A stretch of 64,000 bases of DNA from Utricularia gibba. Taxonomy: Eukaryota > Streptophyta > Magnoliopsida > Lamiales > Lentibulariaceae. Location of the stretch: positions 1,302,001 to 1,366,000 of the forward strand of contig CM007990.1 in the NCBI GenBank assembly GCA_002189035.1, written 5' to 3'. Position 1 is the stretch's first letter; each line of letters starts with the position of its first letter. Made by a program: the position numbers and the translations under genes. Below the pieces are notes generated by a model that made no database searches, was not told the DNA's origin, and saw only the letters and a program-made list of their open reading frames with translations. Shown piece by piece: positions 1-64,000 of the stretch.

Positions 1-113
1 ATTGTAAGCAAAAGTAACTACCGCAAGAGGTCATCAATATCATCACATACAGAGAAATCAGGTGCGCAGAATCACAACTATCAATATGTTAAGATTCCAA
101 ATTAGTTAAAAAC

Positions 114-1097
114 CTTGTCCTTGGGATTGATCTTTGCACCATGTGAAACCAGAACCTGAGCTATTTTCAAGTGACCCTTGCTAGCAGCGTAATGAAGCGC
201 TGTGCGCCCACCTTCATTTTTGACATTCACATCAGCTCCTGTTCAATATCAAATTAGTTTTCCAATTATACAGAAAACAGAAAAAAAAAGATCAGGAGAA
301 ACTTTGAGTCTGTTCCATACGTTGTTTTGGATTTCGATTTTGTATGAAAATGCATGTTTCTAAGAGTAAAAAGGTGAACAACTATATTTAAAAGGTAGAA
401 AGTGATCTTCTGGAGTGAAAAACAAACGCGCTCAACAATACATGTAACCGATCCCATAAGTGGCGTATCACTATTTATTCCTTTTGTATATCATACAGCA
501 CATACCCGATGTCATAAGGCGAAAAAAAAAAACTACGCTTTTGGAAAAAAGTAATCAATGAAAAAACATAAAAGTAATGCAGAAACCTAACATATTCATG
601 AGTCTCACCTATGTTTAGTAAAATCTCCACAATTTCCAGATAGCCACTGCTTGCAGCAGAGTGTAAAGGCGTCCAGCCTTCATCATCAGAAACATTCACA
701 ATTGAGGGGCTTGCGGTTGATATTACTTCCACCACCTAACATAATCAACAAGAATTGAGCATTTGAAAAAGTTGTAACAGTAACAATCCACGGAAGTAAT
801 CAATCAGATCATTGAAGGATGGCATGTCCACACCCATTCTTAAACCACCAACTGAAGACAAACGAACAGCATGGCGTGTTGGACTAAAATAAGAAGGCTA
901 CGGATTCTCCTAACCTTGGAATGGGAGGAGGAAACGGCGACGTGTAGAAGAGTACGACCGTCTTCATTCCGAAGAGCGGAAGCTTTGAGAAGTTGCTCGT
1001 CTGAGAGCGATCGGAAAAGAGAGGCATCACCGGATTGCGCCGCCGCAAACAGGTCACTCTCCTTGAATTCTCTCACCGGGGCGACCTCGATTTCCAT
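114..1097 (-). CDS. Ankyrin-repeat protein, proteasome subunit p28/gankyrin-like (3' end outside window)
   Basis: Three exons are visible on the minus strand: 915-1097, 609-735 and 114-238, with GT-AG borders and matching phases. The rest lies beyond base 1. The ATG at 1097 opens an acidic N-terminus ([11 protein letters not shown]) and is followed by ankyrin repeats with the typical signatures [31 protein letters not shown] and [20 protein letters not shown]. Family knowledge: plant proteins of this layout (At2g03430 type, from memory) resemble gankyrin/PSMD10, a chaperone of the 19S proteasome base. Ankyrin repeats alone prove only protein binding, so the proteasome role is inferred. The upstream neighbour is transcribed in the same direction; the 450-base gap holds this gene's promoter. 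Confidence 0.85.
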
Positions 1098-1544
1098 CGC
1101 TCCTCTTACAGATTCTTGATACTCTCAACTGCTACTTCCGCCCAAAATCTCTACTAATGATGCTATGTATACTCTAATACCAAACCAATGAGAAATGATT
1201 TCACAAATGCATTTTTCAAAATCATTTAAAAAATGAAATTTGACTAGATTTTACTAAATTAAATAAAATAAATTAATTATCACAATAAATGATATCTTTC
1301 ATAGAATAATTTAATTAATAATACATTTAATAAATATACAATATTTTGCTATAGTTAAAAATTTATTTGATAGATATTTTACATAAATATATAATTAAAA
1401 TATTATTATATTTGCAAAAAAATATTTCATAATAAATCACAAATAGCATATGGCACAATTATTCTTCATTATTGGCCAAGCAAAAATGAGGAAACAATGA
1501 AGCAATGAATTGCGTTAGGGAGTGCACTGTGCTCCTTCATCAGC
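1098..1544. other. AT-rich spacer between two minus-strand genes
   Basis: Bases 1200-1440 are almost pure A/T. The stretch must contain the 3' UTR of the leucine-rich-repeat gene and the promoter of the ankyrin gene. No clear TATA box or repeat was recognised. Confidence 0.5.
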
Positions 1545-3606
1545 CTAAAACAAGAACTCAGAGTCAGAAAGCTGGAGAGATTTGTGGTGGCCAATTGGTT
1601 TCACACCAGGCCTGAAGGCGTTTCCTTCAATGTACCTGTGTAAAACATGATGTTATGTCATGCTCAGACGCTAACTCTACTGGATTCGTAGGAAGTTGAA
1701 ATTTCAAATGTGTGCGTTTGTGTGTGTTATTGCATATTGGAAAACATCGGATGGATTCATGGTCTTGTTGACCTGGTTTTCAGACAATGAAAACTTGAAA
1801 AAGGGAACTCACATTTCCTTGAGGAAAGGGTGTTTGTAGAACACAGCATGGATTCTACCAGTGAACAGATTGTTATCCAAGTACCTGAAATGGTAGAAAA
1901 GAACAAGCTGTAACTCTAGACTAATTTTTCTGACTTCCCACAATCCCAAATTCTTCATAGGACAAGATGAACACTCACAAATGACTTAATCGAGGGATAC
2001 GCGCGAGGCTGTATGGTATGTTGCCAGACATTTTGTTGTGGGACAAGTATCTGAGTCAAACAATGCTGTAGTTATTTATGTATGGGTTGATGAAGGATCA
2101 GAGCTCTACAATAAGAATGCTTACAAGATTTCTAAGTTGGTCAGATTCGAAAGCTGTGAAGGAATGCCTCCTCCCATGTTGTTGTTATTTAGGTATCTGT
2201 ATTGGTTGCAGTGCTAAAACAAATACATCACTCTGATAATTGAGACTGTGAGATCAGTGGGAGGGAGGAGCATACAGGTTACGAAGTGATTGAAAGCATC
2301 CTTCTAGGCGGATTATCCCCGTTATTGTTCCAACCAGGTGGTTGTTCCCTACATCCCTGAAGAATTTCAGACGTTATCTGATGTATGATAATGCAAATGC
2401 TAAAACACACTGAATGAATCATACAAGTTTCGTAGATGTTGCAAATTTCCAAGTTCGGATGGGATTCTGCCGGTTAAACGGTTGTGATGCAGATGCAGGG
2501 TACGCAGTTCAGTGAGATTCGCTAGCTCTCTTGGGATTTCACCTTTGAAACTGTTGAAGCTCAGGTAGCTGCATAGGAATCACATCACCATGGCAGTTGT
2601 TGACTTGGAATGTGAAAGTAAAAAGTTTTGAAGATAAACCTACAGATGCGTTAGCTGCTTAAGTTGTCCGATTTCTGGAGGAATTGCATCCTGCAGCTTG
2701 TTCCACCTCAAGTTCCTGGTTCATCAAAATAAGCAAGAGAAATAAGAACCGGGACTGAGAAATCTCATCTTTTTCATATGCAACAATGCAAATTTACAGT
2801 GTCTTGAGATGCTTCAAGCGCCCGATTTCTGATGGAATTGGCCCAGTAAGTTTATTGTTGTGAAGATCCCTACAATACCAATTCAGGTAACAGTTACAGG
2901 CTTCAAAAAAAGACAGATTCAGATAAGCAGATAGCACTTTTTTCTATAGAGAATCCACGAAAATTACAGATTGGTAAGGTCGATCAGATTGGTGACTCCA
3001 AGTGGAATAGGGCCAACAAGCGAAACTGAATAAACTTCCCTGTGAAAGGCAGTGTGAATGTGGAAATTATGTGAAAACATTCAGAAAGGAACCAACCAAA
3101 GGAATGCTCACAGTTCAGTAACAACTCTGTAATCACTCTCGCCGACAACTGAACACGTGACGCCGGACCACGGCGGTGAGTCACCGTCTCCACAAGGATC
3201 CTCCCCCACCCATGCGTACAACACTCTCCACCCAAGCGATGACTTGATTTCATTCAAGGCCTTCACTGTACGAAAGTAATAAATCTCAGCCACACATATA
3301 CACAAGAATCTCTCTGCAAACCAAAACCACGCTGCATGCCCGCATCGGCAGCCCCGTAATGAACCCCTACACAGACATGGGACACCAAATCCCCTAATGA
3401 CGCCCTTATATAAAAATCCAATCAAACGGGACGATGAATCCAACAGAATAAAACTCATCATCATCATCAGGGAAACCGTCAAAAAATGGATATGAAATCT
3501 TACCATCTCTCTTAAGAGTCTTGCAGTAGCTCTTACCAGCAAAAGCGATTGAAACAATGGTTAATATAGAAAACGATGAAAACGCAGAACGAAGAAGAGC
3601 CGCCAT
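1545..3606 (-). CDS. Secreted leucine-rich-repeat protein
   Basis: Eleven exons join to 1005 bases (334 residues): 3504-3606, 3112-3265, 2968-3039, 2798-2869, 2644-2715, 2425-2568, 2276-2356, 2125-2196, 1979-2050, 1813-1884, 1545-1635. The start MAALLRSAF gives a hydrophobic signal peptide. The N-terminal cap holds the LRRNT motif DPCGDG...PPWSGVTCS. About nine plant-type repeats follow (for example [17 protein letters not shown] and [18 protein letters not shown]). The tail ends SDSEFLF; there is no membrane anchor or kinase. Most middle exons are exactly 72 bases, one repeat each. The sequence closely fits an uncharacterised Arabidopsis LRR family (At5g61240 type, from memory). A role in the cell wall or as a co-receptor is only inferred. 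Confidence 0.93.
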
Positions 3607-4301
3607 TATCGAAACATCCAAACCAGGGTTATTCACAGAACTCCAGAGCCCCATACAGCGTGGTGTTGAAGCATTCACAGAGGTGCCTGTTAAAGGGTTG
3701 AACCGCCCAACCGACCCGACCCGAATCCGTGATCAACCTTTTTGACCATTTTTGTTAATTATTTAAACAATTATCTACGATATCAAATATACATATATTA
3801 ATAATTATACAAATATATTTTATAAAATTTTCATAGTTTTTTAATCAAATAAATTTTAATTTTTTTTATCAAATGTAATAAATTTTCAATATTAAACCAA
3901 CTTTCAACTATAACAATATAGTACGCATTTATCTAAATACGAATAATTCTAAAGGTACCAAGAATCCATCCATATCACCGTTTCCGAACAAATATAATAC
4001 ATGTTTATCTAAATACGAATAATTGTAGATGCACCAAGAATCCATATCACCGTTTCTGAACAAATATGCATAAGTTACAAGGAATACAAAAACATGAATA
4101 GCAGCAGTTCATACTCATCAATGGTGACTCATGTTACACAGGTGACCAGCATGAGCATATGACCAGACCTGTGATTTGACTAAAAGGATGCATAACTTCA
4201 CCATTTTGAATCAAAAACTGATGGCTTCAAGGAGAGAAACCCCAATGCGAACCGTAAAGAAACAAATCAGGTGATGGGTATGGACCATGTTGGTCCATGG
4301 G
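3607..4301. other. Spacer between LRR and ELM2 genes
   Basis: It holds the LRR promoter side and the 3' UTR of the ELM2 gene. It is AT-rich from 3750 to 4100 and includes the tandem repeat listed separately. Confidence 0.5.
3924..4070. repeat. Tandem repeat, two units of about 75 bases
   Basis: Unit one (about 3924-3999) and unit two (about 4001-4070) share the words TTATCTAAATACGAATAATT, CCAAGAATCCAT and ATATCACCGTTT followed by GAACAAATAT. The second copy lacks one short CATC duplication and differs at a few bases. Confidence 0.85.
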
Positions 4302-5663
4302 TTAGCTGCCTGCGTTTCCCTCTATCTCTATACCATGCTGATTCAGCACCGGTGATTTATCTGTCTCATCGCTTAGCTCACCAGAGGAGATGTGTGCAGA
4401 ACTGCTACCGTTCTCTCCTGATGCGGTTTCAGGCTCAGGCCAGAAGTTGTCGAACCAGGTTGCATCAGCATCCAGCTCGTGGTCGCCAAAGGACTCCACC
4501 GTTGAGTCTTCATCACCATCTTCTTCTCCGACCAGACGGAAGATGGTGTTTTGGACTTGGTGGTCATCATCATCACCGGTCTGCCGTGGATGTGATGGGT
4601 GGTGATGGGTCCCTCGCCATTCATCATCATCATCACTGTCTATCTCCATGTCGAAGGATCTATTCTGCACAGCCCTCTTGTGGAGAATGAACACATTGAA
4701 GTAGTAGCTGACAAGTTCCATCATTGTGCGGTTAGGGAATGCGTCCCTGAGGTGGTTCCAGAAATTCCCACCACGCGACTTTGGGTATGAGGAAACAACC
4801 TCCTGAAAGATTTGTCTCTCCTCGGGAATCCACTTCAACCCCACGATGTCACCCATATCATGGAAACCCAGATCTTCGAATTTTTCATCTCCGACAGTCT
4901 GGAGGAACTTCTCTCTCGCCTCCTGCACATGCTGCTGCACACACCTCATGGATCCCACGTCCAGGCAGCTGCATTCTGTTCTGCCTTGTCCAGCTCTGAA
5001 TCCATCAACTGCTGAATCATTTGCATCACCAAATGGCAAGATACAAGATCCCATAAGTCTCTGTTCCCGGTCAATCTCTTCACACATATTGTCATCGCAA
5101 GTGTTGTCACGGCGACCACCAGGCACCCGTATAGGAACTACAGCCTGATGTTCTGGGCCAATGGGAACTTCCTTCCTTGGAGAACAGTTGAATAGAATTA
5201 CATAAGGATCTCCATGCGGGTCAGGGGATTGCTCGGGAGTGCTTAACTCAATATATCTCGGAAGATTGGACCAAACAGGTGAGGCTTCATTTCCAACATC
5301 TTCATTACTACTGCTGGCCACCACGAATAGCGATGCACTTGCATCAAGTTTTTTCTCCGCAGTTAAACCACTAGCTGTTTCATCTTCAAACCCCAAGTCA
5401 AGATCCAGTTTATAGAAATTGCTGCCTGTGACAATGGAGGAGCAACTGATTTCCAAATATTTATCCAGAGGCAAAACTCTAGTTGTATTAACATTTGGCA
5501 TCAGACAGCTAGCTTACCAGGAGAACCGGTAGTCTGAGTGGTTACACGTGGTTCGTCAACGTGTGATGGCGATTTCATGTAACATTCCAATAATTTAGAT
5601 TGTTTGTAAGAAGGCTCAGGAAAATCTTCCTCCCCCAAAATCGTTTGATTCCCATACTTTACA
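4302..5663 (-). CDS. ELM2 / SANT-like domain nuclear protein
   Basis: Two coding exons are clear: 5518-5663 and 4302-5425. The 92-base intron has donor CCTG|GTAAGC and acceptor GTCACAG|GCAGC and keeps the frame. The protein has an N-terminal motif like the family's KRPF..EDFxELxxKxSRQL, an ELM2-like stretch (HGDPYVILFNCSPRKEVPIG), then a SANT/Myb-like region (GLKWIPEERQIFQEVV to FPNRTMMELVSYYFNVFILHKR) and an acidic tail with Asp and His runs. Proteins of this type (At2g03470/At1g13880, from memory) are predicted chromatin or transcription cofactors. The true start was not found: exon 5663 begins mid-codon, so a small upstream coding exon is needed, or translation starts at the in-frame ATG of MKSPSHVDE. 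The first ATG of the long open frame (5501) lies in the intron. Confidence 0.8.
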
Positions 5664-6487
5664 CTGAAAATCAGAGTCAATGCTCAAAATGAAAAAATAC
5701 GATTTAAAAAATTGAAAAAACGGCCTGCCATCATCACTGAGAGCATCAACGGAAGCAACAAAAAAATTGGGGCTCTAGGTTTAATAGAAATCTTGCAAAA
5801 AAAAAAAAAAAAAAAGGACATGAAATATAGCAAACCCCAATTCACAGGACATCAAATCTAAACCCTCAAACAATTTCTATGTCCAAAAAACTTAAACTGT
5901 AATAATCCCAAAAGCTGAAGAAAACCCTATTCGCAAAAGGGCTCCCCATAAAACTTCGATTCAAAGTCTATCAAAAAGGGAAAGCGAATCGCAAGACCGC
6001 GAATCTAAAAAAACAAAAGAATTCAAAGATCCGGACACAATCCCCGAAAAAACCTAGAATTTTTCGAAATTCACAAATTGGGTCAAAATCATACACAATC
6101 GAAACCTAACTGAAACAATCGCCCTAGACAACTGCAGAATTGAAAGATTTTGTTCGGAAATCAAACGATTACAACAGATCCCGATCCCTCCGACGCGGAA
6201 ATTACAGGCAATCGATGATGCCAAGAGAAGGGGCAAACCTTCAGCGGCCTCCGCAGGATCCCCGAATATTCTGACCCGGTTTCGTACGGAAAAAGCCGCA
6301 CCTCCCTCAACTATTTCCCCATTACTTATTTATACTTTTAAAATTAAAATTTACTACACTTCAAAACAAACAAATTTCCAAAGTGTCCCGTGGAAGCACC
6401 CACAGTAGCTCAATGAAGATGAATTGTCTGTCTGTCTCTCCAACTTCAACACATCCCCTGAAAGAATCTCCACTCTATCTCCACAGT
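5664..6487. other. 5' leader and promoter of the ELM2 gene, 3' side of the ceramide synthase
   Basis: The minus strand at 6240-6300 looks like a 5' UTR exon ending with donor CTGAAG|GTTTGC near 6240. The intron to 5663 is AT-rich with an A-run at 5799-5815. The segment 6300-6487 is the ELM2 promoter and the 3' UTR of the next gene. Confidence 0.4.
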
Positions 6488-8055
6488 CTAGTCTTCGTGC
6501 TCGTCTTCTTCATCGGAATCTGCGAGCAGAGAAACAGATTCTGTCTCAAAAAGCAGCTAAAGAGCATGGTGTTTCTGCCTGGAGAACAGGCTTTCCAATC
6601 CCAAACCAGATGAAGTGAGCTTGCGTTTGTTGGCCTACCGGAACGAACGTCTTCGCTGACTCGCCCCCTTTCTTGTATTTGCTTGACAAGCATTCGGAAC
6701 ATCAGGATCCACCAGTAGATGTGGAGAACCAGCAGGGAGAAGAGAAGGAAATTGAAGATGTAGTAGTACACTGCCCCATCCACTCTGTGTTTCTCCTTGT
6801 CAACAACCAGCAGAACTTCATAGCTGGATGGATTGTGCAGCTGGTGAGCATTTTGGGGAACAGGGAATGGGTAGGGAAGGGCAGGGCGTACCTGGTGCTC
6901 CACAGGATCCAGAAGGGGTAGTAAACAAGACGGAGGACGACCCATGATACCACGAATAGCACAAATGAGAAGCTTGCCAAAGCTTCAGCCCCGCTGTATT
7001 TTGACATCTTTCCAACTTCAAGAAACACATCATTAGCATCATGAAGCGCTAGGACAACCGAACCAACGCGAGCGAATCTGAACGAGTTGAAGAGCATGAG
7101 AAGAGGAATGAGATAAGGGGGATTATGGTGTGTGACAAAAAGGAGGGATGGACCTACCTAAATATGTAAGATAGCACTATGAGAAACAGAGTTGCTACAT
7201 GGTGTCCCATTGATACTCCGAAGTCAGAACGCCTTGTTTCCCAGAATATAAGAGCAAAAATGGAGTATGTGTAGAATCCACCAGTGTACATATAGAGTCC
7301 CCTCAGTTTCAACCTAGAGATATTCATCAATTCTCAATACACGAATACAGAAAGGAACAAGAGTGTAAGGTCTTGGATCTGATACCAGGATATCTAGTAA
7401 AAGGGACAGCTAGCACAGTTCAAATACGAAGGAAAATAATGGAATCTTACTTGCAGGTTTGCTCAGGCCACACCTGGTTTCCAGGCCCTTCCCAGAAGTA
7501 TTTTGTGTTTCCAAACCAGGGTTCATTGTAGGTAACGGCGAGTGCAAGTATTTCTGCTGAAAGATAGTAAACACATTTCCAAGCTGATTCCTTGAACTTC
7601 CTGATCTTCTTTTTGGGTCCATCCGCCTCATTATCCACAGCTCGGTTTCCCTTTAGATTTATCAACTGCTCCCCTACTTTCTGCAAACAACAATGTTGCG
7701 CTCCTCATTAGCACATAAATACAAAAAAGCATTCTTTGATTTCATGCTAGAAGTTGACAAACAAGAGGCAGTTAGAAAAAGCACGAAGCTGATACCCAAA
7801 AACTTTTAATCTGGCTTCAATCTCCCAACCAACGCAAATACCCAGAAATTACAGCAGCTCATAAAATCCAGACAGTACATGAATTCAGCAAGATTAAACA
7901 GCATAAAAGAAAATCACCTCAAATACGAATCGGTCCAGCACGAATCGGACAGCCGGGAAGAAGACAGCGAAAAAGGGAAGCAACGCAAAATCCTTATACT
8001 CCGGGTAGGATTCCTGCTGCCAATCCACCGAATTCACCCATTCAACTAGACCCAT
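6488..8055 (-). CDS. LOH: Ceramide synthase (LAG1 longevity assurance homolog)
   Basis: Six exons: 7918-8055, 7451-7680, 7158-7313, 6892-7077, 6639-6823, 6488-6519; 927 bases, 308 residues. The enzyme N-acylates sphingoid bases with acyl-CoA in the ER membrane to make ceramides. The TLC/Lag1 domain is plain: [15 protein letters not shown], the Lag1 signature [12 protein letters not shown], then [18 protein letters not shown], and several hydrophobic segments. The C-terminus is acidic ([11 protein letters not shown]), as in Arabidopsis LOH1/LOH3, the class using very-long-chain acyl-CoA, and as in tomato Asc-1. Assignment to the LOH1/3 rather than the LOH2 class rests on overall resemblance to remembered sequences. 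Family length is usually about 300, so this gene is complete. Confidence 0.95.
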
Positions 8056-10480
8056 TTTCACGACTCAAAAAATAAACTCACAGTTTCTTCAAAATCCGCT
8101 ACCGATCATGGCTAAAAGATTTGGTTGGTAGCGAACTCCGTAATGAATTTTCAATGGCTCAGATGTTTCCGGAGAAAAACATTTAACCCAATAAAATTTT
8201 AGCAGACTTCCCTGCGCCCAGCATCCCATTAAACAAATCTCTCATCACAACAGAAAGAGACCCGTCTCTGTAATACCCTTTTCTTCACCGCCAGCCTCCC
8301 AAAATGCATCACCCCGATGGATAAACAGTCCCTCGGGAAAGTTACACCATCATTGAGAAAGTTACCTTTTTGCTTTCCATCATGTTCTGTTTTTTTTTCT
8401 TTTGTTTTTTGTGCAGGGGTAGGCGAGCGAATCTTCAGATACGATACAAACTAAAAAAAAAAAAAAAAAATTAAATAATATTTTAAGATATTTTTTTAAA
8501 AAACTATCTTCAAATCGAAAAAAATAATATTTACTTTAACTTTAAAATATTTTTTTTACTGATATTGCATAATAAATTCATTATGAAATTCATTTTTCAA
8601 AAAACAAAAAAACAGATTTTGAAGATAGAATCAATTCTATGAAAATAAAATCAAATTTAGTAGAATAAAAGTGATTTCCAAACATTGAGTTCATGTTTGT
8701 TAGATGGGTTTAAACTTTTAATCCATGATTAAAAGTTGATATGTATGTTTATTATAACAGATTAGCTAAATACATGGGATTATATTATTACATTACAAAC
8801 ATATCTATAATGGTTTAACAAAACCCATTTTTTAATATGTAATCCCATTAACTTGAATTTACACAAAAGATATACAATCAATCTTTACATAATTTATTGA
8901 AATATATACAAAGAATTTACATAATTTACATAATTTTTCAAAATATTAAAAGAAAGAAATTACATATTTATTGATTTCTCGTATTATTATTTATTGATAA
9001 CTCATAAATTACATATTTTCGATAATTTTGATGATAACGCTCTGACTTGGTTTAATGTTTATTTAGTCCCTTATATAATCCTGGAGCAATTAAGATACAC
9101 GTTTAAAAGATGAGGTTGATTGTACAAAGAGAATCGAGGGGTCAAAAATTAAAAAAAAAAGGAGGAATTTTTCACAATCTTTTTACCGTAAAAAAATAAT
9201 AATAAAATGAAAAAAAAAAAGAAAGCTGATGAACACAAGCCCGGCCCAATCGGAATTTTCATTCACTTTAGTATACACAAATTAATGTTATATAATAATG
9301 GGTAAAAAGACAAAATCCAGTTGACTTTTTCAAACATGTTCCCGTTGGATTTTATTATGTTAACAAAATTATTTAATTACTTTTTATAATGCATAAATAT
9401 AAAAACATAAATAAATTGATCCCTTCACATTAATAATTTGAGGGTATGATCCGTATACATCTTTTTATTGCATTCTCATTTTATAGAATGAGAATGTAAA
9501 AAGCATATAAAATAAAAATACCTTTTCCTTCTTAATTATCATATAATTTATATTTCCATTCTTAAATAACACACTATTTTACAAAATACAGAAATAAATT
9601 CATTCTCTCGTTTTCTTTTTCTCATTGTTAATAAAATGAGATTGAAAAATGAACAATGTATGCAGCACATACCCTAAGTCATTGTTTGATATGAAGGTAT
9701 AAGACAGATTTATGCTGAGTTTGATAAAATTATATTGTTTGATATGTAGTTATAATTATACTAATTATATGAGTTTATATAGTTTGTAATTAAACTTACA
9801 AACATATAAATATACAAACCAAACAAAACCTAAGAGTATATAAATATGAATTGAATTGTTATAATATATACTGAAAAACATTGATTAAGTTCAACATAAC
9901 ATTCATAAAAAAAAATAATTAATTTTTTAATAATGGATTTACATGGAACAAGATGATTGAATACGGAGTTAAAGCACGCGTTTTAAAAGAATGTACCCGA
10001 CCCGAATTCGACCTACTCCAAAGAGACGGACTCGGGTCGGGTCACATCTAGCCCGGATTATGAGGTAGGCATTCAATCATAGTCCCCTTTTAGGTCATTA
10101 GGTCGAATTACTGTTGCGATGCAATCATTGGTTGAAAATAATTATACCAATAAAGACTAAATATATGATTATTTTTCTGTGTATTTTTTAATCATTTTTT
10201 TTTCAAAAAAATAATCTTGTGGATGCATATGCGCGTATCCAGAACTCCCAGTAATATAATAGAATCCGTACAAGTGGGGAAGAAGACAAGTGGTGTGGTG
10301 TCACGTGGACCCCACAATGTGAGCCAGCAGATGAGGAGTTGTTACTGAAAAAAAAAGATAGAAATGGAGTGGTGTGGTGTGAGCAAAAAGCCAGATGCGC
10401 AGTTGGGATTCACATGAAAGGCTGCTGAGGCTGAGGCTGGTTGATGGCAGCAACACACACTCCATTTAAAGCCCTCCCCT
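8056..10480. other. Long AT-rich intergenic region
   Basis: The first 250 bases (8056-8300) are the promoter side of the ceramide synthase. From 8450 to 10200 the sequence is AT-rich with A- and T-runs. A phrase of the type GTTTGATATG is repeated near 9685 and 9738. No reading frame or RNA gene was recognised. Confidence 0.5.
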
Positions 10481-11152
10481 CCTCATAAATAACAAAGTGT
10501 AGTAGTTAGTAGTCCAAGAGTCAGCCAGCCAGCATTTCTCCCTGGCCCTAACCCCTAGCTGCTGCCTCCTGGCCTGGCAGTGATGGGGAAGGAAGGAAGG
10601 CCACAGCCACAGGAGTGTTTGTTGTGTGAGGCAGTCAGGTGAGTAGGCTGTGCCAATGCATGCTCCAAGATCTACTTATTTCTTTGAGGTTTTCTGGGCT
10701 GCATTTGTGGGTGGAAATGGTGGAGTTTGTCCTTCCTGTGACTGGTTTGGATGGTGAGGAAAATGGGTTGGTGTTGTAATGTGATCTTTTGGGTTCATTT
10801 GATTCTAATTGCGAAGCAGAAGACAATTTTAATGAGGTGGGGAAGAGGAACATGCCAGTCAAGGAGCATTCAAAAGAGAGAGGAGGGGGAGTGTGGCTTT
10901 TGGATATGAATGAATTCTGAATCCCACTGTTTCCAAAAGTGACATTTAGTTCCAGTTCAATGCGTGTCTCCTGGTTAATAAAAGCCAGAGCGGGAGACTT
11001 GATGGCGCTGAGAGAAGACAGCTAAGGGGTGACGTTCTTCATTTGACCAACAGTTTCTTTTCTTCGCCACAAAGAGGAGTCAAATGCCCCCTCCCTGCTT
11101 CTCTACACACAACAACACTGCTGCTACTACTTACCACCTCTCCTACTCTGCA
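10481..11152 (+). promoter_or_regulatory. Probable 5' leader of the SOFL gene with a leader intron
   Basis: From about 10463 the sequence changes from AT-rich to GC-richer. A good splice donor (CAGTCAG|GTGAGT) lies at 10638/10639, and pyrimidine-rich sequence precedes the coding start at 11153. A short upstream ORF begins at about 10582 (MGKEGRPQPQECLLCEAVR) and runs into the donor. The acceptor was not fixed. Confidence 0.4.
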
Positions 11153-11527
11153 ATGGAATCCTCATCTAAGTCTCTCCATGGCGGTGAGGAGTGCTGCAGC
11201 AGCAGTGAGTCAGGCTGGACCAAATACATCGCTTCCCCGGACGACAATCGTTTGGTAGTTGAAGATGAAGAGGATCAGGGGAGGAGTACAGTGGATTAAG
11301 CCTACAAATCTGCAAGAAAGTCAAGGGAGAAGAGGAGGCAGAGAGTGATGATTCAATGGCTTCTGATGCCTCATCTGCTCCAAGCTATCAGGGGAGGTTA
11401 TATGTGAAGGAGGAGAAGAAGGAACACAAGGGAAAGCATCGTATGGGATCAAGGGGGTAGTGGAAGGGAAAAGGGCAAGTCTGTGCAACAAGCAACTACT
11501 GGTGGAAGAAGAGTTAGCAAGGTATAA
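11153..11527 (+). CDS. SOFL: SOB FIVE-LIKE (SOFL) protein, interrupted by two frame shifts
   Basis: Two family motifs are present but in different frames. SOFL-A (SSSESGWTKYIASP) is in the frame of the ATG at 11153. SOFL-B (DDSMASDASSAPS) is one frame earlier, from about 11282. A basic tail resembling the family C-terminus (EKGKSVQQATTGGRRVSKV) returns to the first frame after 11456. The changes fall at G-runs 11278-11281 (one base short) and 11453-11457 (one too many or two too few). Corrected length would be about 124 residues, normal for the family. SOFL proteins are small plant-only proteins; Arabidopsis SOB5/SOFL1/2 raise cytokinin levels. Whether the gene is broken or the sequence is wrong cannot be told here. 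Confidence 0.75.
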
Positions 11528-12320
11528 AAAGCAGGGTTTGTAGGTTTTGTTAGCTTGTTTCTCTTGTGTTTGTTGATTGATCTCCAAGTTCATGTGGACT
11601 GGTGTTAGTTATGGCTGAACATCTTTGAGGGTTAAATACCAAAGACTTCATGACAGATAATGCGTGCGTGTGATGCACTAAAAAGACAAGCCATTTCTAA
11701 AATAAAGCATGTCTAAGCAATACAAAAAAAACCACCCGCACAAGTTGCTATATACACGAGTACAATGCTGCGCTTTACTACTACCATACACCATCTTTCA
11801 TTCACATGCACAAATTACAAGACCAAAATGGTAAGTGCATCATCCCTTTTTAGACTTCAAAATCGCTACCACTGTCTTACAAAGTGGCTCGTGTATCGAG
11901 CAAGTTCGCTATTATGGGGCAGCAAATGATGCTTATGACAGCCGCTGCTAAGCATCACTGGTGACCATGAAGCGCAGTGATGCCCAGAAAAGAGAAGCAA
12001 TGGTCTCATAGAGACTGGATCCAGCATGCAGAAAACCAACAGTTGAAAAGCTCTATGGCTTATGTTAAGGCCTTTATCCAGAGTGGATATTGTTTCAACA
12101 ATGGCCTCCTGAAATAAGAGATCCATGCTCCTAAAGTAACCCCAACGTCAATATTCTAAATATTACTTGCAAGACTTCAGTGCATGGGCATTCATGGTTG
12201 TGTACCTGAGAGATTGTTCTCACGGTCAATATTACTTGAAAGTCTTCGTGCCCATGGAAGGATATGCAGGGATAGCTCCATTGTGGCATGACGCTGACTA
12301 AACCAGCATTCAAAACAATA
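11528..12320. other. Convergent spacer between SOFL and PPR genes
   Basis: It should hold the 3' UTRs of the two facing genes. No long or family-like reading frame was found; the two short minus-strand frames at 11866-12126 and 12131-12313 match nothing known to me. Confidence 0.4.
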
Positions 12321-14918
12321 TCATAACCCCAACTTCACATTTAAAACGTACACAACTGACTTGAGATGGATTTCGCCTACTCTGTCAATAGACTGGAGTA
12401 GAGTAGATACAACCTGTTGATCTGGCACGACTCCAGAAAATAACATCATCCGCAGGAAATCAAGAGCATCTATTAGCAATGATCTATTGCACAGTCTATT
12501 AATTACAGCACTATAATCTCTGATGGAAACTTCAAAACCTTTTTCAGCCATTTCCTGAAAGAGTACCTTGGCCTTCCAACAATCTCCTTTCACACAAAGT
12601 GCTTTTATTAGAGTAGTGTATGCGAGTTTTGAGAGATCGGCCTTTTGGTATCTGAGATCAGAAAACAGTCTTTCAGCGTTCCCAATATTGTGATGCATGC
12701 ACAAACCATTAATCAAAATGTTGTAAGTGACAGAATCAGGGAAGATGCTGCTTCGAATCATGTAATCATGCAATTGAAATGCAATTTGAGAATTTCTAGC
12801 TTTAAAAGAAGCCTGGATAAGAGCGTTATAAGTTATTTGATCTGGAGCAAGACCCTTATTTAGCATACTCTGGAGAACAACCAGTGACTGTTGCAGCCTT
12901 TTTTCCTTGCAAAGCCCTTTCATAACCACTGTGTAAGTTACATGATTCAATTGAATTCCATTTGCCACCATCTTACCAACCAGCTTAAAGATGTCATCCA
13001 AGGTTCCTCCTTCAGCATGTTTATTCATAAAAGTGGTGTAAGTCCTAACATTTGGAAGTAACTTGTGCATTTTCATGCACTGTACCCATTTTTCAGCATC
13101 TTCTAGTTCTTCATATTTCAGTGACCCATATATTAAGGAATTAAAGGTAACGACAGTTGGAGTGATCCCTTTACCAACCAAATCTCTGTACAGCTCTTTA
13201 GCCTCATCCAGGTCACCTCGTTTGACATACTCATGGATCATTATATTGTACAACACAACATCCTGAACACAACCAGTACTCGTCATGGCACTGAAATAAC
13301 ACCTTGCTTCAGATAGTCGTCTCCTCCTGCATAATCGCAACAAAAAGGATCTGCATTGAAAAGAGCTTGGAATGACTCTCATTAGACACAGCTTCTTGTA
13401 GTGCTGTATTGCCTCCTGAACTTTTCCCAGCTTGCAAAGACCAAGAATTATTGTAGTATAGATGAAGAAATCTGGGTGCCAACCAGCATCTTTGAAGACG
13501 GAAATTAATCTCAGGGCATCTTGTAGCCGACCACTTCTACACAAACTGATAACAAGCACCCGGTGTGATATGTGGTTCAACTGAAGGCCCTTAGACAGCA
13601 TCTCATCTCTCAGCCTAAGCCCTTCCTCAGCATTTCCAGTTTCGCAATGCAGACAAATTTGTAATGTGTAAGTGAGAAGATCAGGTTCTGACTTACTGCA
13701 CAGTATTTTCTGTGGAAACTTCCAAGTTCCATTTTTATACCAACCAGCCGAGATCCTCTGGCGAGAATATCATAAGTTACTTCATCAGGCCCCAATCCCT
13801 GTGTTTCCATGTCACTAGCAAAAGCCAATGCTTCACTATATGAACCGATGACACACAGGCCATTAATTAGAATATTATAACTATAAGCATCCGGAGCTAA
13901 TCCATACTTCAACATCATAGCAAAAAAGGATTTTGCAATATCTACAAAGCCCAATCTACAAAAACCTGACATCAGCGTGTTCAAATTAATAACCGAAGGT
14001 CCAGCCTCCCTCTGTTCTATCTCCTCTAAAAATGGAATCGCTTCATGAATCAAGGATTGGCTGAGCATCCCATCCAGGACGATGGAATGAGAATAGTCAG
14101 TTGGATGAAGACCAGCGGCTTCAATGTCATGGTAGACATCCCACATCATATCAGAATGCCTCAAGTTATGCAGCAAGCTATTGAATGTAAAAATTGAAGG
14201 CTGCATATCCACATCCTTCATCTCTGAGAGCACATAAAGGGCATCCTTCACCAGGTTGATCCTAGAGTAAACAAAGCAAAGCATATCCCATACCAAAGAG
14301 GTAGAATCGCAATCCCTGAATTTCGTACGAAGAAAATCACAAATAGAGGGTGCGGATCCAGAACCTGCCATGAAACACCAAATATCAATCCAGCAAATTT
14401 GGAGGGACTTTCCGTCCACATTTTCTAAGGAAAAACAAAACAGCTACAACCAGAACACGAAGAGACTTCTTCCATGGCAAAAATTAACTAAAGACAGGCA
14501 AAAGAATACCTTTTACCTGCACCAGAGCTTCCAAAAGGCGCCGCAATTCACGTAACCATCTCCTTTCTGCAAGGAGATGACTCACAAAAAGCTGAGAATA
14601 CAGCGAATGCCGAACTCCATACTCGTTCTCAAGCAGAAAAAAGAATCTTAGAACATCTCGAGACTCTAACTGCTCAACAATGGCATCTATCTCATCACTG
14701 CTCAATCTGGGAATTTCATTCTTGAACCAAGATGATTCAAATAACCCAAAAGAATTGCAAGCCTTGGGAAATAAACGAAAGTAAGCCACGATTCGCCCCA
14801 CCGCGTCGTTCTGCTGCGTATCCACCAATGCTGCAGCGCCGGCGTAGGTGAAAGGACTCTTCCGTATCAAATGCGAGTGGGGAAACAGAAGGCGTCGAAT
14901 GGCATGCGTTCGTAACAT
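12321..14918 (-). CDS. Pentatricopeptide repeat (PPR) protein, one apparent frame shift
   Basis: Exon 1 is 14510-14918 and exon 2 is 12321-14364; donor AAAAG|GTATTC and acceptor TGGCAG|GTTCTG keep the frame. The product has tandem P-type 35-residue repeats, for example GLAPDAYSYNILINGLC, GITPTVVTFNSLIYGS and SIFPDSVTYNILINGLC. The C-terminus LAYTTLIKALCVKGDC...VSIRDYSAVINRLC fits the remembered Arabidopsis At1g13630. P-class PPRs bind organelle RNA; the basic, Arg-rich N-terminus (MLRTHAIRRLLFPHS) suggests mitochondrial or plastid import. Around 13706-13709 (a T4 run on the plus strand) the frame slips: upstream reads GSFHRK, downstream reads ILCSKSEPDLLTYT. One extra base in the run restores an 817-residue protein. 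Confidence 0.88.
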
Positions 14919-16453
14919 CGAGCATCGTGGCCGACGCTGAAGGTGGCCGCAGAAGGCGCCAGAAAGTTCGGGCCACAGGTGTTGCAGTAGGGTTTAAGAG
15001 ATTAGGGGCAATTCAGCAGCATCGCAGCGATTTAGGGTTTATTCCCAAAAAACGACGTCGTACAATCACACACACATCAATGGGCTAAGATGCGGTGGCA
15101 AGTCCAGTATGCCACAATTTCTTACTGCAGTCCGAATATGTAATGGGCCGGCCCAGTTTGTGTTCTCAAATTAGGCCCAGGGAATTGGCAGTTAGTAACT
15201 ATTAACTAGGGTTACAGAGCTGCCCGTGGGCAGACAAGCGAGGAATCCAAGGTTCTTTCAAGTGGTAAGAATGGGATTCTCTCTCTGGTTGTTTGTTGGC
15301 GGTCTTCTCCTCACCCATGCATAATCCATCGTCACCACCTCTGATTTCTGCACTTCTTCATTCCATGCTTTGCATTTCCCTACTCCATTCCCACCTTCTT
15401 CTCCCTTTCCTGCCCCACCATCCAGAAAAATGGAGAGGAAAACGTGGAAGATCAGGCTTTTACGGTTTGTTTAGCCTTAGAATTCTGATAGACTTTTCAA
15501 AAGAGAGAATGATGTACCTGGAGAAGGTGAAGCTTGTTTCTTCATGGTGAAGTTGTCTGCCTGAGGGCAAAATCGTGTTGGGATGAGACAGCTGCATTTT
15601 ATCAGACAAGCAATGTAAATTTTGTTCCTCACAGTTGCTGATTCGTGAACTCTGAGGTTCTGCTGATTAGGGCTGGCTTCTTCATTGGTGGCAGGAACGG
15701 CTACATGAAAAGTGAACAAGTTATATGGCAAACAAGGGACACACTAGAGGAGCAATGGGAACTCATTACCAGAAGCAATCAGAAGCAGACAGCACAGGGC
15801 TACTTGAGCCAGCAATTCCATTACAAATAGAAGGAAGTAGCAGTCTTTGAAACTCGCTCTTAAGATGAAAGGAAGAGAGCAGAAGAGTCATGCATAGTAA
15901 AGGAAGGTAGTTATGGTGATGGTTTTTGTTCTACTCCAGTTGGTGGGACCTGGAAATCTCTAGTTTTTAGACAAACAAACAACTTTTATATGTAAAGCAA
16001 AAACCAGAAATGCAGAGTTCATTGGGGAGATGACTAATGATTCTTGGATGAATGCTCCCTTCAGTTAAGATTCAGGTCCCGACAATGAAATCTTACATGT
16101 CATCATATCCATAACGCATTTGCAAGGGATTCAGCTTCAGTTTTGGTTGGAAAGAAAAAAAGAAGGGGAATATAGTGAATAACAAACAGCTCTAGAACAT
16201 AGACCATGCCTCACAAAATTACACTACAGAAGAAGAGAAATATACAAACACCTATGAATTGATCAAGCACGAAGATTTCGTGGACAAGACCAACAAAATA
16301 ACAAAATAATGAAGTACAAGAAATTTATAAAGCCATCCTGGAGAAACAATTACGAATGAAGCAAACCAAGGCTACAGTATATTGACATGTATAGCAAAGA
16401 AACCAACGGATCTCTCTCTATATTCAACATGTATCTACATTGATATCACCAGA
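14919..16453. other. Spacer upstream of the PPR gene
   Basis: Bases 14919-15100 are the PPR promoter, including ACGACGTCGT at about 15052. The part from 15230 to 15900 is less AT-rich than other spacers and has several short plus-strand frames (for example 15645-15830) without family resemblance; it could be a non-coding transcript. From 15960 it is the 3' side of the next gene. Confidence 0.35.
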
Positions 16454-18078
16454 TTAAAATCTACAGCAGAAGATGCCAGATCTCCAGCCTCTGTGTTTCC
16501 TATAATGTCTACGATCGGCTTTTGCCATTTTGACAGGACTGCTATTCCATTCAGAGGGTAGTCTGCAAAATGTTTTCTGTGGTTAGTAAGACTGAGCTCC
16601 GTGGAATTCATGAGAGGCTAAGAATAGGAAGGAACCATACATCGGGAAGGCAAAAGATCTGCCACTTATACTGCCATCAGAGCGCATGGAGATGTTCCCT
16701 GGCTGTGGTATAGGTTCAATGTAGGCAACCAGATTCGCTTTTGAGAAGCTAGTCTCTCCCTCATCATATTTTCCTTGGTAGAGAACTGCATCATTAAGTG
16801 AGTTATCTTTCTCATGCTTGGCTTGCCCATCAGTGTTCTTGCTGCTGACATGTTGAGATACCCCATCAGGCGACACCGCATCCCGGGGTTTTCCATCCTT
16901 GCCTGGGGATTGCTGAGGGCCACTTCTGTGGATTACATTTTCCCCATTACCATTACTGGAATATGTTGAGGGGGTAAAATCAGGACTGCGGTCTGTTTGC
17001 TCATCTGCTGACAACCCTGCTACAGGCAATGCTGATATTTCGGAAGGAATCTGGTCAACCGCAGAGTATAAACCACGTTAACTCATCATGATTAATAGAG
17101 ACGTGCATGAAGAAAACAAAAGTTAGCTGTATAAGCCTCCTGGGAAAGTTGGTTTACCTTAGCTCCCTCGTCGCTGAAGGAGGTTAAAAAGGATCTGAAG
17201 ATTCTTGCAGTTCCATATGCTTGAGATGGAAGCTTACTACCTAGAAATGCATCATTCCTAGGAACATCAGACACTTTTTTGGCAGCTGTCTCTATGTTCG
17301 ATTCATGTTCAAGCACTGCGTTCACTGAACCATGGAATTTAGGTGCATCATGGCCAAAGGAGTTCGTTAGTTCGGACTTGAAACTTTCTTGAGCATTCAG
17401 TTGACCATTGGCATCATCGTCAGTGGAAGAACTCTCATAAGCATGACCTGGGGATCGATATGACACTGAAGGTTCCACATCAGATCCACCTTCTGTGCTA
17501 CCATATCTAAATGCGTCAGAAGAATTAGGAATGAAAGTGCTCGACTGATCATTCTTTGAACTTCCGACAGAAAACTTGTCCACCGGATCCACCTCGTCCA
17601 CACATATATCCTTCAAAACATGCTTGGTCATTCCTTCCCGGCTATCTACTGAATCCAATGTATCACATTCCAGTACCCTTTTGTCGCTATAGGATGCAAC
17701 ATCTGGCTGAATCGATGAAGTTGTCTTGCTGGAGTTCATATTGTCTAGACTATTCTGGCCTTTCTTCCTCTCACTAAAAACGTATAGTGATGAATTTGTA
17801 TTTCTCCCAATGCTTGGCTTGCGTGATAGCTCACTACGATATTCTGCTCCTGAAGAATCTCTGCTTCCATGTTCATCGCTAGCAGAAAAGTTGGTGGGAG
17901 AAGAGATCCAACTCGGTGCATCTCCACCTTCTGACTTGACAAATGGCCGAGCCGTGTCACCTTTATGTTCACAAGCTATCTCGTATGCTTCCTTACTTTC
18001 AGAAGTATAGGAATTAGCTTCGCCCCAGAGCGTCCCATTGCTGTAAATCATCGTGTTCTTGTTTCCTATCGATCTCAT
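16454..18078 (-). CDS. gar2-like protein of unknown function
   Basis: Exons 17158-18078, 16641-17050 and 16454-16562 total 1440 bases, 479 residues. Most of the protein is low-complexity and rich in Ser, Asp and Asn. The conserved part is the C-terminus: SGRSFAFPILPSEWNSSPVKM, then KADRRHYRKHRGWRSG and a final CCRF. This tail is typical of plant proteins annotated as 18S pre-ribosomal assembly protein gar2-related (At2g03810, from memory). That name comes from weak similarity to yeast gar2, and a role in ribosome assembly is unproven. The start at 18078 is the first ATG of the long frame. The frame runs on upstream to an acceptor (TTGCAG|CATCC near 18105), so a further upstream coding exon is possible. 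Confidence 0.78.
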
Positions 18079-19570
18079 ATCCCCTGCAGCTTGTTCATGG
18101 ATGCTGCAAGTATATGAAGACTGTTAAATCCTACAGTAACAAACTGGAATGCAGACAGATATGAATCATTACCAAATGTCGCATCAGTTGGAAGAGTCAG
18201 GAGAATCCACAAGTTTTATCTGGGAAGCATGCATTAGGCGAGGGTCGAGCAGAACATGTTCTATAAGAGGAAGAGTTAAAGCTAGCAAGTTCTCTTCATC
18301 ATGAACCACAAAGCTCATGGAAAAGTACACATACCTGACAATGCCGAATCCAACAGAAATGAGATTTTTTCTGGTAAAAAGCGCATGGTTTCTGTCACAA
18401 AGATCACCAAAATCAAAGGAAGTTGTACAATACACATTTAAATCACACACCAATGCATAGAAGTATGGTAGGAAAAAACGAATTGCGCATTGATAAGCAA
18501 CAGGCATACACAACAACAAACAACTCATACAACTGCCGTTCTTGATGTACTACTCATTTCCTCCCTAATTTACCAAAGCAAGCATTTTCTGTGAAAAGGG
18601 GACCCAATTCTTGAAGATGCGAAGCAAAAAGTAAAAAAAAAAAAACTTTAGGTGGAAAATGCGACACCATATTAGAATTTTTTTAATCACTGCAAGGGAG
18701 TAGAAAGCAGAGAGGTTCTCTAACAGGAGAATCTTCCTTTTTGTCAAAAGGTCACGGAAGAAGACAAGAAAATGTCCCAATTTTCCAAACATCCTGCAAA
18801 TTCTTGACACCCATGTATGAAGTGCTCCTCTTTTGAACCCATATCTCTTGACTTATCCCATTCGATTTTGTCACATGCCTCTTTCACTGACACGCACACC
18901 CACACACAATATTCGTCTAGATCTACTCCCACACATCATACCCTGCCGCTCATCCCTGTCCTAATCCCATGACCCAATTCAGATTTGCTACAATACAAGA
19001 AAACCACCTGGCGCAAGTGTCCTCTATTCCCAGAAACCCCAGTTCCTAAAGGTATCATAAGCCAGAAAAGCGTAAGCTTCCAGGGCATGGCAGGAAATCA
19101 ATTAACCTCTTTTCTGTCTTCCCTTGTTTTTCCACTGCCTTCTTTCAAACCCTATAGAAAAAAGCAAGAAATCAAAACCAAGCCAGTAATCTCTCTCAGA
19201 CATTTTAACAAACACAAAACAGATCCGCAACAAGAAACCACTGAAACGATCCAACATCAAAGGATCCCTACAACTCAGGTCATACAGCACCACCCCACAA
19301 GCCAAGAAAGAGAGACTAGAGTATAGGTGCGTGAAAGAGAAGCAACCTTCTCAAATTTAAGACCAAAAAAAGCACCCTCCTCCCCCGTTCAGACGGAGCT
19401 TGCCTCCCCGCCCCACCGGCCGTTACCTTGAAGCGTACAGGTACAGAGAGATACAAAGCTACAGATACAGATACACATAAATAGATACTCCCATTGCATC
19501 ACACAGACAGATGGAGACACCGAGACCCGCACTACTGCCACACAGAAAAGCAAAGCTCCCTTTATCGCCA
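18079..19570 (-). promoter_or_regulatory. Probable multi-exon 5' leader of the gar2-like gene
   Basis: The minus strand has an acceptor near 18105 and a candidate donor (ATTTG|GTAATG) near 18175. Several pyrimidine-rich tracts follow up to 19560, where the sequence turns AT-rich. A frame at 18184-18528 ends SPDSSN but shows no family motif. The exact leader structure is unresolved. Confidence 0.35.
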
Positions 19571-22500
19571 TAAAAACATTTATTTTTTCTCCTAAAAAAG
19601 GAAATTAAAAAAAGTCAACTTTTTTTGTTAAATAGGACGAGGTTGTGGTAGAAATTAGACAAAATGTACTGGCGAACAATTCAATAAACTGTCCCCTCAC
19701 ATTCACCCATCAAAATCAATCACTATATATGCTATTAAATAAATAAATATTTTTATATAAAAATATTTAATTATTTTTGGAAAAATGAATTTTTATTTTT
19801 TTTATTTATTATATATTTAAGTCCTCCCATTTTCCTACTTTTGGAGAATATAATTATTCTGATTATTCAACTTTTATTTTTTCCAATAATTAATATTAAG
19901 TGTTTGACACAACTTCAAATTCAATAAAAATAATTTTAGAATTAATTCTAAAACAAAACTAGTACTATTTTAGCTCTATATCAGAAACACTAAAGTATTC
20001 AATTTTTTGAGAAGATAATTGATTTCTGCTCCAATAAAAATTTAAATGATTTTAGAATCAGTTTTTCAGAATTGTTTTTTGAAGTTGCATCAGATAGACA
20101 TTAAATATTATTATTTTTATTAATATTAATGATGTGAAGATGAGAGAGAGAGGAGTTGGAGGGGCAAAAGGGTCATTAAGAGAGGAATAGGCGAACCGGA
20201 CAGCACCACCATCTCGAAAAAGAAAAGTTAGTCAGTGGGACCACCACGTGTTCAAAGAGAGGTGGGTAAGTGTTAATTTACCAGGCCCACCCTCGTATCC
20301 ATTTACCACTCTACCCTCAACTCACCACCACCCTTCCCATTAGTAACCGCCCCGGGGATCCATCATGAGACAGGTCTTTTGGTCCACATCTGTCTCAATT
20401 CTCATCCCTCCCCCTCCAAAAATGAAATATTCTAAAAAAAAGTAGCATTTAAAAGAAGTGGGTGTTCTGTTTTTTTTAATCTTTAATTAAATTATATAGA
20501 ATAAAATCAGTTTAAAGATTTTATTAATATATTTAATTTTTATACTTAAAACTAGATAGTCTCATAATATAAAATTATATTATAGATTTTAATATATTAA
20601 TTTGTATATTAAAAATTTCAATAGATGAAATTATTGTATAGTTTAAGTTGATAATGTAAATCTATTTTTGATGTTTATAGAAAGTGAATATTATAATTTT
20701 TTAATTAATGTTTTATTTAATCACTTAATCAGAAATTCAATCTTTTTTAAAAAGTTAATCATATAATCTAAATTTCTAATTTTCTCACGAAACATTATAA
20801 GATTGGAGTCTAAAAAATTAAACAAAATCACTTCAAAAAATTCTAAATTTCAAAAATCCATCTATTTTTTCAAATTTAAATCTACAAACTAGACTGCATT
20901 TTATCTTAAATTATATAAAATAAAGTTTTGATTTAAATTGTGTTTGTCCAATAAAATGATTTAAAAATAAATTATTAATAATTTTCTTCAATTAAATAAA
21001 TGTTCCACAAATTGTGCGGTGATCCGCAACACTAGGAACATGTTGCGCCAACTAGACAACGCGATGTCACCACAATGCACAGACAATCAGTTCGGATCCC
21101 CCTGTTCTTTGTCTGATCCGGATCCGGATCCGGGATTTTGTTGTAATGAATATGAGTATATTTTAGGAAAGTGAGTACTTGGATTACTGGATACGGGTTC
21201 GGGTATGTGAATGAGCAAATCATAAAATAGTCTCAATTATTATTTATTATAGTAAAAACTAATAACATAATAATATGTAATAAAATTAAAATAATGTATA
21301 GTATTACGAATTCATTTGATAGAATATTTTATAATTTACATGATCCTAAATATGAATGGAATTAATTTATAACAAAATAAATAAAAAAATATAACTTTTT
21401 TATAAGAAATATTACTTAATATATATTTATTCACCATGCATTTAATAAAAAGATTCATAATTTAAATTATACACAATCTAATAAAATACTAATAATTAAT
21501 TATTTATATTCAATTATTTATCATGTGTTAGCAAAAAATATAAATGTACTTGATGAAAATTAAAATAAAAAATTATTGAGATATCTAATATATGATATTA
21601 TATATTATCATATGGACACTCACCGCATAAATTATCAATATTTTTTACTTCAATCATTTTTATCCATATTGTTTAAATATCATTTATAATTGATCATTAA
21701 TATTTAAAAACTTAATATATTTGATCAATTGTTTAATAATGTAACAAAATTCATCATTTTTTTCAAACATTATTCGCTACCGACCACCACCGGCAGCACC
21801 CCTGCCATTTGGGGAACTGCCGGCAGTGGCGGTGGTCAGCGGCCGCCGAACAGTCCTCGGAGGTCGGTCGAAAATGGAAATATTGAATTAGGGAAAAAAT
21901 TAAGATTTAAAATTAGGAATTGATTTTGCCATTACTGTAAATAGTATAAACTATTTTTACTCAATTTTAAAACAGTAGGAATTAATTATAAATAGTTTTG
22001 AAATAATAGATACTAAAACACTATTTTAAAGATCAATTATACCATTGAAAAAAATACTAAAGAATATTGTTGTAATTTTTCCATTATTATATACACACGC
22101 CGAACGTGCATAAGATTCGTCCTATGTACGGGGGGAAGACATAAGCCTATTTCCATAAAACAGATTAAAAAATTGTAAAAAAATAATGATAATTTTCAAG
22201 TATTTTATTGGGGAAATGCATTATAATCCCTTAATTTTCAAAATCATGGTGGCGGCTTGTTACAGGCATAGGGAGGAAGCCCTCAACGCAAAAATAATTG
22301 ATGACAATGAGTTCTTCCCTTATTTAATTCATTAATTAATATCACAATGATTGAATTCTCACAATTTTATTTAAACCGCAAAAAAAAAAAAACGACATGG
22401 GATTCCATTTCGACACTGAATCAACTTTGGCACAAATTGAAAAACGAATGCGCGTTTTTCAAATTGTATGTAAGTGGTTTTTCATAATCATTCAATATTT

Positions 22501-24763
22501 TGGTAATTAGATCGTATGGATTTGTTTTTTTTTTGATAGTTTACTAAATTGGTTCTGTTTAATTTTTAAAACGTATAATATTTAACAATTTTATAGTAAA
22601 ATAAAAAATTTAAATTTTTTAATTAACTTTATAAATATTCAATTTATCGAATCTTAATTAAAAAAATTATAATAATTACTTTTTATTTATTATAAAAATA
22701 CCTTCATATCATAATATTTAATTGTACAATAATTTACATTATATATTTTATTTTACTAAATTTTATAAAATAATTTTACAATTTATCAAATTAATTTATT
22801 CACATAATTTCAAAATTAATTCTAATATACATAATCTAAATCACAACTCCAAATTCCATAAGTGACGATGTATGGGTATCGGAAAACTATTTGATTTCAT
22901 TTATATTTTCAAAAAAGAGAGATAAATAAAGACAAAAAAGGTATAAAGTCATTTTTTTTCATAATTACTAATTCGGTATGAATAACAAACTCCCAACTGT
23001 TCCTTATTTGAAAATATCCTAGAAATATAAATAGAATCTAGAAAATAAAATAAATAAAAACTGCATATATTTTATTTTTATATCTAAATAAAGACAAAAA
23101 GCGTAATCCAATCTACTTTCAATTGGTCGCGATGTTGGCATGGGATGCCATATTTTCAACATTTTTGTCGTGCAAGGGTGGGAGATGAACCTTATCCATC
23201 TACTTGGCAGCGGACATTAAATTCCATCGCTACACGTTATTGTAGTAATAATGGTGACGTATTATTCAATTATTGTAATAATAATAGTAATAATAATCAT
23301 GATGATACTTATTGGGAATGCCTCACCACCACGAGTGGCACGTTTATTCATATTAGATAATGTTTTAGTGTACTGAATTAATAGAGTTTTAAGTAAGAAT
23401 TATAAATTATGTCATCATTATTTAACGAATTTAAATTAATTTTTTTAATCTCATGTAAAATAGTTTATTTTAATACATATTCTATTATTTTGTCGAGTTT
23501 TATAGCTAAAATATAATTCCAAAAGTTCTCACTAAATAAATATTATTTAAACAATTAAATTAATTTTTTTTTATTTATGTCAACCAAATATTATCTTATT
23601 TTTTAAAAATGGAATTAAATCCAGTCACCTATTTATTCAGGTTCTTGTTGAATATTTTTTACAATGGATTGAATTCAAAAAATAAAATAATTATCTAATT
23701 TATTTTTTTTAATTTCAGTATTTTTAATTTTTATAAAATTATTGAATTTAACACGCTATGCCTTAGTAAATCTTGCGTATTTAATCAAACAGGATAATTT
23801 ATTTTTTTCTTAATTTATTTTTCAATTAATTTAGGAGGACGAAATAATTGTTATTATTTGGAAATGCAGAAGTTACGTTAATAGTGAAAATGCAAAATAT
23901 TTGGGCCTTTTTTAACCTACAAAATGGGCTGTTATCATGTGGGCCGAAACAGAACCCGTACCATTGGGCCCTAAAATTTTTTGTATTGAATTTTTATTAA
24001 GTGAAATTTTATAAAAGAAAAAATATTTACAATAAATTATCACCGAAAATTGATGGTTTGCACCTTTATTTTTAAAATAAAACGAAATTCTTATTAATTT
24101 TTATTTCATATTAGATAATAAATCTATTTTCGAAACGTGTTTTTAAAATTAAAAACACTTATAAACCCGTCTAAATAGATGTTTATTCGTCGGTATCTAG
24201 GGAATATTTCAAATAGCATTTCAACATTGCAGATATAGGATTTAATCTACGAACTTAACATGCTATCCTAGTGACGAGCCATTATCATATAAGGTTTATA
24301 AGCCACCTACATGTAATGATACAAATAATATTTTAAATGATCAAAAAAATCATAAATCGGGTATACAAAAGATTTGTGATTTAAGAAGTGGAGTATTTTT
24401 GTATCTAAACATGTACCCTCTCTCGTCCATAACCAATGTATAAAATTGTACCCAACTTATTAACCATAATGGAAGTTTGCATGTCATGGATCATGGGTTT
24501 GCATTTTCTTCTCAGAATTTGAAGGTTTGCATGTCATGGCAGAATGTGAATGAGGAACAATGGCACTGTATCATGGAACAGTGAGTCCTTTTCATAATAT
24601 TGATACTTCCATGTTTTGCCACTTAATGCATAGGAACAACAGAGGACAATCGCATGGAGCCGAAGGCTGATGCACAGATACATAGTATTATAGAGTCTGA
24701 TTCATGGTTTAGGACGAATCCATTACCACAGTTCCTTGTTCCAGTTGCGAATCCTGATGATGA
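19571..24763. other. 5.2-kb AT-rich intergenic region
   Basis: The sequence is mostly A/T with long runs. Local exceptions: 20160-20420 (moderate GC, CCACCACGTG near 20240), a triple ATCCGG repeat at 21114-21134, a GC-rich imperfect hairpin at 21781-21850, and a moderate-GC stretch at 23120-23350. No protein-coding gene or autonomous transposon was recognised. From about 24450 it is the 3' flank of AP1. Confidence 0.5.
21781..21850. repeat. GC-rich imperfect hairpin in AT-rich DNA
   Basis: GACCACC near the left end pairs with GGTGGTC on the right, and CCGGCAG pairs with CTGCCGG inside. The right arm carries a few extra bases, forming a bulge. The flanks are almost pure A/T. Confidence 0.6.
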
Positions 24764-26203
24764 TCAAGCAGTGAAGCAACCAAGGTGGCATGAATAGAGG
24801 GAATCCAGAGTGAGATCAAGCTCATTTCCTGTTGCTTCTGCTGCATCATCGAAGGCTCCTCCTCTGCAACCAAGAAGGGTGACGAAGGAGCATTTATGGT
24901 GCTGTTCTGGGATGCAAATGATGGGAAGTTCAGTGAAGTTGAAGAAGGTTATGGTACCCCATGGTCATGAGGAGCGGGGTTGGGAGCTGCAGCGCGGTGG
25001 CGCACTGGCTTCTCTGCTCCATCTCCTTCTCCTTCTCCTTGATCTTCTTAGTCAGGATGCTGTTTTGTTCTTGTATTGCCTTCTCCTGATCACAGACACA
25101 CATACTTCAGTGTTCTTGATCATGGGAACGTTGAAATGAAGGAGCTCATACCTTGCGCTGAAGATCAGATATGGATTCATATATCACCTGATTCTGCAGC
25201 AAGGAATAAAAACACAATGAAAGAGTTCTGCATTCTGCTCACTACAACACAAAGGAAAAGTGCATACTTTTCTTGTTCTTATACTCTTGAGAGCAGTATC
25301 AAGCTGCTGCTCCAGGTTCTGGAGATCCTTCATGCTCATGGAGTTGAGATCTTCACCCATGTAGTGCCTATCCACCACGGAGCAACGTGTGACACTAAAG
25401 CTTAATCATCCATTTGGGACGATGACGGTTAATTTTACCTGTGATTCCTCTGCAGCAGCTCGATCCTAGCCTTGAGTTTGCTGTACTCAAAGGTCCAATT
25501 TGCCTGAAACCCCACAAAAGAATCATTACAAGAAACCCTATAAACAGAAAACGCCCAAGGGTGGATCTGCCATTACCGGAGAAGTGGGCTCATTAGCGAC
25601 TAAGTGCCTCTCCGCAAAGGAATACCTCTCGTACTTCTCCAGTATCCTGTCCATGCTGTTCCGTGCGTTCCATGAACGCAGATAAAAAGAAGAAGACAAG
25701 AGAAATCAACGCAGGCGTGCATTCTCAATATCCATTGGATAAAACAGTGCACAGTACTCATATCCCATGCTTTCACGCAATGAAAGTGTTTTTATTTTCT
25801 AAAGCACCCACAGTGAGCGTAAGCAACACAGTACACCCCCATCCTAGATCTCGTCCAAGAACTCGGATTCACATCTAGATACCCAAGATTTTGTTTCAAA
25901 AAAACCCAAAAACCCTAGTTCTCTGGGAATCCGAACGACGAGAGGTGAATCGTTACAGATCTAGGAAAGAAGGGAGAAAACCCTAGCTGTAAGCTGTAAA
26001 GAAGGAGGCTTTCCTTACCATGAATCACTTGCATACTCGAAGAGCTTCCCCTTGTGGGAGAACACAATCAGTCCAACTTCAGCATCACAGAGAATTGAGA
26101 TCTCATGTGCCTTCTTCAGCAGCCCAGCTCTTCTCTTGGAGAAGGTAACCTGCCTGTTGATCTTATTCTCAATTCTCTTCAGCTGAACCTTTCCTCTCCC
26201 CAT
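24764..26203 (-). CDS. AP1: APETALA1/SQUAMOSA-type MADS-box transcription factor
   Basis: Seven exons: 26019-26203, 25577-25655, 25439-25503, 25268-25367, 25152-25193, 24958-25085, 24764-24863; 699 bases, 232 residues. The first five are 185, 79, 65, 100 and 42 bases, the usual AP1/FUL pattern. Residues 1-61 are the MADS domain ([38 protein letters not shown]). A K-box follows ([27 protein letters not shown]). The C-terminus has the euAP1 motif ([14 protein letters not shown]) and ends CFTA, a CaaX-like prenylation signal; Arabidopsis AP1 ends CFAA. The protein specifies floral meristem and sepal identity. The usual 42-base exon 6 is fused to exon 7. Upstream in-frame ATGs were rejected because MGRGK is the universal start. 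Confidence 0.96.
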
Positions 26204-26749
26204 CCCGCGCTTGCTCTTTCTTTCTTTCTTTCTTTCCTTTTTGTTTTTCTCCCACTCAAGCCTCAAAATAGAAACCCTGGCAAATGTATCACAGAGTTTC
26301 ACCTGAACCAGATGGAGAAAGAAAGGAGTTAGAACACAAGAATATACATATGAAGAACTTATCTCCTTACAGCCTCATGCCAACAAATACAATACATACA
26401 CATTTGTTGGAATGGGGTAAGTGTTTAAAAAGGAGATAGGTTTGAAGGTGAATGATGAAGTTTAACATGATGTCTGTGACACTTATGGAAAGCAGGGAGG
26501 GGAAAAGTGGCAGCGGGTCGGGTTATTACTGTTGACAGCATTTCAATGGAGGGGGGTGCGGTGTCGACCGGGGATTGGTCCAGTTTTTCTGGGTCGGTGT
26601 TTGTCTGATGGATCATGGGTTTGTATGGGTTTCTTGAAATGAGGTTAGTATTCGTACCATTGTTGGCAGCATGAAATGCGGTACGAGGGAGGCTCCACTG
26701 TAATAAGAGAATCTCTGTTAACCACCAGGGTGGAGTTAGTTTATAAGGC

Positions 26750-26755
26750 AGTTAC
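26750..26755 (-). promoter_or_regulatory. Candidate TATA box of AP1
   Basis: TATAAA on the minus strand lies about 550 bases before the AP1 start codon. A CCATTGT word near 26656 fits the core of the LEAFY site (CCANTG followed by T or G). Both are short and may be chance matches. Confidence 0.3.
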
Positions 26756-26765
26756 CTCCTCACAG

Positions 26766-26768
<3 letters not shown>

Positions 26769-26799
<31 letters not shown>
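26769..26799. repeat. (TA)n microsatellite
   Basis: About fifteen uninterrupted TA units directly upstream of the AP1 promoter region. Confidence 0.95.
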
Positions 26800-26802
<3 letters not shown>

Positions 26803-26859
26803 AAAAAAAACCTAAAATTGATCTTTGACATGTATAAAATTTGTGTTATTTCTTATTAG

Positions 26860-27010
26860 AACAAACAATCACAAATAGAAAAATTAAAATGAAATAATCA
26901 AATATATAAATTTTATATCATTATAATTTTTTAAAATCTAATTTTTTAATATGATTTAAATTTATTATATACTTGAATTTTACACATACTTGTTCAAATG
27001 ATTGGATCTT
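26860..27010 (+). repeat. Dispersed repeat family, copy 1
   Basis: It shares ordered words with the copies at 27225-27345, 31020-31185 (inverted) and 32098-32250: ACAATC, AAATGAAATAATCAAATATA, TTTTTTAATATGATT, then TATACTTGAATTTTACACAT. It has the look of a short non-autonomous element or its remnant; its ends are not defined. Confidence 0.6.
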
Positions 27011-27224
27011 TAATTTTAATACGATATCATAATGTTTGACTTAATATTGGGTGGTTATGATGAGTTTTTTTACATCTAAGTTTCGATTAGAAAAACAAAT
27101 AAAAAAGATATATTGGGTTTAGATGATAAAAAAAATAGATTAATTTACGATTAAAATATTATTTTCAATATAAAAACGAGTTTTGACTGAATCCAAAACT
27201 AATTTCACTTGAGATGTATATTAT

Positions 27225-27345
27225 TATAAACAATCTTATATTGAAAAATTAAAATGTAATAATCACTAGTAATCGATTAAGTCTTATTTTTTTAATGTAA
27301 TTTACATATACTATACACTTAAATTCACACGTGTTGCTAGACACA
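27225..27345 (+). repeat. Dispersed repeat family, copy 2
   Basis: It carries CAATCTTATATTGAAAAATT, AAAATGTAATAATCA, TTTTTTTAATGTAATTTACA and ACTTAAATTCACACGTGTTG in the same order as copy 1. The copy is shorter and diverged. Confidence 0.55.
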
Positions 27346-30300
27346 TTAGGTCCTAAATTTCAACAATTTTAATCAAATGATTCTGTACTTTTATATTATT
27401 CAAAATATGTCTAAACATGGTTTTAATGGTTTTCTTGATCGTATATAATATTTAGATACAAATAGACTTCTTATTTCAACACGAAAAAAATGTTTATTTT
27501 CAAAGGCCCGGGGCATCCTACCGACGAGGCCTGGTCGATATTGTTGTGGTGTCAACATAAATCCACGACCGAAACTGCACCATGAGCCGGACAATAAATG
27601 CACGTATACATAACATATACTCGGACAATTTTCAATGTACGAGATTCCTCCTAGCTCCAGATTTCGCACGTGAGGCAACAACCCAAGAAGCCCTTCTCAT
27701 GCGAACACAACTAGAACTAGTGGCCACCCACGTAACCCTCCAACGTGTTTAAAAACTATGCAAATTGCAATAGAGCGCAAAATCGGAAGGAGATCACCAT
27801 TTGATTCTGGAATGTATAGTGTTATAATTCTAAGAAAACACACATTCATATCAATTTCGTGTTTGGTTGATGAGTTTGTACAGATTTAAATGAATATAGA
27901 TTATATTTTATGTGTTTTCTATGAAGGTTTATTAAACTCGTGAAAAAACAAAAATATTAGATGTACTTTATATAAGGAAAAAAATTAAATTCTAACTGGA
28001 AAATGAGTAAAAATATTTCATTTTAACTAAACTCGTATATAATTCTTAATAAGCTAAACCACTTCATTCCTTTGCTTATAACCAAACATAGCCCAAAACT
28101 ATTTATATGTGCGAGAGAGACAGTTGCAAAGGGTTATTTTGGGTCACTATCGTTAAACCAACTTTATATACTATTTAATATATATACACATAAATTAACA
28201 TATAATGTGCTAAACAATATATTTTTGATAAATCAAGTCATTTCAAAAAACTAATATAATTATAAAAATATGAACTTTAATAAAAAAAAAGTTAAATTTA
28301 TAAGATAGCAACACTTAGGACTTTTCCAAGGAATTGAAATAAATATTATATTTTTAGGAAATCAATTTTTTTATGTTTTAAATTTATTAAACTAAAATCA
28401 ATCATTTTTTTTTCTGAAAAAAAGATGGGTAATTTGTTCAATTTTAAAGGATGGGTAGATTTTTAAATTAGGTTGCTTTTCATAATAAACCGTAGTTGTC
28501 ACCATGAACATGAAGTTGTGACAATTTCAATTATTTTACTTTGATTATTTTGTTCTTTATGACGACTGTAGTTATTTTTCATATGAATTTAAACATTGAA
28601 CATGTAATCTTCGTCATCTCAAAAGATGACTTCTTCCATTATATTGTTCTGGAATACCTCAAGAATGGATGTCTAGAACGATTCTTCATGGAATCAACAA
28701 GAGGAGGAACTGGGTGAGATCGATCGGTTCTTCAGACATGGCAATGAAACGGGAGGGTCCATGAAGAGGAGAAGCAATAGGAGTAGGCATGTGGGTGTTA
28801 AAGTGATTTTGGACAAACATGGGACACTAGAAGAGTAATGAGGGTGGGCAGGTACTCCTGTACTAACAAAACATGCTGCGGTACAAACCATGGGGAAAGC
28901 TGCTGCTCTGTCTTTCCTTAATTTGCTCGGAGGAGAAACCTCTTTCTTCTCTAACGTTCGCTTCCGCCACTGCCTTCCACTCTTCTCCATCTTGTCTCTT
29001 TGATTCCATCCCTAGAGATCATGTGCATCTACACCTTAAATAGAGTTGTAATCGGTTCTAATGGTTCCGGTTTGGTTCAGGGATATAACTGTCGGTACGA
29101 TTCTCGTGCCGTAGAATTTCAAGCTAGTTTGAAATATTTGGAATCGATTGTTTGAAATAATCGTTTTTCAGAATCACTCTTAGATACTCTTAACAATCGT
29201 GATAGAATCTTGGAAAATCCTCTAAATAAACAATGTATTTCATAGACATTCATAATAACTAATTTGGATGATTGAAAATTACTTTTTAAAAAAATTATCC
29301 GATTTCAGTTCGGTTCAAGATTTAAAAATCTACTTTCGAACCTAAACTAAAATCAAAGTCAATAGTAAACTACAATTTATGAAGAGACGATTTGAAAAAA
29401 CTGATGACATCTCAAATCATAAAATTGAAGAAAATCGATATTTGTCATAACTTATGAATTACAATAATATCATACAACATTTAAAATAGTAAAAACATAG
29501 ATGTATTTCATATAAATAAAACATTTCATATCCTAATTACAAGTCATCGATCAAACATGTTTCATCTCATTAATATATTCTATTAAGAATTTTTATTTAT
29601 TTATTTTTGTGTGTGTTGGAAAAGAATTCCTTGAAATAAGAACTGGGCTTTACAAAGAAGGGCCTTGGGCCAACCATCCATCCCTATGCCTTAGTCTAGA
29701 AACAATGGACCGCGTGCTGAAAGCCTCACGGGGCCCACTTCCATGTGCGATGAGCGTACATCCCATGTTCCTTGTAACATATCCAGATATCTGACACGTG
29801 TCCCCAGGCTTATGTCAGCAGCCGGGATGGGTGAGTTGAATTTGATTTGAGGTGGAGTCGATCCTCTGCATGTGTTAGATCTCAGATTTGAGCGATGAGT
29901 GTCGGGGAGAGATGACAATTGAGAGTTTTATGTTTAAAATCGATGATGCAAAGGTCCCACCAAAGGAAGTATGATATAACTATTTCGGATTAACTTTACA
30001 TTAATTAAGTGTGAATATATAGTAATAAATTAAATAGAATGATTACGTAAATCCTATACTAAACATTTTCTCGAGCATAACGAAAGATTCTTAATAGGAA
30101 CTCATATTTGATTTGGGGTACTTTCATAATATGCGATGGATCACTTAGGAAGTTTTTAAAATATTTAGAAAAGATAAAATTGATATCCAAAACATACAAT
30201 ATCATACAAAGAAAATATAGATTGTAAAAGGGAAGCATGGGTTGTAATAGATGACTTACTAGAAACCGATTAAATCGATTCAGTTAAAAACATACATCCC

Positions 30301-31019
30301 ATTCCGGCACATCGCAAATTGACGGTGCAGTCTCCACAATTGATCTTGATCCACGACGCTAGAATCACACGCCGACCATTTTCTTCTCCGATCCACACTT
30401 TCTGAATATGGTTTTCAAAAGCTCCAATCCAATTTGCACGGTGGATGAAGGCACACAGAGGAGCGCCATTCTGGAAAACGGACACCCAGGAGATGATACG
30501 AGGAAGGTAAGAAAGCCAAGTAGATAATCAATTCACTCCTCATAACAAATCGGTTGAACGTGATGGTGAATAGTAGTAGGGGGGTGGGGGAAGGGTTTGA
30601 GAAACCCCATGTGATTGATGGGTGGACGTCTTTAATTCTCATAATACATAAAAATATGTTTGGTACATAGATAAATTATAATTGAGATAAAATGATATAT
30701 ATAAAAAAGGTTATATGATAATATAATTTTATCTAAATCTTTTCATTCTCATTATTTTATTCTATATTCATGATATAAATTATTCGAATATTATGTTTTC
30801 ATTTTCACATTTAATTATCCTTTTTTATACTTTACATCAAACACAATCTATGTTTACCCTCATCCTAAATGCAAAGGTGGAATGCTGAAAGCAAGTGTAA
30901 GTGGTGGCATGTGGCCTGAGTTCATGTTGAGATAAGGATTCGAAAAAGGGGTGATATAACCCCCTCAAAAGTGGACACCATGCCCTACCCTACCCCTCCA
31001 AAAGGAAAATGATGAGAAT

Positions 31020-31185
31020 TTGAAATTTAATATTCGATTGATTACATGAGTACATAAAACTTAAATATATAAGAAATATGAATCATATTAAAAAAGATTA
31101 GTTATAATTGATTCTTAATTATTTTTTAATTTTTTATATATTTAATTATTTCATTTTCATTTTACAATGTGAAATTGTTTATTCA
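31020..31185 (-). repeat. Dispersed repeat family, copy 3 (inverted)
   Basis: Read on the minus strand it gives AATAAACAATTTCACATTG, AAATGAAATAATTAAATATA, TTTTTTAATATGATTCATAT and TATTTAAGTTTTATGTACTC, parallel to copy 1 with about the same spacing. Confidence 0.6.
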
Positions 31186-31560
31186 AATACAGTATAGGAG
31201 AAATATGAGTGAGGATAGGATATGGGTGTGGTGAAAGCGGTCATGTGTGTGACAACATGGGTGGTGGCCCGGGTGTCCGGTAAAGGAGTCTCCATGGGGA
31301 ACAAGGTGATAAGGCTCCGGTGCGGTTTTAGCGGCTGAGATTTCTGGGAATCCGGGATGCATCCAATCCGGTCTCCAGAATCCCAGCTGGCGCGCACGTG
31401 ATGCCCCACGGGAGTGTTCGCTGGCCTGTCCTGTCCTGTCACCACCACCACCACCACCACCCTGCTTTCATTCGATGCTGATGAGATGAGGCCGGCCGGC
31501 CGGCCGGCTGCATAGGGACTGTTGTTGAAATCTCACACCTCTGGGTGTATGGAACCAACA

Positions 31561-31616
31561 ACTGTAAGGCCCCCCATCTACAATGCTGACACCAACTTGT
31601 GCGAATCCCACATCAT
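31561..31616 (+). repeat. Direct repeat, left copy
   Basis: ACTGTAAGGCCCCCCATCTA followed by CAATGCTGACACCAACTTG and GAATCCCACATCAT. The right copy is at 31917-31970, about 356 bases away, with few differences. The words TGTAAGGCCCC and AATCCCACATC recall LTR-type element borders, but no element was delimited. Confidence 0.75.
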
Positions 31617-31916
31617 TTATGAACATACTAGAAGAAAACATTAAACAAAATATCGTATGTACAATGTTTTTTTTTTTTTGAAACATCGAGAAAGATACTT
31701 GATAAAAACTCCAAATTTAAACGTATTTAATCAAAAGTAATGAAAGATACGTAATACAAAATTATGAAAATTGGACATTGAAAATGATCAATATCATACA
31801 AAAGAACATGAATTGTGATATCAACACTCGTGAAGTCATTATAATATATAAGGTACTTTGAAGATACCAAATAAATCAAGAATAGATATGTATAAATTAT
31901 GAAGATAACAAATAGA

Positions 31917-31970
31917 CTGTAAGGCCCCATCTACAATGGTGACACCAACTTACGTGAATCCTACATCATG
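31917..31970 (+). repeat. Direct repeat, right copy
   Basis: ACTGTAAGGCCCCATCTACA followed by ATGGTGACACCAACTTACG and GAATCCTACATCAT. It is followed downstream by copy 4 of the dispersed family at 32098, so the two repeats may belong to one element. Confidence 0.75.
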
Positions 31971-32097
31971 ATGGCCTAGAGTAAAAAATTAAATAAAATA
32001 ATTATATAAGTTTTATAATAGAGATTTTTCCATACACAATAGAAGATTATTGATGAAAACACTTATAAACCAAGTTAGAATTATCTATCTATTAGAT

Positions 32098-32250
32098 TAT
32101 ACAATCTCACATTAGAATATGAAATTAAAAACAGTCAGTATATAAGAAATTTTAAATTACAAATAATCAATTATATCTAAATTTTTCTAATATAATTCAT
32201 ATTTTTTATATATTCAGGTTTCACGTGTGTGATTGCCTAACTCATGAGAT
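32098..32250 (+). repeat. Dispersed repeat family, copy 4
   Basis: It contains ACAATCTCACATTAGAATAT, GAAATTAAAAACAGTCA, TTTTTCTAATATAATTCATA and TTCAGGTTTCACGTGTGTGA in family order. This and copy 3 are the most alike around the TAATATGATTCATAT word. Confidence 0.6.
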
Positions 32251-32299
32251 CCTGAATTTCAATACTATCAAATACAATCTTAGTATTTGCTTATAAGAT

Positions 32300-32385
32300 T
32301 AAGATAAAAAGGATTTAATTTGTTTGAGTTTAAATATAAATAATATAGTGGGATTATTTTTTATATGATGTTTAGTAAATAGGTA
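32300..32385 (+). repeat. Second dispersed repeat, copy near 32.3 kb
   Basis: It shares GATAAAAAGGATTTAATTTG, TTTGAGTTTAAATA, GTGGGATTA and TGTTTAGTAA with the stretch at 57115-57210, in the same order and with similar spacing. Confidence 0.6.
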
Positions 32386-33883
32386 AAAACATTGAGAATT
32401 AAAAAAAAAGAAGGGAAAGTAGGTTTTAAGAAATTATTTTGCATGGGATTAAGGTTATGTTTTGAAATTTCAGAAAATGAGAAATAAAATGAATTAATAT
32501 CCTGCAATTTAAAAAAAATATTGAAAATACCAAAAGGCCTTATATTAAAAAATAAGAAATTAAATTATAATAATATATACATGATGCTTTTATCTATTTT
32601 GTATATAAAAATAATAAATAAAGTATACCAACGCATCAACTTTAGCTTTAATAATAAAGAAGAAAAAAATAAATATTATTGAAAAGAATTTTTTAAAATA
32701 AAAATTACCAAAATGGCTCATTTTATGTTGAATTATTATTTTAAAGAATGACGATTTACTTTCTTATTTTAAAAACAAGATTATTTTTTTAATCAATGAG
32801 AAATATCAATATAATCCAACAGTATTAATTTATTACTTTGAGAATAATAATAATCCTAAACAAAATCATTTCAATCCTGAATTTATTCAAGCCTATGAAA
32901 TAATTGTCAAATAATTTAGAACTTTTATATTAAATATATTATATTAATTCCAACTATTAAATACAAGGTATTATTTAATGCGGATCAATGAGGACGAGCC
33001 AAGTTGACCCAATTGGCGGTCAGTGGGCAGTGGGCACGCCAACGGGAGAACATGGTCTGACCGGGTCTCCAAGAGTCGCCTGGGCCCAAAAGTGGGCCCC
33101 CTTTTAAACACTCATTATCTGGATTTGGTTGATGCGGATGCTTTAACTATTAAGACACTAATTAATGAAAACGACCACCGAATGTACGCTGTCGCGACAC
33201 GTGGACAGATGTCGATTTGAACATTGCCCACGTCGGCCCTTATTTTAATTGTTTGTGGGCCCCCTTGTTTATTTATTTATTTTTTTCCAGGGGACGTTGA
33301 ATTTGGTAAGCTCTGGCGAAACTTGGTGCGGGTTCAATCAATCTGATGCCTGTTTTATATAGTTCTGTTGCCATGCCCATTTTCTTGATTTATCCTAATT
33401 TGGAAAATATTTATACGATTTTCATTTCTTTTTTATTTTATTTTCAACCATCCCAATTAATTAATATTACCTGTATACCTGTGTTTGAATACTTTATTTT
33501 TAGATAAACAAAACTATGTTTTGATTCTTTATTTAAACATTCATCTGTGGATAACTTTGATAGACTAGTTTAATAATATACGAATATGTAAAAGTATTTC
33601 AAAACTTCCTTTCTAGGTAGGTTTCGTTAAACAACTCAATTTATAAAGTATTTATTTTAAATATATATTACAAAATTTATGTATCAAATAAATTTAAATT
33701 TTTATATAATAGATGTTTATTTAAATAAAAATGACTTAAATACATTATTAATTATAGAATGCGTAAGTTTTAGAAATAATGTGCGTATTAAAAAAACATT
33801 ATACTAAATTAATGTGAATTTGGGGTCATAAACATATGGAATAACGCGTATGTAGTTTTTAAATAGTTAATATAAGGAGGGTC

Positions 33884-33890
33884 TATAAAA
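33884..33890 (+). promoter_or_regulatory. TATA box of the BIG GRAIN-like gene
   Basis: TATAAAA stands 88 bases before the start codon at 33978, a standard distance allowing a leader of about 60 bases. Confidence 0.65.
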
Positions 33891-33977
33891 ATGGGCATCC
33901 TGATCCTGGAGATCTCACTTTAGGATTTAGAGCAATCTCCTTTCGTCTTTAGATCTCTTACCGACGGTGCGAGTTCA

Positions 33978-35068
33978 ATGTCCGATAGGGCGCCGTACGA
34001 GAATCTACTCCGCCGCCGGGATTTCTCCGACGAGCTGGAAGTATTCGATGCTGCCCAGTACTTTCACGCAGCCGACGACTTCTACGACGAACAGCCTGTG
34101 TATACTCCATCTTTTGCACACGCGTACGGCGCCGCTAAATCACCGGCCAAAGGCAGTTTCCCGTTGGAGTACGGCGTTAAACAGAAGATGGAGAACAAGA
34201 AACACAGGCCAACGGCTCCGAGCTCGCCCGCCGGAAAACTCACCAACTTCTTGAACTCCCTGTTCGTCCAAACGCGGACGAAGAAGAAGACTCGGAAACC
34301 CTGTGAGAATTTTCCCGACCAACTTTCTGGTAGCCAGAGGATGAGAAGAAGCAGCAGCAGCGTCATGAATTTTGAGAACACGACCAGGAAGAACACATGT
34401 TCCGCCTCTGAAATCCAATTTCCAGCCACCAAAACGCACCAGGAATGCAGGTTGGAACTCCACAGTCACTTCTCATTAAAAAATTATTAACTTCTCTCCC
34501 TGCAAAATACAAAATACCTGCACCATGTCCTACTAAAGTCATTCTTGGAACATCATCAGCTTTTATATGTAAGTATTAAAGTATTTCCAAACATTGCTTT
34601 ATGGGAACATTTTCGATCTAAACTGTACTTGTTTGAGAATAATCAGTGTTTTTTTTCCCTTCTAATCAGTAGTGCAATCATTAGTTAGCAAAGCATATTG
34701 ATCCCACTCCCTAAAGTTAATAAATGGTGCTTTGTCGATCAGACTGCTTTAAATCTTTTCAAAACGCTGGTAATGACAGGTATTTGGTGGAAAAGTATCG
34801 GAGTTCGAAGGTAAGCTGTCTGAATCAGTTTCCCGGCGAGAAGCAATGGACTGACAATCCATGGGTCGACCGGAGCTCCGTCTTCAGACCGAGAACACCG
34901 GACGCAAAGTGCCATGGCAAGAGCTTCAAGCTACGGGATTCGAAAACCAGAAGCGATGATTATGATGAAGCTGCCAGCGATTCAAGTGAAGATCTCTTCG
35001 ACTTGCCAAAGCATCATCTAATGGCTGCTGCCGCTGGTCTCCCTCTATACAAAGCGAATATGATTTAA
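33978..35068 (+). CDS. BIG GRAIN 1-like protein
   Basis: Two exons, 33978-34450 and 34780-35068, join TGCAG|GTTGG to GACAG|GTATT in frame: 762 bases, 253 residues. The protein is basic and low-complexity. Family-like features are FSDELEVFDAAQYFH near the N-terminus, SPAGKLTNFLNSLF in the middle, and the acidic C-terminal motif SDSSEDLFDLP followed by a GLPLY box. These fit plant BIG GRAIN 1-like proteins, membrane-associated positive regulators of auxin response. Arabidopsis At1g69160, close to AP1 (At1g69120), is of this group as I remember it, so position supports the call. The family is defined by short motifs only. Confidence 0.75.
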
Positions 35069-36998
35069 ATTTGGGGATTGTAAGGTTACAATTATTGTGT
35101 TAGTCAAGCTGTCCATCTTTGAGTTTAGTTCACATATGTCTTACCTAACACCTAAATCCTAATACGGTGTCGTATTTTATACCCTACACCCGAAAATATA
35201 AAACCCTAAATCTCCAATTGTGAAACCCTAAACAATATGGTAAGGTTCCTAATCACAATTCCTAAACTCCATAGTTCCCCTCTTGTTGATTCCAAGGAAG
35301 ATAAAGTTATTTTATGTCGTGTTTGAGAGACTTATTTATGATTTTCATACACATGTATTTTAAAAAACTATATTAAGCGTGTTTTTCAAAGCGAGTTAAT
35401 CAAATGAAGATTTATATGTTATATTTTGAATTATAATCCCTTAATATTTATTTATTTAAATTATATTATCAAATGCACCTAAGGTATTTATGAACAAACA
35501 TCAATGGACCCCATAGTTAGAAAAACTTTGAGGTGCAAAGATGCATAATATAAAAATTCGAGAAAACATAAATGGCTGTAAAAATGAATTAACAAAAGTT
35601 AGAATTTGTTTGGTAGGACATGATTATTATTTTTTATTAAATAACATATATTTATCATTTTTTTGGTAGTAAATGATACTTACTACCTTGAGATTAGTCA
35701 ATGATAATGGCATTTAAACACAAACTTTGTATTGAATGGGTTTAACAACTACAATGATGTGAAAAGACAATGTTATCCTTCTTATTGTAATAAAGTATTA
35801 TCCCTAACTATTAATTTTAATTTCTCTTTCTTTTCAATTACTTTATTATATATCTCAAAGGGGCATTTGATAAATATTTAAACATGGGTGTCTTGTATAT
35901 AACATGTATTCAATAAGAGTGTTTTGCAATTCAATTGCAAGAAATTTGCAAAACACTTATAATAAGGTTTGTAAAAACGCACATTCTTGATGAGTTTGAT
36001 AAATAATGGGAAATTATTTTTTATATTTATTTTCATTTTCTTTCTCAAATTTTGCAAATTAAATATTAGTGAAAATGAAGTATGTAATTGATGTATAATC
36101 TTAATTATTATAACCATTAATGCTAAACGTATATACCAAAATAAAATCATTTTACACACAAATCGTAAAATATATGTATCAAACAAATGTTATATTTTAA
36201 TCACATGATACGTGTCTATCAAAACATATTAATAATTAAACTATAGGGCACTCAATATTTTATTAAAATTCTCAAAAATTTTGAGGTTATACTGAAAAAA
36301 TAGTTTTTAAAAAATTGAAATATGATCATTTTGATAATAATTTATATGATATTATATATTTTTAATGGTTTATAAAATGTTATTTAATTTTTTTGATAAT
36401 ATTTTATAAATTTCATTAAAAAGTCTAGAAGCACATGATATAAAAATATTTTTAAAATTAATCATTTTTATACAAATTAATCTCAATTATATCTAATGAT
36501 GAATACTTTAAAATGTCTTATCAAATAAATTATTAGAACTGAAAAACCACTTAAGTTTATTTCTGTCGGGCTTTAGACCGGTATGTTGGGCCGGCCAGTT
36601 CCGTACAAAAAGACCAGGATTCGGGGCTCCATATGCATCTGATTCGGATTCAAGGTCGACAATGAATTCGTACATTACCCACTTTCCGTACGACGTTTGT
36701 CTGAAATTAGGAAAATGGATAGGTTTGATTTAAAATATTGCGTCTTGCCTCAAGTTTGTAAGGCATTTTATGCAGCCCTTAAAAGCTAAAGGCGCCAAGA
36801 AGAGTAGGAATGTGGAATGATCAACGCTTGTGTTGAGATTAAGAAGAAACTTGTGTTTGTTTCCCTTGAGAAAGTGGAGGTTCAGAAAGTGTCTTACGAG
36901 CTGCGGACATGAGGAGCGGAGGGAGAAAAGTCTTCTGATTTCTCACCATTAACGCTGCTACTGTAGTTACAGGTGGGTGCCACCGTGAAAAGTAATGA
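35069..36998. other. AT-rich spacer between BIG GRAIN-like and SOG1 genes
   Basis: It holds the 3' UTR of the upstream gene and, from about 36550, the GC-richer promoter of SOG1. The minus-strand frame at 36839-37159 is antisense to the SOG1 leader and has no family motif. Nothing else was recognised. Confidence 0.45.
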
Positions 36999-37205
36999 TT
37001 GTTTGAGTCTATCGAGGAGAAAAACGACGGCCCAGTTTTGAATTTCAAAAGGGAATTGCAGGATTTTGTTGCTGGAAGCGGAGAGGAAGTGGGGGATGGG
37101 TTTTGGGAGAAATCTATGCTGATGCAGCTATTTCGCGTGAACCCCAATTTCCCGAACAATCTGGACGAGGATTTCCTTGACGCAACTGTCGCCTTAAATG
37201 TCTAG
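36999..37205 (+). other. Candidate upstream ORF in the SOG1 leader (68 codons)
   Basis: An uninterrupted frame starting MFESIEEKNDGP and ending VALNV stops eight bases before the SOG1 start codon. If the transcript begins upstream of 36999 it would act as a long upstream ORF with near-immediate re-initiation. No homology is known to me, and the leader start is unknown. Confidence 0.35.
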
Positions 37206-37213
37206 ACTCCTCT

Positions 37214-39392
37214 ATGGCCGGGTAATCCTTCGATTCGAAACCCAAAGGTCGCGTTTTTTCGTGTGCAAGCAGCAAATATTCTGTTTTTTTTCTTCTCTAT
37301 GGCCATGTAATCCTGAGGAGTAAGGGAAAGATTATGTTATGGGCACCCTTCTCCTGTGTCGAAAGGGTAAAATCCGTAAAAGCATGCTATTTTTGTTCTG
37401 GGCGTTCCGTGTAGCTTCTCTATTTTGTTGTCTAGACTCTATATTTGATTTAACTGCAGTCTCTGTGAGTTTCTACTTGTTTGCTGACGGCACACACTTT
37501 ATTTCTTATCCTTTTGAATCACTATATGTATGTGTTGTCGGGCATTTGATGAATGAATCTATTTACCCAGACCATCATGGCTAGTCGATCCCAATAGAAT
37601 TGCCACAAAGATCAGGAGTGCATCAGGGGCATTGGATCCTGGAAAAATCACCTGGAAGAGCAACCCAACAAAATCTTGTCCCAACTGCCAACATGTCATT
37701 GACAACAGCGATGTAACTTACTGCTCCCTGAAACCCATTTCCTTACTTGCTTGTTGCTTCTTGTTGTGCTGTAAAAACAATCACTTACCTTAGTTTATAC
37801 CCTTTTCAGGTGATTCAGGTGTGGCCCGGACTACCCCGAGGTGTTAAGTTCGATCCATCTGATCAAGAAATCATTTGGCATTTACTTGCCAAAGCTGGTG
37901 TTGAGCACATTAAGCCCCACCCTTTCATTGATGAATTCATTCCCACTGTTGAAGAAGAAGATGGCATTTGCTATACCCATCCTCAGAATTTGCCTGGTAC
38001 GTCCCACTCTTCTAAGTAGGATTCCTGGCATAAGCATTTAAGGGGAGAGCTTCATTTTGGTGCTTGTTTGATATTTGGCCATGGGGCAGGTGTAAAGCAA
38101 GATGGAACTGTATCCCATTTCTTTCACCGAGCTGTCAAAGCATACAACACTGGGACTAGAAAGCGCAGAAAGATACAAGGTGATGAGTATGCTGATGTTC
38201 GTTGGCATAAAACAGGTCGGACAAAAGCAGTACTTCTGGATGGGGTGCAAAAGGGATGCAAGAAGATCATGGTTTTGTATGTGTGCTCTGTGAAAGGTGG
38301 GAAGTCTGAGAAAACGAACTGGGTGATGCATCAGTATCATCTCGGCACCGGAGAAGACGAACAAGACGGGGAATATGTAATCTCGAAAATCTTTTACCAG
38401 CAACAACAGGCCAAACTGAATGAGAGGAATGAAGGGGACAGGGACCATCCTGAAACTACTGAAATGCCAGTAGCAAAAGTCGACCCTGTAACGCCCAATT
38501 CGGTGATTCCTGAACCACCTCGTGCTGAAAACCGGACACTTGATCGTGATGCAGTTCATGATTCAGCTTTATTTACATTAGTGGCGGTACATTTGAGCAT
38601 GACTCTCTAATCTTTTCGATATTTAGGCTTAAACTTCAACTGGTTTCTTTTTGTTTTTTGCATGGTTTAGCATCAAGGTGAGCAGTTGATGATGGCGGAG
38701 GTGGATACAAATAACTGTGAGATTCAGGGGTGGGAAGACCGAACCCCAGATCATGATCCTGACCACCATTCGACTGTATTACCACTGGTGCAGGTACCTT
38801 TGAAACTAACGATCCCAAAAATTATGATATCTGGGTTCTTTGTATGGCTTCTTGATCCTGTCATTGCGTAGAATCAAGATGAGCATCTGATGATGACGGA
38901 ACTGGATGCACATGATTCCCAGAATCATGGAGAACTCAAGAACAGTGATGACCCCTCGGATAACAAATGGTGGGAAAACGAATCCCAGTTTCTACTCAGC
39001 TCACAGCAGCTTGTTGAAGGTCTCTCCCTGTGTGATGAACTTCTTCAAAGCCAGTCTCCCAACAGGGATGACAATGTGAATACTCAAGACAAGAGCAACA
39101 AAATTCTCCTCTCACATTACGCTCATTTGGGACCAGAAGACTTGAAACGTGATCTCGAAGAATGCCAGAAGCTGAATATTGATCCTGCAAACATAGAACT
39201 CGACACTCCTCCCGATTTCCGGTTAAGCCAGCTCGTAAGCCATTGCTTAGAACCATCTCTTTTTTCCCATGAAAATGCTCTCATTCTTCATGAGTAGTAA
39301 ACTAGCCCATGATCATCGTACAGGAGTTCGAATCTCAGGAAAGCTACGTTGCATTCGGTGGAAGCTTGCACACGGGAAGCAAGGTGGATTGA
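37214..39392 (+). CDS. SOG1: SUPPRESSOR OF GAMMA RESPONSE 1 (NAC transcription factor)
   Basis: Seven exons: 37214-37221, 37571-37712, 37810-37996, 38090-38586, 38671-38793, 38872-39234, 39324-39392; 1389 bases, 462 residues. Exon 1 codes only eight bases (M-A-G start). The N-terminus ([15 protein letters not shown]) and the NAC domain ([54 protein letters not shown]) match Arabidopsis SOG1/ANAC008 as remembered. SOG1 is the plant counterpart of p53: ATM/ATR phosphorylate C-terminal SQ sites to switch on DNA-damage responses. Five SQ sites are kept (NESQ, LSSQ, LQSQ, RLSQ, FESQ). Exons 5 and 6 look like tandem duplicates. The last exon ([22 protein letters not shown]) matches the family end. 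Confidence 0.96.
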
Positions 39393-40600
39393 CTGGATAT
39401 CTATCGCACCGCACCACGACCAAGGTCTTGCAGTTTAAAATGCTGCCAGTATGTAATGAATCACTTGAATGAGCAACTGCATTTTGTCCTGAACTTGATT
39501 TCTGCTAGAAACTCGGGGCTTCGTGCATTGTTTTGAGAAGCCTGTGTGCTTTGAATCGGAGACATTTGCGATTATGTGCATGAACGATTCTGCAGCAGCA
39601 ATAAAAACTAGTCTAGCAGTCGGCATGAGTAAGAGTTGATCCAAGTAATTCCTGGGTTGATTGGTACATAATAAGTATGAGAGATTTGTATGTGTATTTA
39701 ATTGAGTACGAATCGAGCTAAATATTTTTTATTCGAGTTTGATTCAAGTTAATTATTTTAAGTATATATTATATACTATTTAATGTATATACGATGTTAT
39801 TCATTTTTTTTTATTTTGTAAGTTAAGTTAAGAATTGATCAACATATAAATAGTGTTACGTATTACTTTTATTCTTTGTAAGTTATGACAATTATCTATT
39901 TGATGCATACATGATGTTGTATAATACTATCTTGAAAAATTATTAAAACCATCAAATACCATATACATGATGTTTTTATCTTAATTATGTAATTCGAGTC
40001 AACTCATATAATATGGGTCAAGTACAAGTGCCTAACTCATTGACTCGAGTGACTCTATAGGAGTGTTTTGGAAAAATTTTAAAATTTATTTTTATTTTTA
40101 TTTTTTAAAAATAAAAATAATTTTATTCTAGAACACTTTTAATTGTAAAAGTAATTCTATTAAAAATATTTTTAAATTATAACTACAAAAGTTATTTTTT
40201 TAAAAAGTAATGAATTGTTTATTTTTATTTTTTACTTCTATTTTTCAAAATTATTTTTGAAAATTAAAAACAGGTTTTAAAAATTTTCAATAACAATGCT
40301 TATAAGTTCTATCTTTCAATTTAACTCGTTGAGGTCGACTCATGATTCGACGAGTACAGAGAGTCATCGTGAGGGTTAGCCACGAGAAATAGCAAGGCGA
40401 GAGCATGTGTGTGAACGTTAATTTGCATTTGTATTTGCATTAAATTTGAGTTTAGGGGGGAAATTAAATATACGGGCCGATGATTTGTAATGGGCCGATG
40501 ATGACGGCCCGAAGTAAATGAACTGGGCTTGAGTGCAGCGTTATTCGTCGTACAATGCCGGCACCGGCGGTTGTGGGATGGCGGAGTAACCGAAGCCCGC
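39393..40600. other. AT-rich spacer between SOG1 and LTA2
   Basis: It contains the SOG1 3' UTR (to about 39650), an AT-rich core with A/T runs at 40070-40300, and the LTA2 promoter from about 40470. No gene seen. Confidence 0.5.
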
Positions 40601-40712
40601 CCGACTACTAGATAAATACCTCGTCGTTGCCTTCTCCGCCACAAAACGCCGATTTGCAGTGGGTTTTTCCGTCTCCCATTTTTTTTCCGGCGTAGTTAAT
40701 TCCAGTTCTGAA

Positions 40713-42797
40713 ATGGCAACTCATTTTCTTGTGAAGACGCCATTCATTTCATTCTCCTCCTCCATTTCCTCGACCACGCAGCTTGCTGGGCCGTCGGCGC
40801 CATTACTCCGACGGAGATCCTTCTCTCGCGTACCATCGGTGCAAGCGAAGATCCGAGAGATTTTCATGCCTGCTCTGAGTTCCACTATGACCGAGGGCAA
40901 GATCGTGAGCTGGGTCAAATCCGAAGGGGACGTGTTAGCGAAGGGTGAAGCCGTTGTCGTTGTGGAATCGGATAAGGCGGATATGGATGTTGAGACATTC
41001 TACGATGGAATATTGGCTGCGATCGTCGTCAATGAAGGGGAAACGGCTCAAGTTGGTGCACCCATCGGGCTTTTAGCTGAAACCGAGGAGGAAATTGCGG
41101 AAGCCAAAGCGAAAGCCGCTGGGCAATCAGCGTCAGTCCCCGCCAATCCAGCGCCCAAAGCAGAGGCTGCTGCCGGGGCCGTCCCAGAACCTGTTGTTTC
41201 CCAGCCTACTCCTGCTGCTGCTGTTCCATCAACTCCGGGAAGGGTCGTGGCTACACCGTATGCGAAGATACTGGCGAAACAACACAAGGTGGATGTTGCT
41301 AAGTTGGTGGGCACTGGTCCGTTTGGCAGGATAACCGCGGAAGATGTGGAGAAAGCAGCCGGAATAAAACCCATTCCCAAGGCCAATGTAGTTCCCTCAG
41401 TGGCTGCTCCATCAGCTGCTGCTCCTGCTGCCCCTCCCGCGAAAGCTTCTAATTTTCCAGTGATTCCAGGATCAAGTGTCGTGCCTTTTACTACAATGCA
41501 AGCTGCAGTTGCCAAGAATATGGTTGAAAGCTTAAGTGTTCCCACTTTCAGAGTTGGATACCCGATCAACACTGACGCACTTGATGCCCTCTATGAAAAG
41601 GTTAGTTAACAAAATGTCCAATTTTTTTCCACAACTGCATAGCTTATACTACTCAAGTATGATATCCTTAGTGGTGATATTTAAGATGTGATTCGTTTGT
41701 GGAATGAGAAAAATGTAGAGCTATAGATGGATAACATGGAGTGTAATCATCACAATGTGATCAGAATTGACGTTCTTCTTTAGCTGAATTTTCTAACTTG
41801 AGGTATGCTATTTGGTGAATCACAGTTGAAGCCGAAAGGTGTAACCATGACAGCAATACTAGCAAAGGCTGCAGCAATGGCACTAGTTGTGCATCCAGTT
41901 GTGAACGCTACATGTAAAGATGGAAAAAGTTTTACGTACAACAGTAGTATAAATATTGCCGTTGCTGTAGCGATCAACGGTGGATTGATCACCCCCGTCC
42001 TCCAGGATGCTGATAAGGTGCAAGACTGCTTTTTTATATCGATTTCTCTGTTAGCATGTTTGTATTTCTTAGCACTTGCAAGCTTTTAACATTGTGGCCA
42101 CATCTATTCTTGAGTGTAGATGGATATCTATCTGCTGTCGAAGAAATGGAAGGAACTGGTAGAGAAAGCCCGAGCAAAGCAACTTCAGCCTCAGGAGTAC
42201 AACTCAGGTATGATCAGAAAACATTTCTTCTGGAGGGCGTTGGCTTGCTTGTCTCTCCATTTTTGACACATCAAAAGTTCTTCATTTTCTATATCTTAAC
42301 TGTGATACAAGATGGCATATTAATCACTGAAAAACTCTGAAGGACTCAAACAAAGATTTCTGTGGCCGCAGGGACATTTACTCTATCGAACCTCGGGATG
42401 TTTGGTGTAGATAAGTTTGACGCTATTCTTCCTCCAGGCCAGGTGAGGAAGAAGATCCAAAAACCCTAATTCAAAAGTCTTAATTTTGGCACTCTTCATG
42501 GTTTCTTTTTGATTATCAGGGCGCCATTATGGCTGTTGGGGCATCAAAACCTACTGTTATAGCTGATAAGGATGGATACTTCAGCGTTAAGAACAGGATG
42601 CTGGTACGTAAAATTTCTCCTGTGCAAGTTGGAATGACACTAGGAAGGATTAGTAGGAAAGTTCTAATTTTCCTTTCTGAACTTCTACACAGGTAAATGT
42701 TACAGCTGACCATCGAATCATTTACGGTGCTGATCTCGCTGATTTCCTGAAAACGTTTGCGAAGATCGTCGAGAACCCGGAAAGCTTGACCTTGTAG
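40713..42797 (+). CDS. LTA2: Plastid dihydrolipoyl acetyltransferase (E2 of pyruvate dehydrogenase)
   Basis: Six exons: 40713-41600, 41826-42017, 42120-42207, 42372-42442, 42520-42603, 42693-42797; 1428 bases, 475 residues. A Ser-rich transit peptide (about 45 residues) precedes one lipoyl domain with the lipoylated lysine at residue 88 (VVESDKADMDVE). An Ala/Pro linker leads to an E1/E3-binding domain (about 177-212, ATPYAKILAKQHKVD) and the catalytic domain. The active-site motif is ADHRIIYGADL, His about 448. The enzyme moves acetyl groups from lipoamide to CoA, feeding plastid fatty-acid synthesis. The single lipoyl domain and the DHRIxYG form fit Arabidopsis LTA2 (At3g25860). The start is the first ATG (MATHFLVKTPF). 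Confidence 0.96.
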
Positions 42798-43179
42798 AAT
42801 ACCAATTCAGCATCTGCATATACTCCGGTTATGTCAAACTCTCCTGGTGTTTCTGTTGCATTCCTTTTTCCCCGGTTGAGAATTCCCATGATCCCAGTTT
42901 GCGGCATTCATGCAGTAGTCATCAAAATCTTGTTTTTTTTTCTATATAATTTCTCCGAACGTAGAGCTCGAAATCTGGCATGTTTGCAGACTATATAGTT
43001 TCTTTTTGAAATAAGCAGGAACCAGAGGGATGCTGGAATGGTAAGAATGGTTGTAAACTCTATTAGATTAGAATTGTTCATATCTTGGTATGGCATGCAC
43101 TGTATCATGCGTGGACATATGCACCATATGATGTCATGGAGCAGAAGCCATTGAAGGAATCCTTGCTTTCTGCAGCTTT
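42798..43179. other. Convergent 3' spacer
   Basis: It holds the 3' UTRs of the facing LTA2 and ACD11-like genes; nothing else was recognised. Confidence 0.5.
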
Positions 43180-44097
43180 CTACCAGTCTAAGCTAATATT
43201 TCTTGAAGAGTACAGCTTGTCGATGTATTCGATCACCGGAAGCGATGCATTGATGTACCGGATCATCTCCTTTGCTGCCGATTCATCTGCAGCAACAACC
43301 ATTGTGGATGATGTTGAAAGGTTGGTGCTACGGCTGAAACTGGATTTCTTTACAAAACAGTGTCTCCCTGGAGAAGAAACTTACTGGTTTCCCTTAGCTT
43401 CAGAAGCAGTTGATCCCTGGTTGGTAGAGCGTACATGCCGGCGTACACGGCTGTCCTCACAGCCCATATATGATACGGAGCACATGTCTTCGCGTATGCC
43501 GTGGATGCGGCTTCCTTCAGATAGCAATCACTGCTAAACAGCAACTGATGATGATGAGATTCGGAATCCGACATGGTTATTCATAAGAATCGAAACTTGG
43601 ATGGATTGGAGCGGGGGAGCGAGCTCTGGACTTACTCCGATGACAGGAAGTTCTGGAACAGAGCTCTGATTAGATCAAGGCCCTGCCTGACGCGCCTCAG
43701 ATTACGTGATAGGCTCCCCGGCGTTCTAACTGAGTCGTTCCGTAGATCGAACTCGATGACTCGGTTCAATGTCATCAACTCTCCTGACGCGCCTGCAAGA
43801 TCACTCACCTGAATCGAATCAAACATCAAGATCCATGCACAGCGAAGAAGAACAAGGAGAAGAAAGGAGAATGGATGAATTAACCTTGGAGACGTACTCC
43901 AGTTCGGCGAATTTGAAGGCGATCCCCAAGGAACCAAAGAGGATCGAAACCAGAGAACAAGCCTCGCAAAACGTTTTCAAATCGAGATCGTAATCGAAGC
44001 CCTTGGAATTCACCAACGCCGACAGATCCTCAAACGCTCCCGCCATCGCCGACAATGGCGTCGTCAATTGACTCTGAATCCCGCCCTCGTTGCCCAT
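43180..44097 (-). CDS. Glycolipid transfer protein family, ACD11-like
   Basis: Four exons: 43885-44097, 43636-43808, 43385-43533, 43180-43286; 642 bases, 213 residues. The GLTP fold is recognisable: FCEACSLVSILFGSLGIAFKFAELEYVSKV, then the lipid-headgroup motif SRNLRRVRQGLDLIRALF (two conserved arginines), the conserved histidine in CAPYHIW, and the final NISLDW. Family knowledge: ACD11 moves ceramide-1-phosphate between membranes, and its loss triggers cell death. The sequence seems nearer the ACD11 homolog At4g39670 than ACD11 itself (from memory). An alternative start is the ATG of MAGAFEDLS, 51 bases downstream. A ceramide synthase is also in this window, but 35 kb away, so no link is implied. 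Confidence 0.93.
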
Positions 44098-45864
44098 TGA
44101 ACTCGCGAAAGATTCCTCTGACCTTCAAAGAAAAAAAGAAAACCGACGATTCCTTGAGAGAATGCAATCGAGAAAGAGGAATGGATCAGCGCCGCACCTT
44201 GAGAAAAGGGATTGAAATTTCAGGGCATCGAGTTGTGTTTCCGATTCCTGTTCGATCAGAAAAAAAAAAAAAGGTCAGAGGTGGAGCTTGTTTTTATACG
44301 CGGGAAGGAGGTGCCCATTGCTTGCCGCCATGGCCGTACGGAGCCCGTCAATTCCTTCTATTATAAGTTTGGAAGAGTCGCATATGCGATTCACATGCAC
44401 GCGTAAATATTTATAATCTGTTTTTCACATTGTGTAAATTTTTTTAAGTTAAAATATAGTCCAAAATATATATTGTTTATGAATAATATTAATTTAATTA
44501 TTTCTAGAAATATATTGTTTTTTGTGCCATTGACAACATTTAATTAAATTACAAGGCATAACTCGAGAGGATAAAAAAATATCATTGAAATAAAAATATT
44601 AATAAAAATTAATGATTTTAAATATTATTCAAACAAGTTAAATATTCATTATCAAAATTATGGAAGAAAATGCAAATTATGAACTAAGAATAATTACCAA
44701 TGAGGTGTACTATTATGTTGATTTAAATTAATATAATATTTTATTATTTAATTTTTGTAATTAAAATTAAGTATTTATGAAAAAAAATAGCGTTAAACAA
44801 TAAAAAAAAATCAACGTCTCGCATGTTACCAAAATAGTATTAGTAGTTCTGGGTTGGCCATGTTCTGTACCTCTGGAGTCGGGCTGTGAACGCGGGGCCC
44901 ACTGTCAGCAGACGGGCCCACGCCTGTCAGAAGCGGCCCAGATATAAATTCATATTATCCAAAATAACTTGTGTAAGATCCCTCACAAGTCACCTATAAA
45001 TAGAGCAAGACACGCCCACCGTCCATCACAAATGCACATCCTGAAATTATTTTTTTATTTTTAATATAATCATAATAAAAAAAACATTTCTGGGGCAAGT
45101 GGGACTCGTGGGCAGCCGCATAGGACGACGTCGTTTTCAACAACGATCTAGAAAGATTTGAATTGTTCCTTAGGGCAGCTGGAATTTATAATCAATCAAA
45201 CCCACCACGTGGGATGAATGGCCTCCCCCGAATCAGTCTTCCGTGAATTCGCTCCATTCATCTCGCAAATTTCTAGGGTTTGGTAGTACACTTTAGTTAA
45301 ATATTTATTTAAATTATTTTTATTTATATAAATCTCTGTAGAAGGTTTAAATTTATGTAACATATTTTTAAATTAAAAATATCAAAAAAATTGTATTAAA
45401 CATGTATATTAAATATAATATCTCTCAAAACCAATTATAAAATATCTATATTTTAAAAAGATCAATTAGAAATTTGATCATATCAAAAAAATGACCACTT
45501 TGTATATTTTTTTTACTAAGTGAATGTGGTGGGGGTACTTTTTTAAATTATAAGTTTTAAAATGCGAGGATTATATTTGATTCAAACTGAATTTATGATT
45601 TTTTGGGTTTAATTTAAATAAACTTTTCAAATTTAGAAAATGACATTTTATTTTTATAATATTCTAGAATAATTTAAATATCCGTTCAACCCGAGATGAA
45701 AGGCAACACAAATCTAAATGATTATTAAATATAATATAATATAATACAATGCGAATTTATTATGATTCTGCGCTGATCTTGTTTTTTAATCGCAATTAAT
45801 TAATCCTTGTGAATGTATACATCTTTGGAAGCGGTGGGTTATGGTTATAATAAGCTAGTTTTAA
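44098..45864. other. AT-rich spacer with the ACD11-like promoter
   Basis: The left part (44098-44400) is the ACD11-like promoter and leader. From 44420 the sequence is AT-rich. A GC-richer island at 44860-45280 has clustered GGGCCCA-type words (44897, 44915 region) and ACGACGTCGT at about 45125, similar to plant promoter sites, but no gene starts nearby in either direction. Confidence 0.4.
44292..44298 (-). promoter_or_regulatory. TATA box of the ACD11-like gene
   Basis: TATAAAA on the minus strand, about 195 bases before the start codon at 44097. Confidence 0.5.
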
Positions 45865-46425
45865 CTATTGGAATTCCACATGGGCCGGCGTCTCATGGGA
45901 TCTAGAAAATGTAAGACCCGACCCGAAACCCATATCCGAATGATCGAACAGCCCATCTAACGCCACGTACTCAGAATCACCATCGTCCGTGTCTCCGAAA
46001 CCTAGCCCAAACCCGTACCCGAACGAATCTTCGTACGCCGGAACCTCAAAACACTCGCCGAACGCCGACTCCACTCCATTCAAAATCTGTTCGTGATCTC
46101 CGTCGAATCCGGTCGGCGAACATCCCGCCGTAGGCGGTAGTCCGAGCTCATCGTCCGTAGCCTCCAACAAAAAGCACAGATCCGTTGTCGATTCTCCACA
46201 TTCGGAGCACTCCGACGCGAGATCTCCACTCGGCACCGCCGTCGTAACCTCGTCCTCGAAGGTTTTGATAAAGCAGGAGAGCTTCTCCTCCGCGGGAAAA
46301 GAGACGTTCTCCGCTGCCGCCTCCTCGTCGGAATCATCGAGAATATCCTGTTTCAACCGTTTCCTGGATATCTCATCCCGTTCCACATACTCGAGAACGC
46401 GCTTCTGGCTCTTGCAATCCTCCAT
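45865..46425 (-). CDS. Intronless acidic protein of unknown function
   Basis: A single open frame of 186 residues with clear coding character: GC-rich with high third-position GC, TATA box in place. I do not recognise the family with certainty. Visible features are a basic, nuclear-signal-like cluster (SRKRLKQD, about residues 20-27), the segment EEKLSCFIKTFEDEV, a Cys pair (CSECGES), the motif LCFLLEATDDELGLPPT (resembling a motif I associate with small uncharacterised dicot proteins) and a Gly/Phe-rich C-terminus (GYGFGLGFGD). There is no signal peptide or membrane helix. A nuclear regulator is a guess from composition only. Confidence 0.75.
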   Translation of the reverse strand: MEDCKSQKRVLEYVERDEISRKRLKQDILDDSDEEAAAENVSFPAEEKLSCFIKTFEDEVTTAVPSGDLASECSECGESTTDLCFLLEATDDELGLPPTAGCSPTGFDGDHEQILNGVESAFGECFEVPAYEDSFGYGFGLGFGDTDDGDSEYVALDGLFDHSDMGFGSGLTFSRSHETPAHVEFQ

Positions 46426-48823
46426 AAGAATGGGATTCGGAGTCTCAACACTTCATGGCGCGGATGCGCAAGTTCGTGGAGGAGCGTGGAAGATCTCGCC
46501 GGCGGGTGGAGGGCATTTATAGGAGGGAGAGAAATGGTGCAAAGTGGAGCCGGTTCACGCACATCATGTCAGATGAGTTTTTAGGTGACGTGTCCATCCA
46601 CCCGCTCCCTTCTCCGTATCCAGACTTTTTTTTTTCGTTTTTATTTGTGTATGTATATTTATTGAGTATTTCTTCTTTTTAGGTATATTCTAAATCCCTG
46701 GAATTAATTGGATTTGAATCAGGAGTTGGAGTCCGGCGTCACTTGTGGGCCCCAGAAATGAACAACCCGTCCCGATCCGTGCCCTCCACCTGCCTCCCTA
46801 CTGACATGTAAATAATTGCCCGGTAAAAACGGATAATCCGAGCATAAATATTCGTTTATTACACGTATTTATTTACTTCCCGTGTCCGTCCACCTCCACT
46901 CCTTGGACTCGGATACGGACACGTTTCTAGTTCGGAAAATCGTCCCCAACCGCATTTTATTACTACAAAATCATTTACCTCACCCCAAATGAGTTCGCAA
47001 CATGTGACGTGTCTCAATTACCCTTATTTCTGTACGTCCGTACACAGTGGTGTGTCGCGGGATGGATTAGGTGATATCACATCTCACGATCGAGGATTTC
47101 CACACATGAACAATAATAATTCAGCTGGTGTGGGCCTCGTGACTAATGCGACACGAGCAGCGCACATCGACTACCCATTCAATTTTTCCACATATAGGTT
47201 ACATTCAACCTGTAATATATTAATAGGGCTGGCTAACCAACTGAATACAGTTCAAACATACACATTTGTGTTCATTAGTTAAGGATTTTGAATAAAAAAA
47301 CGTTGCTCAAACATGAAGCATTCCTTTTCATTGATATATCTTGTTTGTGTTCGTTCGAATAATTTTACAATCATATTATGTAAAGTTAAAGATTTTTTGA
47401 TAATATCTAACATTGGTTATGTAGGAAGAAAATTATATATTTCAATAGAAATATATTTTTAATATTGTATGATACATTTTTCTTAAAAGAAATAATGAAT
47501 AACCATAAGAGTTTAGATTTCGAAATAGATAATATCGTATAAATGAGAGTGGATCATAACATGTTAACATCCAATCCTTCTTTATATTAAAATCGTCATT
47601 ACAATGACCTTGATCATAATCTTAAAAAAATAATAAGTTTACACATTTTGAACTTATATAGAATTATTTATACATTGTGAGCTACAATAAAAAAAATCCA
47701 TTTAAAATATATTTAGTATAATAGTTTGAGTAATAATACATTTGAATTATATATATATATATGTATTAATTATAAACTAAAGATATATTTAATGAATAAG
47801 TTTTATAAATATGTATTTAAAGTAGTACTATATTTAATTAATACATGTAGAATATAAGAAAAAAGAAGTAAACTTAGATTGATTTAAAAAATTACACAAT
47901 TATTGTATTTAATTAATTCAATTATCAATATACGAATGCTAGTAAACACATATTTATATTAAATATAAATAAATAATGCACAAAGAAATAAACTAAAATT
48001 AAAATGGGTTGGGCGGGTCTGATAGGCGGTCTACGTGGACCCAGCTACCCAAGCTGCAATAAAAAAGGCGGGAACCATTCATGGCCGTTCATCCGTCGTC
48101 GTGGAATAAACGAACGGCAAAGATCAATTCCTTCCAGAAGCAGTTTTCGGGGACGTAGAACCGCGTGGGAGACGTGTTCCTAAAAATAATTTTGATGTTG
48201 AGATTCTTACACGGTTGATTCCCAAAATATATTATCAAATTAATATTAAATTTATTAATAAAAAATTATATTAATTTTTTAATAATTTTTTATTGCAATT
48301 GCCCAGATACTTCCATGAAAGGTCTTTGTGAGTATATGTAATAATATTATTTGTCCTAATGGAATATTTTTAATCCGTAAATTGCATGAGGGCTACTTTT
48401 ATTAAAAAATAATAATAATTTCCAATTTCCTATTGTATTTTATTTATTATATATTGTAAGCCCGCCTCATTAATTCCAATATATAATACATGAATTATGT
48501 ACATTATTTTGATATGATAATATTCGTATTTAATTCTGTACTTAATAATGGAATTCTAATTTTTGCTATCATTTATTATAATTGATTGAACTTGCAGTAA
48601 AAAAAAACATCATATGGCGCATTTCTGACCAAATATTTTAATTTCGGAAAATTCAATGCAAAAAATAAAATATTGGATAAAACAACCAAATTTCAGATAA
48701 ATATTAATAATATTTATTTTTTAAAAAATATTTAATTGTTCAATAAAAAAAGATAGTCAGCATAATATCCCATTTAAATAACATAATAATTGTTTGTTTT
48801 TTTTTTTTTTTTTTTTACTTTTT
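46426..48823. other. AT-rich spacer
   Basis: 46426-46700 is the promoter of the acidic-protein gene; 46720-47280 is a moderate-GC stretch with one non-family frame (46989-47282); 47290-48780 is AT-rich. A T-run of about 20 occurs at 48798-48818. No gene seen. Confidence 0.45.
46516..46521 (-). promoter_or_regulatory. TATA box of the acidic-protein gene
   Basis: TATAAA (CTATAAATGCC on the minus strand) 91 bases before the start codon at 46425, an ideal distance. Confidence 0.7.
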
Positions 48824-49829
48824 TCAGGAATGGTGCTTTCCACATGTGTACATGTTTGCTTTTCACTGCGGTTCAGAGTTTTTTGACCGCCACAGTAACC
48901 GAAGGGAAAACCAGAGAGGAAAGGGATGATAAAGAGGGTGAAACAAGGGAGAGAGTAAAGGGTAGTAGGAGACAGAGGAAAGCAGGTATCTTTACTTCTC
49001 TTCAGAATGGATTTTTTTTACAAATGTGGAATTTTGGATTTGTCTGTCCGATTTCTCAATTGGGTTTCTTGAGATTTGCATTCTGATTCACTGGGTTTGT
49101 GTTAATGCGATCAACTGAGTGAGTTAGAGATTGGGGTCCTACGGATCTCGGGTTTTGATTTTTTTGTCGTTCTGATAAATATTGACCTTTGGTATCTCAT
49201 CGCTTTTCCGTATTCTCGATAGATAGGGTTTATCTTTTTGTCTCGTATTTAATTGTGTGGATTCCGATAGACCAGTGCTTCCTTTGCTTCACTTATTCGG
49301 CTTTTGGGGTTGTTGAAGCGTTGAGCGAAGAGGAAGAAGAAGAGGGCTTCTCGGTTTGAGGGTTTTGGAGATTAGTGATTTTATGTCGGCAAGCATTGAT
49401 TCCTTTGTTTGTTCTGGGGCTCCCTCGAAGCTCTTCTTTTCATCATCTTCTGCTCATTGCATTCCACAATTTCTCTGCTGCAATCTTCAGCAGAGCACCC
49501 AGTATTTCCTCGCCTCCGTTTCGATGCGTTTGAGGCCCAAAAGGTAAGCCATTAACCTTCATTTGGTGCTCTGAGGTTCCGATTTGTTGTGGTTTTGTGT
49601 AATTTTTTTATGGGCTTCTTGATAACCTGCAGGTTTTACTCTGGGACTGTTTTCTTTGGGGCTTATCACATAAACCGATTGTATGACCTTTTCCTATTCT
49701 TCAGAGATCACTTAACTGCGAGTCCTCAGTGAAAGGGCTTAGAATTTCTCTCTGTTTTTTTTCCCCTGTTTTTTCCTGTTGTGAGTGACATTTTTGTGGG
49801 CATTCTTGTTGAGGGAGTGTGTTAGAAAC
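48824..49829 (+). promoter_or_regulatory. 5' leader of CRF copy A with an intron and an upstream ORF
   Basis: Leader sequence runs to donor CAAAAG|GTAAGCC (after 49543); a strong acceptor is TTCTTCAG at 49704. An upstream ORF starts at 49383 (MSASIDSFVCSG) and, if spliced, ends at 49732 with LTASPQ, about 62 residues. It would lie entirely in the leader of the CRF mRNA. I recall that the CRF10-12 group in Arabidopsis has peptide-conserved upstream ORFs, but could not check it. Confidence 0.45.
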
Positions 49830-50731
49830 ATGCCGGGGCTTCGGGTTTCGACTCCGGTTCCATGTTACCATGAACCTATGAATAGAAAGCTGAGATTGGC
49901 AGCTGAAGCCAGACAGAAAGTTAAGAAAATCAGATTCGTTTGTAGTGATCCTTATGCTACAGACTCCTCAGATGATGAGATGGTTAATGTGAAGAAGATG
50001 AAACGTGCAATCAATGAAGTTTGCATTGTAGCCACTGATTCTCCCAGAAAGTTCCTACATGTGAGAGTTCCGTCAATGAGAGTAGCAATGGAGAGAAGAG
50101 CATTAAGAAGAAGTGTTTTGCTACAATCGAGAGCAACCAAGATCCTGAGACCGGAAAATATAGAGGTGTTCGTCGGCGTAAATGGGGAAAATGGGCTGCC
50201 GAGATACGTGATCCTATACAGCATAAGAGGGTCTGGTTGGGTACATACAGCACTGCTGATGAGGCATCCATGGCGTACGAGGCAAAGCGCCTCGAGTTCG
50301 AATCAATGGTAGATGGCAGCATAGACTCCTTGGAAAGAAGCAGCAATGAGGACAACAGAAATGATGATCCTGCTGCCGCATCCATGCCGGAAGACTCCTG
50401 TGGCAGCAATCAGAATCCAAGTGAGGAGATTACCACATTTGAGAAGAAACCTGTGCCCAGTTCTTGCTCAATGGATGAGGAACTGATGACTTTAGCAGAA
50501 ACAGGCACGGACATAGACATGGGATTCGAGCTCGATTCACTTCTACCATTTGATGACATGCCAATGGATGATCATCTGCCTATCTACGATCTGGGCAACT
50601 TGCCAGATTTCAGCTTTGATTCAGATTTCGGCCTCGACTTCGACCTTGAGTTTGGTGATTGCAGTGAAGCGGTTGTGAGTTCTTTCGTGGATGAGATCAG
50701 TGGAACACCCCTCAACGTTGCATGCCCTTAA
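49830..50731 (+). CDS. CRF: Cytokinin response factor (AP2/ERF), copy A, one apparent frame shift
   Basis: The N-terminal CRF domain ([19 protein letters not shown]) is in the frame of the ATG at 49830. The AP2 DNA-binding domain ([21 protein letters not shown] to [20 protein letters not shown]) and acidic tail are one frame earlier and end at 50731. The slip is at the C3 run 50043-50045: one more C joins ATDSP to QKVPTCESS, as in the family, giving 300 residues without introns, typical for CRFs. CRFs are cytokinin-inducible transcription factors that bind GCC-box-like DNA. The long form with [13 protein letters not shown] fits the CRF10-12 group (Arabidopsis At1g25470, At3g25890, from memory), which agrees with the SOG1, LTA2, RPL15 and GlnRS neighbours. 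Confidence 0.88.
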
Positions 50732-51637
50732 GTTTTGCTACCAGAGTGTTGTTGTGTTAGTATCTGTATCCTTCCGGCGCCCCTGGTTTTTGTTTGGCTG
50801 TCCAGCGGGTGCAATTCCTATTTACTTGTATTCACATTTGCTACCAGAGTTATTATCCGGAGTTATTTCGCAGCTCATGAATCCATGTCTTACACCAAGA
50901 CGACTGTTTCTCTGTGTAGTTCACCCTGCTGCGTTCATTTAATTTTGAAATTTTCACGAAGTATCCTTCGCTATGCTCGGGAAAAAGCCGCAAAATTTAC
51001 ATGATCAAAGGCATCGGAATGATGACCCCGATGAACTCACTCTTCTTCCTCATCCCATCCATCGCCCCTGAGTTTACTGTTCATCGTTCCAAGTGGAATC
51101 TAACGTTGGTTGGCGTACATGTATGACTTGACTTTGTTTTCGCAATGGGTAGCCATAAATGTTCGCAGGCTGATGCATGAATCTAACGTGGAATATTCAG
51201 AACGCCAGGATCTGTAGCATCCGCAGCTGCGCGAATCTCCGGCGAGCTGACGCTTGTCTGTGGATGGATATCCCATCCCCAGTGCCCACCTCCGCCGTGG
51301 TCGGCTCTGCTTCATCACGCTGCTCCGGTGGTCTCTCAGCGCAGACCCATCATTTTATTTTTAGATAGATTAGGCGGCCGGGCGGCGAGGACAAATGTTG
51401 CCGGAGGGAGCTGCCTGTCCCATGTGTGTCCTCCGACCGAATACTAGGGCTTAAAAATTAGTATTTAATTGGGGGCCGGTAACTAACACGCGATAATAAT
51501 CGTAATAAATAAATAAATAAATAAATAATTAGGGCGCGATCCGTCCATCTATTCTTCATCTGTCTACCGGTTTTGGTTGTAATAACACATCGAAAAATCC
51601 ATCTCCGACGGCTTCTCAAGGTTTCCTCCTCGTTTTC
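50732..51637. other. Spacer between the two CRF genes
   Basis: The left part is the 3' UTR of copy A; 51380-51637 is the promoter of copy B, with an (AAAT)n tract at about 51504-51528. No other gene seen. Confidence 0.5.
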
Positions 51638-52307
51638 ATGGACCGTCTGAATTGCAGAGGCGCCGACGTCACCAAAATCCGAGTTTCGTATTCAGACCCC
51701 TACGCCACCGACTCGTCTTCCGACGAATCCGACGCGCCCGGCTGCAATTTCAAGCGCAAAGTGCACGAGATTCTACTGCGGCGGCCTGCCTCGAGGAAGG
51801 GTGAGTTAATCGGGGTCAATTTCAAGAGGGTGCGGCGCTCGAAGGGGGACCGCGGCTTCGTGGGGTGAGGATGAGGAAGTGGGGGAAATACGCGGCAGAG
51901 ATCAGGGATCCGTTTTGCAAAGGGAAGCGTGTCTGGTTGGGCACGTTCGCCACCGCGGAGGAAGCGGCGGAGGCGTACGTCGCAAAGAAACGTGAGATTG
52001 AGGAGAAGATGCGGGCGGGACAGCAGAGCTCCGATGGGGCGAGCCAGAAATCCCCCTCTTCGGTCCTGGAGTCGGAGTCTTGGGAATCGCACGATTCCCG
52101 TGAGAAAAGCAAGGCTTCTGGCATCAAAGACGACTGCTTTGGTGGAAGCGAATCATGGGAATCGAAAAATTCCGGCGAATTTGGGGTTCTCCACGGCGTT
52201 CGTTTGGTAGACAAGAACGGGTTTCTCTTGGGGATTTCAGCCGTCTTGATGATCTCAGTATCTGCGCCGCCGCTGAATACGAAGCCATCACGGGCGCCTG
52301 TGAGTAG
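51638..52307 (+). CDS. CRF: Cytokinin response factor (AP2/ERF), copy B, two apparent frame shifts
   Basis: Intronless. The CRF domain ([18 protein letters not shown]) opens the frame at 51638. The AP2 domain ([15 protein letters not shown] to [22 protein letters not shown]) is one frame earlier from about 51860: a missing C after GGCTTC would turn FVG-stop into FRGVRMRK. The conserved tail ([23 protein letters not shown]) is one frame earlier again, after the G4 run at 52230-52233, and stops at 52305-52307. With both bases restored the protein is 223 residues, of ordinary CRF form. The intermediate stop codons would otherwise leave an N-terminal stub without AP2. It lies 906 bases after copy A on the same strand. 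Confidence 0.85.
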
Positions 52308-53301
52308 CGCGCATGAAATCTGACGTCGCCGTTTCTGTTTTATTTCTCCAAACAGAAATTTGCTTCTTCTTCCCTTTTTTTTTCTCGTTTCCTGTTCTGG
52401 GTCGATCCCTTTCATGTAAAATCTCACTGTACATAGTGATTCCAATGCTAACTTCTTCTTTTCCAAGCTTCTGTCTTCAATTCAAAGCACCCCGATCACA
52501 AAGTGCAGCAGCTAAGACCTTCTGCAAACTGCGACGCATAAACTTCACACGTACTCGCAGTATACATCGCGTCAGCATAAATTCCCAATCTTAGACGAGG
52601 TTAAGGTCATTGGGGTCTCCGGTGCTTTCCATTCACCATTACAAAGTTACGTTTTGACCCCTGATGAGAAAAGCAGAAACCTTGTGCAAGAAGGATGCAA
52701 CTCTGCAGCACCCCTGAGCTCATCCCAATGCAACTCGATTTCTCAGGCAATGGAGATGGTGCTACTTCGCTCACATTGCAAGCTTTGTCCCACAAAATCT
52801 TCATTACCCTTTTTCTCACCTGACAACATTACGTTCCTTGTGCATCTTATCAATCCCACCACTCAGTAAGTGTATGTGCTGCTTCTTCGTTTTCTGATGG
52901 TTGATATCTCTGTTCATAATTCCGCAGGTTGCATTTCTCCCCTCAGTAGCCTAATCTCCAGATTTACAGAGTCTACTCAGTAAGCCTCTCTGTCAAACAG
53001 TGTTTTACCCGTCGCCTGGTTCACGCTGCGGCACTAGGAATGTTACCGAGAACTACAACCGATGATTGAGTTACTGCCAAATGAGAGCAAATGGGCCTGA
53101 CAAATCATCCGATTCCTGCCTAACAGGTTTTTTTCTTCAATGAGATACCATGTCTGAAAAACGATAATGCATCTACTTTTTTGAGATTGGAGACTCATGA
53201 AGAGAGTGAGTAGATGATACACACTTTCAATAGGCAATAACCTGGTTCCTCTCAATGCAGAAAAAACAGGGATTTTTTCGGTCACTAGAATCTGGAGAAA
53301 A
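52308..53301. other. Convergent spacer after CRF copy B
   Basis: It should hold the 3' UTRs of CRF copy B and the DUF1218 gene. The frames at 52607-52869 show no family features. Nothing else was recognised. Confidence 0.45.
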
Positions 53302-54333
53302 TCATGCTTTTCCAGCCATCCTAATGGAGGGAATGCTAGCTTTTTTTGCAGTGGCTCTACTGAAGTACATGTAGTAATACACATTGAGAATCATGGTAGC
53401 CACAACAAAAACCGCACCCGCGATGAATATCCCCTTCCTCAGAGCCTCGCAAGAGAATCCATCTGCGTGGATGATGTCTCGGTACCTGGTGTGATAGCCG
53501 TTCGTCCTTGCACCGGAGATTAGGCATGCTTCAGACACTATAAATGTTACCCTGGAACAGACCAGAGATTCAGTTTTGGAGACTGAGGATCATGGAAAGA
53601 AGAAGAATTTGATGTATTACCATGAAGATAGAAAGTATATTATAGTCCAGGCACGGTTGCTACCAGGGGAGAGGGGCTGGCCAAAGCACATGCATCTTGT
53701 AACTCCCATGATAAGAGACTGGCTTGAAAGAGCAAACAAGACAGCCCCCACACCGTAACCAGAGGCAACATCAGAGTGGTAAACACAGTATGTCTTATTG
53801 CTGGATGCATCTGTTTGTAATGTGGCCTGCAGAGAAAGGAGCCATGAATCAAAATGCGAGTAGTGGAGGATCAAGCAGCAGCACATTAATGATGATTATC
53901 ACCCAGTTCAGAAGCTATCCAACGATTGAGATCCAAACCAGAGCACATGAATCCCGGTTAACCATTGCAGATCCAAGATCTCCACCCAGAAAACTCAGTG
54001 AAAATAAAAACAGCAAAATAGAGCAAGGACAATCTACCCCAACAATCAACCAACAAGTGGGAAACACCAACCACAGCACCTTTGGAAGCATGAAATCCCA
54101 ACGTGCCCATTTCTTGTAAAGGAGCAATCAAAAAGCAAGAAAAGTAAAAGCCACTCCAAAAATTAAACAAAACCCATCTCGAATCATAGCACAAAACAGT
54201 CAATGGTGAAGAAACAAAACACATAACTTACAGTGCTACGGCGCCGTTCAGCAGCGATGGCGAATCCAAATGCGGTTAAGGCGAGAACAATGACAAGAAG
54301 ATGAACAAGGGACGACCCTTTCTCATCCGCCAT
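53302..54333 (-). CDS. DUF1218 membrane protein
   Basis: Exons 54232-54333, 53621-53826 and 53302-53551; 558 bases, 185 residues. Four hydrophobic segments are seen, the first at once after MADEKGSS (LVHLLVIVLALTAFGFAIAAE). The family signature AAERRRST, the motif TYCVYHSDVASGYGVGA and the paired cysteines CMCFGQ and DGFSCEALRKG are present. Plant DUF1218 proteins (At1g13380 type, from memory) include modifiers of secondary-wall lignin; most are uncharacterised. The start ATG at 54333 is the only one before the first helix. It is complete. Confidence 0.9.
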
Positions 54334-55959
54334 TCCAAATTTCCAAGTCCCTCCCCCTTCCAGCAACGGATTGTTCAGTAAAAAAAAATGCAATACCTCC
54401 CTCTTGAGTACGCCGAAGCTTGCAACATTAGCAGCAACATCAAAATAGGTTAAAAGATTTTAGAATAGGATGGAATCCAGGGGGAGGCCCACGCGGAACA
54501 CCGCGCGTCTAGGGACGCGCACTTTGGATTTCTTTCTTTCTTTTTTAAATCATTCTTAGCTCAGAAAAGTGATCAATTTCAATTTGTTTCTTACGCGTTT
54601 AGATTACTGTTGAAAAATTATTATATATTGAAAATTTAAATATATTTAGAAGTATTTTTTAAAAAATATTTATTATAAAATTAAAAATTGATTTTATAAG
54701 GAAATTATATATTTACCTATATTTATTAACCAAGTAAAACCCAACGAAAGTAGTGAAAATTAAAACAAAATTAAAAAAAAAAAACCAACACTCTTTAAAC
54801 CACGAGGTGCCCTTTCCTTGCTTTCTGCTTTTAGAGAGGAGAATATAATGGATAAAGCACATTTTTTGTAATAAAGTATCTATTTCCATTTTGATTTCTT
54901 TAGTTATAATAAAAATTATATAAAATATATTTTATGTTATAAACTTAATGCAAATAAATTCAATTTTCCTATGTATAGTTTTAGTCCTACTCTACACATT
55001 ACCTTAAGTTGCTATTTTAGAATTCGATACTCATCATATATGATATTGTTCGTTTCAAACATCAAATCTTTTCAATTTTATATTTTCTTTATCTTTTACC
55101 TATCTATCCAAAAGTTCATTAGATCAAGCATGCTTAGTTTTAGAGTTTCTATAAAAGAATCTCTATTGTAATCGAGAAAAAGTTTCGTGCAAGATTTGTA
55201 TGATCATTTTATTCAATTTCATCCCCTACTTCATTCATAATCAACTTAGATTCGCGTAACCCCCACACCAATGCCCCATCCCACCCCACGCTTTAGTGTG
55301 AGTACTGTGTGTAATAAAGACCGTAATTAGAATATATTCCTTTTCCGGGGCATCAATTTGGCCTCGAATTCCTCATAAAATGACAACACACACCCACAAA
55401 AATAACTATTCACTTCTATCCCCACAACCACTTTCAATATTTAATTATCATGTATTCAACTCTTTTTATAATAAATTTAATCTGTATAAATTCATTATAA
55501 AAATATTATAAAGAATACATTATCCAACATATAATGTTTCTAAATTTAAGTTTTCTTATTTTTAATTGATTAAGTACTAGATATAATTAATAATTATTAA
55601 TGAAAATTTTCATTAAATTTTTAAATATTCAATGACTACTAATGCTAATTATTTCAAATACTACCAATTGCCCTTTGGAATTGAATTGCAAATTCTAAAA
55701 ACTGGCAATAGAATCAACAATTTAATAGTATTTAACAAACGCCCCCTCAAGGTTCAGGTATTCACAAAAGTGAACCGGACAACACTCACACGTCTTTTGA
55801 ACTTTGAAGACGACCCTATGCTCAACGGGGCCCACTTGCGCCCGCCTAAGATGACCCGATTATTGTCTTGTCTCGAATACTGCGATTATCTTACACAGTT
55901 TCACAAATCCTCGTTAATTACAATTTAGACCCACATTTTTCCTTTATTTACACACACCT
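54334..55959. other. AT-rich spacer
   Basis: 54334-54540 is the DUF1218 promoter. 54600-55660 is AT-rich. Frames such as 54971-55171 and 55632-55928 lack family features. From 55740 the sequence is the 3' flank of the next gene. Confidence 0.45.
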
Positions 55960-56345
55960 CTACGCCAAGGCGGCGATGCCCATTTTGCCGCAGTCGAACC
56001 CTTCGATTCTGACCGCAGGGCTGTTTCCGAAGCTGGACCGGGGACACGATTTCTCGTCGCCGAAACGGGCGTCTTGGATCACGGGGTTGGCGACTCGAAC
56101 TGGAGGAGACCCGGCGAAAAACGGCGGCGAAGGACCGGATTGATCGGATTCGCAGTCACCCTGATGGAAAAGATATCAACTTTAATCGCCTGTTTCAAAA
56201 TAAGAGACTCAAAATCAACAGATGAACTTTTAAATACCTTGAGCAGGAATATCTCCAGCAATTCATCGCTGGCCGCAGCGAAAAGAGGTACGACACGGCG
56301 GGGCTTCGGGCAAACGACGTTCTCCGGTATAGCGTAGATCGTCAT
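55960..56345 (-). CDS. Small conserved plant protein of unknown function
   Basis: Exons 56238-56345 and 55960-56160 give 309 bases, 102 residues. The N-terminal half (MTIYAIPENVVCPKPRRVVP) and the motif VANPVIQDARFGDEK followed by AVRIEGFDC are shared, as I remember, by a family of about 100-residue plant proteins (At1g13390/At1g68490). The Arabidopsis label 'translocase subunit secA' for this family is not supported by anything in the sequence. No signal or membrane segment is seen. The DUF1218 gene next door has the same neighbour in Arabidopsis, which supports the call. Confidence 0.8.
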
Positions 56346-56582
56346 TTTTTCCCCCGCTTCTTGATCTCAGATCCTCTAACTGTTGAAAAAACAGCTACAA
56401 ATCAAAATTGGAACAGATCTGCGCATACCCAACAAAAGAAAACTCAAACCAGCAAACCCAGAAAGGATTCGGGTCACCTCCTTTTACCTGAAAAACAAGA
56501 GAAAAAGGCCCTTCTCTTCGATCCCTCCCCGTTCTGCGAGCAGGAGGAGGAGGAGGAATGGAGGGATCTGGGAGGTGTGGAA

Positions 56583-56598
56583 TTTATATATACACGTG
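56583..56598 (-). promoter_or_regulatory. TATA box with adjacent G-box
   Basis: On the minus strand CACGTG (56593-56598) directly precedes TATATATAAA (56583-56592), about 240 bases before the start codon of the small conserved gene. G-boxes bind bZIP or bHLH factors, so light or ABA control is possible but unproven. Confidence 0.55.
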
Positions 56599-56656
56599 AC
56601 GAATTCAGAGTGGAGGAGGACTTCCTTGTCGGCCAGCTAATTAATTTTTTGTGCGA

Positions 56657-56669
56657 GGGGGGGGGGGGG
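56657..56669 (+). repeat. Poly-G run
   Basis: Thirteen G in a row, unusual in this AT-rich genome and error-prone in any sequencing method. Confidence 0.9.
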
Positions 56670-58045
56670 ACACTTTCTCCATCCGTATCAACATTCAAAA
56701 CAGTTTTCCCGGGTCGACCCGTTTGAAATCACAGAATTTAAAACGGGTCGGGTCCACTGCCCGCCGGGTGTTGTGGCAATTAATTTGTGTAATTTTTTGA
56801 CTTTGTATGATGAAGGAAAATGACGGAAGGCCAAGGGAATTGACAAACAAAAATAAATAAACAAAGTTGGATGTCCATTTTTGTCATGAACAATTATGAC
56901 TCCCCCTCTTGACATAGAAAACGGTTATTTGTCAAATTGACAGTTGCTTGCATTTTTACTTCGCGGTAAATGACAAAAAAGAAAAAAAAATGGTTACTTG
57001 TCCATTTGCACCAAAGTCTATGCCACCAGAATCCCACATCATTGGTTACAAGGATGACTCTATAACGGAGTTTACTTGATATAAAACTCTAATATAATGT
57101 ATGGTTGATGTAAATGAGATAAAATGGATTTAATTTATTTGAGTTTAAATACAATTGATGTATTGGGATTAATTTTTCAAGTAGTGTTTAATTATTAGGA
57201 TTAGAAATGAGATTAATTAGTTTTAAGTAAAATAAATGAAGGATGTGACTTTAAATAAATCCATGTGCATATGATTAAAAAAACTCTATAATCTCAAATT
57301 TGTTTAAATCTATCAATTGAGCATCTTATAATTTATAATCCTTTTTTTAAACTTATATAATTCCATAAACCAAACAGAAACAATCTCAAGATGGATGATC
57401 ATTTTGGTTCAAAAATGAAGAAAAAAAATGTAAAATCAAAAAAGTTAAAATTTTACATAGAGATAGTAACCAGGGTTTGGGATAATTTAAAAATCTGACC
57501 TACTTTTCATGTGTTTGAAAAACTAACCACCTATGCTATAATTTTTTCATTCCAAATTTGTAAAGTAATTGTCTACTTGATTAGATCTCAAATTTAATCC
57601 ATCTTTCTAAAACCCTGATGCTCCATTTTTTTTCTTTCTTAATTTTTGTAATTGTAGCTTTAGGATCCAAATCAAAATCTTTCCATGATCATAAAAAGGA
57701 TGATTCAAAAACTACTTTTCTATAATATATGTAAAAAAATACTATTTTTTATCTTAATATATGAATTTGTAGGTATTCAAAAAGCTTTTAGAGTAAAAAA
57801 TCATTAAGATTCTTGACTTTTTACCCCCTATAGTTTGATTAAAAAAAAGCTTTAACTACAAAAGATCTTAGGGGGATGTAAACATAGTCAAAATGATTGA
57901 ATGCGAAATTTAGGGGCAAGAAAGCTATGGAGGCCAATCAAATCCCAGCGGTCCACTTCCATGATTCCATCTATCTAACTTGAGGAGTTGTCCCCAAGCA
58001 CTTAACCACCTTGTTACAGCAGGAAGGAGAAGGGGAGGACAACAT
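56670..58045. other. AT-rich spacer
   Basis: It has no coding signs. A stretch at 57115-57210 repeats the 32.3-kb repeat, and AATCCCACATCATTGG at about 57030 recalls the 31.6-kb direct repeat. Confidence 0.45.
57115..57210 (+). repeat. Second dispersed repeat, copy near 57.1 kb
   Basis: GATAAAATGGATTTAATTTA, TTTGAGTTTAAATACA, TTGGGATTAATTTTT and GTGTTTAATTA follow in the same order as at 32300-32385. Confidence 0.6.
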
Positions 58046-58445
58046 CCTCCCCTTTAACTCAATGCCATGAATCCTAGAAGAATATTTCTCCTAGATATTG
58101 TCTACTGAAGCAAGAGTAGGAAAAAATGGAAGGGAATATGAGATGGATGGGAACTTTGCATGTCTTCCTTGAGAAAAATCAGTTTACATGTGGATTGTAG
58201 TGATGAGGATTAGGAAGCTGTGGTACCTGATTCAGAGGAAGCACATCCCCCTCTTTAACACAATGCCATGAATCCTAGAAGAATATTTCTCCTAGATACT
58301 GTCTACTGAACCAAGAGTAGGTAGAAAAAATGGAAGGGAATATGAGATGGATGGGAACTTTGCATGTCTTCCTTGAAAAAATCAGTTTACATGTGGATTG
58401 CAGTGATGAGGATTAGGAAGCTGTGGTACCTGATTCAGAGGAAGC
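58046..58445. repeat. Tandem duplication of the 3' end of RPL15, about 200 bases
   Basis: The outer copy is about 58046-58242 and the gene-proximal copy about 58246-58445, over 90 percent alike by eye, with an offset of about 201 bases. On the minus strand each copy begins with the codons for [10 protein letters not shown] and the stop, then the 3' UTR. Only the proximal copy continues the RPL15 frame; the outer one is a detached second 3' end. Confidence 0.92.
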
Positions 58446-60117
58446 TGCCCTCTTCTTAGCGAAATATGCTTCAGCACGAGCGAGGTTCTTGGCTACGGAT
58501 GGTTTTACCCACTTCCTCCGGCCAGGTAGAATTGTCATGGAGCAGCCGGCTTCTTCGAGTTTTGCCTTTGCTGATGCGGAGAAGGCGCGGGCCTTGAAGT
58601 TGAGCTTCGTGCTGAGTTCCCCATCTCCGAGTATCTGCGGCAACGGTTGAGAGTTCACAGTGAAACTGAAGAAAATCTTGATGGTGAAGTAAATGGGAAG
58701 CGAGTGTTGCCTTAAGTGGCAGCCTCCTATCTCTTCCGGAAGGTTTGATGAGGCCCCTTTGCTTCAATGACTCCAGTGAAACTTCTTCTCCTTCTTGGAA
58801 TCCAGCTTCTTCTATATCCTTCAAGTTGATGGGGACATACTTGGGCAATCCGGCATGCATCCCTGAAAGATTCAACAGGATTAGAAAGTTCAATTGTCCT
58901 GCTAGAAATCAGTATCTTCCGTGGGTTGCGTTGAACCAAGATGAAGCATAACAAAGCAGTGAAAGAAATCTAATGGGTTGAAATAAAAGAGCCATGAATA
59001 CAGGATGAACTTAATACAACGAAACACTCAAGATTACAATAATTTTAGAGCCATAGTTTCGGAGCTACATTAACCAACTACAAGTCATGGATGATGGAAG
59101 CCTACCACATAACTACATAAAGCCACCTACAATCTGGCAACAAACAACTCGACTTCTAGTGTTTATCCAGCTTTAATAAAGGTGCTGTATACCCCAATTC
59201 TTCTTCAAAACGTTCAACACAAGGAGCCCTATGAAAAGCTTTCGGTATTTCAATATCTTATCCCACCATATGCTTTCGACACTCAACGAACTGTACTTGA
59301 TGCAGAAGCCATAACCATGATACAGTCTTACAACATGGAACATCATGATTTCCCAAAATAATCCAGAAACACTCGAGAAATAACCTTCAACATTCTCATT
59401 AGCACCTTCAAAAACTCTACTTTGTTTTCTGGGACAACTAAATACTTCAGTGAAAAAAGAAAAACTGGATAAACCGTCATCATGCGAACACTTAAAGCGC
59501 CAACCTTGCAATAATCATTGTATTAAAAAAAACAACAAATAAAGAAGATATGCAATTCAGAGAAACAAGCATTACCCCAGCAATCCCTCTGAGCTTGGGA
59601 ATCCTTCGGTATAAAGGCATTTGTCCACCTTCGAATCCCTTACGAACACCAGGCCCAGACCTCGATTTCTGACCCCTCATACCGAATCCACAGCTGCCCC
59701 CTTGCCCAGCAGCATGACCACGCCCCTTTCTTTTAGCCGTCCTCCTCGACCCTGGCTGCGGACCTAAGTTATTCAGCCGGAACCGCACAGCTTGCGAACT
59801 CGCAGCATTTTCTTGCACTCCAGAAGCAGCGTCAGCTGCACAGTGAACTACAAGGGAGTGTCCCCTACTTATTTCCTGATTCTTAAGCTTAATGACCGGA
59901 ACCAGAAATGGCTTCGGCTTCAATGACCTCACATTCCCCTATTTGATAGACAACTCTTTAAATCATCCACCGGTGCAGAATTCAAGCAGAGGATTTCCCC
60001 CCTGACTAGGATAACGGAAGAAATCCAGTTCATTACCTGAAAATCCGAAGCCAGGCGGCGGCGCGGCAAGGCTCCGGTCGGAGGAGCAGGCGTGGATAGA
60101 AAGAGCACTGAGGCCAT
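58413..60117 (-). CDS. RPL15: Plastid ribosomal protein L15, one apparent frame shift
   Basis: Four exons: 60037-60117, 59576-59938, 58711-58862, 58413-58634. The N-terminus ([13 protein letters not shown]) is a plastid transit peptide. The mature L15 core is clear: [92 protein letters not shown]. It is part of the large subunit of the chloroplast ribosome. The exon 2/3 junction is out of frame by one base: exon 2 ends GCTGGG|GTAATG, and one more G in the run (plus-strand C4 at 59575-59578) restores IAGGMHAGLP, as in Arabidopsis At3g25920 (from memory), and 272 residues. Intron 3 (58635-58710) begins GC instead of GT. Confidence 0.93.
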
Positions 60118-60814
60118 AGAAGGAGATAGGAAGGGGGATGCGTTTTGCTATTTTTCTTATTTTTAGTTAATATTTATTTTCCTTGTTTTACTTGGACTCC
60201 CATTTGGGCCAACGAAACCCATAATCGGGCCTGAAATCACAATGCATTTGCATCTCCATAGGCCCAAGAGAATAATTAAAAACAATACCATACATAAATT
60301 TACTTATTTTTTCAATCAAAGATGCACTAACTAATTATTTTTTAAAAACAATTTCTGCAACATACTTATGTTTTTGTAAATCATTAATTTTTATCTAAGT
60401 TAATTTTTTATATATACAAATTTAAACAATAAATTCTTATTAATAAACTTTTGAAAAGTTGATTAAATTTAACTGATTTTTATTTAAAAAAAGAAATCCA
60501 TTTCTCAATGTTTGAAATTTTCAACAAAATTTGGAAATCATCATATTCTATTTAGGATCAACTTATATCAAATCCTACTCCACGATATAATTTTTGAAAT
60601 GACATTTTCTCATGTAAGTAAGAGCATTTCATCTAAATAATATCTGCTTGATATAGTAATAAAATACTATTAATAAAATCACACCTGAAGACAACGGCGG
60701 GGTCACGACAGCGCGCCGCCGACGCATAATGACACACAAATGGGACTTGACGTCGCCAGAAACTATGAGCATGATTTTTTTTACAGCGGTAAACGGCCAC
60801 CTTTTACCATACTG
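60118..60814. other. Spacer between RPL15 and GlnRS
   Basis: It holds the RPL15 promoter (AT-rich from 60280 to 60680) and the GlnRS 3' UTR. A GC-rich word cluster at 60690-60730 is unexplained. No gene seen. Confidence 0.45.
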
Positions 60815-63800
60815 CTACTTGCCTCCCTTCCCGTAGGTGTCCCTCAGCGTCACGATTCTATTGAACACCAGCTTATCGGGACTGGAATCACTATCAACAG
60901 CAAAGTAACCTGAAACAGCCACCACACTCACACATCAGCGTTCTATGCAGCAAACAAGAGCAATGATGGCTTCCTTGAATGGTCGGTTTAATGAGTTTAC
61001 CTATGCGTTCAAACTGGAATCTGTCTCCAATGGTGGCATCCTTCAACGAAGGCACTGCATATGCATCTCTTATGACAACCTTTGAGTGCGGATTGAGATC
61101 ATCGAGCCAGTTTTCAAGCTCGGCCGGGTTCTGTGGTTCATATGCAAAAGTTTTATGGTATCACACAGGTTAGAGAATGAAACATGAGCTGAGGAAACAG
61201 TGAAATGATTGAAGAGTCCCCACCTCAGAGTTGAAGAGTTTGTTGAATAATCTGACTTCTACCTTGAGGGGGTCTACACCGGGTGACGCTTCAGACACCC
61301 AGTGGAGAACGCCCTGAAATTTAGAAAGAATAATCTAGAAAACTGCGATTCATGATGATACTCATGTGAGGAAATTGTTAGATTGGGGACCTTGGGTTTG
61401 GAGGACTTTGTTGGATCATAAACTGCTCGAATCTCAAGGATAGTCTCTCCATCATCTCCAAAAACTGCTTCAGTGCACTTGATAGGGAAGGCGTACCTTT
61501 ACAGAGATAAATCATCCTAGGTAACTTGTATCACATATTCCAAAATAAATATAATGCAAGAAATTCAAGCGATCCAATGCACCTCAGGAGTACAGATTTC
61601 CCGGGAGCAAGTCCATAGTAATCTTTTGAATCTTTCATCCGAAAATCAGATTGCTCAATGTATACAACTTTTGAAAAGGGTACCTTAGAAATACATGAAG
61701 ATTACGGTTGCCGTCAAATGCAGCAAAAGGAGATGAAATGAGGATGTTAATAAATTCCATTTCACCTTGTAAAAAGAGGACGGATCTTCAGCAGGTAGGT
61801 TGGGCCATTTCTTTGCATCTAGTTCTGATATGGAGGAGGCATCCAAGTTTGTAATGACAACCTTGAATAGAGGAATTCCAAAACATTGATCCCAATGAAT
61901 AATGTTTGTAAATGTAACATACAAGACAAACATGGAGCTAATGCAAGAGTGACTACTCCGAAACATGACTGTTGAATGTGTGAATGCTACCTTTAGTGGG
62001 TTCAGAACAACCATAATGCGAGGAGCTGTCCTATTCAGCTCCTCTCTTATATGGGACTCCAGGAGCTCTATCTGCACCAGACTAGAGTCACTGCAACACA
62101 AAGGCTTAGAAGTCAGATGTTTGAAAAGAAACCCTCAAAATGGAACAAAAATATAAGAAATAGGACCTTCTAGAAATGCCAATTCCGCGAACAAATGAAT
62201 TTATGGAAGAAGCAGTTACACCTCTGCGCCGTAATCCAGCAAGTGTCATCAAACGAGGGTCATCCCAGCCGTCAACATACTTTTCCGTGACTAGGCGGTT
62301 TAACTGCAGTATCCACGAGTAAATAATGGTTACTTTCAGAGGAAGAATCTACATGAAGTTGAAATACTAATCATTATAATTCTGACTATATGATTCACCT
62401 TACGCTTGGACATCACTGTATTGGTGATATTCAGTCGAGCATATTCCCATACGAAAGGCTCATAAAGACCCAGAGCATCTAATAACCAGTAGTATGATGC
62501 TCGCCGGGTCTCAAATTCTAATGTGCAAAGCTGCCAGAAGAAGTTTAATTGAAAAAAAAAAAAGATCTAAAGGAACTCATCAGTTCCTAGGAAGATGAAA
62601 TTTGAGAGAGCTGCATGTAATCCCAAAACGTGCATACCGAATGAGTTATGTCTTCAAGGGAATCAACTATACAATGTGCATAATCATAGCTTGGATAGAT
62701 ACACCATTTGTCTCCAGCGTGTGGGTGAGGGACGAACTACACATGTAAAGCCAAAAAAATTAATATTCTAACGAGCTATTCAACTAACAACATGCTTCAG
62801 TTAAAATGCACACCTTAATACGATAAGCAATCAGGTCATACATATTAAAATTATCACTCTGCATATCCTGCTTCATGCGCAGTGTTGCCTTGCCTTCCTC
62901 AATCTTGCCCTGCTTCATCTCCTCAAACAAGTCTAGAGACTCTTTGATTGGTCTGTCTCGCCAGGGACTGTTCATCTTCTTGTCTCTGTACTCTTTTATC
63001 TCATCTGGTGTCTGCACGGGAGAAGCACATGATACCCAACAAAAAGATGCGAAGTTTTGCTTCAAGTCAAAAGAAAATATCTAAATAGCTGAGATACTTG
63101 ATTATGGCTATAACCAAGACATGCTTCCTAAAAGAAAATTAAATAAACAAAGCATATAGGAGGAAAATGAGATCGACATTTGGAAACACACCTGGTGATC
63201 AACATAAGCAAAACCTCTTCGTATAAGTTCTACGGCCAACTCATAAAGTTCTTGGAAATAGTCGCTGGTATAAGTTATCTAGAATTTGAAAAATATCAAA
63301 ACAGATTAAACATCATCGATGATGCTGAGTATATTAGCGGCTTCTCAATGAAATAACACCTTAAAGGGCTTCCATCCCATCCAGCTAACAATTTCTTCAA
63401 TATGATCAATGTACTCCTTTTTCTCGGCTTCTGGATTAGTATCGTCATACCTGAGGTGCTATTCATCAGTAACAATTTAATCAAAAGAATTATTTTTTCG
63501 TCAATTGAAAGAATGTGAGTGTCATCCAAAGCACAATAAAATTTTGTAAAAGGTTGCTTTAATGGAAACTCCATAGGAATTTTATGCAACTAAAAATTCT
63601 TACTATTCAAGTCTTTCAAGCCAAGGCATAAATCCTTATTTAGTACCTCAAATAGCAGGAACCATCTCTATCTTCAGCGAGTCCAAAATCGACAAACATG
63701 GCCTACAGGGCAAGGCTTTTTTCAGTTATTTTTTTAACAAACACCTCAGACATCAACTGAAATAACCTTGGCATGGCCTATGTGTAGATATCCATTTGGT

Positions 63801-64000
63801 TCAGGAGGGAAGCGAGTGAAAACTTTTCCTCCAGTGCGTCTCAAGTGTTTTTCAAGAACTTCCTTGGAATTACAAGCCCTGAGAACAGGGCGATCGCTGA
63901 AGTGAATCTCTGTATGAACCTGCCAACCAAAAAGGCAAGTTCAGAGAGTTGCATGACATTTACAAGATGGAGAAAAGGAAAAAGAAAATGCAAGCGTGAC
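60815..64000 (-). CDS. OVA9: Cytosolic-type glutaminyl-tRNA synthetase, 5' part outside window
   Basis: Fifteen exons in the window join to 1671 bases, the last 556 residues: 63767-63919, 63647-63702, 63360-63450, 63192-63278, 62814-63011, 62638-62736, 62399-62530, 62167-62303, 61991-62090, 61766-61861, 61583-61683, 61391-61496, 61224-61313, 61001-61130, 60815-60909. The enzyme charges tRNA-Gln with glutamine. Class I signatures are seen: [17 protein letters not shown] (HIGH box) in the first complete exon and TVMSKRKLNRL (KMSKS-like box). GlnRS-specific stretches include [20 protein letters not shown] and [24 protein letters not shown]. The end [12 protein letters not shown] is the usual one. 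The N-terminal tRNA-binding extension lies past base 64000. Confidence 0.96.

Follow-up and report, generated by a model that had tools for sequence, protein, structure and literature searches.

Two reports on assemblies built from long reads only (PMC8812927, PMC12007338) describe residual homopolymer indels that fragment genes. The 64,000-nucleotide stretch of the Utricularia gibba genome analysed here (the window; C2:1302001-1366000, in an assembly of 100.09 Mb and 516 contigs) resembles the errors described there in its single-base indels in homopolymers, its conserved proteins spread over several frames and its duplicate contigs that differ by indels only. It differs in that the breaks are patchy here, and about ten times denser than in PPR genes sampled from the same assembly. 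A second known process for comparison is gene loss after polyploidy (fractionation), which does occur in the same homoeologous block, where the relic of an FLX-like gene lies at ~52.66-53.05 kb. That relic carries many large deletions, whereas the five genes considered here have only breaks of the single-base type and show purifying selection (omega for SOFL and the CRFs). Comparison of the sequences leads us to conclude, with a probability of roughly 0.93, that the breaks arose as errors in the consensus of a plant assembly made from long reads alone, and that the plant itself very probably has all five genes, which are ordinary ones, intact. Read in this way, the frame breaks are an assembly artefact without new biology.

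Seven frame changes in five genes

An earlier note on this DNA had reported seven frame changes across five genes (SOFL, PPR, CRF-A, CRF-B and plastid uL15, or RPL15), and all seven are present in the printed sequence. It had ascribed six of them to the loss of one base, and 6/7 are indeed net -1; the exception, as it had also recognised, is the second change in SOFL, which is something other than a one-base loss. The SOFL (SOB-five-like) gene (11153..11524, forward strand) exits its first frame at ~11276-11283, with a net change of -1 in a GGGG run, and returns to it at ~11449-11459 through a change of net +1 or -2 in a GGGGG run; all three pieces align to an open 133-codon homoeolog at C451:2965764.

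The P-type PPR gene (12321..14918, reverse strand), whose start and single intron near 14380-14525 were read by eye, carries PPR motifs on both sides of its break in different frames, with one net -1 frame change at ~13707-13735. The T5 run near 13731-13735, ~25 bases away from the previously proposed position 13707, fits the register of the 35-residue motifs better (translations judged by eye). A DNA search with this gene matched only the gene itself.

CRF-A (49830..50731, forward strand), a cytokinin response factor type AP2 gene recognised by its AP2 Pfam match and by alignment to a paralogue on C142, passes from frame +3 to frame +2 between 50036 and 50069, a net change of -1 relative to that intact 283-aa paralogue. 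CRF-B, also an AP2 gene (51638..52309, forward strand), changes from +2 to +1 at ~51862-51867 and from +1 to +3 at ~52228-52233, each time by net -1 in a GGGG run, and its intact 222-aa homoeolog on C451 aligns across both sites with zero residues gained or lost. The four-exon gene for plastid ribosomal protein uL15c (RPL15; 58413..60117, reverse strand) was identified by the similarity of exon 2 to spinach uL15c (PDB) and by a Ribosomal_L27A domain in the last exon. When its exon 2 is read as far as the GT of the donor, the phase is off by one base from that of exon 3, and the site is the run 59573-59576. The last intron of this gene (58635-58707, reverse strand), read by eye, apparently starts with GC and not GT (a GC-AG intron). 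The assignment of the breaks to homopolymers holds for CRF-B, SOFL and RPL15, where they fall in runs of 4-5; for CRF-A the exact position is uncertain.

Selection and the possibility of recent gene loss

The most serious rival, though an improbable one, is that these are very recent real pseudogenes, copies in a homoeologous block (C2 vs C451) that were lost after whole-genome duplication through small homopolymer indels. Such loss would be tolerable for SOFL and CRF-B, which have open homoeologs on C451, and for CRF-A there is a paralogue on C142. True loss also exists in the block, in the form of the FLX-like relic and perhaps of a C451 copy of the gene at 16.4-18.7 kb, whose frame shifts and whose splice donor differs. 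The break rate in the window, about ten times that of the sampled PPR genes elsewhere, and the second SOFL change, which is not a one-base loss, both count against consensus error.

Against this stands the manner in which the genes are broken. None of the five genes was seen to carry a nonsense substitution or a large deletion, and no in-frame nonsense occurs inside the segments aligned to intact relatives. We computed omega for SOFL, CRF-A and CRF-B, obtaining 0.14 overall for SOFL against its homoeolog, 0.24 for the whole of CRF-B against its C451 homoeolog (by segment 0.29, 0.21 and 0.12), and 0.34 and 0.12 for CRF-A against its paralogue, the last two values being rough as dS is near saturation. 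The segments on either side of the breaks in these three genes are thus under purifying selection, each in its own frame, which supports consensus error, and low omega is at the same time compatible with very recent inactivation. RPL15 fits gene loss poorly, since no further close copy of it was found, and C120, the duplicate contig described below, is intact at the site; a probe of the genome with the uL15c exon found only C2, the duplicate contig C120 and a distant 52% match.

A true relic can be inspected directly beside CRF-B, and it looks very unlike the broken genes. The decayed FLX-like coiled-coil gene (52660..53050, reverse strand) shows many deletions when set against an open frame of 178 aa on C451 (3291-3893, reverse strand, of the C451 piece examined), and we read it as a real loss after duplication, with a pattern that is not that of the five genes. 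Relatives in the rest of the genome are for the most part intact, and nearly all AP2 relatives are free of internal stops in their frames. A variant in which a real local burst of frameshifting indels is inactivating a cluster of duplicated regulatory genes, SOFL, CRF-A and CRF-B, in the homoeologous block, leaving RPL15 as the only consensus error, is very improbable. The earlier preference for long-read consensus error over five pseudogenes is supported by purifying selection and mostly intact relatives, and further by differences between duplicate contigs that are almost only homopolymer indels.

Duplicate contigs and the RPL15 break

The part of the window at 58820..64000 (forward strand) is duplicated by contig C120, which stays near-identical beyond the end of the window as far as coordinate ~66600. 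Over these 7.8 kb (58820-66600) C120 and C2 differ by 1 substitution and 9 indels, with 9/9 indels in homopolymers, and the shorter member is C2 in three cases and C120 in six. The RPL15 break is exactly one of the nine, and at this site C120 has exon 2 in phase with exon 3. Direct demonstration of an artefact is limited to RPL15; for the six other sites we infer the true sequence, on an indirect basis. A second duplicate pair, C6/C451, has 0 substitutions and 12 indels over 6861 aligned bases, and the indel-only differences of the two pairs together indicate that the assembly does make such errors, at ~1-2 differences per kb per duplicate pair. Comparison of duplicate contigs in this manner provides a read-free gauge of consensus error (0-1 substitutions vs 9-12 indels per 7-8 kb).

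It is highly unlikely that C2 and C120 are instead two haplotypes, one carrying a broken and the other an intact allele, with the breaks being heterozygous nulls. The two contigs do truly differ as haplotypes beyond coordinate 66600, where 4.2 kb hold 136 substitutions and 44 indels, but near RPL15 the 1 substitution and 9 homopolymer indels are unlike such divergence (substitution:indel contrast of 1:9 vs 136:44, Fisher p 5e-5). From 66600 to 92000, beyond the window, C120 is a diverged second haplotype on a separate contig, with 88-98% identity by alignment block. Equally improbable is the idea that unrecognised introns or programmed ribosomal frameshifting carry reading across the breaks, for although most of the breaks fall within short runs and introns are present in PPR and RPL15, at both CRF-B sites the aligned frames either meet end to end or share one base, leaving no room for an intron, the C451 homoeolog of CRF-B reads straight through, and independent occurrence in several unrelated genes would be required.

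A patchy consensus

Under consensus error, the errors are patchy and not general, as four other genes in the window are without a break. The six-exon TLC-domain (LAG1/LOH-like) gene (6488..8055, reverse strand) has a TLC domain and a 927-nt spliced frame without stops, and an extra break suspected in it proved to be an intron. The six-exon gene for a plastid-type dihydrolipoamide acyltransferase (E2; 40713..42797, forward strand), with Lipoyl, E3-binding and 2-oxoacid_dh domains, has an unbroken 1428-nt spliced frame. No break was found in 681 nt of SOG1-like NAC sequence (the two exons that were checked), nor in the window copy of the gene at 16.4-18.7 kb, where a break suspected at ~17.1 kb was dismissed as an intron; the odd features there belong to the C451 copy. 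This copy (C451:2970460-2973110) has a frame change, a stop and an altered splice donor, whereas the window copy is open. This may mean that it is the other homoeolog that was lost, or that these are further consensus errors.

In the window, the break rate is ~0.7 per kb of the coding sequence that was checked (7 in ~10 kb, a total obtained partly by eye). The motif tracts of 24 PPR loci elsewhere in the assembly, scanned on both strands, add up to 34.3 kb and contain 2 breaks, or ~0.06 per kb (about 1 per 17 kb). The difference between the two rates has a binomial p of ~0.0008 (10.3 kb), a post hoc value as the window was chosen for its breaks. A uniformly poor assembly was rejected on this low rate outside the window, and because in 69 PPR genes the intervals from one listed motif to the next are free of frame changes.

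We propose that, in patches of C2 where polishing was poor, homopolymer runs lost one base in the consensus and that one run probably gained one. From 58820 onward, reads would match C2 and C120 equally and leave the polisher little uniquely mapped evidence, which is a likely reason for the errors there; redundancy with C120 can explain this patch, including the RPL15 site. In the two other patches, 11-14 kb and 50-52 kb, a DNA search of the genome found no duplicate contig for the PPR and CRF sites, a negative that rests on shorter queries as 12.5-kb queries missed even the window itself, and on this search contig duplication was rejected as the cause there. Possible causes in these two patches are low coverage, or duplicate contigs that were dropped before the assembly was released.

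The sole use of these observations is as a warning for annotation: patchy poor consensus can inflate counts of gene loss taken from such assemblies. Outside the window, broken PPR genes were located at C1:797014-800163 and C2:3567016-3570165, each with a single net -1 change of the kind that the window shows.
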